Assembly (NCBI RefSeq): GCF_003344965.1
Contig: NZ_CP031194.1
Span: 6,200,001-6,264,000 of the forward strand
Source: Streptomyces paludis
GTDB lineage: Bacteria; Actinomycetota; Actinomycetes; Streptomycetales; Streptomycetaceae
Direction of reading: 5' to 3'
DNA: 64,000 nucleotides
Below, one piece after another: positions 1-64,000 of the stretch. The notes beneath the pieces are model-generated. The model was not told the DNA's origin and made no database searches. It saw nothing but the letters and a program-made list of their open reading frames with translations. Position numbers and translations under genes: made by a program. Numbering within the stretch: the first letter of the stretch is position 1; every line of letters begins with the position of its first letter.

Positions 1-407
1 TCGTCTACGACAAGGAGCCCGGACGCGGTACGCGCGAGGTGCTCGACAAGTACATCTACGGGGACGAGAAGGCGCCGCCGCCGCCGGACACGGACAACTT
101 CGCGATTGTCGGCGGCAATCTGGAGACCCGCAACAAGCTGGAGTCCACCCCCGGGGCGGTCGGTCCGCTCTCCACGGGGTTCGTCGAAGGGCGGGAGAAG
201 CTCGCGGTGGTGACGCTGGACGGCATCGCCGCCAGCCCCGAGAACATCGCCTCCGGCAAGTACCCGATGAACAGGCCGCTTTACCTGATCACGAACGGCG
301 AACCCACCGGAGACGCAAAGAAGTTCATCGACTACCTGCTCTCCGACAAGGGGCAGGTCCTGCTGGAGCCGCACGGATACCTGTCGCTCGAGCAGATCGG
401 AAAGTGA
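1..407 (+). CDS. PstS-like phosphate/arsenate-binding protein, C-terminal part
   Basis: The reading frame is open from the window edge, so only the last ~135 residues are present. They match the C-terminal lobe of periplasmic-type phosphate-binding proteins: a ligand-loop region reading EPGRGTRE, then a helix/strand pattern ending YLLSDKGQVLLEPHGYL. PstS proteins normally have Gly-Ser-Gly-Thr in this anion loop; here Arg replaces Ser, which may alter oxyanion preference (inference). The stop codon is 3 bp before the permease gene, so it is the first visible gene of a binding protein/permease/ATPase operon. Its position beside ArsR and organo-arsenic genes makes arsenate a plausible substrate, but the sequence alone cannot separate phosphate from arsenate. 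Confidence 0.8.
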   Translation, partial: VYDKEPGRGTREVLDKYIYGDEKAPPPPDTDNFAIVGGNLETRNKLESTPGAVGPLSTGFVEGREKLAVVTLDGIAASPENIASGKYPMNRPLYLITNGEPTGDAKKFIDYLLSDKGQVLLEPHGYLSLEQIGK

Positions 408-410
408 TCG

Positions 411-2222
411 GTGACGCTCACGCAGGAGAAGCGGCCGGCGGTCGAACCCGACGCCGATCCGCGTCCACGTCGATCGGTCTGGGTGTGGGGGTGGCTCTTC
501 ACGGGAGCCTTCTCCGTCCTGGCCGTACTGCTGGCGCTCCTCGGTTACCTCGGTGAAGGGGTCGCGGGGGGTCACGTCGACTGGGTCGAGCTGCTGACCG
601 AGTCCTCGTGGAACCCCGCCGGCTCGGTTTTCGGCGGCCTGGCGATGATCTACGGATCGGCCGTCGTCTGTGTCATCGCGCTTGTCCTCGCCGTCCCCGT
701 CGGGTGGGGAGCGGCCGTCGCGCTCTCGGAATACCTGCCCGGGAGGGCGGCCCGCGCTCTGCGCATGAGCGTGGAGCTGCTGGCCGCCGTGCCCTCGATC
801 GTCTACGGGCTGATCGGCATTCTCCTCGTCCGGCCTTTCGTCGGGGCCATCGCGGACGTGCCGGGTGGGGACAGTCTCCTCGCCGCCGGGATCGTTCTGG
901 CTGTCATGATCATGCCTACGATCGTGGCGGTGAGCGTGGACTCGCTGGCCGCGGTCCCCGACCGGGACCGGGAAGCGGCCTTCTCGCTGGGGCTGACCCG
1001 CCGCGAGGTCATCCGCTCGGTCGTCCTGCCGAAGGCGCGGCCCGGCATGCGGGCGGCCGTCCTGCTCGGCCTCGCCCGGGCACTGGGCGAGGCGATCGCC
1101 GTCTTCCTGGTGGTGGGAAGGGCCGATGGACGGCTCCCCGGTACGTTCGACCAGCTGCTCAACTCGCTGGTGCGCCCAGGCCAGACGCTGACCACCAAGC
1201 TGGCCGGCCCGGAGCCCGTGCTGGCCGGCACCTCGGGGACCTACTTCGCCTCGCTGTGCGGCCTCGGGCTCGTCCTGCTGACCCTGGTGGCCGTGGCGAC
1301 CGTGTGGGGGAACCGCGGAGCGTCCCGGACGGCCGGCGCAGGGCGGTTCCGCGGGCGGCAGTCGGCCGGACTCGGCCGCGTCCAGCTCGACCGGTTCGTC
1401 GCCGCCGTACGGCTGACCGCGCTGGCGCTCCCCGGACTCCTCCTGCTGGGCATGCTCGTCGTGCTGGCGACGCGCGGCAGCGCCGCCTTCCAGCCTTCGT
1501 TCTGGTTCACCTCCGCCACCGGCGCGGCCGGAGGCGGTGTGCGCGACCAGATCCTCGGCACGCTCCTGTTGGTCGTCACCTGCGGACTCATCGCTCTCCC
1601 TCTCGGATTCGGTGCCGGAATCCTGCTCGGAGTCCACGCCTCCGCCCGTACCGTACGGGTGCTGCAGACCCTGACGGTCGTCGTGGGAGGGACGCCGACC
1701 ATCCTCCTGGGTCTGGCCGGATTCGTGATCTTCTGCAGCGCGATGGGGTGGGGACGGTCCTGGCTGGCCGGCGCCATCGTGCTGGTTCCGGTGGTCGTGC
1801 CGATGGTGGCGCTGCCCACCTGCGCCCGGGTCAGGAGCCTGTCGCCGGAGATGACCGAGAGCGCGCTTGCCCTCGGACTCACGCGGGCCCAGTTCATCCG
1901 GTCTGTCGTGGTCCCGTACGCCTGGCCCGCCACGCTCACCGGACTCCTGCTGGGGCTGGCGCGCGCGGCGGGGGAGACAGCGCCGTTGCTCTTCACCGCC
2001 ACGGTCTTCTTCGGTGCGCCCGCGTTCCCCGGCGGCATCGTGGAATCGCCGGTCCAGGCTCTCCCCACGCACATCTTCACCCTGTCCCAGGACTCCGGCG
2101 ATCCCCAGGCCGTCGCGCAGGCGTGGGGGAGCGCCATGGTCCTGGTGCTGATCACGGCCGTACTGCTGAGCCTGGCGGTCGCGCTGCGCAACCGTTTCGA
2201 AGGAGAGCGATGGACCACGTAA
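411..2222 (+). CDS. Fused PstC-PstA phosphate/arsenate ABC permease
   Basis: This is a 603-residue polytopic membrane protein with two complete ABC-permease domains in one chain. Each has its own cytoplasmic EAA loop: EAAFSLGLTRREV near residue 188 and ESALALGLTRAQF near residue 483. The first half resembles PstC (N-terminal TM then a large loop), the second PstA. PstC and PstA are usually separate ~300-residue proteins, so this is a head-to-tail fusion. Translation starts at GTG 3 bp after the binding-protein stop, and the gene overlaps the ATPase gene by 13 bp. The role is high-affinity oxyanion import across the membrane. In this locus it may feed arsenate to the AroA-like enzyme (inference). 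Confidence 0.88.
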   Translation: MTLTQEKRPAVEPDADPRPRRSVWVWGWLFTGAFSVLAVLLALLGYLGEGVAGGHVDWVELLTESSWNPAGSVFGGLAMIYGSAVVCVIALVLAVPVGWGAAVALSEYLPGRAARALRMSVELLAAVPSIVYGLIGILLVRPFVGAIADVPGGDSLLAAGIVLAVMIMPTIVAVSVDSLAAVPDRDREAAFSLGLTRREVIRSVVLPKARPGMRAAVLLGLARALGEAIAVFLVVGRADGRLPGTFDQLLNSLVRPGQTLTTKLAGPEPVLAGTSGTYFASLCGLGLVLLTLVAVATVWGNRGASRTAGAGRFRGRQSAGLGRVQLDRFVAAVRLTALALPGLLLLGMLVVLATRGSAAFQPSFWFTSATGAAGGGVRDQILGTLLLVVTCGLIALPLGFGAGILLGVHASARTVRVLQTLTVVVGGTPTILLGLAGFVIFCSAMGWGRSWLAGAIVLVPVVVPMVALPTCARVRSLSPEMTESALALGLTRAQFIRSVVVPYAWPATLTGLLLGLARAAGETAPLLFTATVFFGAPAFPGGIVESPVQALPTHIFTLSQDSGDPQAVAQAWGSAMVLVLITAVLLSLAVALRNRFEGERWTT

Positions 2223-2899
2223 TCACCGTGCGGGACCTCCGGGTACGGGACCGGGCCAAGACCCTGGTCGGACCGGTTTCCTTCGAGGTGGCACATGGCT
2301 CGACCACCGGCCTGTGCGGACCGTCCGGCGCCGGCAAGTCCACGGTGCTGCGCGCCCTGGTCGACCTTCTTCCGGCCGGGCTCGCCCGGGACGGGCAGGT
2401 GGAAGTGGCCGGGCGCCCGGTCATGCCCCGTAAGGGCGACGCGGACCTGCGGGCGAAGGTGGTCCTGGTGCCGCAGACACCGATCGTCTTCGGCGGCAGC
2501 ATCCTCGACAACGCGCTGTTCGGCCTGCGCCACGTCATGCGGGCACCCCGCGAGGCCCTGCGCGCTCGTGCGGAGCAGGCGCTGAAGGAGTCGGGCCTGT
2601 GGAGGGAGGTCCGCGACCGGCTGGACTCTCCCGCCCAGACGCTCTCCGCCGGGCAGCGCCAACGGCTCTGCCTGGCACGGGCGCTGGCCCTGGAGCCGAC
2701 CGCGCTCCTGCTCGATGAGCCCACGAGCGCCCTGGATGAGCGGAGCCGGGACACGGTGGAGGAGTCGGTGGCCGCGCTGCGCGGGCGCCGCACCGTGCTG
2801 CTCGTCTCGCACGACCCGGCGCAGGTCGACCGGCTCTGCGACCGTACGGTACGGCTCGAACTTCCCGGCGCCGATGCCTTGGTCGCTCTGCCCTCCTGA
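2210..2899 (+). CDS. PstB-like ABC transporter ATPase
   Basis: 229-residue nucleotide-binding subunit with Walker A GPSGAGKST near residue 37, ABC signature LSAGQRQRL near 145 and Walker B LLLDEP near 166. It energises the fused permease just upstream. The ATG at 2210 lies inside the end of the permease gene, with AAGGAGA just before it, implying translational coupling. It is somewhat shorter than typical PstB (~250 aa). A strong hairpin follows its stop. Phosphate is the family substrate; arsenate is suggested only by gene context. Confidence 0.87.
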   Translation: MDHVITVRDLRVRDRAKTLVGPVSFEVAHGSTTGLCGPSGAGKSTVLRALVDLLPAGLARDGQVEVAGRPVMPRKGDADLRAKVVLVPQTPIVFGGSILDNALFGLRHVMRAPREALRARAEQALKESGLWREVRDRLDSPAQTLSAGQRQRLCLARALALEPTALLLDEPTSALDERSRDTVEESVAALRGRRTVLLVSHDPAQVDRLCDRTVRLELPGADALVALPS

Positions 2900-2905
2900 C
2901 CGCTC

Positions 2906-2956
2906 CGGCTCCCTGTCCCGTGTGGCGTGTCGACCGCCGCACGGGACAGGGAGCCG
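2906..2956. terminator. Bidirectional hairpin terminator between pstB-like and arsR genes
   Basis: Two perfectly complementary 17-base arms (2906-2922 and 2940-2956) flank a 17-base loop. They sit between the converging stop codons of the ATPase (2899) and the ArsR gene (2959). There is no long T-tract, as is usual in Streptomyces terminators. Confidence 0.75.
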
Positions 2957-2958
2957 CC

Positions 2959-3270
2959 TCAGCAGGGTCGTGTACGGCCGGAGGCCGCGGTCTCTTCGGC
3001 CAGGGAGGACAGCCGGGCCAGCTCACCGGCCGTCCCGGACAAGGCCTCCGGCCTGAGGCGGTAGTACGTCCACCTCCCGCAGGGCTCCGTCTCCACGACT
3101 CCTGCCTCCCGAAGCACCTTCAGATGATTGGAGAGATTCGTTTGCCGGGCGCCGGTCTCCTCCACCAGGTGGGTCGTGCACAGGGCTTCCTGGGCGAGCA
3201 GGGTGACGATCCGCAGCCGCAGGGGATCCGCGAGTGCCCGCAAGATGTCATTGTCCACTGACGTCACCAT
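2959..3270 (-). CDS. ArsR-family metalloregulator (copper-operon copy)
   Basis: 103-residue winged-helix repressor. The segment ALADPLRLRIVTLL and the recognition helix around NLSNHLKVLREAG are typical of ArsR/SmtB. It lacks the ACVCD metal motif of the two other ArsR proteins in this window. Its three cysteines are Cys31, Cys64 and Cys103 (the last residue), so any metal site must be arranged differently. It is the last gene of the minus-strand copper operon, 41 bp after the CopC-CopD gene, and probably controls that operon or the adjacent genes. The inducer (As(III), Cu or another thiophilic metal) cannot be read from the sequence. Confidence 0.85.
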   Translation of the reverse strand: MVTSVDNDILRALADPLRLRIVTLLAQEALCTTHLVEETGARQTNLSNHLKVLREAGVVETEPCGRWTYYRLRPEALSGTAGELARLSSLAEETAASGRTRPC

Positions 3271-3311
3271 GTACTGATGTTCTCATGCCGGGCCGCGCCC
3301 GGTCCACTGGT

Positions 3312-5027
3312 TCACGGGATCTCGAACGACTCCTTCACAGTGGCCTGATCGAACTCCGAGGTCCGTACGGTCAGGGAGAGATCCCAGACGCCCGCCACCA
3401 GCAGCTGGAACCCGGAGACGGTCCAATGCCCCTCGGAGACTCGCTCGACCGGGACGGTCAGAGGCCCGATCGATCCCGTACGGGAGGTCAGCGAGGCCTG
3501 GACCGCGGGTGCGTCCAGGAGATCTCCGTCCGGTCCGGTCGACGTCACATGTATGGCGTTTGGGCCGCGGCGGCCCGGATCGACCACGATGTCGGCGGAG
3601 CCCCGGCCCTCGGGCCCTCCCGTGTCGAATTCCGGCCGGAGGGAGACCGCGGCGGGTGCTCCCGTGCTTGCGCCCGCGGCCGGATCCTGCGCCCGTGCCG
3701 GCTGGGTGGAGACCAGGACCGTGGTGGCCGCGATCACGCACAACCCGACGACCGCCTCGGCGCCCACCCAGCGGCGCAGGGCCCGCAACGCCGCGCGGTC
3801 CCCGCGGCCCCGCGTCCAGGCGAGCCGCCTCGTCCAGCGGCGCGACATCAGCGCCAGGCCGAGCAGGAGCCCGACACCCGCCGCCTTGAGCAGGAGCAGT
3901 TGGCCGAAACGGGTGTCCACGAGAGCGGAGGGCGTGCCGACCTGACGCCAGGACTGGTACAGGCCGGTCACCGCGAGTACACACACATTGATGAAAGCGA
4001 CCCGGGAGAACCGGACGATGGCCTCGGGCGGGACGCCGTCGCCCGCGAGGGCCAGCGCCCGGGCCAGGACGAGCAGCCCGCCCACCCAGGCCCCGGCGGC
4101 GAGGAGATGGATGGCGTCGACAGGCATCGAGAGGTACGGCAGTGGCCCGGTCGACGCGTGCTCGGCGCTGGCCCAGGTCCAGGCCAGAGCCATCCCGGCG
4201 ACGGCCGCTCCGGCGAGCACACCCTTGAGGGGCGGCTGCCGGCCGTGGAACGCCCGCCTCACCCGGTTCCGGTACCGCCACAGCACGGCGCAGCAGGCCA
4301 GCAGGGCCAGTCTCATGACCAGGAGCGCGCCGGGTTTCGACGTTACGGTCCCGGCCAGCCGTGACATGTCGACGACGTCCGCCAGGCGCCCCGACCCGAC
4401 GTACGCGCCGCGCAGCAGGAGAAGGGCGAGTGTGCATGCGCAGAGCAGGGCCCAAGCGGCTGCCGTCGACCGCCGGACCGTGGGAAGGGACTCGCCGCGT
4501 GGCTTGCACAGCAGGAGCAGCAGGGCGCCACCAGTCATGATCATCATGCCGGTGTATGCACCGAACCGCGCGGCTGTGTACGAGTGACCGACCCACCCGG
4601 CGTCCGGGTCACGCACGGTCGGCATGGCTGGTGCGGCCGACGGCTCGCCCACGGAGAAGGTGAACGCCCCTGCTACGGGGTGGCTGTCGGCGGACTCGAC
4701 CTGATAGGTCACGGTGTACGTGCCCCGGGCCTCGGGGCCGGAGAGCCCGACGGCGTAGGTGCCGCCGCCCTTCGCGGTGGGCCGGCCGTAGTCCACCCGG
4801 CGGCCCGACGGGTCGAGCACCCTGATGCCGTCCCCGGAGGCCGACACGGACTCGCTGAAGACCAGCTCCACATGGGAGGGAGGCTCGGCGACCACCGCTC
4901 CCCGGGCCGGTGCGGTATCGGTGAGCACGGCGTGCGCGGCGGCCGGAACCGAGCCTCCGAGCAGCAGGCCGACGCCCGCGACGAGGGCAAGGGCCCACAG
5001 ACGGAGACGGGGAGCGGTGATCGTCAT
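3312..5027 (-). CDS. CopC-CopD fusion copper protein
   Basis: 571 residues. A Sec signal peptide (~1-30, cut after AAA before HAVLTDTAPARG) is followed by a CopC beta-sandwich whose mature N-terminal His is the usual Cu(II) ligand. Then come about eight or nine TM helices of a CopD domain, and a C-terminal extracytoplasmic region of ~100 residues resembling the YtkA-like beta domain. The start chosen is the ATG at 5027, because upstream codons encode Arg/Pro-rich sequence before a clean signal peptide. It lies 13 bp after the YcnI-like gene. CopCD fusions in Gram-positives handle copper uptake or delivery at the cell surface. Copper genes beside arsenic biosynthesis are notable. Confidence 0.88.
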   Translation of the reverse strand: MTITAPRLRLWALALVAGVGLLLGGSVPAAAHAVLTDTAPARGAVVAEPPSHVELVFSESVSASGDGIRVLDPSGRRVDYGRPTAKGGGTYAVGLSGPEARGTYTVTYQVESADSHPVAGAFTFSVGEPSAAPAMPTVRDPDAGWVGHSYTAARFGAYTGMMIMTGGALLLLLCKPRGESLPTVRRSTAAAWALLCACTLALLLLRGAYVGSGRLADVVDMSRLAGTVTSKPGALLVMRLALLACCAVLWRYRNRVRRAFHGRQPPLKGVLAGAAVAGMALAWTWASAEHASTGPLPYLSMPVDAIHLLAAGAWVGGLLVLARALALAGDGVPPEAIVRFSRVAFINVCVLAVTGLYQSWRQVGTPSALVDTRFGQLLLLKAAGVGLLLGLALMSRRWTRRLAWTRGRGDRAALRALRRWVGAEAVVGLCVIAATTVLVSTQPARAQDPAAGASTGAPAAVSLRPEFDTGGPEGRGSADIVVDPGRRGPNAIHVTSTGPDGDLLDAPAVQASLTSRTGSIGPLTVPVERVSEGHWTVSGFQLLVAGVWDLSLTVRTSEFDQATVKESFEIP

Positions 5028-5040
5028 GAGGTGCCGCCTG

Positions 5041-5769
5041 TCAGGCGCCGGTGCGCCGGCGGCTGGTGAACAGGGCCGCGGCGATGCCGAGGGCCCCGAG
5101 GAGCAGACCGGTGATTCCGAGCCAACGGGCCGTGGTGTCGGTGCCGGCCGCATCGGCCTTCTTCGTGCCCGAGTTCTGAGCCGCTGCCGTCGGCGCGGCC
5201 TCGCGTGAGGGCTCGGCCGCGCCATGGTCGTCATCCGCCGCCGACAACGCCAGTACGGGGGCGGGGTGTTCGGCCTCCTGGCCCTCCTCGGGCACGTCGA
5301 TCCAACGTACGACCTCCTTATTGCTGTAGGTCTGCACCGACTTGAGGACGAGCTGATCGGCGTCTTCGGGGAGTCGTCCCACGGAGAGCGGGAACTTCTG
5401 GAAGTACCCGGGCTCGATGCCCTTGCCGGTGGCCGTCCAGGACACCTTGGACACGGCTTCGGTGATCTTCCTTCCGTGGACCGCCAGTGGCTTGTCGAGC
5501 GGCGACTTTGTGACCTCGATCTCCCAGCCGGGAACGGGCTGGGGCATGACGGACGACAGCGGGTGCTCGGTGGGCAGGGACATCTCGACCTTCACGGTCG
5601 AGGCGTCGTCCCGCTCATTGGGGACCTTCACGTTCACCGTGGCGTAGCCGCCCTTGGCGGCCGTGCCTTCGGGCTGTACGGACACATGGGCGAAGGCGGG
5701 TGCGGTGACGGTCATGAGGCCGATGGCCGTGGTGGCGACGAGGGTGCACAGGCGTGCGGAAGTACGCAT
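5041..5769 (-). CDS. YcnI-like (DUF1775) copper-binding membrane protein
   Basis: 242 residues with an N-terminal signal peptide ending ...APAFA. The mature protein begins with HVSVQPEG, whose first His is the monohistidine copper ligand of the YcnI/DUF1775 family. A single DUF1775 domain fills residues ~28-165. An Ala/Glu linker and one C-terminal TM helix (LGITGLLLGALGIAAALF) with an RRRTGA tail anchor it outside the membrane. It lies between a His-containing membrane protein and CopC-CopD, the usual actinobacterial copper-trafficking arrangement. Confidence 0.88.
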   Translation of the reverse strand: MRTSARLCTLVATTAIGLMTVTAPAFAHVSVQPEGTAAKGGYATVNVKVPNERDDASTVKVEMSLPTEHPLSSVMPQPVPGWEIEVTKSPLDKPLAVHGRKITEAVSKVSWTATGKGIEPGYFQKFPLSVGRLPEDADQLVLKSVQTYSNKEVVRWIDVPEEGQEAEHPAPVLALSAADDDHGAAEPSREAAPTAAAQNSGTKKADAAGTDTTARWLGITGLLLGALGIAAALFTSRRRTGA

Positions 5770-5884
5770 GGTCGGATCGCTCCGGGGTGAGGTGCGCGCG
5801 CCGGTCCCCGCAGCGGCGGGGCGGCGGGCAGGACAGGGGGAGGTGGCGCTGTCCCGTACCGGGCACGGCGGTGTGAAGGGCCGG

Positions 5885-6583
5885 TCAACCGGGTGCGGGG
5901 AGTCCGCCGGGAGGGCCGCGCCGCGTCACCTCATGAGCCGTCATGGCGACGCGGCCGAGGGCCCGGGTGCGTCGGCGGGGGAGCGGGAAGGCGTGTTCCG
6001 GCCCCTGGGGCAGCGAGCACTGCCCCAGACAGGGGCGGCGGCGCAGGGCCAGTACCGCTCGGCGCAGCGCCCCGATCACCAGTGACCGCCGGTGCGCGGA
6101 GAGCTGTTCCGCGGCGAGCTCGCCCCGGTGCAGCAGCCAGGCGAGCGCCGCCGCCGCGAGGAGATGGCCGCACAGCATGGGTAGCGTCGACAGGGGCATC
6201 GCGGTCGGGTGGGGCGCCGCCGCGTGGCCGTGGGTCGCGTCCGCCAGGGCGTGGGCCGCCGGTGCCGTGAGCGCGGCGAACAGCAGGTGCAGTACGGCCT
6301 GGAGGAGGGCCAGCGCCGTCGTGCCCAGCGCCACGGACGGCCGGCGCCCCGTCAGCGGGTGGACGACGGCCAGCGCCACCGCACCCCCGACCGCCAGCAC
6401 GGTGAGAGGGAGGGCGGTGCCGGTAGCCAGGGCGTGCGCGCAACCGGCCGTCAGGGCACCGGTGGTGGCGAGTCCGAGAGCACGGGCCGAGCGTCGGCGG
6501 CGCGAGGTGCCGCGCCCGGACGGACCCGGCCGGGCGGAGGTGCCGACAGGGGGCCCGGCGCAGACGCACTGGCCCATGTCCAC
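5885..6583 (-). CDS. Putative multi-spanning membrane protein of the copper operon
   Basis: 232 residues, no named family recognised with certainty. A Cys-containing start (MDMGQCVCAG) is followed by four or five hydrophobic segments. Between them lies a His-rich loop (HALADATHGHAAAPHP) and a second TM block. The C-terminal ~60 residues are basic. His-rich loops of this kind occur in small membrane proteins next to YcnI genes in Streptomyces, so metal handling is plausible. It is the first gene of the minus-strand copper operon and is read divergently from the molybdoenzyme across a 173-bp regulatory gap. Product function is unknown. Confidence 0.6.
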   Translation of the reverse strand: MDMGQCVCAGPPVGTSARPGPSGRGTSRRRRSARALGLATTGALTAGCAHALATGTALPLTVLAVGGAVALAVVHPLTGRRPSVALGTTALALLQAVLHLLFAALTAPAAHALADATHGHAAAPHPTAMPLSTLPMLCGHLLAAAALAWLLHRGELAAEQLSAHRRSLVIGALRRAVLALRRRPCLGQCSLPQGPEHAFPLPRRRTRALGRVAMTAHEVTRRGPPGGLPAPG

Positions 6584-6677
6584 CTCCTTGTTCGCGTGCG
6601 CACAACCGACGTAGGGCGTCGGGGCATGGAGACGGGGGCGTCACGCGTCCCTGGATCGTCACGCCACTGTAACCACT

Positions 6678-6723
6678 TGATTAGATGAATATCTAGACAG
6701 TGTCGGTTCGTCGCCCCTAGGCT
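6678..6723 (+). promoter_or_regulatory. Promoter with ArsR-type operator for the molybdoenzyme
   Basis: An imperfect dyad (6678-6699) begins TGATTAGAT, one base different from the TGATTCGAT half-site at the other operators of this locus, and ends ATCTAGACA. It overlaps a -35-like TAGACA (6694-6699), followed 18 bp later by a -10-like TAGGCT (6718-6723). This fits ArsR repression of the molybdoenzyme gene and possibly of the divergent copper operon. Confidence 0.5.
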
Positions 6724-6756
6724 CTCGACGCCTCACACACCTCAGGGGGAGCGGAC

Positions 6757-9270
6757 GTGACGAACAGCAACACCCCAGTCAGCAGGCGAAAGTTAGTTCA
6801 AGGCGCCGCGCTCACCAGTGCGGCGCTGATGGTGGGCACGTCGCCGGCCGACGCGGCGGGTGAGTCCACGGCCACCGCGCCCGCCCCCACGGCCGATGGG
6901 GCGGAGTCGCTGAACTTCACCGAGGGTTCGGCGGCCATGGAACCCGACCGGACCGTGACCAGCGCCTGCCAGTTCTGCAACGCGAACTGCTCGCTCTTGG
7001 TCGACGTGCGGGCCGACCGCGTCATCGCCGTACGGAGCGGCGCCGACGACCCCGTACAGAACGGCAACATCTGTGTGAAGGCCCCGATGATGGCGGAGTT
7101 GGTGCACAACCCGCTGCGCCTGACCCATCCGCTGATCCGCACCGGCGGCCGCAAGGGCTCCAAGGACTCCACCTTCCGCCGAGCCACCTGGGACGAGGCG
7201 CTCGACGTCATCGCCCGGCAGCTCCTCGCCCTTCGAGACAAGGGCGAGGCCGCGTCCGTCGCCAACCGCACCACTGGTCGGCTGCCCCGTGGCACCGGCT
7301 CCCTCGTGGCCCGGCTCTTCGCCCTGCTGGGCAGCCCGAACAACACGGACGTCGGGCCCGTGTGCAACGACGCCGGGGGAAACGCCCTCAGGGCGACCTT
7401 CGGCCTGGGCAACTTCACCAACGGTTACGGAACCGACGGCGCCACCGGGAAGGACGACCTGGGCTCGGCCGACTACTACCTCTTCCTCGGCACCAACCAG
7501 GCCGAGACCCACCCCGTCACCTTCGACTACCTGCTGCGCGGCCGCGCGCGGACGGGCGCCCGTCTGGTAGTGGTCGACCCCCGGCGGACCGCGACCGCCG
7601 CGGTCGCCGATGACTGGATCGCGCCCAAACCCCACACCGATCTCGCGCTCGCCCTGGGGATCCTCCACCACATCCTCGACCAAGGCCTCCACGATCGGGA
7701 GTTCGTCACACGGTGGGTACTCGGATTCGACGAACTCAAGGCGCACATGGCGGCGTCCGGCTATACCCCGGAGTGGGCAGCCGCCGTCACCGATGTCCCC
7801 GCCGCGACCATCCGCCGTACCGCCCGCGACTACGCCCGCGCCCGATCCGCGGCGCTCTTCTGCAACGCCGGGATCTCCCACCAGCTCGGGGCCTTCGACA
7901 CCTATCGCGTCCTCACCTTCCTGGCGGCCGTGACCGGGAACATCGGCAAGCTCGGCGCCGGCTGCAACTTCATGCACAACACCTGGCCCGGAGACCTCCA
8001 CCTGCCGGCGCTGACCGTACGGACCCCCGACCCCGGCCAGGCCCTCCCTGTCGGCCCGGACTACTTCGCCCAGTCCGTACTGACCGGCCGGCCCTACCGT
8101 CTGAAGGCCCTCATCACCCAGGGCAACCCGCTCATCTCCTCCGCCAACACGGAGAAGGTCCAGGAGGCCTACCGGCGGCTCGACTTCTACGTCTACACCG
8201 GCCTGTTCATGGAGGAGGCCGCGTACTACGCGGACGTCGTCCTGCCCGTCAGCTCCCCGCTGGAGTACGACGGGGTCTACATGCGGCGCGACGACCGGGC
8301 GATCCGCTGGCAGCACGCCGCCGTACCACGTTGCGGCGAGTCCAGGCCGGACTGGGAGATCTGGATCGACCTCGCCCACGCCCTGGGCCGCAACGACCGG
8401 CGCAAAGGTTCGGCGTACTGGACCGACGCGTTCCCGCGCGCCTGGAAGGACTACTCCGTCCTGTGGGCCGAGTTCGTCCGGAACACCCCGGGGATGGGCG
8501 GGATGACGGAGCGGCGCATGCGCGGGCGGACCGAACCGCTGCGCTGGCCCTGTCCCACACCGAGCCACCCCGGCGTCAGCGCTCTCTACCAGGACCATCC
8601 CTCCTGGTACGCGGCGGCGGTGTCGCTCGGCGGCGCGCCGGGGCGGAGGTTCCTCACCCCCAGCGGCAAGATCGAGATCTTCACGTCGGCGCTCGACCAG
8701 AGCCTCGCCGTGGCCGGCCACCGGGCCCTTCCCGACTTCTACACCCACCCCGAGGTGACGGGCGCGCACCCGACGATCGCGTACGAGAAGCGGTTCGTCA
8801 CCAGTCCGGTCAACCCGCAGGCCCTCACCCACCCGGTGAGGCTGGGGGTGCGGGGCGACGGCGCGGTGCACCGCGCCTATCCGCTGATGGGGATGACGGG
8901 CCGCCCCGGGGTGGCCCACTTCGCCACGGTCACCCACTGGACGCCCACCGGCGCACGGCTCAACGGGATCCGCTTCCTGCAGATCCACCCGGCCACCGCC
9001 CGGCGGCTGGGCATCGACGACCGGGACGAGGTCGTCGTGGAGAGCCCGCGCGGCCGGGTCACGGCCACCGCGCTGTACTGGCCGGGCATCCGCGAGGACA
9101 CCGTGTTCATCCCGAACACCTTCGGCCCCGCCCAGCATCTCGCCGAGGAGCTCGGCGGCACCCGGTACGAAGCCGTGAACGCCCTCGTCGATGACCAGTA
9201 CTACGACAACCTCTCCGGCCAGCAGGCCTACAAGTGCTTCGCCTGCCGGGTCACCAAGCGACCCTCCTGA
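6757..9270 (+). CDS. Tat-exported molybdopterin oxidoreductase (DMSO reductase family)
   Basis: 837 residues. A twin-arginine leader (SRRKLVQGAALTSAALM, Arg10-Arg11) predicts folded export. Cys71, Cys74, Cys78 and Cys106 form a CxxCxxxC...C pattern for a [4Fe-4S] cluster. This differs from arsenite oxidase AioA, which binds a 3Fe cluster. Cys203 in GPVCNDAGG is at the likely molybdenum-ligand position, as in the Cys-ligated NapA/ArrA/PsrA branch. Domains continue through a C-terminal MGD-binding barrel (FLQIHPATARRLGIDD...) and end with a CxxC (KCFACRV). No iron-sulfur or membrane-anchor subunit gene is adjacent, so it is a lone catalytic subunit. Arsenic redox chemistry is suggested by context; nitrate or sulfur substrates are not excluded. 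GTG start preceded by GGGGGAG. Confidence 0.8.
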   Translation: MTNSNTPVSRRKLVQGAALTSAALMVGTSPADAAGESTATAPAPTADGAESLNFTEGSAAMEPDRTVTSACQFCNANCSLLVDVRADRVIAVRSGADDPVQNGNICVKAPMMAELVHNPLRLTHPLIRTGGRKGSKDSTFRRATWDEALDVIARQLLALRDKGEAASVANRTTGRLPRGTGSLVARLFALLGSPNNTDVGPVCNDAGGNALRATFGLGNFTNGYGTDGATGKDDLGSADYYLFLGTNQAETHPVTFDYLLRGRARTGARLVVVDPRRTATAAVADDWIAPKPHTDLALALGILHHILDQGLHDREFVTRWVLGFDELKAHMAASGYTPEWAAAVTDVPAATIRRTARDYARARSAALFCNAGISHQLGAFDTYRVLTFLAAVTGNIGKLGAGCNFMHNTWPGDLHLPALTVRTPDPGQALPVGPDYFAQSVLTGRPYRLKALITQGNPLISSANTEKVQEAYRRLDFYVYTGLFMEEAAYYADVVLPVSSPLEYDGVYMRRDDRAIRWQHAAVPRCGESRPDWEIWIDLAHALGRNDRRKGSAYWTDAFPRAWKDYSVLWAEFVRNTPGMGGMTERRMRGRTEPLRWPCPTPSHPGVSALYQDHPSWYAAAVSLGGAPGRRFLTPSGKIEIFTSALDQSLAVAGHRALPDFYTHPEVTGAHPTIAYEKRFVTSPVNPQALTHPVRLGVRGDGAVHRAYPLMGMTGRPGVAHFATVTHWTPTGARLNGIRFLQIHPATARRLGIDDRDEVVVESPRGRVTATALYWPGIREDTVFIPNTFGPAQHLAEELGGTRYEAVNALVDDQYYDNLSGQQAYKCFACRVTKRPS

Positions 9271-9327
9271 ACTCCGCGACCAGCCCGGTGGGCCCCTGTG
9301 CACGCATCCACCCCACCGGGCATCCCC

Positions 9328-9367
9328 GGCCCCGCCTCCACCTACCCGCTCTGCCGGAGGCGGGGCT
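9328..9367. terminator. Hairpin terminator after the molybdoenzyme
   Basis: Ten-base perfect arms (9330-9339 and 9356-9365), extendable by a G-C and a G-T pair, enclose a 16-base loop. It sits 60 bp after the molybdoenzyme stop and about 80 bp before the ArsR gene, so it separates the two transcripts. Confidence 0.65.
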
Positions 9368-9447
9368 CCCTCCGCCAGCGCACCGGCTGCGGACCGCCGC
9401 TCCGCAAGCTCCTTGCAGAATAATTAGACCGCTGTGAAACTGGAGGC

Positions 9448-9813
9448 GTGTCAAGCCCGGACGTAGTTTCCCCAGAGCCCTGCTGCCCGCCCGTCACCGC
9501 CGCTTCGCTGGACGCCGAGCGGGCCTCCGACATGGCCAAGATGTTCAAGGCGCTGGGCGACTCGATCAGGCTGCGGCTGTTCTCCATGATCGCTTCCGCC
9601 GCCGGGGAGGAGGCCTGCGTCTGTGATCTGACCGGCTCCTTCGATCTCTCCGCGCCGACGATCTCGTACCACCTCAAGATCCTGCGGGAGGCCGGGCTCG
9701 TCACCTCCGAGCGCCGCGGCACCTGGGTCTACTACCGCGCCCGGCGCGACCGGCTGAGCCTGCTGTCCGGCCTTCTCGCGGTGGAGCCGGTTCCCGAGAC
9801 CTGCGGCGTCTGA
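9448..9813 (+). CDS. ArsR-family arsenic repressor with N-terminal CCPP
   Basis: 121 residues. Winged-helix core with MFKALGDSIRLRLFS and recognition helix TISYHLKILREAG. Cys57-Val-Cys59-Asp (EEACVCDL) is the arsenite-binding pattern on the DNA-recognition side in classical ArsR. In addition, Cys12-Cys13 in PEPCCPP makes a vicinal pair near the N-terminus, and Cys119 lies near the C-terminus. Conserved wing: RRGTWVYYR. Likely a trivalent-arsenic-responsive repressor of this locus. The GTG start has a GGAGG only one base upstream, unusually tight, so initiation may be weak or the start may differ. Confidence 0.9.
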   Translation: MSSPDVVSPEPCCPPVTAASLDAERASDMAKMFKALGDSIRLRLFSMIASAAGEEACVCDLTGSFDLSAPTISYHLKILREAGLVTSERRGTWVYYRARRDRLSLLSGLLAVEPVPETCGV

Positions 9814-9831
9814 GCCCGCGCTGCCCGGCCC

Positions 9832-10911
9832 TCAGAGGGGCGAGACTGCGCGCAGTGCCCCCGGTGCCGGGGCGGCCGTCGCTGACGGCTCGGGCTGCTG
9901 GGACGGGAGGACCCGGTCGCCGGTGCAGGCGCACGGCTGCAGCCAGCCGCGGTCGACGGCGTTGGCCCCCGCCTCGAACCTGCTGCGAGCGTCCAGGCGT
10001 TCCATCAGGTCCGCGATCATGCGGCGGGCGGTGCGCAGACCCACGCCGAGCTTCTTGCGTACGGCGTCGTCGGTCAGCCCCTGGCTCATCAGACGGAGAA
10101 TCTCCTTCTCCATGGGGGTGGGCTGGTCCTGTGCACCGCGGCTCTGTGAGTCCAGCGGCCGCATGGTCTCGCAGAGCCGCTCGAAGAGCGCCACCAGGCC
10201 CGCTAGGAACCCCGCCCCGCTCACCTGGACGGCTCCCGCCGCAGGATTCCGGGGGTCTATCGGTACAAGAGCGGTGGCGCGGTCGTAGACGACAAGCCAC
10301 ATCGGCAGGGTTGGTACCGTTCCCACCCGTCCGCCGTCCCGCGCCAGCCAGCGGGCGTAGCCGAGGGCTGCGCGATCGTTGTAGACGCTCTCCAGATGGA
10401 TGTTCCAGACGGAGAGACCGCGCTCCAGCATGTGTTGGTCGAGCGGGCGCCGGGCGAGCAGTGCTTCCTCCCCGACGGTCTCCGCGGGCAGCAGGGACAT
10501 GCACCCGGCCGTCGCCCGGCCGGCCAGGCGCTCCATCCGGGCCAGCACCGCGGCCTGCGACTCCAGCCGCTCCCAGCCGGAGTGCGACGTCGAGGGCTGG
10601 GCGACCTCGTACTCCTCGGCCAGCCGGTCGGCCGCCTCCTTGATGTCGGCGAACTCCTGCTGCTTGCTCATGATTTCGGCCTGCCGCTGCTGGAGCACGG
10701 TCCGCAGGGCCAGAGAGGGTTTCGCCGGGACCAGGGTTCCCGAGAGAGGGCGGAGCAGGGAGAGTCCCAGCAGCCGGTCCACACTGCGCTGGACGGCGTC
10801 GCGAGGCGCGTCCAGCCCGCCCAGCACATCCTCGGAGGTGCAGCCCGGACGGCCGAGCGCGAAGCGGTAGACCGCGTGTGTGAGTTCGTCGAGTCCCAGC
10901 GGTTGCGACAT
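9832..10911 (-). CDS. LuxR-type transcriptional regulator (TrmB-like N-terminus)
   Basis: 359 residues. The N-terminal part (LDELTHAVYRFALGRPGCTSEDVLGGL...) looks like a winged-helix dimer domain, followed by a coiled segment around residues 80-110. The middle is a ligand- or phospholipase-D-like region typical of Streptomyces pathway-specific TrmB/LuxR regulators. The C-terminal LuxR HTH is PMEKEILRLMSQGLTDDAVRKKLGV with helix RTARRMIADLMERL. Start ATG at 10911 has GGGGGA five bases upstream. It is divergent from the aroA-like gene across 214 bp and is a good candidate activator of the biosynthetic operon. Confidence 0.8.
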   Translation of the reverse strand: MSQPLGLDELTHAVYRFALGRPGCTSEDVLGGLDAPRDAVQRSVDRLLGLSLLRPLSGTLVPAKPSLALRTVLQQRQAEIMSKQQEFADIKEAADRLAEEYEVAQPSTSHSGWERLESQAAVLARMERLAGRATAGCMSLLPAETVGEEALLARRPLDQHMLERGLSVWNIHLESVYNDRAALGYARWLARDGGRVGTVPTLPMWLVVYDRATALVPIDPRNPAAGAVQVSGAGFLAGLVALFERLCETMRPLDSQSRGAQDQPTPMEKEILRLMSQGLTDDAVRKKLGVGLRTARRMIADLMERLDARSRFEAGANAVDRGWLQPCACTGDRVLPSQQPEPSATAAPAPGALRAVSPL

Positions 10912-11125
10912 CCGTCCCCCGAGATGTGCTGCTGTTTCGAACGTCTTGAAGTTAGCACGTACAGAAGTGAGTTGGGCGATCGAAATCGGTCGACGGCCGG
11001 TGCTCGACAGGTAGTTGCCGGGCAGCTTGCTGCCTCCCCGGGAACTTTCTCCGCCGTGGCACAACCCCTCATGCTCTACCCGATTGCTACTGGCAATTCG
11101 ATGTCAACGACCCTGGGGAGACGCG
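10912..11125. promoter_or_regulatory. Divergent intergenic region between luxR and aroA-like genes
   Basis: 214 bp with starts facing away on both sides. The only clear element is a short dyad, ATTGC-N5-GCAAT (11083-11097), 29 bp before the aroA-like start. It could be a regulator site. No convincing -35/-10 pair is visible. Confidence 0.35.
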
Positions 11126-12451
11126 TTGAGTCCTGTCGAGACCGATCCGAGACTGAAGGCCGAGAGCGTCACGATCAGGCCGCTGAGCACCTTCCGGGAA
11201 ACCGTTCAGGTCCTCGGCTCCAAGAGCTACTCCAACCGCTACCTCGCCCTGGCCGCGCTCTCCGGCGAGCCGACCGTCATCGAGGGCGCCCTCGTCTGCG
11301 ACGACACCACGTACCTCGCCGACGCGCTGACCCGGTTCGGCCACGTCGACGTCGACGTCGACGCGGCCGGGGAGCGCATCACCGTCACACCGACCGGCCG
11401 TCCCATGCGCGCCCCCGAGGAGGACGTGTACGTCGGCGCGGCCGGCACCCCGATCCGGATCCTCATCGCGATGGCCGGGCACGCCGAGGGCGCCACCGTC
11501 CTCACCGGAACCGCCCGGATGCAGGAGCGGCCGATGGGCTCCCTGCTCGACGCGCTGCCGGGCCTCGGAGTCCTGGCGGAAGCCTTACGGGGCAACGGCA
11601 GCCCGCCCGTCCGGGTCACCGGACCGAGCTTCCGGGGCGGCTCGACGCGCATCAGCGGGGCCGTCAGCTCGCAGTTCACCTCCAGCCTGCTGATCAACGC
11701 CACGCGCGCCGAGCAGGACACCGAGATCCACATCGTCGACGAGTTGGTCTCCAAGCCGTACGTCGACATGACGGTGGCCGCCCTCGCGGAGATGGGTGTG
11801 AAGGTCGAGCGGGACGGCTACAGACGGTTCGCCGTCGCCGCGGGCCAGAAGTTGCGCGGCGGTACGGTCCGGGTGGAGCCCGATGCCTCCGGCATGTCCT
11901 ACTTCCTCGCCGCCGCCGCGGTCCTCGGCGGCACCGTCACCATTCCCGGCATCGGCGCGGGATCGCACCAGGGGGACGTCGGTCTGGTCGCCGCCCTGAC
12001 CCGGATGGGATGCACGGCGGACGTCACCGACGACTCCATCACCCTGACCGGAGGTGACCTGCGCGGGATCGACATCGACATGGAGACGATGCCGGACGTG
12101 GTGCCGACACTCGCCGTCGTCGCGGCCTTCGCCGAAGGCACCACCCACATCAGCAACATTGCCAGCCTGCGGATCAAGGAGTGCGACCGGATCACCGCCG
12201 TCGCCACCGAGCTGCGGAAGATGGGCGTCGCCGTCGAGGAGCACGCCGACGCGCTGACCATCACCGGCGGTACGCCCCACGACGCCGTCATCGACACCTA
12301 CGACGACCACCGGATCGCCATGTGCTTCGCCGTCGCAGGGCTCCGTACGCCAGGGGTAGTGATCAAGGACCCGGGATGTGTCGCGAAGTCCTTCCCGACC
12401 TTCTGGAAGAAGCTGGACACCCTCGCCGGCCCGACCACCAGCACCCTGTGA
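11126..12451 (+). CDS. AroA paralogue, predicted arsenoenolpyruvate synthase
   Basis: 441 residues with the full EPSP-synthase fold: substrate-loop SKSYSNR (32-38), GAAGTPIR (104-111), [18 protein letters not shown], and DHRIAMCF near the end. Two strongly conserved EPSP-synthase motifs are altered. GNAGT reads GAAGT (Asn to Ala105), and the RxKE[ST]DR loop reads RIKECDR (Cys353). Together with the neighbouring mutase, this marks the specialised AroA paralogue of organo-arsenic clusters. There the enzyme is proposed to exchange the phosphate of PEP for arsenate to give arsenoenolpyruvate. TTG start at 11126 is preferred, preceded by GGGGAG six bases upstream; an in-frame upstream ATG would add an unlikely leader. 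Overlaps the mutase gene by 4 bp (GTGA). Confidence 0.85.
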
Positions 12452-13965
12452 GCGCCGTACGACCGGGCATCCTGCTGGTCCTGGACGGATGGGGGCACGC
12501 GGAGCCCGGCGAGGGCAACGCTCTCGCCGCGGCCGACACCCCCTGCCTCGACCGGCTGCTCGCCACTCCGGCCGCCGTCCTCGCGGAGGCGTCGGGGAGC
12601 GCCGTCGGCCTGCTGCCCGGCACGGTCGGCAACTCCGAGATCGGCCACATCGTCATCGGGGCGGGACGGCCCGTTCCCTACGACAGCGTGCTGGTGGAGG
12701 AGCGGATCAACGACGGCACTCTGCGGTCGCACGAGACCCTGGGCGCCGCGCTCACGGGCCTCGCGGCCACCGGCGGTTCGCTCCATCTGATCGGTCTGGC
12801 CTCCGACGGCATGATCCACGCCAACGTGCACCACCTGCGTGAACTCCTGCGCATCGCCGCCCTGTTCGCCGTTCCCGAAGTGCGGATCCACGCGATCACC
12901 GACGGCCGGGACGTGGCGGACGGCACCGCCGCCCACCACCTCGCCACCGTCGAGGGATACGCCGCCGAAGCAGGCGTCGGGAGCATTGCCACGGTCATCG
13001 GCCGCGGATATGCCCTGGACAAGAGCGGTGATCTCGAGCTGACCGAACGGGCCGCCCGCGCCATCACCGACGGCGCGGGCCACCCGGTCGGCAAGCCGGA
13101 GGAGGCCCTCGCGACGAGCGGACGCGGGGACGAGTGGGTGGAGCCCGGCGTCGTCACCGGCGGTGACGGGCAGCCGCTCGGCCCGGTCCGGGACGGTGAC
13201 GTCGTCCTCTTCACCAACTTCCGCAGCGACCGCATCCAGCAGCTCGCCGACCGTCTGTACGGCGAACTCGCGGGCCGGGGCGTCACCTTCCTCAGCCTGG
13301 CCCAGTACGACACCGAAGCGCCCATCCCCGCCCTGGTCCACCGGGCCGATGCCGGGGGAGGGCTGGCCGACCGGCTCGCGGAGTGCGGGGTGCGGTCGGT
13401 GCGCATCGCGGAGGCCGAGAAGTTCGAGCACGTGACGTACTACCTCAACGGCCGGAAGGCGGACCCGGCGCCGCTGGAGGAACACATCAGGATCTCCGCC
13501 GACGCGCCGCCGGACTACCGGACCGCGCCGGAGATGAGCATCGGCCGGGTCACCGAGGCCGTCGGTTCGGCCGCCCGGCGCGATGACGTACCACTGGTGG
13601 TGGCCAATTTGGCCAACATCGACGTGGTCGGCCACACCGGGGACCACGCGGCCACCGTCAGGGCCGCCGAACACACCGACCGTGCCGTGGAAGCCCTGTG
13701 CCGGGTCGCGGGCGAGACGGGGCGCTGGGTGCTCCTGGTCGGTGACCACGGCAATGCGGAGAAGATGCTCACCGACGCGGGCGAGGGCCGTCGGCCCTAC
13801 GGCGGTCACACCACCAACCCCGTACCCGCCGTGCTGGTCCCGGCACAGGGCCGGCAGGCCGTGCGCCCCACGGGGACTGCCACGCTCGCCGACATCGCCC
13901 CCAGTGTGCTGTCGCTCCTCGGGCTCGGCCCGGCGCCTGCCATGACCGGGCGTGCGTTGTGGTGA
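12448..13965 (+). CDS. iPGM-like enzyme, predicted arsenoenolpyruvate mutase
   Basis: 505 residues of the cofactor-independent phosphoglycerate mutase/alkaline phosphatase superfamily. All metal and nucleophile motifs are present: LVLDGWG (Asp13), GNSEIGH with nucleophile Ser63, [30 protein letters not shown] and [10 protein letters not shown]. In organo-arsenic clusters this protein is proposed to rearrange the O-As bond of arsenoenolpyruvate to the C-As bond of 3-arsonopyruvate, as PEP mutase does for phosphonates, although it is from a different fold. The GTG start overlaps the AroA-like stop, so the two products are made together. A housekeeping glycolytic role is unlikely in this operon. 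Confidence 0.85.
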
Positions 13966-14031
13966 CGGTACGTCCGTAGCGCGGCGAGCCCCACCCGTAC
14001 ACGCCTGTTCCGCAATCAAGGAGGCACATTG

Positions 14032-14748
14032 ATGACCACCCGGCCGAGACTCGCCCTCGTCGGCGACCGCAGCGACCGCGTACCCTCCCACACCAAGTTC
14101 GACGAACTGGTTCCGCACTTCGGTGTGGAGGCCGACTGGCTGCCCAGCGCCACGGTGACCGACGCCATCGGGGAGTACGACGGAATCTGGGTGGTGCCAG
14201 GCTCCCCCTATGTGAGCCAGGCCGGCGCCCTGCTGGCCATCCGCACGGCCCGTACGGAAGGCATCCCCTATCTGGGCACGTGCGGCGGTTTCCAGCACGC
14301 GCTCATCGAGTACAGCCGTAACGTCCTGGGCATCGAGGACGCGGAGGACGTGCAGTACGACGCGGAGGCCGCCACCCCGCTCATCGTCCCCTTGGCCTGC
14401 TCCCTCGTGGGGGAGACCGCGCCCCTCCACTTCGCCGCCGGCAGCCGGCTGGCCTCCGTCTATCCGGGGCGCGAGTCGGCGGTGGAGACCTACCACTGCA
14501 AGTACGGCCTCAACCCGGTCTACGAGGACGCGTTGCGGTCCGGTCCGCTCCGGATCAGCGGCTGGGATGCGGAGAAGGCGCCGAGGGCCGTCGAACTGCC
14601 CGACCACCCCTTCTTCATCGGCAGCCTCTTCCAGCCCGAGCTGTCGTCCACGCCGACCGACATCCACCCGCTCATCAGGGCATTCCTGGCGGCCGTTGGC
14701 GTGCGCGCCGGAGTGCGGGAGCGCGGTCCGGTGGCAGTGGAGGAGTGA
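14032..14748 (+). CDS. CTP-synthase-like glutamine amidotransferase domain protein
   Basis: 238 residues equal to the class-I glutaminase half of CTP synthase, without the synthetase half. The nucleophile elbow GTCGGFQHALIEY carries Cys84. The C-terminal triad motif, normally His-Pro-Glu, reads FQPEL (Gln201-Pro-Glu203), so the catalytic His is missing. Glutaminase activity is therefore doubtful, and the thiol may have another use. A CTP-synthase-like gene also accompanies the AroA/mutase pair in the known Streptomyces organo-arsenic clusters, perhaps for nucleotide activation of an arsonate. Start ATG at 14032 has AAGGAGG seven bases upstream. Confidence 0.8.
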   Translation: MTTRPRLALVGDRSDRVPSHTKFDELVPHFGVEADWLPSATVTDAIGEYDGIWVVPGSPYVSQAGALLAIRTARTEGIPYLGTCGGFQHALIEYSRNVLGIEDAEDVQYDAEAATPLIVPLACSLVGETAPLHFAAGSRLASVYPGRESAVETYHCKYGLNPVYEDALRSGPLRISGWDAEKAPRAVELPDHPFFIGSLFQPELSSTPTDIHPLIRAFLAAVGVRAGVRERGPVAVEE

Positions 14749-14763
14749 GGCCGGTCGCCACCA

Positions 14764-14819
14764 TTGACATGACGATCACACTGATTCGATACTTGTTTAA
14801 GTAAGCGGTAATCGAATCA
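14764..14819 (+). promoter_or_regulatory. ArsR-type operator/promoter for the ATP-grasp operon
   Basis: TTGACA (14764-14769) and GATACT (14788-14793) form a good -35/-10 pair with 18-bp spacing. The -10 lies in a dyad with perfect 9-base arms, TGATTCGAT (14782-14790) and ATCGAATCA (14811-14819). A second dyad TACTT-N4-AAGTA is nested within it. The same half-sites form the palindrome at 21617, so both operons are probably controlled by the same ArsR protein. Confidence 0.7.
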
Positions 14820-14838
14820 ATGATCGGAGGGCAGGGAC

Positions 14839-15045
14839 ATGAGCAGCGATCCGTCCGACGCAGCTGAGCAGGGACCCGTCGGAGGCTTCATCACGGAACC
14901 GCTCGTGGCCGCGGCGGCCACCACCGGTGGCTGCTGCGGCGAGCCCAGGAGCGCACCGGAACCCGCCCGCAGCAGCTGCTGCGGCGAACCCGCCGCCGAG
15001 GAAGCCCCCCGGAGCTGCTGCGGTGAGCCGGCGGCGGCGGGCTGA
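14839..15045 (+). CDS. Small Cys-Cys repeat protein 1
   Basis: 68 residues with no known family. A short N-terminal region (MSSDPSDAAEQGPVGGFITE) is followed by an Ala/Pro/Glu-rich tail with three CCGEP repeats (GGCCGEP, SSCCGEP, RSCCGEP) spaced about 15-17 residues apart. Only cysteine pairs occur, no single cysteines. This suggests a soluble thiol-metal binder, or a scaffold, for trivalent arsenic or copper (inference). GGAGG lies eight bases before the ATG. It is the first gene after the ArsR-type operator and sits 16 bp before the peptidase gene. Confidence 0.8.
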   Translation: MSSDPSDAAEQGPVGGFITEPLVAAAATTGGCCGEPRSAPEPARSSCCGEPAAEEAPRSCCGEPAAAG

Positions 15046-15061
15046 GGAAGGCACTCTCCCG

Positions 15062-16288
15062 ATGACCGAGACGGCATACGGCCAAGGGCCCGCCCCGGCA
15101 CCCGGGCCGGCGGACCCCTTCGACATCCGGCGCGCTCTCGCCACGCTGCGCGCTCTGTGCGTCCCGGAGATGGAGGGGCGCGCGCCGGGCAGCGCCGGCC
15201 ACGACCGTGCGACACGCTTTCTGGTCTCGGAGCTGACGGGGGCCGGTCTCTCACCCGTCCTGGAGCACTTCGCCATCCGCGGGGTCCTGCGGCTGACGGC
15301 ACCGCCGTACTGCGGGGTGGAGGGGCCGGAGCTTGCTAGGGATCTTGTCCACCGCGCCGAGTTCGCCGAGCACCCCCGCTCCGCCCCGATGCCGGCACCG
15401 GTCTCGGCGCCCGCTTCGGAGGACGCCCTACCCGGCTGTTGGGCCGTGGTGCGTGGCTCCTCCCAGGGCACCGCCTTCGCGGAACTGGCCGCATCGTTCG
15501 CGGCACGCGGTGTGGTGGGGATCCTCGTGGCCCAGCACGCCGACGCGTCCGGCTATCTGACCAAGCGGGTTCAGGGGCCAACGCCCGTACGGCTGCCGGT
15601 CGTCGCCTTCCTGCCGGAGCTGCTCGACGCAGTGACCGGCGGGACCGTCACCGCCCACGTCCCGCTGGAGCGGGTGCCCGCCGTTGGCGCCAACATCGTC
15701 GCCACGCTTCCCGGCCGTGCTCCAGACGCCCGCCCGATCCTTCTGACTGCGCACTACGACGGGGTCGGGTCCGATCCCGGACGGCACTTCCCGTGCGCCG
15801 GGGACAACGCCAGCGGCACCGCCGTGCTCTGCGAGACGGCCCGCGTCCTGAGCCGGGCCGAACCACTGGACCGCCCCGTCACCTTCGCCCTCTTGGACGG
15901 CGAGGAAATGGGCACCCTTGGGTCGGGGCATCACGCCCGGCAACTGCGTGAGCGGAAGCTGCGGCCGGACGTGCTCAACATCGACATGGCCGGCAAGTTC
16001 AATGGCAAGGTCGCCGTCGAACTCGGCCCGGCCGATCCCATGCCCGGGGATCTCATCGCGGCTCTCGACGCGTCCGGCCGCCGGCTGGGCATCCCCCTCT
16101 ACGCCGCACCCGTGGCATCCGACAACCGGCGCTACGCGGCCGCTGGCTTCCCCTCGGCCGGTGTCGGGCTGGGAGCGGCGCATTACCACTCACCCCTCGA
16201 CAGCCCGGAACGGATCGAGGCCGACGCCCTGCACAAGGCCGGACAGCTCACGCTCGCCACGGTCCGTCATCTCGCCGCCCCCGGCTGA
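15062..16288 (+). CDS. M28-family zinc aminopeptidase-like protein
   Basis: 408 residues, no signal peptide, so cytoplasmic, unlike most secreted M28 enzymes. A PA-domain-like insert (~residues 60-210) precedes the catalytic part. Metal/catalytic residues visible: His231 and Asp233 (HYDG), Asp248 (GDNASG), Glu281-Glu282 (DGEEMG), and His374/His376 (AHYHSPLD). Enzymes of this family remove N-terminal residues or hydrolyse small amides. In this operon, with ATP-grasp ligases and small Cys-rich proteins, it may trim or release a product from a peptide (inference). Start ATG at 15062 follows GAGGAAGG at 15044. Confidence 0.82.
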   Translation: MTETAYGQGPAPAPGPADPFDIRRALATLRALCVPEMEGRAPGSAGHDRATRFLVSELTGAGLSPVLEHFAIRGVLRLTAPPYCGVEGPELARDLVHRAEFAEHPRSAPMPAPVSAPASEDALPGCWAVVRGSSQGTAFAELAASFAARGVVGILVAQHADASGYLTKRVQGPTPVRLPVVAFLPELLDAVTGGTVTAHVPLERVPAVGANIVATLPGRAPDARPILLTAHYDGVGSDPGRHFPCAGDNASGTAVLCETARVLSRAEPLDRPVTFALLDGEEMGTLGSGHHARQLRERKLRPDVLNIDMAGKFNGKVAVELGPADPMPGDLIAALDASGRRLGIPLYAAPVASDNRRYAAAGFPSAGVGLGAAHYHSPLDSPERIEADALHKAGQLTLATVRHLAAPG

Positions 16289-16323
16289 ATCACCCTTCCA
16301 CCCCTTGGACCACAGGAGCCTCC

Positions 16324-16677
16324 ATGGCGAACACGCCCCAGCAGTCCGTGTCCACCCAGCTCATCCAGCTCGCCCCGAGCGTCGGTGAGCAGCACGCGGC
16401 CTTCTCCAAGAGCTACCAGGACTTCTTCGGCGCGGTCTTCGACCACGACGCCCTCGAACCGAAGACCCGGGCCGCCGTCGCTCTCTGCGCCGCCCTCATG
16501 CAGGACCGTGAGGAGACGGTCCGCTCCTTCCTCGCCGCCGCCAAGAAGCTCGGCCTCAAGAACGAAGAGATAGGCCAGATCGCCGGGATTGTCGAGGCGA
16601 TGAAGCTCGACGAACTCCAGCGCCCCGCCGTGCAGGCGGTCGCGGCGGCCGCTAAGAAGGCCAACACCTGCTGCTGA
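16324..16677 (+). CDS. AhpD/carboxymuconolactone-decarboxylase-like protein ending in CC
   Basis: 117 all-helical residues resembling the AhpD/CMD family (AFSKSYQDFFGAVFDHDALEPKTRAAVALCAALM...). The CxxC redox pair of true AhpD is reduced to a single Cys in VALCAAL, while the C-terminus gains Asn-Thr-Cys-Cys. This is the shortest of the four proteins in the operon with a CC tail. It could be a thiol carrier or a redox partner for arsenicals. A start ATG with AGGAG upstream is clear. It lies between the peptidase and the first ATP-grasp gene. Confidence 0.72.
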   Translation: MANTPQQSVSTQLIQLAPSVGEQHAAFSKSYQDFFGAVFDHDALEPKTRAAVALCAALMQDREETVRSFLAAAKKLGLKNEEIGQIAGIVEAMKLDELQRPAVQAVAAAAKKANTCC

Positions 16678-16728
16678 GCACCACCGCCCCGCCCATCCGC
16701 CCGTCCACCTCGACGAAGGACATCGGCA

Positions 16729-18006
16729 GTGCCTGAACCATCCACCCCCGCGACCGGCTCCGTCGTGATGCTCGGTGGCCGCAGCGAGCGCGAGTTCGGC
16801 GTCGTCAGGGAACTCGGACACCGGGTCGTCCTCCTGGACGAACGGATTCCGTGGCACTGCATGCCCTGGGTCGACGCCCACGTGGACATCGGCCTCGACG
16901 ACTGGGACGCGGTGGCGGACGCGATCCGCGAGGAACTCGGCGGCGAGCGGCCCGCCGCGGTGCTCACCCACACCGAACCGCGTCTGCCGCTGATGGCGTA
17001 CCTCGGCCGGTTGCTGACCCCGCACTCGGCCGGGCCCGACGAGGAGGCGGTGGCGAACTGCCGGGACAAGCTCCGTACGCGCACGGTGCTCGAAGCCGCC
17101 GGCCTGCCCGTACCGCGCTTCGCGCTTGCCACCACCGAGCACGAGGCCGTGGCGATGGCCTCCCGCATCGGCTACCCGGTCGTGGTCAAACCCCGTGACG
17201 GGGCCGGTGCGTTCGGCGTCCGGTGCTGCACCGGCGAGGCGGAGGTGCGGGAAGCCTTCGGCGCGCTGGGCGGGTTTGTCCCCGACGGGCTGCCGGGGGC
17301 GCTGATCGAGGAGTACGTCGACGGCCCCGAGTTCGCCGTCCAGACCCTCACCCGAGGCGGAACGACCGAGGTCCTCAGCGTCTTCCGGCAGCGGACGACC
17401 CCGCCGCCCGTCTTCGTGGAGCTGGGGTACGAGTATCCGTGCGGGCTGGACGCGGCCCGTCGCGAGGATCTCGACGGACTCCTGCGGAATACGCTCGACG
17501 CGCTCGGTCTGCGGGACTGGATCAGCCACACGCAGGTACGGCTCGGCGCCGAAGGGTTCCGCGTCATCGAGGTGAACGCCCGCAGACCCGGCGGACGCCT
17601 GGTGGAGATGACCACAGCCGTCAGCGGTGTCGACATGGTGGAGGCGGTCACCCGCCAGGTGCTGTGCCTGGAACAGCCACCGCCCGGCCCAACGGTACCC
17701 TTCGCCCGCTACACGAGCATCGTCTTCGACGAGCCGGGGACGCTCCTCTACGACGCTTTCGTTCCGGACGGCGAGGGGCCCGGCAGCCCCGTCGTCGAGC
17801 TGGAGGTCGCCCCGGGCGAGACCGTACGGTCCAAGGAGGACCCGCAGGGCGGGGTCTACGGCCGCATCGTCGTGTACGGGGAGAGCACCGACGAACTCGA
17901 CCGGGCCGAGCAGCAGGTCCGGCGGGCCCTGGACCTCCAGGTGGTGTTCGGCGACGGCCTCGAACCGGCCGCGACGGACAGCCGTGAGTTCAAGTCGTGC
18001 TGCTGA
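16729..18006 (+). CDS. ATP-grasp ligase 1 with C-terminal CC
   Basis: 425 residues of the carboxylate-amine ligase type. N-terminal Rossmann-like part (MLGGRSEREFGVVRELG), ATP-binding lysine in VVKPRDGAG (Lys154), IEEYVDGPEFAVQ, metal-binding Glu281-Val-Asn283 in EVNARRPGG, and a C-terminal domain found in many amino-acid ligases (VVELEVAPGETV). All catalytic elements look intact. Such enzymes join a carboxylate to an amine through an acyl phosphate. The chain ends Lys-Ser-Cys-Cys, a tail not normal for the family. GTG start. The nearest relatives are probably the two other ATP-grasp proteins in this operon. Confidence 0.85.
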   Translation: MPEPSTPATGSVVMLGGRSEREFGVVRELGHRVVLLDERIPWHCMPWVDAHVDIGLDDWDAVADAIREELGGERPAAVLTHTEPRLPLMAYLGRLLTPHSAGPDEEAVANCRDKLRTRTVLEAAGLPVPRFALATTEHEAVAMASRIGYPVVVKPRDGAGAFGVRCCTGEAEVREAFGALGGFVPDGLPGALIEEYVDGPEFAVQTLTRGGTTEVLSVFRQRTTPPPVFVELGYEYPCGLDAARREDLDGLLRNTLDALGLRDWISHTQVRLGAEGFRVIEVNARRPGGRLVEMTTAVSGVDMVEAVTRQVLCLEQPPPGPTVPFARYTSIVFDEPGTLLYDAFVPDGEGPGSPVVELEVAPGETVRSKEDPQGGVYGRIVVYGESTDELDRAEQQVRRALDLQVVFGDGLEPAATDSREFKSCC

Positions 18007-18016
18007 GGTGGCGCCG

Positions 18017-19144
18017 ATGACCCTCACCGACCCGGTTGGCCACCTGACCGCAGAGCACCGGATCGAGACCCTGTCCACGATCCACGACGTCGACGCCGAG
18101 GTGTGGAACCGGCTCGTCGGCCTGGCCTCCGGAAGTGTCTTCCACAGCTGGCAGTGGCTTGCTGCCTTCGAGGACGCCCCGCCCGGAGCGTTCGAACCCC
18201 GCCACCTTGCCGCCTACCGAGGCAACGAACTCGTCGGGATCTGCCCCGCCTACCTGGTGCACGACTGCCCCCGCCTCTCGTACCTCCTGGAGGTGGGCGA
18301 ATTCGCGCCCACCGGCCCCGTGCTGCTGGCGCACAGCCTCGCCGCACTGGACGGCGGCCCGCTGGCCGTGCCGGGCCACGACCGCGCCGTGGACGCTCTG
18401 CTCGGAGCGCTCGGGGAGGCCGCACGTTCGGCCGGAGCCCGCGTCTGGGGTGTGGCCAACGCCCCGGCGGACCGGCTCAGCGGACGGCTGATGCGGCAGG
18501 GATACGCCACGGCACACATCACCACCTCGTACCGTTGTGCCACCGATGTGCCGTCGGTCAAGGAGTACTGGGCGTTCGCCGAGGGGCACCGTCGTCGGAA
18601 GCTCGCCCGGGAGCGGCGCATCGCGGGGCGTGACCACACGGTGCTCGACGGGTCGGCCGACACGGACACCCTGGTCCGCCTAGTCCACTCCCTCCTCCAG
18701 GACCGGAACACCCCCACCGAGGTGCTGCCTGAGCCGTTCCTTCGGGCGATGCGGACCAGGCTGGCGCCCTTCGAACGCTCCATCACCGCCGCCGACCGCG
18801 CCGGGGAGACCATCGGTGCCTTCGCCGGCTGGCAGTTCGGCCCGGTCTGGTCAATGTGGCTGGCGGGCCTGGACACCGCGCGGCTGCCGTCCTTCGTCCC
18901 CTACCGTGCGATGGCCGGCCGCCTCGTCGAGAGCGCGGTCACTACGGACGTCGCCACCATCGACCTCGGCCGCTCCAACGGCATGGAGAAGCGCAAGCTC
19001 GGCGCCCACCCCGTCCCGCTCCACCTGGCGTTGAAAGTCCTCGACCGAGGGGAGCAGGCCGCGCTGCACGCGTCCTGCCTCCGGTTGGAACAGCGCTGCC
19101 AGGGCCCCGAGGAACAGCTCGACATGACCAGGCGGTGCTGCTGA
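18017..19144 (+). CDS. FemX/GNAT-like acyl(aminoacyl)transferase with C-terminal CC
   Basis: 375 residues with two GNAT-like halves of the BioF2/FemAB type (Acetyltransf_6 family): WNRLVGLASGSVFHSWQWLAAF at the start, and RRKLARERRIAG plus FAGWQFGPVWSMWLAGLD in the second half. Such proteins transfer acyl groups from CoA or aminoacyl groups from tRNA onto amines. Position between two ATP-grasp genes suggests a second route of amide formation. The C-terminus is Met-Thr-Arg-Arg-Cys-Cys, and other cysteines are scattered nearby. Start ATG at 18017 follows GAGGTGG, and the stop overlaps the next ATG by one base (TGATG). Confidence 0.8.
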   Translation: MTLTDPVGHLTAEHRIETLSTIHDVDAEVWNRLVGLASGSVFHSWQWLAAFEDAPPGAFEPRHLAAYRGNELVGICPAYLVHDCPRLSYLLEVGEFAPTGPVLLAHSLAALDGGPLAVPGHDRAVDALLGALGEAARSAGARVWGVANAPADRLSGRLMRQGYATAHITTSYRCATDVPSVKEYWAFAEGHRRRKLARERRIAGRDHTVLDGSADTDTLVRLVHSLLQDRNTPTEVLPEPFLRAMRTRLAPFERSITAADRAGETIGAFAGWQFGPVWSMWLAGLDTARLPSFVPYRAMAGRLVESAVTTDVATIDLGRSNGMEKRKLGAHPVPLHLALKVLDRGEQAALHASCLRLEQRCQGPEEQLDMTRRCC

Positions 19145-20313
19145 TGAACCCTGACACCCGGCCCAGCGTGGCCTGCCTCTCGGGACGCCGTGTCGTGGAC
19201 GTCCTGGGCTCCATTGGCGCCCACACGGTGCTGCTCGACGACCCCACGCCGCTGGAGCTGGCCGCCCGGGCCGACGTGCCCCTCGACCTCGACCTCGGGG
19301 ACTGGGGAGCGGTGGAGAGCGCCCTGCGTGCCCAGCATGCCGACCGGCCGCTCGAAGGGGTCTTCACCGTCTACGACGCGCATCTGCCGCTGGCCTCCTT
19401 CGCGGCCGCCCGGATCGGGGTACGCGGTCTCGGTCTCCCGGCGGCCCTGGCCTGCCACGACAAGGCGCGCCTGAGGATGATGCTGGCCGCCGACGGCTTA
19501 CGGACACCCGTGTCGCTGCCGGTCGCCGATCCGGCCGATGCCCGTGCCGCGGCCCGTCGGCTCGGCCTGCCCGTCGTGGTCCGGAGGACGGTCGGCCGGG
19601 GCCGGCTCCGCTGCCGCGATCTGGACGAGGTCAAGCGGGCATCGGAACGTCTTGGTCCTGCCGCGCTCCTGGTCGAGAGGTTCACCGGCGGGCCCGAGTA
19701 CGCCGTGCAGAGCCTCACCGTCGACGGGGTCACCGAGGTCGTGAGCGTGCTGGCTCAACACACCGGCCCGGGCCCGGCGCAGGTCGAGACCGGCTACGAC
19801 TATCCCAGCGGCCTCAACCCGGCCCGGGAGGCGGAGCTGAAGGAGTTCTGCGTACGGGCCCTGGCCGTACTCGGCTTCGATCACGGCGTCTCCCACAGCC
19901 AGGTGAGGCTGACGGACGACGGGCCCGAACTCGTCGACGTGGCCGCCCGGCCGCCCGGCGGGCAGCTCTGCGCCGCCGTCGAGCGGGTGAGCGGGATCGA
20001 TCTCACGCGCGCTGCCGCGGAGATCGCACTCGGGCGCCCGGTGACCCGCAGGCCGCCCACCGCGAGCCATGTGCTGTACCGGTGCGTCGACTTCGACGGA
20101 CCGGGCCGGATCGGCTACGACCCCCGGAGGCTAGCCGCCCCCGGCGTCTGGCTCGACGTCGAACCCGGCGACCACGTCCGCGCCGTCGACGACCTCGAAG
20201 GCGGTACCTACGGCCGCATCGTGGTGTATGGCGACAACCCGGCGGAGCTGGACTCCACGTACCACTCCCTCTACGAATCGCTCCGACTTCGCGTCGAGCC
20301 AGACACCCAGTAG
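19144..20313 (+). CDS. ATP-grasp-like protein 2, catalytic residues degenerate
   Basis: 389 residues, clearly related to the flanking ATP-grasp proteins over its whole length (PEYAVQSLTVDG, DVEPGDHV, GGTYGRIVVYG). Two catalytic elements have decayed. The ATP-binding lysine motif VVKPRD is VVRRTV (Arg147-Arg148). The metal-binding E-x-N is Asp265-Val-Ala267 (VDVAARPPGG), losing the Asn. It is also the only one of the three without a CC tail (ends PDTQ). It may be an inactive partner subunit that scaffolds the active ligases, or a binding protein for the product. ATG start immediately overlaps the transferase stop. Confidence 0.8.
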   Translation: MNPDTRPSVACLSGRRVVDVLGSIGAHTVLLDDPTPLELAARADVPLDLDLGDWGAVESALRAQHADRPLEGVFTVYDAHLPLASFAAARIGVRGLGLPAALACHDKARLRMMLAADGLRTPVSLPVADPADARAAARRLGLPVVVRRTVGRGRLRCRDLDEVKRASERLGPAALLVERFTGGPEYAVQSLTVDGVTEVVSVLAQHTGPGPAQVETGYDYPSGLNPAREAELKEFCVRALAVLGFDHGVSHSQVRLTDDGPELVDVAARPPGGQLCAAVERVSGIDLTRAAAEIALGRPVTRRPPTASHVLYRCVDFDGPGRIGYDPRRLAAPGVWLDVEPGDHVRAVDDLEGGTYGRIVVYGDNPAELDSTYHSLYESLRLRVEPDTQ

Positions 20314-20324
20314 GTGATGGACCC

Positions 20325-21572
20325 TTGTCCACGCGCATTCTCGTGCTCGGCGGACGGCGTACCGTCCAGCAGCTCCAGGAGGAGACCGACTACGACGTCG
20401 TCTTCGCCGAGGAGAACATGACGCTTGAACAGGTCATGCTCGCCGACTACCCCCTGGATGTCGACTTCGGCGACTGGGCCTCGGTCGTCGGCCAGGTGGC
20501 CGGGGTCCATGCCCAGCAGCCCATCCACGCCGTCGTCACCGGCGTCGAGCGGCTCGTCCCCCTGGCCGGCCGGCTGCGGAAGGAACTGGCGCTCGCCCAC
20601 GGCATCACCGAGCAGTCCGCCCGGGACTGCATCGACAAGGCGGCCACCCACCGGCTGCTCGAAGGCGCCGGGGTCCCGGTGCCGCGCACCCGGGTCGTGA
20701 GCGGCGCCCAGGAAGGCGGCGAGGCTGCCGAGGAGCTGGGCCTGCCCGTCGTGGTCAAGCCGCGCGACGCGTCGAGCGCCGCCGGGCTCGCGTACTGCGC
20801 CACTCGCGCCGAGGCCGAGGAGGCCGTTGCCGGCATCCTGGCGGGCGGCCGGGAGAGCGCCCTGCTGGAGGAGTACGTCCAGGGGCCGGAGTTCGGCGTC
20901 TTCGCCGCCCGTACCGCCGGGGTCACCCGGGTCCTCTGGGTCGTTGAGGGCGAGGTGGGGCCGCCGCCGACCTTCGTCAAGGTGGGTGGCCACTTCCCGG
21001 CCAGGCTCGGGAAGGAGGACCGGGAGGAGCTGGACCGACTGGTGGACCGGGCTCTGGCCGCCGTCGGCCTGGACGACTGGGTCGCGGCGCTGCAGTTCAC
21101 TCTCACCGCCGACGGCTGGCGGGCAGGCGAGATCAACCCCCGTGTCCCCGGGGGTCAGGCCGTCGAGATGATCAGGTCCACCACGGGCTGGGAACCCAGT
21201 CTCGTAGCCACCGAAGCCGCTCTCGGCCGGTACGGGGAGCCCAGGCCCGCCGATGCCATCTGCGGCCTGTACCGCAGCATCGTCTTCGAGGCCGCGGGAC
21301 GGATCGACTACGACGCCTCGGCCGTCGGCTCGTTCCAGGGGCTGGAATCCCCCCACCCGCCCTTCGTCGAGTTCGACGTCGCACCGGGCGAGTCCGTGCT
21401 GCCGGTCGCCCACCCGCGCGGCGGCGCCTTCGGTCGGATCGTGCTGGCCGGCGAGAGCCCCGAGCAACTGGCGAGGGACCTGGAGCGGGTCACGGCCCAG
21501 CTGGCTCTCCGGCTGCTGGACGAGCAGGTCGCCGAAGCCTCCGTCGACCGTGCACACACCAGCTGCTGCTGA
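20325..21572 (+). CDS. ATP-grasp ligase 3 with C-terminal CC
   Basis: 415 residues with intact ATP-grasp motifs: Lys145 in VVKPRDASS, LEEYVQGPEFGVF, and Glu269-Ile-Asn271 in GEINPRVPGGQ. The C-terminal domain contains VEFDVAPGESV. The chain ends His-Thr-Ser-Cys-Cys. The TTG start at 20325 is chosen because the sequence then begins with the Rossmann strand STRILVLGGRR, matching the paralogues. The upstream ribosome site is weak (GGTGATGG), so expression may depend on read-through from ATP-grasp 2, 11 bp upstream. Likely amide or peptide bond formation in the arsenical pathway (inference). Confidence 0.84.
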   Translation: MSTRILVLGGRRTVQQLQEETDYDVVFAEENMTLEQVMLADYPLDVDFGDWASVVGQVAGVHAQQPIHAVVTGVERLVPLAGRLRKELALAHGITEQSARDCIDKAATHRLLEGAGVPVPRTRVVSGAQEGGEAAEELGLPVVVKPRDASSAAGLAYCATRAEAEEAVAGILAGGRESALLEEYVQGPEFGVFAARTAGVTRVLWVVEGEVGPPPTFVKVGGHFPARLGKEDREELDRLVDRALAAVGLDDWVAALQFTLTADGWRAGEINPRVPGGQAVEMIRSTTGWEPSLVATEAALGRYGEPRPADAICGLYRSIVFEAAGRIDYDASAVGSFQGLESPHPPFVEFDVAPGESVLPVAHPRGGAFGRIVLAGESPEQLARDLERVTAQLALRLLDEQVAEASVDRAHTSCC

Positions 21573-21596
21573 CAACTCCCCACGTTTGCGCACTAC

Positions 21597-21646
21597 TTGA
21601 CGCTCCCCCGTCACCGTGATTCGATACTTTTGAAAGTATCGAATCA
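21597..21646 (+). promoter_or_regulatory. ArsR-type palindromic operator before the export operon
   Basis: A 30-base palindrome with perfect 14-base arms and a 2-base centre spans 21617-21646. Its outer half-sites TGATTCGAT and ATCGAATCA are identical to those at 14782-14819. TTGACG (21597-21602) and GATACT (21623-21628) are candidate -35/-10 boxes, but the 20-bp spacing is long. The operator lies 17 bp before the next small Cys-rich gene. Confidence 0.75.
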
Positions 21647-21663
21647 ATGGGAAGGGAGAAGCC

Positions 21664-21768
21664 ATGGCCGACGACATGATCGGTTCCGGCTGCTGCGAGA
21701 CCAGCGGCAACGAGGACGTCGCGGAAGACGGCACCGAGTGCGGCTGCGCCTGCGCCTGCTGCGACTAG
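21664..21768 (+). CDS. 34-residue Cys-rich peptide 2
   Basis: Very small ORF encoding 34 residues with seven cysteines: Cys10-Cys11, then Cys26, 28, 30, 32 and 33 in a CGCACACC block before a final Asp. The middle is acidic (NEDVAEDGTE). It has AAGGGAG before the ATG, a dedicated operator/promoter and a following hairpin, all arguing that it is a real gene. It resembles a metallothionein-like metal trap or a RiPP-type precursor with an acidic leader. It matches neither family strongly. It is the first gene of the exporter operon. Confidence 0.72.
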   Translation: MADDMIGSGCCETSGNEDVAEDGTECGCACACCD

Positions 21769-21783
21769 TCCAGCGGCATGACG

Positions 21784-21813
21784 GCGGGCCGCACCCTCCG
21801 GGGTGTGGCCCGC
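21784..21813 (+). terminator. Hairpin between Cys-rich peptide 2 and the exporter genes
   Basis: Arms 21784-21796 and 21801-21813 pair over 13 positions with one G-T wobble and a four-base loop. Placed directly after a tiny abundant-looking gene and before the ABC genes, it may act as a partial terminator or RNA stabiliser, making the peptide in excess over the exporter. Confidence 0.6.
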
Positions 21814-21857
21814 TCGGATCCCACCCACCCGACCAACCACCAAGAGGGGGCTCGACG

Positions 21858-23549
21858 TTGAACGACTCGCTACGCGCGCTGCGCTTCATCTATGGCTACC
21901 CGCTGCGCTATCGCCGCGAGATGACCATCGCCACCGTGGTCATGTTCCTCGGTCTCCTCAGCAACATCGCCGTACCGCTCCTGACCCGGTACGCCATCGA
22001 CGTCGGAGTCCTCGGCGGAGCGACGGAGACCCTGCTCTACACCTCCTTCGGCGTCCTGCTCGCGGGCGCCGTGACCACGGCCCTGCTCCACCTCGGCAAG
22101 CGCATCCGCTTCTCCGTGGCCAGCCGAGCCGTCAACGACCTGCGGGAGGATCTCTTCCGTAAGCTCATCCACCTCGGCCCCGCCGACATCGCGGAAGCCT
22201 CCGGCGGCCGGGCGCTCACCCGGCTGGTCTCCGACGCCGTCTCCGTACGCGGCCTCACCAACGGCGGCCTGCTGGAACTGCTCAACCAGATCCTCGTCAC
22301 GCTCGCGATGTTGATCACCGCGATCATCATCGACGCCCGCACGACCTTGCTGGCCGTCATCCCCATGGTCTTCGTCATCATCGGGAACTTCACCGTCCAG
22401 CTCCGGCTGCAGAAGGCTTTCGCCGAACTCAAGGGTCAGTTCACCAAGTTGCTCAGCGGTGTGGGGGAGTCCCTCGCCAACATCAGCGTCGTGAAGTCCT
22501 ACGGCCGCGAGTCGGACGCCTCCAGCCGTCTGGACAAGGTCAACCAGGCGCATGCGCGCCGCGACGGCCAGATGAAGCGCACCTACAGCCGGTGGGAGGC
22601 GACCCTCAACGTCATCGGCGGTCTGCCCACCCCAATCGCCCTTTGGGCCGGCGGACAGGGCGTGCTCAACGGCACCAGCACCGTCGGCGACCTCGTCGCG
22701 GTCGTCGCGCTGGTCATGATGTTCCAGATGAGCATCCACATGCTCGCCATGCACACCAATGGAGCGTTCCGGAGCGTCGTGACCGCGCAGCGCCTCCTGC
22801 GCATCATGGACGCCCCCTCCGTACTCACCGCCCATGACGGCCGCACTGGCATCCCGTCGATCGGGACCGTCGAAGCCCGCGGTGTCACCGTCGACCTCGC
22901 CGGCCGCCGCGTCCTCGACGGGGTCGACCTGCACATTGAGCCGGGCGCCGTCGTCGCCCTGACCGGACCGACCGGCAGCGGCAAGTCCACCTTCCTGCAC
23001 GTGCTGGCCCGGCTCCGCGACCCGGACGGTGGCTCCGTCACGTACGACGGTGTCGACGCCAGGGAGTACGCTCCCGAGAGCCTGCGCCAGCACATCGTGT
23101 GCCTACCGCAGCGGCAGTGGGTCTTCGAAGGGACGCTCGCCGAGAACGTGCGCTTCGCCCGACCCGAGGCCACCGACGAGCAGGTCGCGCAGGCCGCCAC
23201 GGCGGCCGGCCTCTCCCACATCCCCCTTGACCGCCGCTTCGGCGCCAGCACCCTGGACCTGTCGGCCGGGGAGCGCCAGCGCATCGGTCTGGCCAGGGCC
23301 CTCCTGGTCAACCCGGACATCCTGCTGCTGGACAACCCGACGGCGAACCTGGACGCGGAGACCGAGGCCGCCCTGCTGGAGACCGTCCTGAGGGTACGCA
23401 ACGGACGCACCCTGATCATCGCCTCCCAGCAGCCCGCGGTCGCCCGCTACGCCGACCGGACCATCGGCCTCGCCCTCCCGGAAACCCCGGCGAAGGCCCT
23501 CGCACCACTCGCCGGGGCAGCCGCTCCCGAGGGAGGAAAGGCGTCATGA
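21858..23549 (+). CDS. ABC exporter half-transporter A (degenerate ATP site)
   Basis: 563 residues: six TM helices in ~1-320, then an ATPase with Walker A GPTGSGKST near residue 371, signature LSAGERQR near 470 and Walker B LLLDNPTAN. The catalytic Glu after Walker B is Asn493, so one ATP site of the dimer cannot hydrolyse, a known trait of heterodimeric bacterial exporters. TTG start at 21858 has AGAGGGGG eight bases upstream. It overlaps the partner gene by 4 bp (ATGA). Likely exports the arsenical product or an arsenic-thiol conjugate. Confidence 0.87.
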   Translation: MNDSLRALRFIYGYPLRYRREMTIATVVMFLGLLSNIAVPLLTRYAIDVGVLGGATETLLYTSFGVLLAGAVTTALLHLGKRIRFSVASRAVNDLREDLFRKLIHLGPADIAEASGGRALTRLVSDAVSVRGLTNGGLLELLNQILVTLAMLITAIIIDARTTLLAVIPMVFVIIGNFTVQLRLQKAFAELKGQFTKLLSGVGESLANISVVKSYGRESDASSRLDKVNQAHARRDGQMKRTYSRWEATLNVIGGLPTPIALWAGGQGVLNGTSTVGDLVAVVALVMMFQMSIHMLAMHTNGAFRSVVTAQRLLRIMDAPSVLTAHDGRTGIPSIGTVEARGVTVDLAGRRVLDGVDLHIEPGAVVALTGPTGSGKSTFLHVLARLRDPDGGSVTYDGVDAREYAPESLRQHIVCLPQRQWVFEGTLAENVRFARPEATDEQVAQAATAAGLSHIPLDRRFGASTLDLSAGERQRIGLARALLVNPDILLLDNPTANLDAETEAALLETVLRVRNGRTLIIASQQPAVARYADRTIGLALPETPAKALAPLAGAAAPEGGKAS

Positions 23550-25465
23550 CCGTCACCTCGCACGAGTCACCTCTGGAGGGCCGGGAAGCGCGGAAGGCAC
23601 TGGTGAAGGCGGCCCGCAGATTCCTGCCCTACCTGCGGCCCCACTGGTTCTGGCTCAGCGTCGCCACGCTGATGGCCATTCTGAATTCCATCGCCACCAT
23701 CGCCGTCATGTACACGGTGATGGCGGGCATCGGTCAGATCGTCATCGGCGACATGAGTGCCGTGCAGTCCACGGCGATCAACCTCGTCGTGCTGACCGTC
23801 GCCGAGAACATCATCCGCATCATCTACAACTCGGCGATGATCCGGACCAACGAGGACCTCTCCGTCACTATCCGCAACGACCTGGTCGTCCGCCTGCACA
23901 ACGTGCAGCTCTCGCGCCACGTCTCCCAGGCCAGCGGCGAGTGGGTCACCCGGGTGCTCTTCGAGGCGAACCGGTTCCGCGGATTTCTCACCAAGTCCCT
24001 GATGGAGGTGGCCAACAGCGTCATCTGGTTCCTCGCGTTCGCCATCTTTCTCCTCGCGCTCAGCCCCCTCGTGGCGCTGCCCACGCTGGTCACCATCCCG
24101 CTGATGGTCTGGATCGCGGTGGTGTGGACCAGAAAGCTGCGGCCGGACACCCGGAAACAGCGCGAGGGCTGGGACCGGATGGTCGGCTACCTCGACCAGC
24201 GCGTCGACGGGCTCGCGGACATCCGCGCCTTCGGCCAGGAGGACGCCGTACTCACCGATCTGCGTGCCCGCTCCGAGGAATACAGCACGGTCCACAACCG
24301 CCTCTCGCGCAAACGGCTCTGGCTCACCTCCCACCTGGGGTTCAGCGTCTTCCTTGCCCTCGGCCTGCTGATCTTCTTCGGCGGCCTTCAGATCATCAAC
24401 GGCCATCAGCTCGGCTCGGGCTTCTTCTTCGACATGGCAGCGGGGATGATGCCGATGACCTGGATGCTCATGGGCACCGACACGATGATGGCGTCCATGG
24501 GCATGGCGTCCGGAACGGCCCTGGCCGCCGGCACCCTCGCCGCCTTCGCCCTCTTCGTCAAACGCATGCTCAACCCGGTCAGGGACCTGGCCCACCTGCT
24601 CGGGCAGTCGTCCGACATCGCCACCTCGGCACGCCGCATCCTGGACGTGCTCGACCTGGAGGAGGAGCGGAGCGGTACGGGCACCCTGCCGCCCGTCGAA
24701 GGAGCCGTGGCCTTCGACGACGTCACCTTCGCGTACGACGGTGGCCCCGATGTCCTCCATGGCATCACGCTGAAGGCGGAGCCCGGACAGCACATCGGCA
24801 TCGTCGGAACCAGCGGCGCGGGTAAGAGCACCCTGATGCAGCTGCTGGTGCGGCTCTACACGCCGACCGGCGGGACGGTCACCATCGACGGGCACGACCT
24901 GACGGATATCAGCAGCGCCTCGGTCCGCTCCCAGGTTCTCCTCGTTACCCAGGAGGCACAGCTCTTCGACGGCACGGTCACCGAGAACATCCTCTTCGGC
25001 CGGCCCGATGCCACGGACGAGGAAGTCGTCGAAGCGGCGAAGAGCCTCGGCGCACATGAGGCCATCATGGGCCTGCGCAACGGGTACGGGACCAGGGTTG
25101 GCGAGCGCGGCTCCCGGCTCTCCGTCGGTGAACGCCAGCTGATCGCCCTGGCCCGGGCGATGCTCGCCGACCCCCGCGTCATAGTCCTAGACGAAGCCGT
25201 CTCCAGCGTCGACCCGGAACGGCAGCGACTCGTCCTCTCCGCCATCCGCCGCCTGCTGGATTGCCGTACGGCCGTCGTCGTCGCCCACTGGCTTCCGCTG
25301 GTGGAGGACCTGGACCAGGTCTTCGTGATCGAGGACGGACGGATCGTCGAATCGGGCCGCCCCGTCGAACTCTTCACCGCCGGCGGGCGGCTCACCGAAC
25401 TGTGCGACGCCCAGGAGGGCCGCACCCCCAGGAACACCCCAGGAAAGGACAACGCCCATGTCTGA
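23546..25465 (+). CDS. ABC exporter half-transporter B
   Basis: 639 residues: N-terminal TM domain of about six helices, then ATPase with Walker A GTSGAGKST near residue 421, Q-loop TQEAQLFDGTV, signature LSVGERQLIALARAM, and an intact Walker B/Glu pair in VLDEAVSS. It supplies the competent ATP site for the heterodimer with the preceding half-transporter. The end of the gene overlaps the third small CC protein by 8 bp, linking exporter and CC protein translation. Family members export peptides, lipids or drugs; an arsenic-containing product is the contextual inference. Confidence 0.87.
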   Translation: MTVTSHESPLEGREARKALVKAARRFLPYLRPHWFWLSVATLMAILNSIATIAVMYTVMAGIGQIVIGDMSAVQSTAINLVVLTVAENIIRIIYNSAMIRTNEDLSVTIRNDLVVRLHNVQLSRHVSQASGEWVTRVLFEANRFRGFLTKSLMEVANSVIWFLAFAIFLLALSPLVALPTLVTIPLMVWIAVVWTRKLRPDTRKQREGWDRMVGYLDQRVDGLADIRAFGQEDAVLTDLRARSEEYSTVHNRLSRKRLWLTSHLGFSVFLALGLLIFFGGLQIINGHQLGSGFFFDMAAGMMPMTWMLMGTDTMMASMGMASGTALAAGTLAAFALFVKRMLNPVRDLAHLLGQSSDIATSARRILDVLDLEEERSGTGTLPPVEGAVAFDDVTFAYDGGPDVLHGITLKAEPGQHIGIVGTSGAGKSTLMQLLVRLYTPTGGTVTIDGHDLTDISSASVRSQVLLVTQEAQLFDGTVTENILFGRPDATDEEVVEAAKSLGAHEAIMGLRNGYGTRVGERGSRLSVGERQLIALARAMLADPRVIVLDEAVSSVDPERQRLVLSAIRRLLDCRTAVVVAHWLPLVEDLDQVFVIEDGRIVESGRPVELFTAGGRLTELCDAQEGRTPRNTPGKDNAHV

Positions 25466-25694
25466 GACCAGCCTCGGCAACATGTTCTGGAACGCCGCCC
25501 AGCAGCCCCCGGCCGCCACCGCGGAGGAGCCGAAGAAGGCCTCCTCGTGCTGCGGGCCGAAGCCGGAGGCGAAGGCCCCGGCCGAGCAGGCCGCAGCGCC
25601 GGAGAAGGCCTCGTCCTGCTGCGGCCCCAAGCCCGCTGCCGCCGCGGAGCCCGAGGGCACCCCGGCGCCCAAGAAGTCGTCCTGCTGCGGCTGA
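25458..25694 (+). CDS. Small Cys-Cys repeat protein 3
   Basis: 78 residues. A short N-terminus (MSETSLGNMFWNAAQQPP) precedes a Lys/Ala/Pro-rich tail with SSCCGPKP twice and a final SSCCG one residue from the end. As in protein 1, cysteines occur only as pairs. The two proteins share no obvious homology outside the CCG units, but have the same design: flexible linker, three CCG units. It starts inside the end of the exporter gene (8-bp overlap). Possible roles are a trivalent-arsenic or Cu(I) buffer, a delivery protein for the exporter, or a scaffold. Confidence 0.8.
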   Translation: MSETSLGNMFWNAAQQPPAATAEEPKKASSCCGPKPEAKAPAEQAAAPEKASSCCGPKPAAAAEPEGTPAPKKSSCCG

Positions 25695-25726
25695 CCATCC
25701 CGCACCGAGCGTCCTGAGGAGGACAC

Positions 25727-26254
25727 ATGACCCGGCGCACGGCCCCCTTCCGGCTCGACGGAAGGGCCACGACGGCGGCGTGCCCGACCGGGCTCCGCAC
25801 CATCCGGAGGGCCGGGTGCCGGGCAGCCGCGGCCGTGTTCCTGGCCGCCGCCCTGACCGGCTGCACCGCCGCCGCGAACTCTGGTGCGAACGGCGGTTCC
25901 TCCCCGGCGAGCGACCTGGACGCGGACTGCCGCGCCACCAAGTCCGACACTGGTCTGGAGGTCACCCTCACCGTGAGCCCCTGCCCGCCCACGGGCGGGG
26001 GCGTGGCCGGCACGGCCGGGGTGGAGGTGAAGGACGCCGACGGCAAGGCCGTCTCCGGCGCCAAGGTCGAGATCAACCCCGAAATGCCCAACATGAAGAT
26101 GAAGGGCGGCAACCAGACGGCACGTCCCGAGGGCGACGGCTACGAGGCCAAGCTCGTCCTGGGCATGCCGGGCGACTGGCGGATCACCGTCACTGTCGTC
26201 CCCGCCTCCGGGGAGAAGTCCACCACCGCTTTCAACCTGACGGCGAAGGGCTGA
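25727..26254 (+). CDS. FixH/YtkA-like secreted protein, probable lipoprotein
   Basis: 175 residues. A basic N-terminus (arginine-rich, ~35 residues) and a hydrophobic stretch lead to LTGC, a probable lipobox. The mature part is a beta domain of the FixH/YtkA-like type: DADGKAVSGAKVEINPEMPNM, then MPGDWRITVTV. The Met-rich PNMKMKGG loop could bind Cu(I). Similar domains lie at the C-terminus of CopC-CopD fusions. It fits surface copper handling. The start may be internal because the leader is long. The gene is 32 bp after CC protein 3. Confidence 0.68.
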   Translation: MTRRTAPFRLDGRATTAACPTGLRTIRRAGCRAAAAVFLAAALTGCTAAANSGANGGSSPASDLDADCRATKSDTGLEVTLTVSPCPPTGGGVAGTAGVEVKDADGKAVSGAKVEINPEMPNMKMKGGNQTARPEGDGYEAKLVLGMPGDWRITVTVVPASGEKSTTAFNLTAKG

Positions 26255-26257
26255 CCC

Positions 26258-27454
26258 GTGCTCAGCAGCCGCGCCCGCTTGCTGCCCGCCTCCAGCACCG
26301 CTGCCCTGGACGCCGAGATCAAGGCCCGGATCTCCGCCGGTGCGGACATCATCAACCTCACAGGAGGCGAACTCGACTTCCCCACTCCCGACCAGGCGGC
26401 CGACGGGGCCCGGCGCGCCATCACCGAGGGCCGGACCCGCTACACCCCGGTCGCCGGCATCGGGCCGCTGAGAGAGGCCATCGCCCGGCGCCTCACCGAG
26501 CACTGGGACTGCCGCTACGACGCGACGCAGGTCGTGACCACGAATGGCGCCAAGCAGGCACTCGCCCAGGTGTTCACCGTCCTGTGCGAACCCGGCGACG
26601 AGGTGATCCTCCCGGCTCCGTACTGGGTCAGCTTCCCGCATATGATCCGCCTCGCGGGCGCGGTGCCGGTGACGGTGCCCACCTCGGCCACCGGCTTCAA
26701 GCTCACCCCCGAAGCGCTGCTGACCCACCTGACCCCGCGCTCCCGGGTCCTCCTGCTCAACAGCCCCTCCAACCCTACGGGCGTGGTGTACGAGCGCTCC
26801 GAACTCCTCGCCCTGGCGCGGGTGGCTGTGGAACACGGGCTGGCCATCGTGACCGACGAGATCTACGGCGACCTCGTCCATGACGGTGCGTCCTTCACCA
26901 GCGTCGCCTCACTGGGGCCCGACATCGCCGAACGGACCGTCACGGTCGGCGGCTTCTCGAAGACGTACGCCATGACGGGCTGGCGCATAGGCTTCGCGGC
27001 AGCTCCCTTGCCGGTCGCCGCTGCCCTCACCGCCGTACAGGGACACACAAGCTCGGCCCCCTCCTCGATCTCGCAGTACGCCGCGCTCGCCGCCCTGACC
27101 GACGGAACCGAGGCGGAACTGGAGCGCAGGGCAGCCAAGCTGAGCAGACGCCGCACGCTCATGCGGGACGGCATCCGCGCGCTGCCGCCGCTCCTGCTGA
27201 CAGCGCCACCGCAGGGCGGCTTCTTCGCCTTCGTGGACATTGGCGCGCTGTGCACACAGCCGGGCGAGGACGCCGGGACTTTCGCGCGCGACCTGCTGGA
27301 GCACGCCGGAGTCGCCGTCATGCCCGGCAACGGCTTCGCGGCCCCGGACCACGTGCGGCTGTCCTACGGCGTCGGCACCGAGGACATCATCCGCGCCCTC
27401 GACCGCATAGGCATCTACCTCAAGACCACAGGAACGGGAGCACACCGTGGATAA
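26258..27454 (+). CDS. Class I/II PLP aminotransferase
   Basis: 398 residues of the aspartate-aminotransferase fold I: YTPVAGIGPLREAI, TNGAKQAL, SPSNPTGVVY, TDEIYGDL, PLP-lysine Lys235 in GGFSKTYAMTGWRIG, and a C-terminal Arg in VRLSYG. These enzymes convert 2-oxo acids to amino acids. In an operon with the arsonopyruvate-forming pair, transamination of 3-arsonopyruvate (or a homologue) to an arseno-amino acid is a direct prediction. GTG start 3 bp after the lipoprotein stop, and the end overlaps the CopZ-like gene by 8 bp. Confidence 0.87.
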   Translation: MLSSRARLLPASSTAALDAEIKARISAGADIINLTGGELDFPTPDQAADGARRAITEGRTRYTPVAGIGPLREAIARRLTEHWDCRYDATQVVTTNGAKQALAQVFTVLCEPGDEVILPAPYWVSFPHMIRLAGAVPVTVPTSATGFKLTPEALLTHLTPRSRVLLLNSPSNPTGVVYERSELLALARVAVEHGLAIVTDEIYGDLVHDGASFTSVASLGPDIAERTVTVGGFSKTYAMTGWRIGFAAAPLPVAAALTAVQGHTSSAPSSISQYAALAALTDGTEAELERRAAKLSRRRTLMRDGIRALPPLLLTAPPQGGFFAFVDIGALCTQPGEDAGTFARDLLEHAGVAVMPGNGFAAPDHVRLSYGVGTEDIIRALDRIGIYLKTTGTGAHRG

Positions 27455-27668
27455 GGCCACTGTCTTCGAAGTACGCGGGATGACTTGCGGGGGATGCGCC
27501 AAGCGCATCCGTACGGCTATTGAGACGGACCTCGGGGAGGACACGGCCGTGGCCGTCGACCACAGGACCGGCCGGGTGACCGTCACCTCGCCGCGCGACA
27601 TCACCCCCGAGGCCGTCCGGTCGGCCGTCGAGCGCACCGGCTACGAGTTCGCGGGGACGGCGGTGTGA
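27447..27668 (+). CDS. CopZ-like heavy-metal chaperone (HMA domain)
   Basis: 73 residues forming one ferredoxin-like HMA domain with GMTCGGC for Cu(I) or another soft metal. It overlaps the aminotransferase end and is coupled to the following TM-peptide ORF (GTGA). It would pass metal to the P-type ATPase downstream. Confidence 0.88.
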   Translation: MDKATVFEVRGMTCGGCAKRIRTAIETDLGEDTAVAVDHRTGRVTVTSPRDITPEAVRSAVERTGYEFAGTAV

Positions 27669-27760
27669 CCCCCTCCCTCCGGCTCGCGCTGTACGCCGTG
27701 GTCCTTGTCGGATGTTTCGGCCTGGCCTGGCTGCTCGGCAGAGCCCTGCCACCCCTCTGA
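27665..27760 (+). CDS. 31-residue single-TM peptide
   Basis: A small ORF starts at a GTG overlapping the CopZ-like stop (GTGA). It encodes 31 residues with one hydrophobic helix (LALYAVVLVGCFGLAWLLG) containing a single Cys, and a short RALPPL tail. The coupling and the clean membrane pattern make it a credible gene. It could be an accessory subunit of the following P-type ATPase. No family recognised. Confidence 0.5.
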   Translation: MTPSLRLALYAVVLVGCFGLAWLLGRALPPL

Positions 27761-27793
27761 CCTGCCAGCCCCCACCGAATGGAGACTCCCCTC

Positions 27794-30133
27794 ATGGCCA
27801 GCACTGCCACGACGGCACCAGCCGTGGTCACGCTCGACATCGGCGGGATGACCTGCGGAGCGTGCTCCGCCCGGATCGAGCGCAAGCTGAACCGGCTCGA
27901 CGGCGTGACGGCCGAGGTCAACTTCGCCCTGGAACGGGCCCATGTGAGCTTCGACGACCGCCACACCGTCGACGGACTGATCGATACGGTCACGAAGATG
28001 GGGTACACCGCCACCCTGCCCCCATCGCCCGCGGCGGCCGTCCCGGCGCCGGACCCCGGTGGGACGGCCGGCGCCGCCGCCGACCGCGAACTGGCGGCCA
28101 TGCGGCTGCGCATCCTGGTCTGCGCCGCCCTCACTGTGCCGGTCATGATCATGGCCATGGTCATGCCCCTGCAGTTCGACCACTGGCAGTGGCTCTCGCT
28201 CACCCTCGCGGCACCCGTCGCCGTCTGGGGAGCCTGGCCGTTCCACACCGCCGCCTGGAAGAACCTGCGTCAGGCTTCCGGGACCATGGACTCGCTGGTC
28301 TCCATCGGCGTCCTCGCCTCCTTCGGATGGTCGCTGTACGCGCTGTTCTTCGGCTGGGCCGGTGTGACCGGCATGCGGATGCCGTTCCTCATGGTCCCGA
28401 CACCGGGACAGGGGTCGCACCACATCTATCTGGAGGTCTCCACCTCCCTGACCCTCTTTGTCCTGGTGGGCCGGTACGCGGAGCACCGGGCCAAGAGGCG
28501 CGCGGGAAGCGCCGTGCGGGCCCTGCTCGAACTCGGCGCCAAGGACGCCACGGTCCTGCGGGCCGGCCAGGAACTGGCCGTCCCCGTCGGGGAGCTGCGC
28601 GTCGGTGATCTCTTCGTGATCCGGCCGGGAGAGAAGATCGCCACCGACGGCGTGGTCGTCGAAGGCGCGTCCGCCGTGGATGTCTCCATGCTGACCGGCG
28701 AGAGCGTGCCGCAGGAGGTCTCCGAGGGCGACGCCGTCACCGGAGCCACCGTAAACACCAGCGGGCGCCTAGTGGTCCGCGCCGAGCGGGTAGGGGCCGA
28801 CACCCAGCTCGCCCACATCAGCCGGCTCGTCTCCGAGGCGCAGGCGGGCAAGGCCCCGGTCCAGCGGCTGGCCGACCGGATCGCCGCCGTGTTCGTCCCC
28901 GCCGTCATCGGCATCGCGGTGGCCGTCGCCGGATTCTGGATCGGCAACGGAGGAGGCGCGGCGGCCGCGCTCACCGCCTCGGTCGCCGTGCTGGTGGTGG
29001 CCTGCCCCTGCTCCCTCGGACTCGCCACCCCCACGGCCCTGCTCGTGGGCACTGGACGCGGCGCACAACTGGGCATCGTCATCCGGGGACCGCACATCCT
29101 CGAATCGACCCGGCGTATCGACACCGTCGTCCTGGACAAGACCGGTACCGTGACGACCGGCCGGATGCGGCTCGTCGCCATGGAGTACGGGGAGGGCACA
29201 GACCGCGACGAACTGCTGACCCTCGCGGCCGCGCTGGAGCACGCTTCCGAACACCCCATCGCGACGGCCGTGACCGCGGCGGCCGCCAAGGTGGCACCTG
29301 TGCTGCCCAAGGTTGACGCATTCCGTGCCAGCGCCGGATTCGGCGTTGAGGGCCGGGTGGGGGAGCGCGGGGTCGTGGTCGGCCGGCCCAGCTGGGTCGG
29401 CGGTCGGATGGAGTTGCCGGACGGTCTGCGGAAGGGCCTGGAGGGCCTGGAGAACAGCGGCCGGACCGCGGTCGCGGTCGGCTGGGACGGAGAGGTGCGC
29501 GGACTGCTGTTTGTCGCGGACGAGGCCAAGCCCACCAGCCGCCGAGCGATCGACGAGATGCGCTGGCTGGGACTGACGCCCGTACTGCTCACCGGCGACA
29601 CGGCCGGGGCGGCCCGGCGCATCGCCGACGACATGGGAATCACCGACGTCTACGCCGAGGTCCTTCCCCAGGACAAGGCCGCTGTCGTCCGCAGACTCCA
29701 GGAAGAGGGGCGCACCGTCGCAATGGTCGGAGACGGTATCAACGACGCCGCCGCCCTGGCCCAGGCCGATCTGGGCATCGCCATCGGCGGGGGGACCGAC
29801 GCGGCCATCGAGGCGAGCGACATCACCCTGGTCCGCGGCGACCTGCGCGACGCCGCTGACGCCGTACGCCTTTCCCGGCGGACCCTCGGGACGATCAAGG
29901 GCAACCTGTTCTGGGCGTTCATCTACAACCTCGCCGGTATTCCGCTCGCAGCGTCGGGCGTGCTCAACCCGATGATCGCGGCGGCGGCCATGGTGCTGTC
30001 CAGCATTTTCGTGGTGACCAACAGCCTGCGGCTGCGTCGCTTCACGTCCTCCTCGGCGGCGGACGGCGGCCGTGGTGCGGAGGGGCGGGCCGGCACGCCG
30101 GCCTCCCCCAAGGACCTGGCGAGCGTCTCGTGA
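27794..30133 (+). CDS. CopA-type P1B heavy-metal ATPase
   Basis: 779 residues. N-terminal HMA domain with GMTCGAC (Cys21, Cys24), eight TM helices, TGES actuator motif, Cys404-Pro-Cys406 transport motif in ACPCSLGLA, phosphorylation Asp448 in DKTGT, EHPIA, and [13 protein letters not shown] and HMA motifs indicate Cu(I)/Ag(I) export. The ATG at 27794 is chosen over the one at 27779 because GGAG lies nine bases before it. It is followed by an acyltransferase gene in GTGA overlap. Its place in an arsenic operon suggests shared thiol-metal chemistry or a copper-containing product. Confidence 0.9.
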
Positions 30134-31065
30134 TCGTCCGCTCCCTGGGGCTGCCGATGGCTCTCGTCGACGTGGACCAGGCACTGAGCGGACGCTGGCG
30201 GGTTCACGAACACGAGGTCGACATCGTAAGGGTGCAGGATCCGCCGTACGCGGCATGGCCACGGCTGAGGGAAGCGGGATTCCACCCCAAACCCCAGGTG
30301 ATCATGTGGCGGGCAGAGGTGCGGGACTCCGAGGACACCTACCTCGTCACCCTCTCGGGCAAGGACCGCTACGACATCCGTTCCGCCTACCGGCGGGCGG
30401 CCGAGGCGGACTTGCTGATCGGTACGGAGCCGCTGACATCCGCGCTGATGGAGGAGTTCATCGAGCTGTACGAGAAGCAGATCGCCGGGATGCGGCACGG
30501 CTGGCCGGTCGCGGTCCAGCAACAAGCCGACATCCTCGACCGGGCCGACTCCTTCCGCGCGATCACCGTCCGGAGCGGAACGGCCCTGGTGGGAGCCTGC
30601 CTAAACGAGGATCTTCCGGACCGCGGCGAGATGCGGGCGCGCTTCTCGGCGGTGACGCAGGGACAGCGGAACGGCAGCCTCTCCCGGGTGCTCTACTGGG
30701 AGACGATGCGTCAGGCCAGGGTGCGGGGTAGGCGCTGGGCGACGCTCGGCCGGGACGTCAACCTCTACGGCCACCTCGGCAACGCGGGCCTGTTCAGCTT
30801 CAAGTCGAGGCTCGGCTTCACGGCTGTGCCCGGTCAGTCGGTCGAGCCGGGAAGCGGATCCCACCAGGCCGACCGCGTGGTCGGCTTCACCGCCCTGTCC
30901 GATCCCGTGCTGCTGCTCTCCTACGCGGCGATGGAGGGGGAGGAGGCTGCCGTCACGGCTCCCCTGTCGGGACACCTGTTCAGTAGAGGCGAAGTGGACC
31001 TCCGCCCGTTTCGCGGTGCCGGACTGTCGGCCCTGACACTGCACCGGGTCCCCCCGCGCGTCTGA
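30130..31065 (+). CDS. GNAT-like acyltransferase
   Basis: 311 residues. The central part resembles Acetyltransf_6/FemAB-like proteins: [35 protein letters not shown], and [27 protein letters not shown]. It is the last gene of the exporter operon, joined to CopA by a GTGA overlap. It may N-acylate an arseno-amino acid for self-protection, as bar/pat does for phosphinothricin, or add an aminoacyl group. It lacks the CC tail of the other transferase. Substrate unknown. Confidence 0.68.
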
Positions 31066-31067
31066 GC

Positions 31068-31082
31068 CGGGCGCGGCGCCCG
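31068..31082. terminator. Short GC hairpin at the end of the exporter operon
   Basis: Six-base perfect arms, CGGGCG and CGCCCG, around a CGG loop lie 3 bp after the acyltransferase stop and between two convergent genes. Plausible weak terminator. Confidence 0.4.
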
Positions 31083-31144
31083 AGCGGTGGAGAGGAGGCC
31101 GGGCTGGACGCGTACTGCGTAGGCGGAGCAGGGCAGAGGTGACG

Positions 31145-31522
31145 TCAGGCCCGTCCGGAGGCGACCGAGAGCATGCGCTCCATCGCCGCGAGCGTTACCG
31201 GGTCAACCCGGTAATAGATCCAGGTACCGCGGCGTTCCGAGATCAGCAGCCCTGCCTCACGGAGCTTCCTGAGATGATGCGAGACCGTCGGCTGGGACAC
31301 CCCCACGTCCGATATGTCACACACGCAGGCTTCGCCCTCCCTGTGCGACGCGACGGCCGACAGCAGGCGAAGGCGTATTGGGTCGCCGAGAGCTTTGAAG
31401 AGCTGGGCGGCTACGTCGGCCTCCTCGCTGTTCAAGGGGCGCTCGGAGAGCGGAGGGCAGCACAGTTCTGCCCCGTGGCCGTTGGCAGGTTTGGCCGTGG
31501 GCGGCGCCTTCATCCTGGTCAT
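31145..31522 (-). CDS. ArsR-family arsenic repressor with N-terminal CCPP (right border)
   Basis: 125 residues. It has the same architecture as the ArsR at 9448: Cys21-Cys22 in ELCCPP, winged helix LFKALGDPIRLRLLS, arsenite motif Cys66-Val-Cys68-Asp (GEACVCD), helix TVSHHLRKLREAG and wing RRGTWIYYR. Its promoter region contains a TCGAATCA half-site matching the operators at 14782 and 21617, so it is the best candidate for the repressor of both operons and of itself. Confidence 0.9.
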   Translation of the reverse strand: MTRMKAPPTAKPANGHGAELCCPPLSERPLNSEEADVAAQLFKALGDPIRLRLLSAVASHREGEACVCDISDVGVSQPTVSHHLRKLREAGLLISERRGTWIYYRVDPVTLAAMERMLSVASGRA

Positions 31523-31532
31523 AACCCTATGT

Positions 31533-31549
31533 TGACATATTTCGAATCA
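31533..31549 (-). promoter_or_regulatory. Candidate ArsR autoregulatory site
   Basis: 11 bp upstream of the ArsR start. The + strand reads TGACATATTTCGAATCA, containing TCGAATCA, the half-site shared with the two palindromic operators. The second arm is degenerate (TGA-N11-TCA), so binding would be weaker. Confidence 0.5.
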
Positions 31550-31846
31550 GCTTGGCAGGGTGCACGCGGGCTTGAGTAAGCCGCTTCGAGCAGTGCGGAT
31601 ACTTGCTGAGGTGATGGCTGGCTGAAGCGGTCCCGCTTCGGGGTCCACGGGCGGCTGAGCGGTTGGCGGGGCATGGCTTCGGTCCTGTGCCGAAGAGTGT
31701 GCTGGAAGCTGTAGTTGGCGGTGACTTGGAACAGCAGTTCGCCGGGGGCAGACAGGAAAGACGGCGGGAAGACTGGCCAGCGCGGGCGAGGGCATGTCAA
31801 CGTAGACGACCTTGCAAGAAACACCAGGTCAGAGAGGTGATCGCCT
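31550..31846. other. Non-coding border of the arsenic locus
   Basis: About 300 bp between the right-hand ArsR gene and the DUF317 genes. No gene, clear repeat or attachment site was recognised. It marks the change from the arsenic locus to the mobile-element region. Confidence 0.4.
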
Positions 31847-32200
31847 GTGAACGTAGCTCCCGCCGGCCCTGGATTCTCCACCACCATCGAAGCCCTGCGG
31901 CTGCGCGAGTGGCAGCTCGGACCCGGGCAGCCCAAGCTTGTGACTGACCAGTTCTCCGCGGATGACTTCCATCTGATCGTGGACGACCGCGCGGACGTCC
32001 ATGTCAGTTCGAAGGACGGCCGCTTCTACCTCGGTTGGTTTCCGAGTGGCCGTCCCGGTACCGACGGCGAGGGATGGACGATCGCCGTCACCGGCACGGC
32101 CAAGGTGCCCGGCTACCGTCTGTCCTTTGACACCGAGACGCCGGCCGACATCGTCGCCGCCGCCGTGGCACGCGTGCTGGAGACCTCACGTGCCCTATGA
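31847..32200 (+). CDS. DUF317 domain protein, short
   Basis: 117 residues matching one DUF317-type unit common in Streptomyces (FHLIVDDRADVHVSSKDGRFYLGWFP, then a C-terminal amphipathic helix). GTG start. Function unknown. These proteins are frequent in Streptomyces accessory regions and integrated elements. It lies upstream of two more ORFs in the same direction. Confidence 0.68.
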   Translation: MNVAPAGPGFSTTIEALRLREWQLGPGQPKLVTDQFSADDFHLIVDDRADVHVSSKDGRFYLGWFPSGRPGTDGEGWTIAVTGTAKVPGYRLSFDTETPADIVAAAVARVLETSRAL

Positions 32201-32299
32201 CCTTGCCGAATCCCACCAGTAGCGCCCGCCCGGAGGAGGTCGGCCGACTGCTGGCCCGTTCCATCGCTCCCGTTTCCCCGTACCCCCAGGAGGCTGTAC

Positions 32300-32590
32300 G
32301 TGACGTCCCCGGAGATGACCGTCGGAGATCTTCTCGACCTGCTGTCCGGCTGCGACCGGAGTGCTCCGGTCCGCCAGGCCATCAACCCTTTTTTCCCGAT
32401 GGCACACCGCTTGGCGCAGGTCGTGCAGTCAGTGGATGAGACCGGTCGGACCGTTGTCTACCTCGCAGAAGGGCGTGACGAGGACGCACAGCTCGGCCAT
32501 CTGCCGCCGGAGGTCGCCGTCGACCTGACGTGGCAGGGCCCCGTCCAGGCACCCCCGCGCCGCCCCCGCCGCCGTGCCGGTGGCGTTTAG
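32300..32590 (+). CDS. Small hypothetical protein
   Basis: 96 residues with a compact N-terminal domain (MTVGDLLDLLSGCDRSAPVRQAINPFFPMAHRL) resembling phage/plasmid-associated Streptomyces hypotheticals, and a Pro/Arg-rich tail. AGGAGG at 32288 is seven bases before the GTG start. Sits between two DUF317 genes. Function unknown. Confidence 0.6.
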   Translation: MTSPEMTVGDLLDLLSGCDRSAPVRQAINPFFPMAHRLAQVVQSVDETGRTVVYLAEGRDEDAQLGHLPPEVAVDLTWQGPVQAPPRRPRRRAGGV

Positions 32591-32605
32591 ACCCGCACCG
32601 ACTCC

Positions 32606-33418
32606 ATGGAGGCGCCCCTGTATCCCGACTTCCCGTTCGACCCGTCCACCCCGCGTGGCGGCCAGCCCGCGTTCTGGGTCGGTCCCCGGTATCTGGCCGG
32701 TGATGATGAGCGCCTCTACGACGCCGTCGCCGACACGCTTGCCGGCCTGGGCTGGACGAGCCTGACGATCGTCCGTGGCCGGCACGTGCAGGACGAGGCG
32801 CCGGAGGACCGCCAGGTCCTGCGGAGCACCGTCCTGCACATCAGTCCCGACACGCTGCGCTGGGCCCAGTGGAGTCTGGCGGACGAACCGTTCCACCTGG
32901 GAAAGCTGCCGATCGCCTGGCAGATCTCCGCCCGCGCCGAGACGAGCAGCCCGCTCGCTCAATGGTCGGCCTACTTCACCCGCGACGTCCCCGGCGAGGC
33001 GGTGGCCGACTTCCTGGTCGCGCTCGACGCCCGCGATCAGGGAGCCGTGCCGCTCGCCGGATCCGAGCTGGTTCTCGACGCTGTTGCCGCACACGGATGG
33101 TTCCGCGACATTGACCGGCCTCAGGCAGCAACGGACCCGACGTTCACCTCGCACATCAGCCTCGGCGAGGTGCCGCCCCTCATCCAGGACACCGACCCGC
33201 GCGTCCTGGCGGCCGCTGAGGAGAGACCGGACGGATGGCAGGCGTGGGCCGAGCCCGCGCAGGGCGCACCGTGCCTGTGGGCGGCCTCCTTCGCCGCCAG
33301 CGTCCCGCACGATCTCGTTGCCGTCTTCGCCGCCTCTCTCAGCTCGACCGCACCGGTCCTGCGCCGGGTGCTGCCCGAGGCCACCCAGGAGCGCCTCCTG
33401 CGCGCGCCCGCCGTCTGA
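32606..33418 (+). CDS. DUF317 domain protein, two-unit
   Basis: 270 residues with two DUF317-type repeats, roughly residues 20-125 (WFVGP-type start, then AYFTRDVPGEAVADFLVALDA) and 150-265 (GWQAWAEPAQGAPCLWAASFAASVPHDLVAVFAASL). Conserved in Streptomyces, function unknown. Probably co-transcribed with the two genes before it and ended by the hairpin at 33446. Confidence 0.75.
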   Translation: MEAPLYPDFPFDPSTPRGGQPAFWVGPRYLAGDDERLYDAVADTLAGLGWTSLTIVRGRHVQDEAPEDRQVLRSTVLHISPDTLRWAQWSLADEPFHLGKLPIAWQISARAETSSPLAQWSAYFTRDVPGEAVADFLVALDARDQGAVPLAGSELVLDAVAAHGWFRDIDRPQAATDPTFTSHISLGEVPPLIQDTDPRVLAAAEERPDGWQAWAEPAQGAPCLWAASFAASVPHDLVAVFAASLSSTAPVLRRVLPEATQERLLRAPAV

Positions 33419-33445
33419 CTTCCCACGTACCACTCCCGACGAACG

Positions 33446-33483
33446 CGGCCCGGCCCCCTCCCCAGTAGGAGGTGGCCGGGCCG
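33446..33483 (+). terminator. Rho-independent-like terminator after DUF317 operon
   Basis: Ten-base perfect arms (33446-33455, 33474-33483) around an 18-base loop, followed by T-rich TCTTGATTT, 27 bp after the DUF317 stop. Confidence 0.75.
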
Positions 33484-33659
33484 TCTTGATTTCCGGGCCA
33501 GGCCCTCGTCAAAGCCACGGCTCCGGGCCTCACAGCCACAACCGGAACGTGTTCTACGTACGGTCCGGATATGTCCGAGCCTCGGCTCAGCACGTCGGCC
33601 AGGAACGTACTGCCCCCGGCCCACGGTGGTCGGAGGCGGCAGCAGGGCGGATGGGCAGG

Positions 33660-34334
33660 TCAGCTCGTTGCCGTGGCCTTGTCGAGGGCCGCGGCGAGGT
33701 GGCGGTCGACGAGGGCCGGGGAACCGGAGACGATCAGAAGCAGATTGCCGTCGCGTATCGCAGTCTGCTTGACCACGGTGCTCCGTCCTCCGGCCGAGAA
33801 CGTCAGGAACTGGCTCCACCGCTCGTCACCGAGGTCGTGGGGAGTGGGCAGCTTCTGTGAGGCTATGCCGACGGAGGCGCCGCCCGCGACAACCTGATAA
33901 GTCGGGCAGCCGGTCATGGCGTCGAAGATCCGGCTGATGCCGCCGGACAGTTTCTTCGCACTGTCGCTGTACAACTCCTCGGAGATCTCCGAGGAGCCGC
34001 CGCCGTACGTGAAGGTCACCTTCGCCATGTGCGGAAAGGTGAGCGTGCCGCCGGTGGCCGTGCCGCCACCGAGCTTGCTCAGGGCCGGGCAGCCGATGAC
34101 GGTGACGTCGTCGTGCTGGGTGGGGCGCTCCGGCTTGCGCAGGTAGCCGCCGCCGAGGTCGCTCTCGTCGAGCAGGCGGGGCTCCAGCGCAGCCGACGAG
34201 AGCGCGGCCGGCTTCCCGGTTCGGGCGGAGGGGGCGGTCTGGTACTTGACCCCGGTGGTGTCGGTGGAGCAGGAAGGCAGGGCAAGGAGAACGGCGGCGA
34301 CGCCGAGGGCGGTGGTGGAGACGCGAACGCGCAT
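33660..34334 (-). CDS. Secreted lipoprotein, PknH-sensor-like
   Basis: 224 residues. Signal peptide with lipobox ALPSC (lipid Cys near residue 22), then a beta-rich domain with Cys pairs (VIGCPAL, MTGCPTY) and a pattern (LLDESDLGGGYL... SEISEELYSDSA) like the extracellular sensor domain of mycobacterial PknH/LppH. No partner gene adjacent. Role at the cell surface unknown. Confidence 0.65.
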   Translation of the reverse strand: MRVRVSTTALGVAAVLLALPSCSTDTTGVKYQTAPSARTGKPAALSSAALEPRLLDESDLGGGYLRKPERPTQHDDVTVIGCPALSKLGGGTATGGTLTFPHMAKVTFTYGGGSSEISEELYSDSAKKLSGGISRIFDAMTGCPTYQVVAGGASVGIASQKLPTPHDLGDERWSQFLTFSAGGRSTVVKQTAIRDGNLLLIVSGSPALVDRHLAAALDKATATS

Positions 34335-34413
34335 GACGGAACTGACCCCTTGGTACTGGGTGACGGGTGGTCAGTGCGGGCCCGAGGGCCCGATGGGGTC
34401 GTAGGAGTGAGGG

Positions 34414-34857
34414 TCAGCGTCCGAGGTGGCGCAGGCAGTCCTCGAACGTGGCGTGCGTCGCGTCGGTCGGCCCGGAGTTCCGGTTGTACCAGGCGGCGTC
34501 GAGGCGGGTCTCCTGCTGCTCGTGGCCGGCCCGGCACCGCAGCCAGATCTGGCCGCGAGTAGAGAGGACGAGCCAGTCCCGGTACGCGCCGCACACCGCG
34601 CAGGCCGCCATCTCGCCGTCGAGGATGAGGGGCTGCTTCCACACCATCATCCTGCCGTCGACCTGGTCGTGGCTCGGCACGCGCAGCTCCGGCGGAAGGA
34701 AGTCGTCCACCACGCCCATCGACTCGGCGGGGTCCGGCTCAACCGCCGGTACTCCGAAGCCTGGTGGGACCTGGCCCTGTAGCCGCGCCGCCAGCTCGGC
34801 GAACTGCCTCTGAGCTTCGCTCGGCCCCTTGGCCCGGCGGCGTATCCGGTGAAACAC
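34414..34857 (-). CDS. Hypothetical zinc-ribbon-like protein
   Basis: 147 residues. The N-terminal half is helical and basic. The C-terminal half has CAVCGAYRDW and IWLRCRAGHE, a probable four-ligand zinc site (Cys-x2-Cys ... Cys-x3-His). Found near Streptomyces mobilisation genes; it follows the relaxase gene and is read in the same direction, with a 121-bp gap. Function unknown. Confidence 0.55.
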   Translation of the reverse strand: MFHRIRRRAKGPSEAQRQFAELAARLQGQVPPGFGVPAVEPDPAESMGVVDDFLPPELRVPSHDQVDGRMMVWKQPLILDGEMAACAVCGAYRDWLVLSTRGQIWLRCRAGHEQQETRLDAAWYNRNSGPTDATHATFEDCLRHLGR

Positions 34858-34978
34858 CCTGGCGTTCTCCTCTGGCTACGTCGTCTCGTACTGCTCGTAT
34901 CACGATCGTGCTCTACGCTCCCGGTGGTTTCCATTCACAAAGTCCACAGTCACGGTGGCGTGCCGGCATGCGGCAGGC

Positions 34979-36721
34979 TCACCGGGTCCTACGCGATTGC
35001 TCCTCGCCGTTGCGCCGCTTGCCGGGCGCGGAGGGCCTGGTCGTCGTTCTGCGTGGTGCGGTCCGGTTCTTTGAGGTGTTGGGCTCGGTTACGTTGGAGG
35101 CGTGGGCGGGCAAGTTGGCTGTCCGCCGTATCCGCCACACGAGTACGTCGCTGACGGAGCCCGCGGTGTCGAGTTCGCGGCGCTGCGCGGCGTCGGACAA
35201 GAGGGCAGCGGGGTCGTGGCCGGCGGCTTCGGCCTCCGCGATGGTCGCGGCCAAGGCATACCAGCCTGGCTCAGCGAGGATCTGTCCGGCCAGCTCCGGT
35301 AGCGCTTCGTGCAGCAGTGTGGTCTGCCGCTGGAGTATTGGCCGGCTCAGACGCCGGCCTTGTTGGTAGAGCACGCCGAGGGGCTGGGCGGCGGCTTTTT
35401 GGTAGGCGGTGCGCAGGTGCTCGGCGGCCCGGGTGGCGGCTTCGGCCTGCTGGGCGTGGCCCTTTCTGTTGTGCCAGTGCGCGGCGGCGGTGATGAGGAA
35501 GAACAGCATGTCGATCGCCATCGCGGTGGTGGCGCCGTCCTGCCCGCGGCCGAGGGCGGGGCCGCCGTGGACCAGGTCGCGGGCGGCCTGCCGTAGTGCT
35601 CGGTCGTGGCCGCGTACGGCGCGGACGTGGGAGCGCGAGGCCCGCTCGAAGGCTGTTGCGGCGTCGCGCAGTTCGCGGCGTGTGTGGGCGGCGGACGTCT
35701 TCGCGAGGGCATCCAGGATTTCGCCGGTCGCAGCGATATGGGCGGCGACGTCCGCGTCCCGGCCGTGCTCGACGACGAGCACGGCCTGCCACACGGCCGA
35801 TGCCGTTGCGAGGCGGGCGGCGGCCGGACCTCCTGGGCCCGTACGGACTGTTTCGTGTTGCTGGGGAGCCGGGTTGTCCTGGGCATCGGCGGACCAGCGC
35901 TCCCGGATACGGGGGAGCGAGAGGTCGGGGGCGAGGCGCGCGCCGGGGTAGAACACCGGCTCGCCGTCCTTGTTCAGGTCGTCGGGCAGGGCGACCTTGT
36001 ATCCGAGGAGGTCGCCGGAGGGCGCGGCACGCTTGCGGATCAGGAGGCCGGCGGCGGCGAGCCGGCCGAAGAACTCCTCATCGCTCATTGCGCCGGTCAC
36101 CGCGCGCCGTACGGTTTCACGCAGTTCTTCGCGGGCGGTGCGCTCGCGGCCCTGCCGTTCGGCCTTGTGGCGTTCGGCGCTGGTGGGCCGCTGCGCGGCG
36201 GTGCCGTCGCCGGGCGCGACCTCATGGAGGCCGAGTTCCCTCTCGATGAGCCGGGCTTCCGCCTGGGCCCGGGCGCCGGAGCGGAAGTCGTCGGGGCGGT
36301 GGCCGTCCTCGGTCACGAGGGTGGCGACGATGTGGATGTGGTCGTCGGCGTGACGTACGGCGGCCCAGCGGCAGCCGGGCTGTCCGTCGCCGGGGTCGAT
36401 GCCGGTGGCGGCGACGATACGGCGGGCGATGTCGGCCCACTCCTCGTCGGACAGGATCCGGTCGCCCGGGTCGGCGCGTACGGAGGTGTGCCATACGTGC
36501 TTGGCCGGGCGGGCGTGCTTGTCGAGGGCCATCACGGGTTGGTCCAAGAGCTGCTGGAGGTCGGCGAGGGTGACGTTCGGGTCGCGGCCGGGGTCGGGGG
36601 ACATACCGTCGAAGGAGGCGACGAGATGGGGGTCGGTGTGTTCCTCGTACCTGCCCGGACCGTAGAGGTAGGCGAGGAGTCCGATGGTCCGGGAGCCCGA
36701 CTCATTGACACTGGGCATCAT
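34979..36721 (-). CDS. Relaxase/mobilisation nuclease
   Basis: 580 residues. The N-terminal ~230 residues form a MobA/VirD2-type relaxase: WHTSVRADPGDRILSDEEW, the metal-binding HADDHIHIVATLV cluster, and an Arg-rich helix after it. The C-terminal ~300 residues are helical and Ala-rich. It nicks plasmid or ICE DNA at oriT and leads it into a recipient. The start overlaps the MobC stop (ATGA). The presence of relaxase without visible integrase or replication gene means the element type (plasmid or ICE) is open. Confidence 0.82.
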   Translation of the reverse strand: MMPSVNESGSRTIGLLAYLYGPGRYEEHTDPHLVASFDGMSPDPGRDPNVTLADLQQLLDQPVMALDKHARPAKHVWHTSVRADPGDRILSDEEWADIARRIVAATGIDPGDGQPGCRWAAVRHADDHIHIVATLVTEDGHRPDDFRSGARAQAEARLIERELGLHEVAPGDGTAAQRPTSAERHKAERQGRERTAREELRETVRRAVTGAMSDEEFFGRLAAAGLLIRKRAAPSGDLLGYKVALPDDLNKDGEPVFYPGARLAPDLSLPRIRERWSADAQDNPAPQQHETVRTGPGGPAAARLATASAVWQAVLVVEHGRDADVAAHIAATGEILDALAKTSAAHTRRELRDAATAFERASRSHVRAVRGHDRALRQAARDLVHGGPALGRGQDGATTAMAIDMLFFLITAAAHWHNRKGHAQQAEAATRAAEHLRTAYQKAAAQPLGVLYQQGRRLSRPILQRQTTLLHEALPELAGQILAEPGWYALAATIAEAEAAGHDPAALLSDAAQRRELDTAGSVSDVLVWRIRRTANLPAHASNVTEPNTSKNRTAPRRTTTRPSAPGKRRNGEEQSRRTR

Positions 36722-37344
36722 GATCCGCGGTGCTCGATCAGCTGGGCGGCGGCTTGGTGCGCTGTGTCGGCGGCACGCCGTACGGCGGCGATGGCGGCTT
36801 TGAGCTGGGGAGCGTCCGCACCGGAGTTGAGCGCTTTGACTGCCTGGTTGAGGTTGCTGCCGGCCCAGCCGAGTCGGCGTCGGCTGTCGAACAGGGCCGT
36901 GATCACTTCACGTTCGTCGGCGATCTCGGCGCTGGTGCGGTCGAGGTCGCGGGCGGCGACGAGTGCGGAGCGGGCGAGGAACCCAGCGACGGACAGATTG
37001 CATCGGGCGGCGGCGGACTTGATCAGGGCGTACTCGTCTTCGTTGAAACGCGTGGCGGGCTGGCGCAGGCGCTTCTTCTCGGGCGGTTGACGCGGGCGCT
37101 GGCGGGCGCGAGGCGCGCGCTGTCGGCGTACGCGCGCTTCGGTCGGCTTCTCCTCCTGTCCAGGCTTCGATCCGCCCTCGGTCGAAGCCAGAAGGACCTG
37201 CGCCCCCCGGTGCAGGTCCTCGCCCGCCCCCTCGGGGGCGGGTTCGGCGGAAGCTATGCTTCCGCCCCAACTTGCTCGCCCCGAGAGCGAGTTGGTGTCG
37301 GGTTCAGGTGCGGGGGTCGTGCCGTTCTCGGGTGCGTTCTTCAT
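36718..37344 (-). CDS. MobC-like relaxosome protein
   Basis: 208 residues. A disordered, basic N-terminal ~95 residues precedes a ribbon-helix-helix-like start (RQPATRFNEDEYALIKSAAARCNLSVAGFLARSAL) and a MobC C-terminal region (LGWAGSNLNQAVKALNSG). Helps the relaxase bind oriT. Coupled on both sides: its start overlaps the stop of the 63-residue ORF at 37341, and its stop overlaps the relaxase start. Confidence 0.8.
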   Translation of the reverse strand: MKNAPENGTTPAPEPDTNSLSGRASWGGSIASAEPAPEGAGEDLHRGAQVLLASTEGGSKPGQEEKPTEARVRRQRAPRARQRPRQPPEKKRLRQPATRFNEDEYALIKSAAARCNLSVAGFLARSALVAARDLDRTSAEIADEREVITALFDSRRRLGWAGSNLNQAVKALNSGADAPQLKAAIAAVRRAADTAHQAAAQLIEHRGS

Positions 37345-37532
37345 CGGAATTCGGGCCTTGTGGAGCAGATGCGGTGCTGGATGGTCGCGGCCAGCGAGAG
37401 GACGTCGGCGTGCAGAAATCGCCGACGGACCAGAACATCCGCCCAGGCACCGGCCTCGGCGACGGCGGGCTCGGATGAATGAGGGGAACGCGGAATCACG
37501 GCGTACCTCCTAGCGGGGTGGTGGCCCGGCAC
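37341..37532 (-). CDS. Small hypothetical ORF upstream of mobC
   Basis: 63 residues, no recognised family (VAEAGAWADVLVRRRFLHADVLSLAATI). Its stop overlaps the MobC ATG (ATGA), a pattern repeated through this operon, which supports a coding role. Could be a DNA-binding or leader protein. Confidence 0.45.
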   Translation of the reverse strand: MPGHHPARRYAVIPRSPHSSEPAVAEAGAWADVLVRRRFLHADVLSLAATIQHRICSTRPEFR

Positions 37533-37584
37533 GGAGCCGGATCACCTTTTGCGGACCGGGGAGTTGAGCTGGGGTATTGCCAGT

Positions 37585-37776
37585 TCAGCCGCACTCGGGG
37601 CAGCGTCCGGCGTGGCTGTTCAGCGCCCGGGCCATCCGCTGCTTCGTCGAGACAGCCTGCTTTGCACTGGATTTCGCCGCCGGCCTGCCCTCGTGCCGCT
37701 TGGAGTGGGCGAGCATGAAGCCGATTTCCCGCTCGTACTCCGCGCGGATGGTGTTGAACTGGTGGCAGGTCTTCAT
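37585..37776 (-). CDS. Small Cys-containing hypothetical ORF
   Basis: 63 residues (MKTCHQFNTIRAEYEREIGFML...), basic C-terminal half, ending CPECG. Cys-x2-Cys suggests metal binding. Its ATG overlaps the stop of the membrane protein upstream, so it is translationally coupled. Confidence 0.5.
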   Translation of the reverse strand: MKTCHQFNTIRAEYEREIGFMLAHSKRHEGRPAAKSSAKQAVSTKQRMARALNSHAGRCPECG

Positions 37777-39347
37777 CAGGCGGTGTTCCTTGTCTTCGTG
37801 GTGTCGTTGTTCCGCAGCTGCGCCAGGACCAGGCTCAGCCGGTCGTTCCGGCCGCCTTTCAGGCCCTCGCGGCGGAGGATCTCCCGCAGCTGGACTCGGG
37901 TGACGGACTCGTTGCCGTCCCGTGCGAGCAGGGCGGGGACGTGGGGGCGGATTTGCTGGACGAGCTGGTCCGTCGACTGCTCCAGCTCGCGCGGCGGGCG
38001 CTGTGTCTGCGGGGTGCGGGACCGGCTGCGGTTCGCCTTGTTCTTCGTCTTGGCCTTCGCGGTCGTCTTCCGCCGGAGAGGGACTGTGTGTCCCCGGTCC
38101 CCGGTGGGTTCGGTCCCCGATTCGGTGGGGGTCGGTCCCCGGTTCCCGGTGGGTTCGGTCCCCGAATCGGCAGCGGTCGGTCCCCGGTGCGAATCAGGGC
38201 GCTGAGCGGATACTTCTTGGGCGGGAAGGCCGGTCCCCACCCTTTCGGCGTCGCTCGCCGAGGCGCTCACATCGGCGGGACCGGTCCCCGGGACCGCGTC
38301 CGTTCCCGGGACGGCGGCGCTCGCGTCGTCGCCTTCGGTCCCAGCGCTTGAAGGCTCCTTCGAGTCCGGGATTTCAGGGCTCGGTCCCCTGGGGGTGCTC
38401 GGTCCCCGGTCCCCGTCCGGCGCGTCGGGACCGGCTACGGGGACCGACGTTTTCGAGGTCGGCGGCGAGGGGACCGTGGCTGCCGTTGTGGTGCTTTGCG
38501 CCGGGGACCAGGGGGAGGGCAGCGGGACCGTGGCGAGCGTGAGGGCGTGCCGGCGGGCGGCGAGCTGGTCGAGTAGCTGTGCGCGCTGGACGAGGTCGGT
38601 GCCGACGCAGGCCCTGCCGACCGCCTTTGACAGGCGCCGGGTGAGCCGTCGGCTGCTCCGGTTGCGCTGCTGCTCGGGTGTGCGCTCGGCGAGGCGAGCA
38701 GCCAGGTTGACCGCGCGGGTGGTGGCCCGGTCCCGGGTGATCTGCGCGGCGTCGCGGTCTCGCGAGGCGATGCCGAGACGGGACAGGAGCCGCTCGCGAG
38801 CCTCCCGGCCCATGACGGCGAGCAGCCCGTTCGAGGCGGCGCCCGGGACGTGCAGGCGCAGTTCTATGCCCATGGCAAGGTGCCACAGCATCGCTGCCAT
38901 GACCGGGCCGACGAAGGCGCGGACCGTGCCGCCGACAGGGCCGCTCTCTGCGTAGGCCGGGATCACCTGCACTCCGGTGATTACCCAGACCAGAGTGCCC
39001 GGCAGGCCGGGAGCGCCCTGAGTGGCCAGGTTCTGCCGGGCCATCAGCGCGGTCGCGAAGAGCGCCAACTCGGCTGCCGCGAACATGCCGACCCGCTCGA
39101 CGGTGCCGGCTATGTCGAGGTAGTCGGCCGCGAAGCGCCACGAAGTGTCCGCGCTGTAGGCGGTGCAGCCCAGGGCGGCCACGGCGGCGACCTTCACCGC
39201 AGGGCCGCCGAGACGTTTCTGCTGGCGCGTGCCCGAGCGCCGCATGGTCCAGACGGCCAGGAGGACCATGAGGGCGGTGGGCACCCCGGCGGCGAGCAGG
39301 AGAGAGAGGTCCGGAGCGGCGCCGAGCGACAGGGCGGGGTGGGTCAT
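37776..39347 (-). CDS. SpdB-like plasmid-transfer membrane protein
   Basis: 523 residues. The N-terminal ~170 residues hold about five TM helices (LLLAAGVPTALMVLLAVW, and others). A coiled/basic region follows, then a long Pro/Thr/Gly/Ser-rich linker with tandem EPTG repeats. The C-terminal ~60-residue domain looks helix-turn-helix-like (TRVQLREILRREGLKGGRNDRLSLVLAQL). TM-plus-linker-plus-DNA-binding proteins of this kind are encoded next to Streptomyces transfer genes (SpdB family). Coupled to the WhiB-like gene by an ATGA overlap. Confidence 0.65.
   Translation of the reverse strand: MTHPALSLGAAPDLSLLLAAGVPTALMVLLAVWTMRRSGTRQQKRLGGPAVKVAAVAALGCTAYSADTSWRFAADYLDIAGTVERVGMFAAAELALFATALMARQNLATQGAPGLPGTLVWVITGVQVIPAYAESGPVGGTVRAFVGPVMAAMLWHLAMGIELRLHVPGAASNGLLAVMGREARERLLSRLGIASRDRDAAQITRDRATTRAVNLAARLAERTPEQQRNRSSRRLTRRLSKAVGRACVGTDLVQRAQLLDQLAARRHALTLATVPLPSPWSPAQSTTTAATVPSPPTSKTSVPVAGPDAPDGDRGPSTPRGPSPEIPDSKEPSSAGTEGDDASAAVPGTDAVPGTGPADVSASASDAERVGTGLPAQEVSAQRPDSHRGPTAADSGTEPTGNRGPTPTESGTEPTGDRGHTVPLRRKTTAKAKTKNKANRSRSRTPQTQRPPRELEQSTDQLVQQIRPHVPALLARDGNESVTRVQLREILRREGLKGGRNDRLSLVLAQLRNNDTTKTRNTA
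38095..38190. repeat. 45-bp tandem repeat within the SpdB-like gene
   Basis: Two adjoining near-identical units with a 45-bp period (starting at 38101 and 38146) encode the repeated TESGTEPTG/DSGTEPTG linker. A multiple of 3, so the repeat keeps frame and can vary in copy number. Confidence 0.6.
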
Positions 39348-39985
39348 GCGGCCTTTCCGAGAGGGGCGTGCGCCGGGGACGATGCTGCCGGGTGGGTGGG
39401 CGGCTGCTGGGTGCCGGGCGTGGCGGGGGTGGGGCTGCCTGTTGCCGGGGTGGGCTTCTTCCGCTTCTTCTTGGGGCGTGGTACGCCGTAGGTGCGGTCG
39501 CGGTCGAAGACTTTGTTCGCGGTCTGCCGGAGGAGGTCACGGGCGTGCTTGTGGCTGATCTGGAGGGCGGCGGCGAGTCGGCCGGGCCGCCAGCCGCGCA
39601 CGTAGGCGTGGTCGATGACGACCTGCCGCTCGGTCTCGGTCAGGTGGACGTCGCGTCCCTGGAAGAAGGCCGTTACGCGCCGGTAGTCGAGGCGCTGGGC
39701 CAGTCCGTTGTGCAAGGGGCGCCGCTCGGCTTCGGTGAGGCCGCCCCAGATGCCCTCCTTGAGGACGTTCTCCAGGGCGAAGTCGAGGCAGTCGCGGCGT
39801 ACAGGGCACCAGCCGCACAGTTCCTTCGCCTCGGCGATGGCTTCGTGGTCCCGGGGGAGCGGGAAGAACACCGCGTCGGCGTCCTCGACATCCATGCCGT
39901 GGCACGTTCCGCGGGTATGCCAGCTGGTGTCGCCGATGCCGCGCAGGCCGGTGGACGGCGCGTCATGGGTGGTGATGTGGCGCAA
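39344..39985 (-). CDS. WhiB-family protein with C-terminal HTH
   Basis: 213 residues with the chosen TTG start at 39985, which has GGAGA five bases upstream; a longer form from ATG 40126 is possible. The WhiB iron-sulfur cysteines are RGTC, then ELCGWCPVRRDC, followed by the turn GIWGG. After the WhiB domain is an HTH-like segment (RGWRPGRLAAALQISHKHARDLLRQ) and a basic Pro-rich tail. WhiB proteins are [4Fe-4S] transcription regulators that work with sigma factors. The extra HTH, absent from chromosomal WhiB proteins, may let this one bind DNA itself. Confidence 0.75.
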   Translation of the reverse strand: MRHITTHDAPSTGLRGIGDTSWHTRGTCHGMDVEDADAVFFPLPRDHEAIAEAKELCGWCPVRRDCLDFALENVLKEGIWGGLTEAERRPLHNGLAQRLDYRRVTAFFQGRDVHLTETERQVVIDHAYVRGWRPGRLAAALQISHKHARDLLRQTANKVFDRDRTYGVPRPKKKRKKPTPATGSPTPATPGTQQPPTHPAASSPAHAPLGKAA

Positions 39986-40142
39986 GGCGATCTCCGATGT
40001 GCTGCCGCGCCGGCCGGAGTGGTGCTCGGTGGGGGCGGCGTCGGGTGCCGGCTGCGGCGCGAGGGCGCGCGCCGCAGCCGGGGCGGGACGGTGATGTGGG
40101 GTAGCGGTGCACCGAACCGGATACACGCGCTGGATACGCCGG

Positions 40143-40871
40143 TCAGGCCACGGCGGTCTGCTGGGCCTGCTCGGTCTGCTGACCCTGCTGGGCCGCGGCG
40201 AGATCGAGGCGGCCTGGGTGCGGCGTGGCGCGCGGGGTGGTTCCGCGTGCTCCGTCGTCGGGTCCGATCCGGCGGCGACGACACGGCTCGCCGGGCTGGG
40301 CCAGGCACCACTCGCACCGGACGCTCAGAGCGTCGGGCAGCCCCTGCGCGAGGGCGGCCTCGCGAGCGGCTCGGGCCGGCCGATAGGGGGCGAGGGAGGC
40401 GCGGGCGGCGGGCGGTATGCAGGAGCCGATCTCCCGCAGTCGCGCCTTCAGCTTCGGGTCGACACCGTCGCGACCGGTGGTGATCGCCCGGGCCTGCTCG
40501 GGCTGTGCGGTGCCGGCGGCGACGGCCCGACGGGTACTGACCAGCGCGGCGGTCCAGGCGACCTGGTCGTCCGGGTCGACAGGGGGTGTGGGGTCGGAGT
40601 GCCGGGCCAGCCGGTCGCGCCGGTAGCTCACCCAGGGACGGACGACGTCCGCGGGCAGGATCTGGTAGGGCGAGGTGCGGATGTGCCGGCGGGCGACAAC
40701 GCGGGCGTCCCAGCCGTGCGTGGTGGCCATCGGCACGTCGTCGTCCTCGTTGCTGAGCAGCTCGTGCCACTGGGCGAGCTGGTCGCGGGCCTCGCCCGGG
40801 TCGGTGCGGATGGTGCGGGGATCCAGTCGGCCGATGTAGGCCAGCAGGGCGGCGGTTTCGCGGCGGTCCAC
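40143..40871 (-). CDS. Hypothetical zinc-finger-like plasmid protein
   Basis: 242 residues from the GTG at 40871, whose codon is 2 bp from the end of the preceding gene. An N-terminal helical domain (ETAALLAYIGRLDPRTI) precedes a middle region rich in basic residues and a small finger CEWCLAQPGEPCRRRR near residue 200. Ends in a Gln-rich tail. Similar proteins accompany Streptomyces plasmid and ICE modules. Function unknown. Confidence 0.6.
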   Translation of the reverse strand: MDRRETAALLAYIGRLDPRTIRTDPGEARDQLAQWHELLSNEDDDVPMATTHGWDARVVARRHIRTSPYQILPADVVRPWVSYRRDRLARHSDPTPPVDPDDQVAWTAALVSTRRAVAAGTAQPEQARAITTGRDGVDPKLKARLREIGSCIPPAARASLAPYRPARAAREAALAQGLPDALSVRCEWCLAQPGEPCRRRRIGPDDGARGTTPRATPHPGRLDLAAAQQGQQTEQAQQTAVA

Positions 40872-40873
40872 GG

Positions 40874-41758
40874 TCAGTCCTCCGTTCCGGTCGGCTCGTC
40901 GAGCGCGGCGAGGAGCGCGGCGGTGTGGGCCTCGGCCCGTGTCATGCCCCCTGGCGCAGCCGGGCCCTTGCCGGGCACGGCGTAGAGGTTCGGGCGGCCG
41001 GGGGCGTGCTCTCGGGCGACCCACGAGCGCCAGTCGGCAGCCCAGGCATCCGCCGGCCGTGGCTTGAAGTCGGCCCGGTGGGCACGCCACTTCGCGTCGG
41101 CCGCCTGGAGGCCCTGCTCGCCGAGGCGGTCGAGGTGTCCCTGCTGGCGGGCCCAGGTGTGGGTGGCGTCATCGAGCTGCCACTCGGCAGCCGGGAGGAC
41201 GACACCACCACTGCTGTACCTACGGTTCAATTCCGGTTCACTACGGTTCTGTGTGCCGGTTTCCGACACATCGCTGTGCCGGAAACCGGTACGCCGAGGT
41301 GCCGGTTTCCGCCGGGACCTGCCGGATTCCGGTACTGCCGGTTTCCGGACCCTCACAGAAGATTGCGGCACCTCACGGGGGCGGATTCCGTACCGCCGCA
41401 GGGCCGATACCCGAAGCATCGGAGCGCCGCCGGTTACCTCCTGCGATGCCGGGTTGGCGTGTTCCTCCTGCGCGATTTCTGCCGCTGCCTGGGCTGCGAG
41501 AGGGAGGCGGTAGACCGCGCTGCGCTGCGGGCCGGTGAGGTCGTCGAGGCGCTCCAACTCACCGGCGTGGACGAGTCGGTCGATAGCTTCGCGAACCGTC
41601 GAGACAGAAGCACGCGTGCGCGTGGCCAGACTTGAGAGCGACGCCCAGGAGACACACTGCTCGTCGGCTACCCGGTCGGCGATCGAGAGCAGGACCAGAC
41701 GCGCGGTCCCACGACTGGAACTGTGCTCCCATACCCACTCGCGCGCCTCGCCGCTCAT
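40874..41758 (-). CDS. Winged-helix DNA-binding protein (replication/transfer type)
   Basis: 294 residues from ATG 41758, with GGGAG seven bases upstream. The N-terminal domain is a helix-turn-helix (LSIADRVADEQCVSWASLSSLATRTRASVSTVREAI, then DRLVHAGELERL) like those of DnaD/replication-initiation proteins. The middle is low-complexity and basic; the C-terminus (AAEWQLDDATHTWARQQGHLDRLGEQGLQ) resembles a recurring actinophage/ICE domain. First gene of the mobilisation operon; likely its regulator or an initiator. Confidence 0.65.
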   Translation of the reverse strand: MSGEAREWVWEHSSSRGTARLVLLSIADRVADEQCVSWASLSSLATRTRASVSTVREAIDRLVHAGELERLDDLTGPQRSAVYRLPLAAQAAAEIAQEEHANPASQEVTGGAPMLRVSALRRYGIRPREVPQSSVRVRKPAVPESGRSRRKPAPRRTGFRHSDVSETGTQNRSEPELNRRYSSGGVVLPAAEWQLDDATHTWARQQGHLDRLGEQGLQAADAKWRAHRADFKPRPADAWAADWRSWVAREHAPGRPNLYAVPGKGPAAPGGMTRAEAHTAALLAALDEPTGTED

Positions 41759-41898
41759 CGGCCGCTCCCTACGAGCGAGCGGGGCCGACGGTTCGCCGGT
41801 GCCGGAATGGTGTGTTCCGGCTCGGGGCACTGAAGCACCGAGGCGGAGGCGGCTGCCGCGCAGGCCAGGAGAATGGGCCTTTTGCGCAGAGCAGGAGG

Positions 41899-42790
41899 CA
41901 TGCAAGAATCCCCTTTGCAGTGTTGCCACGCTGGTGCGCCCCTGGAAGGACTCAGCGTGGTGATGGTGGGCAATCCCCGCCCTTGCCGGGGCGGGCTGCC
42001 GTTTAGCGTTCGGCGTCCGGGAGTTACCGCTCTCGGGCGCCGTCGCGCTGTTTACGGGACCTACTCGGTCCGGTCCGTGCTCGTCGGCTCCTTACGTCCG
42101 TTTCCCCGGGCAGGCTGCCCGGGGACGACGAACATACGCAGGGACCCGTGTCAAGATCCAGACTTGGTTCTTAAACTCTGTACTGGTTGCAGAGAGTCAT
42201 CTTGGGATCTGCCGCCGGAACCGCCCACGGGGCTCCCTCGCTCATTGGCCCACTGAGCTTTATGCATCCGGGAGTTGCGGTCCCCATGCGCGCCGACGCT
42301 GTTTCTGACGGCCTGTGCGGCCCTGCTGGATTGCGTGCTCCGCATTTCGCCCCGTACTCCGAAGGGAGCTGTTATGCGTACCGGCTCGCGCTCTGCACGT
42401 AGCGCCCAGGCCGGACTCTGTGGCCGCACAAAGGTGGAAGCAATGCTCGCTGCTTCCGGGACCTTTGGCCCTTTGTGCCAGGCGGTCGACATGCAAGACT
42501 CTCCTTGTAAGGCGCTGGTGCCGGTGAGTTCCTTCGTGAAGGGTCCGGCATGGTGATGAGTGAATCCCCGGTCCTTGCGTGGGACGGAGTGTCATTTCGG
42601 TTTGGGCGCCTGGGAGTTGTGCCTCGCAGGGTGCAGTCGCTACTTCCGGACCAACCTCGCCCGGCTGCGTTCTGTGCGTTTTCTTTATGACTCTCCTGTC
42701 GTCGTCAGTGCCGAGCGTGCTGCCTGGCGAGGACGACGAACATGGACGCGAGTCTGCGCCAAGGCCCAGACTCGGCTAAAGAACTTTCTA
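41899..42790. repeat. Three diverged copies of a non-coding module
   Basis: In the ~1.65-kb gap 41759-43410 three segments align around GGGAGTT at 42019, 42270 and 42612. Copies 1 and 3 both begin ATGCAAGA about 120 bases before the anchor, and copy 2 has TCAAGATCC there. All three carry a conserved GTCGC/GACGC then TTnCGG block after the anchor. Copies 1 and 3 share GGACGACGAACAT further down. The module is divergent in sequence but constant in layout, so it is more like structured RNA or a replication/transfer region than recent repeats. No ORF spans it in all copies. Confidence 0.55.
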
Positions 42791-43138
42791 CGACGCGCAG
42801 CAGACGCGACGACATCGCCGGCCGAGGGGCGAGGCTGCTGGCCGGGACGAGGACGCCAGGCGGATCGCGCCGGTCGCACCAGTAATGATCTTCACCTCTG
42901 CCTCCTCGTGTTCTCATACGTCGAATGCGCTGGTCAGCAAGTTTATGCGAAGGGTTCGACCCCTCGTCAACGGTGGGCAAATGGGAATCGACGCGCGTAG
43001 ATCGCTGGCTCGGGAGTCGTTGAGGGGTACCTGACGTGCAGTAAGTCGCCTGCCGGGAAAGAGGAATTGAACGCTTCGGTAGCCGATAGTTGGATCCATC
43101 GATCCCCGTCCTGGCTGGGTGGGTTGATCGGAAACGAA

Positions 43139-43160
43139 AAGCGGCAAAGATTTGCCGCTT
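43139..43160. terminator. Perfect hairpin terminator
   Basis: Ten-base perfect arms (43139-43148 and 43151-43160) with a two-base centre, followed by TCCTCTC on the + strand and preceded by an A-rich stretch, so it can act in both directions. It ends the non-coding region before the XRE gene. Confidence 0.7.
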
Positions 43161-43289
43161 CCTCTCGGTGATCATGACCTGATGGCGGAGATGTCTGATT
43201 CGTTGGTGAACGTCTTCAAGGTCAGGGCGGGCGCTCGTTCAATTCTCAACAATGAGCTTTAGGGGAATGTGCCTCAGGTCACGCTTGTT

Positions 43290-43308
43290 CAAGATCGATA
43301 AAATCTTG
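43290..43308 (+). promoter_or_regulatory. Dyad operator before the XRE regulator
   Basis: CAAGAT (43290-43295) and ATCTTG (43303-43308) with a 7-base spacer lie 102 bp before the XRE start, followed by TATGGT as a possible -10 box. Probably an autoregulatory site. Local sequence is AT-richer than the surroundings. Confidence 0.45.
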
Positions 43309-43410
43309 CGTATGGTCTTAGCGGGGAGATGGGGGTGGGGGCAGCGATTGCGCTGACCCTCCTTTTTCATGCCCGAAACAGGCTTCTCCGCAGAGGAGAG
43401 GGAGGATCTC

Positions 43411-44790
43411 ATGGCCGTTAAGCAACCGGACCCCGACGGTAACAGCAGAGCGGAAGTGGATATCTCCGCCGAGACGTCCACGGGCCGGGTCGCCGGCCAG
43501 TTCATGGGCTTCGGTGCGATGCTCAAACGCTGGCGGAAGTCCGCAGGCGTCACGCAGCCGCCCGCTGCCCGTGCCCTGGGTATCAGTGTGCGCACCTACC
43601 GTCATATCGAAAGTGGCGCGACTCCGCGCTTCTCACAGAAGCAGTGCGATGCCCTGGCCGCGCTGCTGAAACTGGACTCGGACGAACGCCACGCGCTGCT
43701 GCTTTACAACGTGGGTACGTACCTCCGGGCCGCGCCGACGGAGGGGCAGCCCGAAGTGGGCCCCGCGTTGCGTCTGCTCATCGACCGGCAGATGCCCAGC
43801 CCCACGTATCTCTCGGACCGAAACTGGAACATCCTCGCCTACAACCAGGCCATGGCCGAGATTTGGCCCTGGGCGACGGAGCCCCGGGCCAATCTGATCC
43901 GCTGGGCCCTCACCACAGCCGAAGGCCGCGCTACCTACCACGACTGGCACAAGCACGCCACGGTCTTCGTACGGATGCTGAGGTTTGCGCAGACCACCCA
44001 CGGCGAGGACGTCGACCTCCAGGAGCTGATCGAGGACGTCAAGAAGAACCCGGATGTCCGGCACATCTGGGAGTCGGACGCCGACCTCGTCGAGCACCGC
44101 GACGGACACGTGTTCCTCGCCACCGTGCCGACGCTGGACTGGCGGACGATCGAGATCGTCAGCCATGTCGCCTACCCCGCGATCATGCCCGACTGCCGCT
44201 TCGTCGTCATGACCTGGGTAGAAGCCGAAGGCGATACTCAACGCGACGCACTGGGCGGCCCTCGGGACGCCTGGGCGGACGAAACGCACAACGGGGAACG
44301 CCGGCGGGACCTGGCTCAGGAGAGGCTCGCCGAAGGCGACCGGCTCCGGGACCAAGATGTCCGCACGGCGCGCCTGGCCGCGAGCAGCGCGCATCAAGCC
44401 GCGGCTCTGGCCGGCGACGACGGCATCCCCCTGCCTGCCCTCAGCCGCCTCGTGGGACCCGACGCCCAGCTGACGCTCTCGCCATCCAGACGCAACGTCG
44501 TCTGGGCCGTAAAGGAGCTATCAGGCCGCTGGGGCGTTACACGGGTCTCCCCGGCCACAGTGATAGCCCGCATCCAGCGACAGCCCCTGACGGACGAGCA
44601 CCTCACCGAGATGAAGCAACTGGTGCGCTACGGACTACCGGCCGAACCCGAGGCCGCCCTCTCGCGCATCGAGCAACTCCTCAGCGAACACGACGCGGAG
44701 CAGCACGTGCTTCGCGAAATCTACAAGGAGTTGTACGGGCCCGACTACGCCCGGCCGGCATCGCGCGGAGACGACCCCCGAGAGGTCTAA
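43411..44790 (+). CDS. XRE-family regulator with large C-terminal domain
   Basis: 459 residues from ATG 43411, preceded by GGGAGG (an earlier in-frame ATG at 43369 has no good ribosome site). HTH in FGAMLKRWRKSAGVTQPPAARALG, then ISVRTYRHIESG; then a MmyB-like ligand-binding domain (SPTYLSDRNWNILAYNQAMAEIWPW ... ) common in Streptomyces XRE regulators. The second half is helical. It may be a metabolite-responsive repressor. The stop is 70 bp before the thioesterase ORF region. Confidence 0.78.
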   Translation: MAVKQPDPDGNSRAEVDISAETSTGRVAGQFMGFGAMLKRWRKSAGVTQPPAARALGISVRTYRHIESGATPRFSQKQCDALAALLKLDSDERHALLLYNVGTYLRAAPTEGQPEVGPALRLLIDRQMPSPTYLSDRNWNILAYNQAMAEIWPWATEPRANLIRWALTTAEGRATYHDWHKHATVFVRMLRFAQTTHGEDVDLQELIEDVKKNPDVRHIWESDADLVEHRDGHVFLATVPTLDWRTIEIVSHVAYPAIMPDCRFVVMTWVEAEGDTQRDALGGPRDAWADETHNGERRRDLAQERLAEGDRLRDQDVRTARLAASSAHQAAALAGDDGIPLPALSRLVGPDAQLTLSPSRRNVVWAVKELSGRWGVTRVSPATVIARIQRQPLTDEHLTEMKQLVRYGLPAEPEAALSRIEQLLSEHDAEQHVLREIYKELYGPDYARPASRGDDPREV

Positions 44791-44908
44791 ACCGGCCGTC
44801 CGTGGGACCGCCCCGCTCAATGGCGTACGCCGACCAGCGCGAGCAGGCGCGGAAGCGATCGTGTCGTCACATCTCAGCTTCAGCCCATCCCGAGGAAAGA
44901 ACGAACTC

Positions 44909-45319
44909 GTGCACAGGTACACCTATCCCTGCCCACTGCGCTGGGCCGACGCCGATGCATACGGGCACGTCAACAACGCGATGTTCCTTCGGTACATGGA
45001 GGAAGCGCGGACACGAATGTTCCAGGAGGTGGTGGGGGCCACACACGAAGACGGCCGCCGCCAGAACGCGTTCGTTGTCGGCCGCTCCGTCATCGACTTC
45101 CGCGCCCCGCTGTACTACCGCGACGCGCCGGTCGACGTGCACATCCGGGTCGCCAAGAGCAGCGCCGCGAGCTTCGAACTCGCCTACGAGATCAGCGACA
45201 ACAATCTGCTGTACGCCGAGGCGACGACCACGATCGTCGCCTACAACCTGGATATCGGACGCCCTCGACGCCTCTCCGGACCCGAACGAGACTTCCTCGC
45301 CCGCTACAACAAACCCTGA
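44909..45319 (+). CDS. 4HBT-fold acyl-CoA thioesterase
   Basis: 136 residues with a hot-dog fold: RWADADAYGHVNNAMFLRYMEEAR holds the catalytic Asp and the N/H region of the 4-hydroxybenzoyl-CoA thioesterase family. Start GTG at 44909 has GAGGAAAG nine bases upstream. Hydrolyses acyl-CoA. Stands alone. Confidence 0.82.
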   Translation: MHRYTYPCPLRWADADAYGHVNNAMFLRYMEEARTRMFQEVVGATHEDGRRQNAFVVGRSVIDFRAPLYYRDAPVDVHIRVAKSSAASFELAYEISDNNLLYAEATTTIVAYNLDIGRPRRLSGPERDFLARYNKP

Positions 45320-45588
45320 TCGAGGCTGGATCGCTCCGGTGAACCGTCCGCTCAACGAGTTGATGAAGAAGGCCGACCGCACACAGGGTCCTGCCGCCTG
45401 ATCGCCCATTGCTCGTCCGTCAGAGACCCGAGGGCAGATGTGCCTGAACCGATCCTGCCCGGCATGAACTCCTTCGCGGCCGGGCCGGAAGGTGACTTCG
45501 GCGCGGTGCCCGCCGGACTGTGGCCTCTACTGGTCACGTCGCCGATCTTCGGGCCGGCTTTGTGAGTGCCACGCCGGGCAACGCCCTG

Positions 45589-46341
45589 TCAGATCTGGTT
45601 CTGCCCGCCGTCGACGTAGATGTTCGCGCCAACGACGTAGCTGCTCTGGTCGGAAGCGAGGAACGCCACCACTGCGGCGACCTCCTCAGGACGCCCTATG
45701 CGGCCCTTGGCCACGGTCGCTGCGACATTCTCCTTGACAGCGGACAGGGTCTCCTCGCCGCCGAAAATGTTGGCGAGTCCGGGAGTTTCCACCCCGCCCG
45801 GCGACACCGCGTTGACCCTGATGCCCCGGCCTTTGAGTTCGTTGGACCATGTCCGCGCGAATGACCGGACGGCGGCCTTGGACGCCGCGTACGCACCGAA
45901 CGCCTCCATGCCGTTGTCGGCGGCTGTGGAGGAGGTCAGGATGACCGAGGCGCCGTCATTGAGCAGCGGGAGCGCCTTCTGTACGGTGAACACAGTGCCC
46001 CGGACGTTGACTCCGAAGGTCTGGTCGAAGTGGTCTTCGGTGGTCTGCTCCAGCGTGACGAACGTACCGACCGCCGCGTTCGCGACGAGCACGTCCAGTC
46101 CCTGTCCCCGGGCCCGGACCGCGTCGTAGAGCCGGTCCAGGTCGGCTGCCTCGGAGATGTCGCCGGCCACCGCGGTGGCCCTGGATGCTCCGATGGTCTC
46201 GATGGCGGCGTCCAACTCGGTCTTGCGCCGGCCTGTGATGAACACGTGCGCGCCCTCGTCTGCCAGACGTGCGGCGGTGGCCAGACCGATTCCGGTGCTG
46301 CCGCCGGTGACCACAGCCGTCCTGCCCTCAAGCTGTCCCAT
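45589..46341 (-). CDS. Short-chain dehydrogenase/reductase
   Basis: 250 residues. Cofactor motif TGGSTGIG, NAAVG, catalytic Ser (ILTSSTAADN) and YAASK for Tyr/Lys, then SPGGVETPG and the C-terminal VDGGQNQI. Classical NAD(P)-dependent SDR. Divergent from the AraC-family gene with a 122-bp gap, so it is probably that regulator's target. Confidence 0.88.
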   Translation of the reverse strand: MGQLEGRTAVVTGGSTGIGLATAARLADEGAHVFITGRRKTELDAAIETIGASRATAVAGDISEAADLDRLYDAVRARGQGLDVLVANAAVGTFVTLEQTTEDHFDQTFGVNVRGTVFTVQKALPLLNDGASVILTSSTAADNGMEAFGAYAASKAAVRSFARTWSNELKGRGIRVNAVSPGGVETPGLANIFGGEETLSAVKENVAATVAKGRIGRPEEVAAVVAFLASDQSSYVVGANIYVDGGQNQI

Positions 46342-46463
46342 GCGAGTGTCTCCATATCCCTCTGTGTTGACCTGCTTCGACAGCCATACTTCAGGAACAT
46401 TCCGGTACGGTGCATCATGTGTAGTCCTTGTTTCTTTACGTATCGTCCATAAGGGAGGTGGGT

Positions 46464-47417
46464 GTGCTCGGCTCCAGCGATCCGATCGCCGACGCCATCG
46501 GTCTTCTGCGCCCTCGCACCGTGATCGACCCCGGTCTCCATGCGGCAGGGCCGTGGGCGCTGCGCTTCGATCAGTCCTCGCATGTCAAGCTTGGTGTCGT
46601 CGCGCGCGGCGCATGCTGGCTGACCCTTGACGGGCACAAGCCCGTACTGCTGGAAGAGGGCGACTTCTACCTGCTGGGCAACCCCCCGCCTTACGTCCTG
46701 GCCAGCACACTCACCGCACCATCGCGCCCCGCGAAGCCGGTGTGGGAGAGCGCCAAGGACGGTGTCGTACGCATCGGCCCAGAGGCCGAGGAAGACACGT
46801 ACCTCTGCGGCGGGCACTTCTCGTTCGAGGACACGAACACCCCAGTCCTGGCCCAAGTCCTACCGCTGCTCGTGCTTGTCCGTGCCGCAGATCCCCGCGG
46901 CAAGCTCCTGGCACATCTCAGCGAGCTCCTGGTCTCCGAGGCCAGGACCGCCGCCGCCGGCAGCTCTCTTGTCCTGAACCACCTCGCACAGGTCCTGTTC
47001 GTCCACATGCTGCGCGCCCACGCCGAACAGGCCGATCAGCCCACCGGCTGGCTGGGAGCGCTCAACGACGACGGTATCGGTGCAGCCCTTCGCGCCATGC
47101 ACACCGACGCGGCACACCCCTGGACACTCAAAGAGCTTGCCGGCATCAGCCACATGTCACGTTCCGCGTTCGCCTCATCCTTCAAGGGCCGGGTCGGAGC
47201 CACCCCGCTGGACTATCTGATCCAGTGGAGAATGAGTCTCGCCCGCGACGCCCTGAGCCACGGCACGCGAACGATCTCCGAACTCGCGTTCATGATCGGC
47301 TACAAATCCGAGAGCGCGTTCAGCACCGCATTCCGCCGCGTGGTCGGCTCCTCGCCCAGACAATTCCGCGAGACATCAACCCGCGCGGCCAACGGCCGTC
47401 CGGATCAGGGCCGCTGA
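46464..47417 (+). CDS. AraC-family regulator with cupin sensor domain
   Basis: 317 residues. The N-terminal cupin domain (LTLDGHKPVLLEEGDFYLLG) is followed by a double HTH: WTLKELAGISHMSRSAFASSFKGRVGATPLDYLIQWRM and ISELAFMIGYKSESAFSTAFRRVVGSSPRQFR. GTG start at 46464 has AGGGAGG five bases upstream; an upstream in-frame ATG at 46428 is less likely. Probably activates the divergent SDR gene. Confidence 0.85.
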   Translation: MLGSSDPIADAIGLLRPRTVIDPGLHAAGPWALRFDQSSHVKLGVVARGACWLTLDGHKPVLLEEGDFYLLGNPPPYVLASTLTAPSRPAKPVWESAKDGVVRIGPEAEEDTYLCGGHFSFEDTNTPVLAQVLPLLVLVRAADPRGKLLAHLSELLVSEARTAAAGSSLVLNHLAQVLFVHMLRAHAEQADQPTGWLGALNDDGIGAALRAMHTDAAHPWTLKELAGISHMSRSAFASSFKGRVGATPLDYLIQWRMSLARDALSHGTRTISELAFMIGYKSESAFSTAFRRVVGSSPRQFRETSTRAANGRPDQGR

Positions 47418-47721
47418 CCCGTACCGCGACAAGTGCCCGTTCCCGGAGCCAGGATTCAGATATCGGCGTGGCAACGTCCCTGCACCGACCCGTGCCGTAC
47501 ACGGAAGCGGCTCAAGAGGCAGTTGGCCGAATCGCTGAGGTTGCCAAGTGCCGTACGCAAACAGGCGCGTTGGCGCGTATCAGGCCGGGCGGACTTGTAG
47601 AGTGCGGGGCTTCCGGTATGCCACGACCCTTGTGGAGCTGACTGTGTACGTGTTCGGTGGTCGCCTTCGGGCGGCTGGTCTCGGCGGAATCCCTCTTCGG
47701 GCCGAAGGAGGGCGATGACCT

Positions 47722-48282
47722 GTGGCGATTACTGATGCCGATATCGCGGGAGTGCTTGCCGCCTACCTTGAGCGCTACCCGCAGGAGGCCGGGCAGCTGG
47801 CCGAGCCGCTGCGGCTCTTGGCCGAAGGACAGGGGTTCGCCTCGCGGCGGACCTTCCCGATGCATGTCACCGCCGGCGCGCTGCTGGTCCGGGAAGGCGC
47901 CGAGATCCTTCTGATCGAGCACCTCGCGTACGGGATCACTTTGCAGCCGGGCGGTCATCTTGAGCCGAGCGATATGACGCTGGTCGGCGCGGCCTTGCGG
48001 GAGCTGTCCGAGGAGACCGGCATCGATCCCGAGCAGGTCGTCCCCGTCTCGATGGACCCTGCCTATGTCGAGTTCGGCCAGGTGCCGGCCAGGCCCGCGA
48101 AGGACGAGCCGGACCACTACCACCTGGACATCGGCTATGTCTTCGCGACGGTCGATGCCGAGGTCGGACGTATCCAGGAGTCCGAGGTGACGGGCGCCGC
48201 CTGGTATCCGCTGGACTTGGCAGAGCGCCTCGTCGGGCCCCGGATCGCGCGGGCGGTTACCGCATCGACCGGGATCGGGTAA
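47722..48282 (+). CDS. NUDIX hydrolase
   Basis: 186 residues with a Nudix box GGHLEPSDMTLVGAALRELSEETGI. Hydrolyses nucleoside-diphosphate derivatives. GTG start. An N-terminal helical extension (~45 residues) precedes the fold. Single gene, convergent with the methyltransferase at the end of the deazaguanine cluster. Confidence 0.85.
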   Translation: MAITDADIAGVLAAYLERYPQEAGQLAEPLRLLAEGQGFASRRTFPMHVTAGALLVREGAEILLIEHLAYGITLQPGGHLEPSDMTLVGAALRELSEETGIDPEQVVPVSMDPAYVEFGQVPARPAKDEPDHYHLDIGYVFATVDAEVGRIQESEVTGAAWYPLDLAERLVGPRIARAVTASTGIG

Positions 48283-48371
48283 CCCTTCCGCCACCGGATG
48301 CCCTGGCCTCTGACGGCTCACGCGCAGGGAACGTTCCCTCGTAGTAGGCACTGGGGTACGGGAGTTCGGTG

Positions 48372-49244
48372 TCACGCTGCCTCCTCCGGAAGCTTGGCGA
48401 CGATCACGAGCCAGCTCGTCACCGTGGCATCGTCCGGTCTGGTCCGGGTGGATGCCTCCGCGAGGATCGCCATTTTCTGCTCGTAGGAGAGGGCGCCCTC
48501 GGGGTGGGCGAAGACCGGGATGGACAGCCAGGCCGCCCTCTCGGCGGTGGTGGTGCGCTGACCGGTGACCTCCGCGGCGACGACGTCCAGCCCGGCATCG
48601 GCCAGAAGCCGGGTGATGGCGGGGAGCGGCAGCTTCGGAGGGATGGCGGCCGTCGGCGGGGCAATGCCGTAGTCGCGGGTGGCGATCTGCTGGATCAGGG
48701 TGGTGAGGGAAGGCCCGGTCGGCGGGACCGGTGCGTCGGGGTGGGTGACGCCGGCGAACGCGCCCCCGATGTTGAAGACGAACCGGCCTCCGGGCCGCAG
48801 AACACGGCGCACCGCGGTGACCACGGCGGCGACGTTGGTCTTCCACAGGGCCGAGTTGCACACGACGGCATCGACGCTGTGTGCCGGGACGTGACCGGCC
48901 AGGTTTTCGGCGGGTGCGTTGACCCAGGTCAGCCGGGAGTCGGTCAGGAGGTGGCGGCCGATGCGCTGCATGGCGGCGGAGCTGTCGAGGGAGACGATGG
49001 TGGCGTCGGGCGGTGCCAGGGCGAGGATGGCCTCGGCCGTCGTACCGGTGCCGCCGCACAGGTCGACGATCACACGGCTGTTGGTGAGCCCGGCACGTGC
49101 GGCAAGGTCGCGGCTGGAGGCGCTGTACATGGGGTAGGCGCGGGTGAAAGCGGCATAGGTCTCGGCGGTGGAGTCGTCGTCCCAGCCGGTGAGGGCGTCG
49201 TACTCCAACGGGTCTACCTCGTTCTCGTGGCCGGGGTACCGCAC
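48372..49244 (-). CDS. SAM-dependent methyltransferase
   Basis: 290 residues. Class I Rossmann methyltransferase with VIVDLCGGTGTTAEA (SAM-binding), LDSSAAMQR, VCNSALWKT and GGRFVFNIGG. The GTG at 49244 overlaps the end of the thioredoxin-fold gene by 31 bp, so the two are coupled. Possible tailoring enzyme of the adjacent deazaguanine cluster, but it may not belong to it. Confidence 0.72.
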   Translation of the reverse strand: MRYPGHENEVDPLEYDALTGWDDDSTAETYAAFTRAYPMYSASSRDLAARAGLTNSRVIVDLCGGTGTTAEAILALAPPDATIVSLDSSAAMQRIGRHLLTDSRLTWVNAPAENLAGHVPAHSVDAVVCNSALWKTNVAAVVTAVRRVLRPGGRFVFNIGGAFAGVTHPDAPVPPTGPSLTTLIQQIATRDYGIAPPTAAIPPKLPLPAITRLLADAGLDVVAAEVTGQRTTTAERAAWLSIPVFAHPEGALSYEQKMAILAEASTRTRPDDATVTSWLVIVAKLPEEAA

Positions 49245-49990
49245 GTGGCGGTGGGGGAGGGGATCCGGATCTCCGCTCGGGCCGGACCGGCCGTACGGAC
49301 GCGGGTGTTCTGCGCGCTCTTCGAGCCGGTCGGGTTGCGGCGGGTTGAGTCGAAGGACGGCTTGGCGTCGCGGCTCCGCTTGAGTTCGAAGAAGCCGTCC
49401 GTCGCCGCGACCATCAGCAGGCCGTCCCAGAGCTGTCTGGCGGCTTCGCCCCGGGGGGCCGGGGTGATGACGGGGCCGAACAGGGTTGTGCCGGCGATCC
49501 GCAGGACGGGGGCTCCGACGTCGAGCCCGACCTCGTCGAACGCCTCGTGGTGCGAGTCCTTGATGAGCGGGTCGAACTCCGTGGTGGTGGCTGCCGAGGC
49601 GAGTGACAGTGGCAGTTCGGCTTCCGTCAGGGCTTCGGTGATCACGGAGGGATCTTCGCGGCGCCGCTGGTTGTGCAGCCGGGTGCCGATGGCCGTGTAG
49701 AGCGGCCCCAGGGCTCCACGGCCGCTGTGCTCGGCGGCTGCGGCGCAGACGCGCACCGATCCCCAGGCCGTCGCCATCAGCTGCCGGTAGTCCTCGCTGA
49801 GGCCCTTGCCCTCGCGCTGGTCGAGGTTCAGGTAGGCGAGCGACATGATTCGCCAGTCGGCGCGCACCGGCCGGACCTGCTCGACCTCCAGGAGCCAGCG
49901 GGAGGTGATCCAGGCCCAGGGGCACCGCGGATCGAACCAGAACGGGACCTCGTGGATCTCGCTGTGGCGGGTTTCTTTCTTGATCGTCAT
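49214..49990 (-). CDS. DsbA-family thioredoxin-fold protein (mycothiol-dependent type)
   Basis: 258 residues. FWFDPRCPWAWITSRW at the N-terminus carries the active-site Cys-Pro-Trp-Ala; the second Cys of CPWC is Ala here, as in some mycothiol-dependent nitroreductases of the Rv2466c type. Helical insertion ~50-150. Reduces small molecules or disulfides with mycothiol (family knowledge). The C-terminal ~60 residues are basic and coded in the same DNA as the methyltransferase start region. Confidence 0.72.
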   Translation of the reverse strand: MTIKKETRHSEIHEVPFWFDPRCPWAWITSRWLLEVEQVRPVRADWRIMSLAYLNLDQREGKGLSEDYRQLMATAWGSVRVCAAAAEHSGRGALGPLYTAIGTRLHNQRRREDPSVITEALTEAELPLSLASAATTTEFDPLIKDSHHEAFDEVGLDVGAPVLRIAGTTLFGPVITPAPRGEAARQLWDGLLMVAATDGFFELKRSRDAKPSFDSTRRNPTGSKSAQNTRVRTAGPARAEIRIPSPTATCGTPATRTR

Positions 49991-50047
49991 GATGTGTACC
50001 GTCCAATCTCCGAGTGGTACCGCATGGCTTGTCGTCCGGCGGACGGG

Positions 50048-50710
50048 CTAGATGTCGAACAGCCCGCCCTGGACGGGGACGTTGCTCCTGGCGGTGCGCC
50101 CGGCGACCTTTACCAGGGCGGCGAGGTCGGTGAGCTGTGAGGTGTCGTCCGCAGCGTCAAGGAGGTGGAGGAACACTTTCGCGGTGACGTCGACGTCGGC
50201 GTAGGCCCGGTGGCGGGCGGCCGGCCGGGGGATGGTGAAGTGCGCCAGGAGGGTGTCGAGCTTGTAGTTGGCCAGGCCGGGGAACAGGTGCTTGGCGAGG
50301 GGAATGGTGTCGAGGAAGTTGACACGGGCCAGGGTCGGGCAGTGTGCGCGGGCGTTGTGGATGACGTTGGCCTCGGTGGCGGCGTGCTGCGCGACCAGCA
50401 GGTACTGGCTGTCAGGGGTGAATCGCCGGTCCAGGGCTCCCATGACGTGAGCAACGTCCGGGGCGCCTGCCAGTTCTGCCGCTGTCAGGCCGGTCTGGGC
50501 CGTGTCGGCCGGTGTCACAGGGGCGAACGCGGGCGGCCGGATGAGGGAGGTGCTCCTCCCCGCCTCCGTCCATGCCCCGTCCTGGCAGCGAAGGGCGAGA
50601 GCGGCGACTTCGATGGGCTGCGCCGGGTGGCCCGTCGGCGTTGTGGTCTCGAAGTCGACGACCACGAATGTCGTTGCCCGGAAGTCGGGGTCGTCGGTCA
50701 AGCTGCCCAT
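50048..50710 (-). CDS. DEDDh 3'-5' exonuclease
   Basis: 220 residues. Exo I VVDFETTT, Exo II AQHAATEANVI, and Exo III HRAYADVDVT with the H-x4-D pattern define the DnaQ/RNase T family. Start MGSL at 50710 is chosen, with GGCGGA just upstream; a GTG 15 bases earlier lacks a ribosome site. Its role in or next to the deazaguanine cluster is unclear; it may be a simple neighbour. Confidence 0.8.
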   Translation of the reverse strand: MGSLTDDPDFRATTFVVVDFETTTPTGHPAQPIEVAALALRCQDGAWTEAGRSTSLIRPPAFAPVTPADTAQTGLTAAELAGAPDVAHVMGALDRRFTPDSQYLLVAQHAATEANVIHNARAHCPTLARVNFLDTIPLAKHLFPGLANYKLDTLLAHFTIPRPAARHRAYADVDVTAKVFLHLLDAADDTSQLTDLAALVKVAGRTARSNVPVQGGLFDI

Positions 50711-50806
50711 GCGTCCGCCGTTCACGTCGGTTGGGTGGCATCGTTGGCGCGTGCCCTGCTCGTCGAGGAGAGTGCGTGCCGGCGCCTGCTCGGGGTGGGT
50801 TCCTGG

Positions 50807-51775
50807 TCAGTGCCCGAGGACTCGGGCCACGGCCGCCGTGGCGGCTTGCAGATTCGGTGCGTTCCACCGGCGCTCGCCGGTCCAGGTTTCGCTCAGGGAC
50901 TGGTAGAGGTCCGACATCACTGGCAGGAAGTCGCCTGGCAGGGGCGTTGGCGTGGGCCACCGGTGCCGGGGGACGCCCTCGGCGATCAGCTGGTTGACGG
51001 GGACTGCGTGCCCGTTGTCCACGTACCAGTTCCGCAGGACCTGCTTGCCGCAGTGCACGCCGTCGTACAGCAGGCGGCTCTCGTCGGGCGTGCCGGGGCT
51101 GTCGGCGAGCATGAGACCACCATCGCCCGCCACCACGAATTCGAGTTTGCCGTCGCAGTGCCGCAGGCCCACCGTGCGCGCGTGTTCGGTCAGTACGCGG
51201 TTGACCGTGGCGGTGGTGTCGAGCAGGTCGTGGAACTGGTCGTCGTCGAGGCCCGTGAGCCGTTGGGCTTCCGCCGTGTCGATGTACTGGTTGACGTTGT
51301 CCAGCATGGTCGCGAACTCTACGAGCGGCTTCTTCAGCTCTTCCCCGACTGCGGGGAGGGAGCTGAGTCCGGCCTGGGCCGGGGTGAGGGTGCCGGTGGC
51401 GAGCCGGCGGTGGACGGAGCTGCCCTGCGGGAGTTCGGTGCGGACAAGGACCTGCACGGGGATCAGGGTGTTGCGGGCGCCGGGGGGCAAGGGCAGGGTG
51501 TCCGGGGCGGGAAGGTGTGCGAGATCGAACTCTATGCGGTGGGGGGCGATGAACCGGCGGAAGTGGGTCCGTACGCCGGCTGCCTCCAGCAGGGCGAAGT
51601 TGAAGGCGGCCATGCGGGAGATGGCTTCGCCCTTGCCGGGGATCAGGTCCGGCATCCGGCCGTAGTGGAACACCGTGTAGGCGTCGGTGTATTCGAAGAT
51701 GCCGACGCCCGTACGGGTTTCCGTGGCCGGGGTGGTGATCTTCAGGTTCTTGGTCGAGTGGAGGACGGGCATCAT
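50807..51775 (-). CDS. PurC-like (SAICAR synthetase fold) ligase
   Basis: 322 residues. The PurC-like signature is visible: an N-terminal Lys-containing TKNLKI strand, YTVFHYGRMPDLIPGKGEAISRMAAFNF, and acidic metal-binding segments (DGVHCGKQVLRNWYVDNG). PurC joins the carboxylate of a ribotide to aspartate with ATP. Here the acid could be 7-carboxy-7-deazaguanine ribotide from the FolE/QueD/QueE/phosphoribosyltransferase set, giving a carboxamide (inference). The protein is longer than bacterial PurC (~240) and near the eukaryotic/actinobacterial size. Two in-frame ATGs (51775, 51772). It is 27 bp downstream of the HAD gene. Confidence 0.8.
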   Translation of the reverse strand: MMPVLHSTKNLKITTPATETRTGVGIFEYTDAYTVFHYGRMPDLIPGKGEAISRMAAFNFALLEAAGVRTHFRRFIAPHRIEFDLAHLPAPDTLPLPPGARNTLIPVQVLVRTELPQGSSVHRRLATGTLTPAQAGLSSLPAVGEELKKPLVEFATMLDNVNQYIDTAEAQRLTGLDDDQFHDLLDTTATVNRVLTEHARTVGLRHCDGKLEFVVAGDGGLMLADSPGTPDESRLLYDGVHCGKQVLRNWYVDNGHAVPVNQLIAEGVPRHRWPTPTPLPGDFLPVMSDLYQSLSETWTGERRWNAPNLQAATAAVARVLGH

Positions 51776-51802
51776 GCTCCTCTGCGCGGCGGCGGGGGGC
51801 CG

Positions 51803-52600
51803 TCACCGGTCGGAATCGGCGGTGAGTGGCGCGGGGACGGATGTGGGGCTGGGGCAGGCGGCCGTCTCGCGGTCGGCGGCCTGCCCGCGCGCGCAGCCGC
51901 GCGGCAACGGTGCTCCGGATCCTGAAGGCAGGCCCGCGGTGTCCTCGGTGCCTTCGCCGATGGGGGCCAGGTGGCTGTCGATGACTCTGAGTACGTGCAT
52001 GTCGGCCGCGAGCGCGGAGGCGATACCGTCCGGGGCGTCCTCCACGGCGAGGCAGCGCTCCGGCGGGACGCCGATGCGGCGGGCAGCCTCCAGGAACACG
52101 TCGGGGGCGGGCTTGCCGCGCGCCGTGTCCTCCCGGGTGACAACAGCTGCGAACTCGTGGCTCAGGCCCAGGGCTTCTATCCCGGGATGGACGAGAATGC
52201 GGCTGGCCGCGGACGCCACGACGCAGGGCAGTCCGGCGCGGCGCGCCGCGCGCAGGAGCGTCACGCTGCATGCGATGGGGGAGATGGTGTGCAGGTGGGC
52301 CAGGAGGTGGGCGCGGCTGCGGCGGATGATCTCGTCGTGGGGCAGCTGCCGTGCGCCGGGCAGCGCGGCGAGCAGGTCGTGGATGGACAGGCCGAAGTTC
52401 CGGCGGTACCAGTCCGCGTCCAGGTCGAGCCCGTACGGCTGGAGCGCCGCGCGCAGCGACTGTTCCTGATGGGCCGTCGTGTCGGCGAGGGTTCCGTCGA
52501 AATCGAAGATCACAGCCAGGATGCCGTCGGGGACGTCTGGCGAGCAGCTTTCGTCGAGGGCGGGGATCGGGCTGCCCGGTGGGAGGGCCGTCTCGCTCAC
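51803..52600 (-). CDS. HAD-superfamily phosphatase
   Basis: 265 residues. DFDGTLADT (nucleophile Asp), SAASRILV, GKPAPDVFLEAA and VEDAPDGIASA define the beta-phosphoglucomutase/phosphatase subgroup. The last ~45 residues are disordered and Cys/Pro-rich. GTG start overlaps the kinase-like stop (GTGA). Likely removes the 5'-phosphate from a nucleotide to give the nucleoside, as HAD proteins do in toyocamycin-type pathways. Confidence 0.85.
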   Translation of the reverse strand: MSETALPPGSPIPALDESCSPDVPDGILAVIFDFDGTLADTTAHQEQSLRAALQPYGLDLDADWYRRNFGLSIHDLLAALPGARQLPHDEIIRRSRAHLLAHLHTISPIACSVTLLRAARRAGLPCVVASAASRILVHPGIEALGLSHEFAAVVTREDTARGKPAPDVFLEAARRIGVPPERCLAVEDAPDGIASALAADMHVLRVIDSHLAPIGEGTEDTAGLPSGSGAPLPRGCARGQAADRETAACPSPTSVPAPLTADSDR

Positions 52601-53367
52601 GCCGGCACCTCTTCCGCGCGGTGTCCGCAGCACATGCACGGCGCGCCCTCGCCCATCCACGGTTCGCGCAGGCAGTCCAGGCCGGGTCCGGCGCTGCCGA
52701 TCCAGTCCCGGATCTGCGCGGCGGCCTCGTACTCGTCGGTGATACGCCGGTCTACGACGCGGTAGCGGGCCGGATCGGTGGCGGCGACCCGTTCGAACAG
52801 CGCGCACGCCTTGCGCATGAACGTCGCCTGCTCGGTGGTGAAGACCCGCCGGTCGCGGCGCTGCGCGCGTACCAGGGCCTGGTCGGCGTCGTCGGTGACG
52901 AGGATCGTGAGGTCGGGCAGCGGCCGGTAGGAAGACGCGAGGTCGAGCAGGGCCAGGGCGGTCTCAAGAGCCCGGTCCGGGTGGTCGGGGTGCAGCAGCA
53001 GCGCCTGGCACACCGCCGTGGTGTCAACGCTGCGACCTTCGACGACTGTGCGTCCGCGGGCCAGGTCGGGGAGCAGAGTGTCGAGGTCGTGGCGCTTGAT
53101 GGCCATCAGGAGGAGTGCCTCGGCCATGGGGGTGCCCCCGCGGAGGAACGGGTCGCCGGTGCTGGCCTCGCGCAGCGCCTGGAGCAGGGCTTCGCCCAGT
53201 CCGGGGCGTCCGTTGGCCCGCTGGGAGAACTCGTCCAGCATCAGCGGCTTCTCGTCGAGGGCTTCGACGGCGCGGTTGGTCAAGTAGGTTTTGCCGACGC
53301 CGTTGAGGCCCTCGGCGGAGATCAGCGGGCCGCGGGTACACGTGTGGCTCAACGGTGTGATCGTCAC
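52597..53367 (-). CDS. Thymidylate-kinase-like P-loop protein A
   Basis: 256 residues. P-loop SAEGLNGVGKT, DEFSQRANGRPGLGE, VVEGRSVDTTA, and LTILVTDDADQALVRAQRR resemble dTMP kinases (Walker A, DR(Y/S) and lid regions), but the usual DRY and thymidine motifs are changed. GTG start at 53367 is preceded by AAAGGAG. The C-terminus is CMCCGHR. Likely a nucleotide or metabolite kinase of the cluster; its partner is the related protein at 55563. Confidence 0.75.
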   Translation of the reverse strand: MTITPLSHTCTRGPLISAEGLNGVGKTYLTNRAVEALDEKPLMLDEFSQRANGRPGLGEALLQALREASTGDPFLRGGTPMAEALLLMAIKRHDLDTLLPDLARGRTVVEGRSVDTTAVCQALLLHPDHPDRALETALALLDLASSYRPLPDLTILVTDDADQALVRAQRRDRRVFTTEQATFMRKACALFERVAATDPARYRVVDRRITDEYEAAAQIRDWIGSAGPGLDCLREPWMGEGAPCMCCGHRAEEVPA

Positions 53368-53432
53368 GTGGCGTGCTCCTTTCGGAGACGAGGACAGGGC
53401 GCCGGAACGGCTGTTCCGGAGGTGTGCGGCGG

Positions 53433-54539
53433 TCACGGTGCCCACGCGGCGGTGGCGCGGGCGATGACGTCGGCGTAGTGGTCGAGGGTTGCCTGGGTGT
53501 CGCGTTCGGTCAGGACGACGGCGAGCGTGCGGTCGAGGATCTCGGCCGTGCCGCGGCACGGCTGCTCCGGCCTGGGGAATGGGGATCGGGTGTCGCAGGG
53601 CACGAGCCGGAAGCTGCCGGTGGAGTTCGGCACTCCCTGCTGCGCGAGATGTTCGGCGAACGCCCGGGGGCCGGACAGCTTGATGCGGAGCAGTGGGGAG
53701 AAGCCGTTCCACTCCTCACCGGCGGAGGGAGTAAGAGCACTCAGTCCGGGGACCTGCTCCAGGGCGGTCAGGAGGTATTGGGTCTGGGCGCGGCGCAGTT
53801 CGATCAGGTCAGGGAGTCGGCGGAGGTTGGCCAGGGCGAGAGCGGCCAAGGGGGCGGCGAGGCGGGAGTTGGTGGCCAGGCGGCTGAAGGGGGCTTCGCC
53901 GGGCGGGGCGGGCTGCCAGTGGCTCCGGAAGGCGCGCGCGTGCGCGGCGACCACTCCACTGTCCGTGGTGAGGAACCCGCCTTCGCCGCTCCACAGGATC
54001 TTGCCGTCCTTCATACTGAAGCAGCCGGCCGTGCCGACCATGCCGGCCGACTGTTCGTTCCGCGCCGTGCCGACGGCTTGGGCCGCGTCCTCGACGACGG
54101 CGAGTCCGTGCTCGGACGCGAACGCTGCCAGGGAGCCCGGGTCTCCCATCCGGCCCCACAGGTGGACCGGGATGATCGCACGCGTCCGCGCGGTGACCTT
54201 ACGGGCCGCATCCTTGTAGTCCAGGTCCAAGGTGGCCGGGTCGCTGTCGACGAAAACCGGCGTTGCCCCGAGCGCGCGAAGAGGTGCCACGGTCATGATC
54301 ACGGTCAGCGCCGGGACGAGGACCTCGTCCCCCGGTCCGATCCCGCAGGCGGACAACGCGGCGTGCAGGGCAGCGGTGCCCGAGGACACGGCGACCGCGT
54401 GAGCGATGCCGAGCCTGCGCGCGGCTTCTTCCTCGAACATCCGCAGATGGCCGGAGCCCGCAAGGTCGGGCATGGCCGACAGACAGGCGGCCACCTCCCG
54501 CAGCAGCGGCGCCGTGTCGGGGGGCGGGGGAAGGCTCAT
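53433..54539 (-). CDS. DegT/DnrJ/EryC1-family aminotransferase
   Basis: 368 residues, fold I PLP enzyme. VSSGTAALHAAL, TVIMTVAPLRALGATPVFVD, VEDAAQAVGT and the PLP lysine motif FSMKDGKILWSGEGG. Members transaminate keto-sugars, or cyclitols, or act as dehydratases. Probably puts an amino group on a sugar or side chain of the deazaguanine product. Start ATG overlaps the radical-SAM stop (ATGA). Confidence 0.85.
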   Translation of the reverse strand: MSLPPPPDTAPLLREVAACLSAMPDLAGSGHLRMFEEEAARRLGIAHAVAVSSGTAALHAALSACGIGPGDEVLVPALTVIMTVAPLRALGATPVFVDSDPATLDLDYKDAARKVTARTRAIIPVHLWGRMGDPGSLAAFASEHGLAVVEDAAQAVGTARNEQSAGMVGTAGCFSMKDGKILWSGEGGFLTTDSGVVAAHARAFRSHWQPAPPGEAPFSRLATNSRLAAPLAALALANLRRLPDLIELRRAQTQYLLTALEQVPGLSALTPSAGEEWNGFSPLLRIKLSGPRAFAEHLAQQGVPNSTGSFRLVPCDTRSPFPRPEQPCRGTAEILDRTLAVVLTERDTQATLDHYADVIARATAAWAP

Positions 54540-55573
54540 CGGCCGGCCTCCTTGTTGAGCAGGCGCGGCATGTCCAGGACCAGCGGCCACATGTTCACGC
54601 AGTCCCGGCTGAAGTGAGAGCAGTCCGTACACACGGGACGCCCGTCGAACAACGTCCGGGCATCTGCCCCGGCGATCGTCCGCCGCCGCTCGGCGGGGGT
54701 CGCGGCGATCCGGCGATCGGACGGGCAGTCCCACAGCGAGCCGTCCGGCTGGACGAAGAACAGCTGCGCCCCGCCGAAGCACTCCCGCACGCGACCGCCG
54801 GCCTGGGTGGAGATCGCGGAGACGAAGCGCAGCATGGAGCCGGGCGAGGGAACCGCCAGGCCCGCCGGGTCAGCTAGCAGGCGGGCCAGTTCCTGGGCCA
54901 CGGTCACCGTGTCCTCGGGGGTGTGCGCGAGCTCGTCGAACAGCTTGTGGTCGGGTGCCAGGGAGATCGGCTGCGGCACGAAGTAGTCCACGCCGAGTTC
55001 TGCGCCCAGCCGCGCCACCTCCGTGATCTCCTGCGGCGCCGGCTTCATCACCACGCTGTAGATCCCGACCCGCGGCACCGGTCCGGTGCCGCGGGCCCTC
55101 AGCAGTGCCTGGATGCCGGCCACGACGTCGGCGTGGCCGAACTTCCCGGAGCGGGACGGCCGCAGGCGGTCGTTGGAGGCCGGGTCCACGCTGTCCAGGG
55201 ACACCGACACCCCGTCGACCTGAAACTCGATGAGACGTTCGGCGATGCCCGGGCGGGTGAGGGGGATTCCGTTCGTGGCGATGACCACCTCGCATCCCGC
55301 GTTCTTGATGATCTCGATCAGGTCCAAGGCGGCGGGCCAGTCCAGAGGCTCGCCGCCCGCGATGACGACCCGCTCGACGGGGGAGCCCTCCAGTGTCCGC
55401 GCGAACGCGGTGATCGCCTCCCGGCTCAAGTCATTGCGGGAGATGTGCGACAGGATGCCGAACTGGTTGGGCGGGCTGACCTTGTGCTCCTCCACGGTGC
55501 CGAAGTAGCAGTACAGGCAGGCCACGGCACAGCGGGAGCGCAATCCCCACAGGAGTGTGATGTCACGACGCAT
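54536..55573 (-). CDS. Radical SAM enzyme with SPASM/Twitch-like tail
   Basis: 345 residues. Cluster motif Cys-x3-Cys-x2-Cys in RCAVACLYCYF; GGEPL SAM-binding; then C-terminal cysteines (RECFGGAQ, SLWDCPSD, CTDCSHFSRDC) typical of an auxiliary FeS domain. Can modify a peptide, amino acid, sugar or nucleoside by radical chemistry. It starts inside the end of the second kinase-like gene (11-bp overlap). Confidence 0.85.
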   Translation of the reverse strand: MRRDITLLWGLRSRCAVACLYCYFGTVEEHKVSPPNQFGILSHISRNDLSREAITAFARTLEGSPVERVVIAGGEPLDWPAALDLIEIIKNAGCEVVIATNGIPLTRPGIAERLIEFQVDGVSVSLDSVDPASNDRLRPSRSGKFGHADVVAGIQALLRARGTGPVPRVGIYSVVMKPAPQEITEVARLGAELGVDYFVPQPISLAPDHKLFDELAHTPEDTVTVAQELARLLADPAGLAVPSPGSMLRFVSAISTQAGGRVRECFGGAQLFFVQPDGSLWDCPSDRRIAATPAERRRTIAGADARTLFDGRPVCTDCSHFSRDCVNMWPLVLDMPRLLNKEAGR

Positions 55574-56342
55574 GGACGGCCTCCCGCCGCTGGATCAGGT
55601 CCTCCACGGCACCCCGGAGTGCCTTCGCGCTCTCGGCCCGGCTGTAGCCGCTCACGTCCAGGACGGTGAACCGCTCCGGGTGGGTGAGGGCGATATCGCG
55701 GTAGAGGACCTCGGCCTGTTCGATCACCACGAGATCCCGGTTGGCGAGCACCCGGCCGGTCCGGGCGGCGAACCGGCTGGTGGCGACCTCCCGGTCGCCG
55801 GTCAGCAGGACCGTCGCATCGGGGGTGGGACGCCACGGAGCCATCGTCGCGAGGATGCGCTCCGCCAGCGCCATAGGCTGCAGGCCCGGGTGCTGGGCGG
55901 CCAGGATCACCGCCTGGTAGATGGCGGTGCTGTCGACCCCACGGTCTTCGAGAATCACCTCGACACCGGTCAAGTCGCCCTTGCTCAGGCGCTCGTACTC
56001 GCGGACCTTCAGAGCGAGGAAGGCCAGGGTCTCGACGACGGGATGCCCCGCCCGCAGAAAGACGTCCCCCGTCGAGGCGAGAGCGGTGATCACCTGGCCG
56101 GGCAGCGTGTCACCGTCCTTGTCCGTCAATTCGCTCAGCCGCATGCACCGCGGGCCCAGCTCGGCCGCGACCGTACGGATCGCCTCGCTCTTCCCCACCC
56201 CGTTGAGGCCCTCGACGCTCACCCACAGTGGCCGCACACGACAGATAGCGGCACGGGGACCGGGCACGATGGGGGCCATCATGCCCTCCGTCTCGCTCCG
56301 ATCCATGGCGTGCCCGGCGCGGGACTCCACTTCAGCGCTCAT
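55563..56342 (-). CDS. Thymidylate-kinase-like P-loop protein B
   Basis: 259 residues. Same signature as the protein at 52597: VEGLNGVGKSEAIR, LEDRGVDSTAIYQ, DATVLLTGDREVATSRF. N-terminal extension of ~35 residues before the P-loop strand; an internal start is possible. The two kinase-like proteins are paralogues flanking the radical-SAM/aminotransferase pair, so they may phosphorylate successive intermediates or form a heterodimer. Confidence 0.75.
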   Translation of the reverse strand: MSAEVESRAGHAMDRSETEGMMAPIVPGPRAAICRVRPLWVSVEGLNGVGKSEAIRTVAAELGPRCMRLSELTDKDGDTLPGQVITALASTGDVFLRAGHPVVETLAFLALKVREYERLSKGDLTGVEVILEDRGVDSTAIYQAVILAAQHPGLQPMALAERILATMAPWRPTPDATVLLTGDREVATSRFAARTGRVLANRDLVVIEQAEVLYRDIALTHPERFTVLDVSGYSRAESAKALRGAVEDLIQRREAVHAS

Positions 56343-56859
56343 GATGCGCCTCCCAGGGGAAGACGACCCAGGTGTCCGTCAGTGAGGCGATGTAGTCGAT
56401 GTGGTGGTGGGGGGCGGGTTCTTGTGTCCAGTTGGTCCGGTTCACGGCGAGGACCGCAGTGCGCACCCGGGCGGGGCCGAGGTCGCGGATCATCCGGGTC
56501 GTGAGGTCGAGGGTCACGCCGCTGCCGGCGATGTCGTCGACGAGCAGCACGTCCAGGCCGGTGAGGTCGCCGAGCGACGCGGGGTTCCGGGCGGTGGGAA
56601 GCGTGCTCTTGGCGGCGTTGATGCCGTCGCTGGTGGTACGGGTGACCTCGACGGTCCGCACGTCGCGGATCGCGAGCCGGTGGGCGAGCCACACGGCCGG
56701 GATCATGCCGCCGCGGACGATGCCCACCACCACCTGCGGCGTCCCTGCGGCCGTCACCTGGTGCGCGAGGGCCCCCGTCGCGGCGGCGAGGTCGTCCCAC
56801 GTCACATACGTGGGGCCGGGCCGGTCAGCACGTATCGACGGAGTCGACGACGGTGCCAT
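56332..56859 (-). CDS. Phosphoribosyltransferase
   Basis: 175 residues. The PRPP-binding loop VLLVDDIAGSGVTLD and a purine-phosphoribosyltransferase fold (VVVGIVRGGMIPAVWLAHRL) resemble xanthine/guanine PRTases. ATG at 56859 has AAGGAGG ten bases upstream. Attaches ribose-5-phosphate to a deazaguanine base, as in toyocamycin and related pathways. Overlaps the kinase-like gene by 11 bp. Confidence 0.85.
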   Translation of the reverse strand: MAPSSTPSIRADRPGPTYVTWDDLAAATGALAHQVTAAGTPQVVVGIVRGGMIPAVWLAHRLAIRDVRTVEVTRTTSDGINAAKSTLPTARNPASLGDLTGLDVLLVDDIAGSGVTLDLTTRMIRDLGPARVRTAVLAVNRTNWTQEPAPHHHIDYIASLTDTWVVFPWEAHHER

Positions 56860-56909
56860 CTGCTCTACCTCCTTCTCGGTCAACTCGCCCGCCGGGACCT
56901 GGGAGAGCG

Positions 56910-57536
56910 TCACTGGGCGGCGGCGAGGGTGAGGAACTGCTGGAAGAGCACGGGGTCGGTTTCGAACCGGCCGCCGGCCTGCAGCGTGGTGGTGCGGGCA
57001 GCATCCATCCGCACGCCCCGCATGCTCATGCACAGGTGCGTACCGCGTACGCGGACGGCGACGTCCTCGCGCCCGATCACGTCGGTGAGGTGTGCGAACA
57101 CCTGGCGGGTGAAGCGTTCCTGGACCTGGAGCCGGCCGGCGACGTGCTGCGCGATCCGGCCGAACTTCGACAGGCCCACCACCTCGCCGTCCGCTATGTA
57201 TCCGGCGGTGACCTGCAAACTCATGGGCAGCATGTGGTGCTCACACAGTGACCAGACGTTCATGCCGCTCACGATGACCAGCTGACCGTTCAGCTGGGAC
57301 TCGGTGAAGCAGGTGGTGGTCGCGGCACTGTCGGGGGACAGGAAGTCGTTCCACCAGGCCGCGACGCGGCCCGGGGTACCGAGCAGTCCGTCCCGGGTGG
57401 GGTCCTCGCCCAGCTCGACCAGGAGCTGAGTGATCAGGCCGGCGATCCGATCGGTGTCGATGTTCGGCGTGGGCCGGGCGGGTGTGGGTACGGCGGTGCT
57501 CAGGGCCGCCTCAGGGCCGGTGACGGAGGTCGTCAT
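56910..57536 (-). CDS. folE: GTP cyclohydrolase I (FolE)
   Basis: 208 residues. Zn-binding CEHHMLP and CMSMRGVRM, plus RVQVQERFTRQ for substrate binding. Makes 7,8-dihydroneopterin triphosphate, the first step to 7-deazapurines. It sits with QueD and QueE in one operon, so it is a cluster copy rather than the folate gene. ATG at 57536; 50 bp to the phosphoribosyltransferase start downstream. Confidence 0.92.
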   Translation of the reverse strand: MTTSVTGPEAALSTAVPTPARPTPNIDTDRIAGLITQLLVELGEDPTRDGLLGTPGRVAAWWNDFLSPDSAATTTCFTESQLNGQLVIVSGMNVWSLCEHHMLPMSLQVTAGYIADGEVVGLSKFGRIAQHVAGRLQVQERFTRQVFAHLTDVIGREDVAVRVRGTHLCMSMRGVRMDAARTTTLQAGGRFETDPVLFQQFLTLAAAQ

Positions 57537-57586
57537 GAACTTCTCTCGCTTCCAGGGACTGGGGAACGGAGGGGCAGGGCGGGATA

Positions 57587-58333
57587 TCAGCGGCCTCGTG
57601 CGTCGGCGAAGGCGAGCACGTGGAGCCGGGTGGTGAAGTGCCAGTGCCGTGCCGAGACGGCGTCCGCGAGGACCCGGGTCGCTGCGGTGATTGCTTCTGC
57701 GGTGGTGCCCTCGGGCATCACCCACACCGGCGCGAGGCGGTGGGCGTTGGCGAGCTCGGCGATGTGATCGAGGTCGGCCACCGAGGACGCGACGAACTTG
57801 AACGCCGCCCGCCCGGACGCTGCGAACGCCTCCAGCGCGGCGGGCACCACGCTCTTTGCCTCGTCCATGCCGAAGCTGGTGATCTTGGGCGACACGTTGA
57901 AGAGGACTCCATCGACCGCCAGCTCGGGCATGGGCGCGAGGGTGCCGTTCGTCTCGAACTCCACCCGCTTCCCGGCGGCCAGCAGTCCACGGACGAGCGG
58001 TACCAGGCGCGTCTGCTGGAGCAGCGGCTCCCCTCCGGTGATGACGACCAGCTCGACCGGCGAGGACGTGGCCCAGGCCAAGAGGTCCACTACCGTCCGC
58101 TTCGTCGACTCCTTGCGCGGGTCGAACCGGGACCAGTCCCAGGTGTACTTCGTATCGCACTTGGTGCAGGTGAGATTGCACCGGGACAAGCGGATGAACA
58201 GGGCCGGGTGCCCGCAACTCGGGCCCTCTCCCTGGAAGGTCGGCACTTCGACGCCGAAGCATTCCGCGACGATCAGCCGTAACGCGGCGTCCCCTGCCGC
58301 CAGGTCGATGTCGACCGGCTCGGAGGTAGTCAC
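57587..58333 (-). CDS. queE: 7-carboxy-7-deazaguanine synthase (QueE)
   Basis: 248 residues. Radical SAM Cys motif CNLTCTKCDT, GGEPLLQ, plus VETN-like ETNGT. Converts carboxy-tetrahydropterin to 7-carboxy-7-deazaguanine (CDG). GTG start overlaps the QueD stop (GTGA), 50 bp to FolE. Confidence 0.93.
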   Translation of the reverse strand: MTTSEPVDIDLAAGDAALRLIVAECFGVEVPTFQGEGPSCGHPALFIRLSRCNLTCTKCDTKYTWDWSRFDPRKESTKRTVVDLLAWATSSPVELVVITGGEPLLQQTRLVPLVRGLLAAGKRVEFETNGTLAPMPELAVDGVLFNVSPKITSFGMDEAKSVVPAALEAFAASGRAAFKFVASSVADLDHIAELANAHRLAPVWVMPEGTTAEAITAATRVLADAVSARHWHFTTRLHVLAFADARGR

Positions 58334-58740
58334 CGCTCCTCCACATCGAAGCGGGCCCAGCTGCTCGCCGTCTCGCGGACGAGGACAGCGACCAGACGGC
58401 CGGGGATTTCGGGCTCAAGGTTCTGGATGAACCAGCCGGCCAGGAACTGGGCCAGGCGCTCCGAAGTCGGCTCGAAGGGAAGGGTCTCGTGCAGGTTGCG
58501 GTGGTCCAGCTCGACGGCCAGGAACTCCTTGAACGGGGCGAGCGCGCCGAAGTCCGTGACGAAGCCGGGCTCCTCCAGGACCGGAGCGGTCAGGACGACC
58601 TCGACCTCGTAGCTGTGGCCGTGCTGTCGGGCACACTTGTGCCCGGGCGCCAGCCCGGCAAGCCGGTGGCCCGCCTCGAATCCGAACTTCTTGCTGATGG
58701 TGAAGGCACCGGGCGGCAGCTGAACGGAGCTGAGATCCAT
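58330..58740 (-). CDS. queD: 6-carboxytetrahydropterin synthase (QueD)
   Basis: 136 residues. FEAGHRLAG and HGHSYEVEV give the zinc-binding His residues, CARQHGH the catalytic Cys-His, and LDHRNLHE the second His/Glu; SERLAQFLAGW. Makes 6-carboxy-tetrahydropterin for QueE. First gene of the minus-strand deazaguanine operon; AAGGAAG before the ATG. The 207 bp to the divergent regulator contain the promoter, but no clear -35/-10 was identified. Confidence 0.92.
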   Translation of the reverse strand: MDLSSVQLPPGAFTISKKFGFEAGHRLAGLAPGHKCARQHGHSYEVEVVLTAPVLEEPGFVTDFGALAPFKEFLAVELDHRNLHETLPFEPTSERLAQFLAGWFIQNLEPEIPGRLVAVLVRETASSWARFDVEER

Positions 58741-58947
58741 GATCTTCCTTCGTGAGTCGGGGACGAGGCGGCGATCAGCGGGAAGTTCAGCGCGCGGTAG
58801 ACGCTGCCCCTCACGATGGATGTGCGACTGACCAACCGTCATTGCCGCTTTTTCGTAGGAACATTGACGGGTCTGCGCAATGCCCGTCCGGTGTCCACAT
58901 GGACTGTGGCGGGCCAGGGACGTGGCGGAGGGGTGGAGGGCCGGGCA

Positions 58948-60357
58948 GTGGGCGGAGTGACCCGAGGTCGTCGTGCGGAGATCCAGCGGGAGGCGTCCCG
59001 GATCCGCGCTCAGTGCCAGCGTGACGGGCACACCCAGGAACGGATCGTCACCACCCTCCGGACGGCGCTGCCGGAGCTGACGGCGCTGGAGGCATGGCGC
59101 CTCGCGCTGGGGTGGTCGCGGCCCCAGGCGATCCGTGAGGTCGCCGCCGTCTACCGGACCGACGGGCTGCTGCCGGCGGGGCTGACGCCGGCCATGCTGT
59201 GCCGGTACGAGCACGGACAGGAGGAGCCCGGCGACGAGTACCGGTTGATGATCTCCCGTGCGTACGGGGCTCGCCCTGACCAGCTTGCCCTGGAGACACG
59301 CTGTCTGTGGTGCAGCACCTGCGCATCCCCGCCGCCGCTCCACTACGGTCAGCACCAGCGCGAGGAGACGATCACCGACCGAAAGGCCCCCATGACGACC
59401 GCCAGCGGGCTGCCCGCCATCCGCGAATCCGTGCAGTGGGCCGTCCTGGACGCGCCAGAAGGCTCCCCTGCCGTCGTCACCCTGGCGGAGGCGGCCGTCG
59501 AGCACTACGCCCTCAACTACAGCAAGCACCCGCCGGCGGTCCTGCTCGAAGAGGTCCGGGGAACCCGCAACCTGCTGTCGACCGCGGTGGCAGCGGCAGA
59601 CCGCGAGACCGCTCAGGGCCTTCGGCGGCAGGTCGGATGGCTGTCCGCGCTTCTCGGTAACCTCGCCTACCACCTGGACGACCGCGCGGGAGCCCGTACC
59701 CATCTCACCTTGGCGGGCGCCCTCGGCGAATCCACCCAGGAGCCGGCGCTGACGGCTTGGACCAGCGGGGCGTTGGCCATGGTCGCCACCGCCCGCAAGG
59801 ACTGGAACCATGCCCGCAGGCACGCCGAATACGGTCTTCAGCACGCCCCCGAGGGCCTGCGCCGCGCGCAGCTCCTGGGCTGGGCCCTGCTGCCCACGCT
59901 CGCTGCCCTCAAACGCGCCCCGGAAGCCGACGACGTCGTCAGCGAAAGCGACGAGATCATGCGCTCCGCCACGGAGATGCCCGGCCGCTTCGGCTACGAC
60001 CGTGCCGAACACCGCCTTCACGTCGCCGAGGCCCACCTGACCCTGGAGCGCTACGACCGGGCCGCCGACGTGGCCCACGAGTCCCTCGCGGCAGCACCTG
60101 CCCACACCCCCGGCTGGGTCGCAGCCACCCTCGTCCTCGCACTCGCCGAAGCCCGCGACGCCCCCGATCAGGCAGCTGGCCGCGCACTGGAGGTACTTGA
60201 CCTCATTCCGCCCGCGCGGCTGCGGGCCACCGCCCGCACCCGTCTCACCCGTCTTGGGTGTCTCCTCACCACGACGACGGCCGGACCGGGAGCCGAACTG
60301 GCCGAGCGCCTGCGCGCCCTTCCGGCACCGATTCGTACCGACGGGACGGCCGCTTAG
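58948..60357 (+). CDS. XRE-type HTH regulator with TPR-like repeats
   Basis: 469 residues with the chosen GTG at 58948 (GGAGGG upstream); the true start may lie within 45 bases. N-terminal HTH-like region (LTALEAWRLALGWSRPQAIREVAAVYR, then AMLCRYEHGQEEPGDEYR) resembles Streptomyces XRE regulators. A CLWCSTC motif could bind metal. The C-terminal ~270 residues are TPR-like helix pairs (HARRHAEYGLQHAPEGLRRAQLLG). Divergent from queD, so probably the cluster-situated regulator. Confidence 0.75.
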   Translation: MGGVTRGRRAEIQREASRIRAQCQRDGHTQERIVTTLRTALPELTALEAWRLALGWSRPQAIREVAAVYRTDGLLPAGLTPAMLCRYEHGQEEPGDEYRLMISRAYGARPDQLALETRCLWCSTCASPPPLHYGQHQREETITDRKAPMTTASGLPAIRESVQWAVLDAPEGSPAVVTLAEAAVEHYALNYSKHPPAVLLEEVRGTRNLLSTAVAAADRETAQGLRRQVGWLSALLGNLAYHLDDRAGARTHLTLAGALGESTQEPALTAWTSGALAMVATARKDWNHARRHAEYGLQHAPEGLRRAQLLGWALLPTLAALKRAPEADDVVSESDEIMRSATEMPGRFGYDRAEHRLHVAEAHLTLERYDRAADVAHESLAAAPAHTPGWVAATLVLALAEARDAPDQAAGRALEVLDLIPPARLRATARTRLTRLGCLLTTTTAGPGAELAERLRALPAPIRTDGTAA

Positions 60358-60553
60358 CCGCGCAGCGCGGAGGACATCCCGCACCGACAGCGCCGGACGC
60401 ACCGAACGGCTACTCACGGGAGCTGTCTCCTTTCACGCCAGGTACGGACAAGATGTGGGGCATTGCCCAGAGCGGCTCGGCATTCCGGCTTGCTCCGGTA
60501 TGACCCAAGGTGTTCGTCAGTGCTGTGGTTTGTCGCTTGCGTGGTGCCCGGGG

Positions 60554-61207
60554 TCAGATCAGCCCGTGCCGTAGTGCGTACGCGACCGCGTGGGACCGGT
60601 TTCGCAGCTGGAGCCTGGTCATGACGTCATGAAGGACGTTCTTTATCGTGCGTTCGGAGTACGCGAGTCGCGTGGCGATCGCCGAGGTGTCGTATCCCTC
60701 GGCGACAAGTCGCAGGACTTCCTTCTCCCTTGAGGAGAGGCCGGCGAAGTACAGGCCGCGCGGACCGAGGACTCGGCCCTGCAACCGTCCCACCTGGTCC
60801 AGGAGCCGGCCGAGAAGATCGGCGGGCACATATCCCTCGCCTTTTGCCACGGAGACGATGACCCGCGCCAGATGGTCCGGGGTCGCCTCCGAGCGTCGTA
60901 CGACTCCGGCCACGCCGCACTCCGCCGCGCTGACCAGCTTCTGTTCGTCGATCTCGGTGGCCACCAGCACTCCGCGCGCGGTACCGCCGCGCTGAATGGC
61001 GCGCAGCGTGCGCAGTGCTTCCTCGTCGATCACATCCACCACCACGACGACCACCTGCGGGGTGAGTTCCTCGTCGTCGGAGGCAAGCAGGCTCACCTCC
61101 GGGCTGGTGCGCAATTGGCTGCTGACTCCCGCCTGGGAAACCGGATCCCGAGCGCGTACTCCCACCGACGTACGGCTTTCCATCCCGTTGTGGGGGGAGA
61201 GGCTCAT
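60554..61207 (-). CDS. LuxR-family response-regulator-like protein
   Basis: 217 residues. The N-terminal half is a degenerate receiver fold (VVVVVVDVIDEEALRTLR), lacking a clear phospho-Asp pocket, and the C-terminal LuxR HTH is LSSREKEVLRLVAEGYDTSAIATRLAYSERTIKNVL. Overlaps the upstream protein gene (ATGA), so it is the last gene of the P450 operon. Ends in YALRHGLI, typical of NarL-type HTH. Confidence 0.82.
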   Translation of the reverse strand: MSLSPHNGMESRTSVGVRARDPVSQAGVSSQLRTSPEVSLLASDDEELTPQVVVVVVDVIDEEALRTLRAIQRGGTARGVLVATEIDEQKLVSAAECGVAGVVRRSEATPDHLARVIVSVAKGEGYVPADLLGRLLDQVGRLQGRVLGPRGLYFAGLSSREKEVLRLVAEGYDTSAIATRLAYSERTIKNVLHDVMTRLQLRNRSHAVAYALRHGLI

Positions 61208-62439
61208 GCTGCGTCGGCCAGGGCGGTGAGGATGATTGTGTCGGTTGTCGAGTCGGTGTGTTCCGGTGTGTCAGCGAGGCGGCGTCGGAGGGCGTGCAGC
61301 GCGGTGGCGGCAGGTGGGAGGCCCACGCGCGTCCGTCGGGTGTCGAGGTCGGCCGGTTCGCGTATGGGGTGCGGCTCCAGATGGTCGGCTGCGATGCGGT
61401 ATTGCGTGCCGAATTCCTGGGGGTGGCCGTTGTTGACGAGGGCGCGGTCGTGGAGGTGTGCCCACTGCGTGGTGGGGGCGTCATCGTTTTTGACGGCTCG
61501 GTGGAGGAGCCGGGCGGCCAGGTGCTGGAAGTTCGGGTCGTGGTCGGCGCGCAGGGCGAGTTGCCACGCGGCTCGGCTCGCGTCGGGGCCGACGAGGTGG
61601 TGGCCGGGCCATCCGTGGTCGGCGAGGATGCGCCGCAGGACGGCCGCGTTGGCGTGGTCGGCGTGCCGGCGCTGGCCGAGGTGGATGGCGTCGAGCTGGT
61701 CGCGGACGAGCCGGGACCAGCGCTCGGTCGACTGCTCGGCGCGGGTCACGAGTTCCCGGGCGAGGTCCGGGTGCAGGGGCGGGGTGGTGGTCATGGCGCG
61801 CTCCGGTAGCGGTTCGGCGGGGCGTGGTTCTGGGGAGACGGTGCAGCGGATGAGGGAGGTGAGCCGGGGGCGCGGCTCGGCCCGGAGTTCGAGCCGGATT
61901 GTCGGCTCTCCATCCGTTCCGGGGCCGGTTCCGCAGGATTCCCAGCCCATGTCGCGAAGAGCGTCGAGGTCACGCCGGTGGGCGGGGGCTTCGGCGCGGA
62001 TGCGTGAGAGTTCGAGGCGGGCGGCGTAGTCGGAGGCCCACAGTGTGATCAGGCGCATGATGCTGTCCCATCGGTCCGGGGCGGTGTGGACGTGGTGGAG
62101 GAACAAGCTGGGTCCGGCTCCGGCGATGCCCCGGTGTGCGAGGTTCGGCTTCTGATCGGGGATCAGGCAGCCGAGCAGGACACCGTCGTCCTCGAACAAC
62201 CCCACGGGCGCGCTCCCCTCGTCACGGAAGAGCCCCGGGATGTCTCTCTGGGAGAGAAGAGGGAGACGCTGGTGCGTGACCAGGCCGAGGCTGTCCCCGA
62301 CGACGAGGGCGTCGGCTTCCGCGCGTTCGGCGGCGGTGCGCAGGGGACGCATCTCGTACGGCGACCGGATCCGTGCGCTGTTTGCGGGCGGTATCCGGAG
62401 GTGTGGTTCGTGCGGGTGCGGGGGACTGGCGGTGCTCAT
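61204..62439 (-). CDS. GNAT-like/DUF6624-like fusion protein
   Basis: 411 residues in two parts. Residues ~25-190 resemble a GNAT acetyltransferase (RTAAERAEADALVVGDSLG, SIMRLITLWASDYAARLELSRIRAEA). Residues ~215-411 (LARELVTRAEQSTERWSRLV, HADHANAAVLRRILADHGWPG) match the DUF6624 pattern found in Streptomyces. A Pro-rich linker joins them. Coupled to the P450-LuxR gene upstream and the LuxR gene downstream by ATGA overlaps. Function unknown. Confidence 0.65.
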   Translation of the reverse strand: MSTASPPHPHEPHLRIPPANSARIRSPYEMRPLRTAAERAEADALVVGDSLGLVTHQRLPLLSQRDIPGLFRDEGSAPVGLFEDDGVLLGCLIPDQKPNLAHRGIAGAGPSLFLHHVHTAPDRWDSIMRLITLWASDYAARLELSRIRAEAPAHRRDLDALRDMGWESCGTGPGTDGEPTIRLELRAEPRPRLTSLIRCTVSPEPRPAEPLPERAMTTTPPLHPDLARELVTRAEQSTERWSRLVRDQLDAIHLGQRRHADHANAAVLRRILADHGWPGHHLVGPDASRAAWQLALRADHDPNFQHLAARLLHRAVKNDDAPTTQWAHLHDRALVNNGHPQEFGTQYRIAADHLEPHPIREPADLDTRRTRVGLPPAATALHALRRRLADTPEHTDSTTDTIILTALADAA

Positions 62440-64000
62440 CGGTTTGCTCCGGCCGAGGGTGCCTTGTTGTGGCTGGTGCCGAGCAGGTTCCAGGCGTGGG
62501 CGAGCACGATGAGCTGGGTGGTGTCGGAGGCTCGGGTCCTGGTGAGCAGCGCGTCGACTTGCGTGCTGACGTCGGCGGGGGCGATGCGGGCGGCTCGGGC
62601 GATGTCGTGGGGATCGGTGTGTTCGGCGACCGCCCGCAGCAGCAGCTGCTCCGCCGGGGAGAGGTCGGGAGTCGGCTTGGTGGTGGTGGGCGGGGTGATC
62701 TGGCCCGTGGTGAGGAGGGTGTGTACGAGGACGTGGAGTGCGCAGCGAGGTGGGGTCTGGAGTTTTCTGCGCAGCGTGCGCATGTAGCTCCTGACGGTGT
62801 GCGGGGAGAGGTGTGCCGCGGTGGCGATGTCGCGGGGTGCGAGGCCGAGCGCGAGGTGTTCGGCGACGCGCTGTTCGGCCGGGGTGAGTGTGATGGTGGC
62901 GGCGCCGGCCGCACGGGTCTTCGCGGTCGGGTTGGAGGTCTGGTTTGTGGCGGGTCGCAGGTGGACGGGGAGGGTCTGGTGTCCGTTGCTGATCAGGGAG
63001 GGCAGTGGCTTGAGTTTCTCGGCGGGTACGGCGAGTTGGAGTTCGGGGAAGCGGTCGAAGAGGAGTTGGAGGGTGGTGGCGATTTCGAGGCGGGCGAGTG
63101 GGGCGCCGAGGCAGAAGTGCACGCCGTGTCCGAAGGCGAGGTGTTCTTTGGTGGGCCGGGTGATGTCGAAGCGGTCGGCGTTCTCGCCGTGCCAGTGGGG
63201 GTGTTGGTTGGCGGCGGCGTAGGAGGCGAGGATCGCCTCGCCGCGGAGGATGGTCTGGCCGTCGGGGAGGGGGATGTCGGTGAGGGCGTAGCGCAGGGGG
63301 AGGTGTTTGATGGCGGGTTCGTGCCGGAGTGTTTCCTCGACGACGTCGTTCCAGTCGGCGCGGCCGGCGCGGAGGTGGGCGAGCTGTTCGGGGTCGGCCA
63401 GCAGGGCGGTGGTGGCGTGGTCGATTCCGTTGACGGTGGTCTCGTACCCCGCGCTGATCATCAGCAGCAGCGTGTCGCGCAGCTCATCATCGGTGAAACC
63501 GCTGCCGTCCCCCTCGGCTTCGTCGTCGCGGGCAGTGATGAGGAAGGACGTCATGTCGTCGCCGGACGCGGTGCGTTTGGCGGCGATCAGCTGGTCGAGG
63601 AGGTTGTAGAGGGCGGCGGTGTTGGTGGCGGCCTGGTCGCGGGTGAGGGTGGTGTCGAAGACTCCGTCGACCACGGCACGGAAGCTGTCGCGCTGGTCGT
63701 CGGGGACGCCGACGAGCCGGCCGATGACCGCGATCGGCAGCGGGTAGGCGAGGTGCTCGCGCAGGTCGATGCTCTCCCCGGCCGGACGGGTGTCGAGGTC
63801 GTCGAGGAGGGCGGTGACGATCGCTTCGACGGCGGACTGCATCGCCTGGACGCGGCGGGCGCTGAACGCCGGGGCGACCATGCGGCGCAGCCGTCGGTGG
63901 TCTCCGCCGTGGGCGGTGAACATGTTGTTGACCGCGATCCACAGGGCGAGCGGCCAGGTGGGGACGGTGTCGGCGAAGGCCGGCCAGTGGGCGCGGCCGT
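62436..64000 (-). CDS. Cytochrome P450 fused to C-terminal LuxR HTH domain (5' end missing)
   Basis: The reading frame is open to the window edge, so the N-terminus is missing. The first ~400 residues form a P450: I-helix SAGYETT, ExxR in EETLR, and heme loop FGHGVHFCLGAPLARLE. One uninterrupted frame then continues through LTPAEQRVAEHLALGLAPRDIATAAHLSPHTVRSYMRTL (a LuxR HTH) and a second HTH-like copy starting LSPAEQLLLRAV. P450s normally end soon after the heme loop region, so this is a true P450-regulator fusion. Perhaps the heme domain acts as a sensor for a ligand or gas (inference). Its stop overlaps the next ATG. Confidence 0.8.
   Translation of the reverse strand, partial: GRAHWPAFADTVPTWPLALWIAVNNMFTAHGGDHRRLRRMVAPAFSARRVQAMQSAVEAIVTALLDDLDTRPAGESIDLREHLAYPLPIAVIGRLVGVPDDQRDSFRAVVDGVFDTTLTRDQAATNTAALYNLLDQLIAAKRTASGDDMTSFLITARDDEAEGDGSGFTDDELRDTLLLMISAGYETTVNGIDHATTALLADPEQLAHLRAGRADWNDVVEETLRHEPAIKHLPLRYALTDIPLPDGQTILRGEAILASYAAANQHPHWHGENADRFDITRPTKEHLAFGHGVHFCLGAPLARLEIATTLQLLFDRFPELQLAVPAEKLKPLPSLISNGHQTLPVHLRPATNQTSNPTAKTRAAGAATITLTPAEQRVAEHLALGLAPRDIATAAHLSPHTVRSYMRTLRRKLQTPPRCALHVLVHTLLTTGQITPPTTTKPTPDLSPAEQLLLRAVAEHTDPHDIARAARIAPADVSTQVDALLTRTRASDTTQLIVLAHAWNLLGTSHNKAPSAGANR

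Follow-up and report, generated by a model that had tools for sequence, protein, structure and literature searches.

Conserved C-terminal Cys-Cys tails on enzymes of unrelated folds in a putative organoarsenical biosynthetic cluster of Streptomyces paludis

Four enzymes encoded in one gene cluster of Streptomyces paludis end in a pair of cysteines, and the recurrence of such tails across arsenic-product clusters suggests a shared way to grip toxic arsenic compounds during assembly. The cluster lies in a window of 64,000 nt, the whole stretch of DNA analysed here (GCF_003344965.1, NZ_CP031194.1 positions 6,200,001–6,264,000, forward strand), with the range under study at 14839..31065 of the window and cluster genes annotated over 11–32 kb. 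The region is best explained as an organoarsenical biosynthetic cluster, a variant of the AroA-like/iPGM-like (bisenarsan) type, and its product is probably an arsono-amino-acid peptide. Binding of trivalent arsenic by the tails appears likely, and our leading explanation of the whole, held tentatively, is a variant organoarsenical cluster in which mobile dithiols hold, present and pass trivalent arsenicals. To our knowledge, few organoarsenical natural products have been described. If dithiol tails have indeed been gained repeatedly, as it appears, and are conserved on ligases, aminoacyl transferases, methyltransferases, radical SAM enzymes and ArsI/CadI proteins, they would amount to a general rule of arsenic biochemistry. 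They could also help to mine genomes for new arsenic compounds, and changing the cysteines offers a direct test of their role.

A six-frame scan of the window (ORFs ≥25 aa) yielded exactly the four -CC enzymes named in the original prediction, all on the plus strand: a small AhpD-like (CMD) protein devoid of CxxC (16324..16677, tail ANTCC), ATP-grasp 1 with an L-amino-acid-ligase fold (16729..18006, tail DSREFKSCC), a FemX-like (double-GNAT) transferase (18017..19144, tail TRRCC) and ATP-grasp 3 (20325..21572, TTG start, tail HTSCC). Their description as four unrelated enzymes holds for three folds and fails for ATP-grasp 1 and ATP-grasp 3, which share 37% identity and join in one clade with a support of 0.93. 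Because these two are paralogues, the tailed enzymes represent three unrelated folds, and the two ATP-grasp tails may be a single inherited one. ATP-grasp 2 (19144..20313, +) lacks the tail in eight of eight loci, as does the second FemX/GNAT-like transferase (30130..31065, +) in all six loci where it was seen. With a tail defined as CC at the C-terminus or at most three residues from it, and genes called by a codon-bias rule, the Streptomyces cassette loci, the window at 11–32 kb included, gave 15 tailed genes out of 76, whereas none occurred among 186 genes from 12 background segments of 20 kb each (240 kb in all) in this genome or among 31 from the rest of the window (Fisher p 3e-9). These counts are lower bounds, since the codon-bias caller misses some tailed genes. 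A tRNA-Arg call inside ATP-grasp 1, on the opposite strand, was taken as a false positive.

The window holds adjacent AroA-like and iPGM-like genes, as in a bsn-like cluster: an AroA (EPSP synthase)-like gene of the BsnM type, proposed to encode an arsenoenolpyruvate synthase (11126..12451, +; the TTG start is uncertain and a GTG at 11168 is possible), and an iPGM-like mutase of the BsnN type, proposed to form arsonopyruvate (12448..13965, +). This BsnM/BsnN pair is common to the present cluster and to the bisenarsan (bsn) cluster of Streptomyces lividans/coelicolor, for which excerpts of a review propose a route from As(V) to arsonopyruvate that uses no SAM enzymes, with gene disruptions as backing (PMC12159101). 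Neither the polyketide synthase nor the phosphonopyruvate-decarboxylase-like gene of bsn was found among the genes annotated at 11–32 kb; instead, the cluster has a PLP-dependent, aspartate-aminotransferase-like enzyme (26258..27454, +), a candidate arsonopyruvate transaminase, together with three ATP-grasp enzymes, two FemX-like transferases, the AhpD-like protein, an M28-family peptidase (15062..16288, +; 5.6e-30) and CC peptides. It also encodes a CTP-synthase-C-terminal-like glutamine amidotransferase family protein (14029..14748, +; NF004836 above cut-off) and the two halves of an ABC exporter (21858..23549 and 23546..25465, both +). An aspartate-aminotransferase-like enzyme followed by ATP-grasp amino-acid ligases after a pyruvate-type head group recalls the phosphonoalamide pathway (pnaABCD), which, in the excerpts consulted, employs one such aminotransferase and two ATP-grasp ligases (PMC11867202); that pathway, however, makes a phosphonate via PepM rather than an arsenic compound, and CC tails are not mentioned in those excerpts. 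PepM did not show up in the matches obtained for the annotated genes of the present cluster. FemX-like tRNA-dependent enzymes are used in turn for dehydrophos, according to part of its report (PMC12945691). Under the scheme that we propose, arsonopyruvate would be transaminated to arsonoalanine, onto which the ATP-grasp ligases and FemX-like transferases would form peptide bonds before ABC export. Trivalent arsenicals, either arsenite or the organoarsenical in reduced form, would be bound reversibly by the tail dithiols and the small CC proteins. Such binding would shield other thiols from them and allow their presentation or transfer between the carrier-like proteins and the enzymes, the hand-over being the most inferential part of the scheme.

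The tails are widely retained among homologues, with 70 of 73 ATP-grasp-1, 47 of 48 FemX-like and 18 of 18 AhpD-like sequences ending in CC. When the window's ATP-grasp 1 was aligned with 39 of its 73 matches (alignment A1, leaving out the non-CC P0067–P0069, tailless relatives at 46–49% identity), mean column identity was 0.38 in the linker (406–416) and 0.90 in the tail (417–425). Likewise, in the window's FemX-like protein and 33 of its 48 matches (alignment A2), stretch 361–372 averaged 0.45, and C374 and C375 were invariant. Judged from these sequence comparisons, strong selection on the tails is supported. None of the 18 AhpD-like homologues has the AhpD CxxC active-site pair ahead of the tail, and the tail suits a carrier arm, since in 15 of the 18 its pair are the sole cysteines. 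The nearest solved structure to ATP-grasp 1 is the L-amino acid ligase 3vot, and those nearest to the FemX-like protein are FemX 1xf8/1ne9, with Sbb17 9wqx also matched, which confirmed the double-GNAT FemX fold; in the AlphaFold models of these two proteins the tails are low-confidence coil, that is, predicted to be disordered.

In the mercuric reductase MerA, a flexible C-terminal vicinal Cys pair hands Hg(II) to the enzyme's own redox site. The tails described here would likewise place such a pair beside a soft-metal substrate, flexibility being predicted for two of the four proteins, but MerA is a redox enzyme, whereas here the pair forms the extreme C-terminus of ligases and transferases. 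Like SaoC, whose name records a C-terminal Cys-Cys (Cys-Sec) in the presumed organometallic SAO pathway (PMC13188914, in excerpt), all four tailed enzymes have Cys-Cys as their last two residues. The proteins are otherwise different, arsenic-peptide chemistry is not mentioned in the excerpt of that source, and the SaoC model NF040734 matched neither the AhpD-like nor the FemX-like protein and was absent among the best 25 matches for ATP-grasp 1 and 3. A correspondence between the AhpD-like tail and the Sec pair of ArsM_AhpD_UU was dropped, the motifs listed for that family in the same review being UxxG and CxxU (PMC13188914). NCBIfam records Cys-Cys tails in the model names of ArsL ('rSAM_RCCLKC') and of the 'CUAEP/CCAEP-tail' radical SAM families; each model covers one family, however, and the names state no tail common to unrelated enzymes. 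Rab-type prenylation of -CC tails, a eukaryotic and not a bacterial system, was set aside.

Eight loci in two families keep the gene core, the four tails, the tailless ATP-grasp 2 and a 34-aa CC peptide, and the AroA-like/iPGM-like pair is present in all eight; over the 40 kb examined at G788, no aminotransferase was detected. Homologues were seen at the protein level in Kutzneria, Lentzea and Umezawaea, and 22 genomes gave an iPGM-like match, with G050 and G130 covered by short search loci only. No cassette was detected in family f18 (0/35) or family f37 (0/200), searches run with no positive control, and a plasmid search returned only ATP-grasps of ≤35.6% identity. Among the other AroA/iPGM loci, 21 of 24 (20 of 23 distinct contigs) hold another CC-tailed protein, namely an ArsI/CadI protein, an ArsO-like flavoprotein, a FemAB-like enzyme or an ArsR, as counted by eye under the tail definition given above and with the unassigned 186-aa ORF of L038 left uncounted. 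The idea that the tail occurs only together with the AroA/iPGM pair failed at five ArsL-bearing Streptomyces loci (L198–L202), all of which carry three CC-tailed proteins (ArsL, ArsM-like and FemAB-like, assigned by HMM in L202 and by the same ends in the other four) and in none of which either member of the pair was matched within the 20 kb covered per locus; the tails thus track organoarsenical pathways more widely. Every intact CC-tailed relative whose neighbourhood was read sits among arsenic genes, most of these loci having been found by arsenic-linked queries, with the exception of four f17 cassette loci and 11 intact FemAB-like matches. The same tails were not encountered far from arsenic genes: none of 29 ATP-grasp homologues from other Streptomyces bears one (L002–L030, 32–43% identity, the top 29 by score among 135 other genomes that gave a match, both strands read). 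The arsenic-thiol reading of the original prediction is partly supported, by tail selection, unrelated folds and arsenic neighbourhoods, and is not supported in a restriction to AroA/iPGM clusters.

Dithiols need As(III), and As(V) arsonates are not bound by them unless first reduced. For that reason the intermediates of the AroA/iPGM route, which in the excerpts of the published account are pentavalent arsonates (PMC12159101), count against dithiol binding. Among the genes annotated at 11–32 kb, no dedicated reductase was identified; a molybdopterin oxidoreductase is encoded outside that range, at 6757–9270. Trivalent intermediates are reported for arsinothricin (arsQML; PMC8552651, in excerpt), which is likewise an organoarsenical pathway but one in which a radical SAM enzyme forms the C–As bond. 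We consider doubtful a full dithiol carrier system, in which the reduced arsenic head group would ride as As(S-Cys)2 on the CxxC-less AhpD-like tail and the CC peptides, and the amino-acid part would meanwhile be extended by the CC-tailed ATP-grasp and FemX-like enzymes; a metalloid-thiolate would there take the role of the thioester on acyl carrier proteins, and the device would have arisen separately in the AroA/iPGM and ArsL (arsinothricin-type) pathways.

The three tiny CC proteins of the original prediction were recovered as CC peptide 1 (14839..15045, +; 68 aa, three CCGEP units), CC peptide 2 (21664..21768, +; 34 aa, MADDMIGSGCCETSGNEDVAEDGTECGCACACCD) and CC peptide 3 (25458..25694, +; 78 aa, three SSCCG units). 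None of them has a match in Pfam, and none was matched to a known metallothionein family. CC peptide 1 has counterparts in L031, L032, G686, G788 and G833; at another position, G893 encodes a peptide of comparable composition (48% match), and G864 has one that resembles it by appearance. CC peptide 2, in which a CxCxCC run accompanies two CC pairs, is kept in all eight cassette loci. Candidate operator-like sites lie directly ahead of CC peptide 1 (TGATTCGATACTT...ATCGAATCA, 14782..14819) and CC peptide 2 (a 30-bp near-perfect palindrome, TGATTCGATACTTTTGAAAGTATCGAATCA, 21617..21646); a guessed 30-base pattern had no match, its own genome included. These putative sites, and the fact that CC peptides 1 and 3 are low-complexity CC-array repeats without a Pfam match, would fit a protective sink without any hand-over, in which tails and peptides soak up arsenite or trivalent by-products near the enzymes. 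Thiol chemistry alone would suffice for such a sink, and the tail is also borne by ArsI/CadI-family proteins, named for metal resistance. We regard this alternative as possible, if somewhat unlikely: it leaves unexplained that the residues ahead of CC are kept enzyme by enzyme (REFKS/P, RR/SR, ANT, HTS) and that the pair is exactly C-terminal in all four enzymes across eight loci.

That the residues preceding CC differ between tails also speaks against an arsenic-dependent switch or assembly tag, in which As(III) or another ion would clamp tail pairs, activating enzymes or gathering a complex. This seems to us quite improbable, even though the tails are predicted to be flexible with conserved tips, several partners in one cluster are tailed, and a CC pair is found near the N-terminus of its ArsR proteins. 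Two ArsR-family regulators with N-terminal CCPP were present as claimed, ArsR1 (9448..9813, +; HTH_5 1.4e-13) preceding the range under study and ArsR2 (31145..31522, −) just past it.

CC motifs are good Cu(I) binders, and the tails and peptides might serve copper rather than arsenic. The cluster encodes a YtkA-like protein (25727..26254, +), a CopZ-like HMA metallochaperone (27447..27668, +) and a CopA-like heavy-metal P-type ATPase (27779..30133, +), with CopC/CopD upstream. Of the six loci read far enough, all have the YtkA-like gene and five have CopZ and CopA, which leaves some room for a copper role. However, neither CopZ nor CopA was matched over 40 kb at G833, a locus that retains all four tails, or over the ~20 kb covered for each of the other 24 AroA/iPGM loci, 21 of them with CC-tailed proteins; we find the Cu(I) alternative very unlikely.

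Less likely still, in our estimation, are peptides that act as ribosomal scaffolds or precursors extended or modified by the ATP-grasp and FemX-like enzymes (PEARL-, carrier- or RiPP-like). The short conserved CC peptide 2 does adjoin the ABC exporter, and peptide-bond-forming enzymes and the M28 peptidase are present; yet no LanB-like (peptide aminoacyl-tRNA ligase) match was found among the genes annotated at 11–32 kb, the ligases are nearest to free-amino-acid ligases, the motif is borne by the enzymes themselves, and the peptides have no C-terminus in common. Cysteine-responsive attenuators exist in mycobacteria. CC peptide 2, a short Cys-rich ORF ahead of transporter genes, is nevertheless scarcely credible as a leader ORF of this kind, with tails unrelated to arsenic (localisation, stability), given that its seven aligned copies keep residues outside the cysteines too, that silent codon changes exceed replacements in 20 of 21 pairs (often only slightly; the 21st pair is identical) and that the tails accompany arsenic clusters.

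Exact Cys-Cys ends are confined in the window to four ORFs (all frames over 64 kb, at least 25 aa), which are the four enzyme genes named in the original prediction: AhpD-like, ATP-grasp 1, FemX-like and ATP-grasp 3. The three small CC proteins it described were recovered as CC peptides 1, 2 and 3 (14839-15045, 21664-21768 and 25458-25694), and both CCPP-bearing ArsR proteins exist, but outside the range to which they had been assigned, one before it and one just after. Among homologues of ATP-grasp 1, for which the window protein shares 94% identity with a protein named Streptomyces bacillaris, 70 of 73 end in CC (KSCC in 53, KPCC in 13), the exceptions being P0067-P0069, relatives at 46-49% identity that branch beside the ATP-grasp-1 clade. 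The same end is found in 47/48 FemX-like homologues, the exception (P0120, 272 aa) being a partial copy whose second half matches ATP-grasp 3, and in all 18 AhpD-like homologues, none of which keeps the AhpD CxxC and 15 of which have no cysteine besides the tail pair. For tailed members of ATP-grasp 1 (the window protein and 39 of the 73 homologues, aligned without P0067-P0069, which lack the tail, and P0066, a partial sequence), conservation was 0.38 over the 11 pre-tail residues versus a mean of 0.90 over the final nine; in tailed FemX-like proteins (the window protein and 33 of the 48 homologues, without P0120), both terminal cysteines fall within the 44 invariant columns of 375. AlphaFold models of these two enzymes (mean pLDDT 89.0 and 89.7) end in low-confidence coil (block means 62, 50; 54, 40). 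An invariant tip on a variable linker is the pattern expected of a functional mobile arm.

ATP-grasp 1 is rare: only the window's own genome carried it among 295 Streptomyces genomes, where the next match by score had 39% identity, and among 394 genomes of the class (E up to 1e-60), and it was found in 4 of 317 genomes of another family, f17. Its homologues include proteins named Sphaerimonospora thailandensis, Herbidospora mongoliensis and Herbidospora cretacea, as well as P0063. In all eight cassette loci that were read (the window, L031, L032, G686, G788, G864, G893 and G833), the AroA-like, iPGM-like, GATase, AhpD-like, ATP-grasp 1-3 and FemX-like genes are present with all four CC tails and a tailless ATP-grasp 2, as is CC peptide 2, diverged in G833. 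ABC 1 and ABC 2 likewise occur in all eight but are cut off at L031 and L032, which stop short of the part holding CC peptide 3, the aminotransferase, CopZ and CopA. CC peptide 3 is present in the window, G686, G788, G864 and G893, with no match at G833, and the aminotransferase had no match at G788; the Herbidospora loci encode an extra CC peptide of 49-56 aa directly 5' of the AhpD-like gene. An iPGM-like gene of the window type was found in 22 of 392 Streptomyces genomes, and among the 20 iPGM-bearing genomes read at length (the window's own, G000, and 19 fetched, with G050 and G130 left out) two, G000 and G686, contain the cassette, which is a subtype among AroA/iPGM clusters.

Genes were called with a simple codon-bias caller, which overlooks some tailed genes, and a CC pair counted if it was terminal or lay no more than three residues from the C-terminal end. 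Such ends were found in 15 of 76 called genes at Streptomyces cassette loci and 15 of 87 at those of family f17; other AroA/iPGM loci gave 21 of 341, two of the 21 being repeats (L034 and L148 are the same contig). The background in 240 kb of the same genome, a single 8.45-Mb contig, was 0/186 called genes, and the rest of the window outside the cluster gave 0/31.

By our reading, 21 of the 24 other AroA/iPGM loci (L033-L038 and L136-L153, about 20 kb each, on 23 distinct contigs) encode some protein carrying CC no more than three residues from its C-terminus. Such proteins include an ArsI/CadI type in eight loci (tested in L033, NF041414 above cut-off), a FAD oxidoreductase in four (L034 and L035, tested with a weak ArsO match; L036, by appearance; and L148, the L034 contig again), a FemAB-like protein ending in GGCCG or GSCCG in ten (L140 and L151 tested) and an ArsR-like regulator ending in ECC in one; GGGCCG-ended FAD oxidoreductases also lie near two tested f17-family cassettes. 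L136-L143, L037 and L151 represent a second AroA/iPGM cluster type, with an aminotransferase match (cut off in L137) and a FemAB-like protein of ~490-530 aa that has a GGCCG/GSCCG C-terminus and, in several cases, CC near the N-terminus (TTCC, SSCC, QACC).

A FemAB-like search of 224 Streptomyces genomes gave 12 matches, 11 of them intact, and in each of these 11 the CC pair lies no more than three residues from the C-terminus. Six belong to iPGM-bearing AroA/iPGM genomes; for the other five (G143, G179, G065, G162 and G085) the 20-kb stretch contains several ArsR-like genes and no AroA-like or iPGM-like match, so that the proposed restriction of the tail to AroA/iPGM clusters does not hold. 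The twelfth match (L197/L203, genome G134) is a broken remnant of the gene at about 9806-10217 of L203, with 81-84% identity over ~100 aa of the C-terminal part; it was left unscored because no CC ends the frame that matches and the overlapping ORF ending in GGGCCA (9840-10217) is in a different frame, and the surrounding 20 kb had no AroA-like or iPGM-like match. At L202, ArsL (NF040542 above cut-off) ends in RCCVKC and an arsenite methyltransferase-family protein (PRK11873, 243.3 versus a cut-off of 263) in GGSCC; a further neighbour resembles arsenate reductase but scores below cut-off. All five ArsL-bearing loci share the ends RCCVKC, CCG/CCS/CCSTG and GG(T/S)CC. Because the tails also occur at ArsL loci without AroA/iPGM, they accompany two different proposed C-As chemistries. 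The Streptomyces loci L198-L202 hold ArsL, ArsM-like and FemAB-like genes together with an ATP-grasp gene, which is incomplete at the locus edge in L200 and L201, a set that would suit arsinothricin peptide derivatives. In other Streptomyces, none of 29 ATP-grasp homologues sharing 32-43% identity has the CC tail (~1.5 kb of flank on each side). The CC tail is a real, selected, arsenic-linked feature. The open-licence literature searched yielded, by title or abstract, no paper on CC tails common to enzymes of one arsenic cluster; NCBIfam model names indicate that curators are already aware of single-family Cys-Cys tails.

In a midpoint-rooted tree of 49 ATP-grasps, ATP-grasp 1 and ATP-grasp 2 form one clade each and the ATP-grasp 3 clade includes P0073; ATP-grasps 1-3 and P0067-P0073 make up one group (support 0.86), separate from Streptomyces homologues. 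Since ATP-grasps 1 and 3 are joined (support 0.93), their tails may be a single inherited tail, lost in P0067-P0069. If so, the cassette would hold three tail origins (ATP-grasp, FemX-like and AhpD-like), and ArsL, ArsM-like, ArsI/CadI, flavoprotein and other FemAB-like proteins would add further ones, the tree covering ATP-grasps alone.

The ATP-grasps group with L-amino acid ligases (3vot ranks first for ATP-grasp 1 by sequence profile and by fold), the relatives of the FemX-like protein are FemX and an aminoacyl-tRNA-dependent peptide synthase, and the aminotransferase is aspartate-aminotransferase-like, below curated cut-offs. The phosphonoalamide pathway parallels the aspartate-aminotransferase-like and ATP-grasp set (PMC11867202), and the dehydrophos pathway the FemX-like enzyme (PMC12945691). 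Because of these parallels, our best guess at the product is an arsonoalanine-headed peptide.

Vicinal dithiols bind trivalent arsenic, and the CC tails likely do so too; their candidate cargo would be arsenite, a reduced intermediate or the product, and an arsenical relay between CC proteins is plausible. As published, AroA/iPGM intermediates are pentavalent (PMC12159101) and arsinothricin intermediates include trivalent ones (PMC8552651). Copper as the ligand instead of arsenic is less likely: CopA and CopZ are kept in 5/6 cassette loci, but neither had a match at any of the 24 other AroA/iPGM loci (~20 kb each) or in 40 kb at the cassette locus G833.

The 13-base half-site TGATTCGATACTT has three exact copies in the window, one 5' of CC peptide 1 and two, as a palindrome, 5' of CC peptide 2, and no further occurrence there with up to two mismatches (expected 0.08). 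Similar sites lie 5' of both peptides at L031, L032, G686 and G788, and 5' of CC peptide 2 at G864 and G893; G833 has none within 100 bases 5' of either. ArsR is the putative binder. Among the copper genes around the cluster are a CopC-CopD fusion and a DUF1775 (YcnI-like) protein (3312-5769, minus strand). Upstream, an ABC permease (BPD_transp_1) and what reads as an ABC ATPase (411-2899) have the appearance of a phosphate transporter and could serve arsenate uptake, and a molybdopterin oxidoreductase (6757-9270), with formate dehydrogenase/nitrate reductase as best NCBIfam matches and none above cut-off among those listed, is a possible arsenic redox enzyme. The tRNA-Arg that ARAGORN calls antisense within ATP-grasp 1 (16903-16983, minus strand) is probably false. 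Given a MobA/VirD2-like relaxase (34979-36721, minus strand), an integrated mobile element may start just downstream of the cluster.
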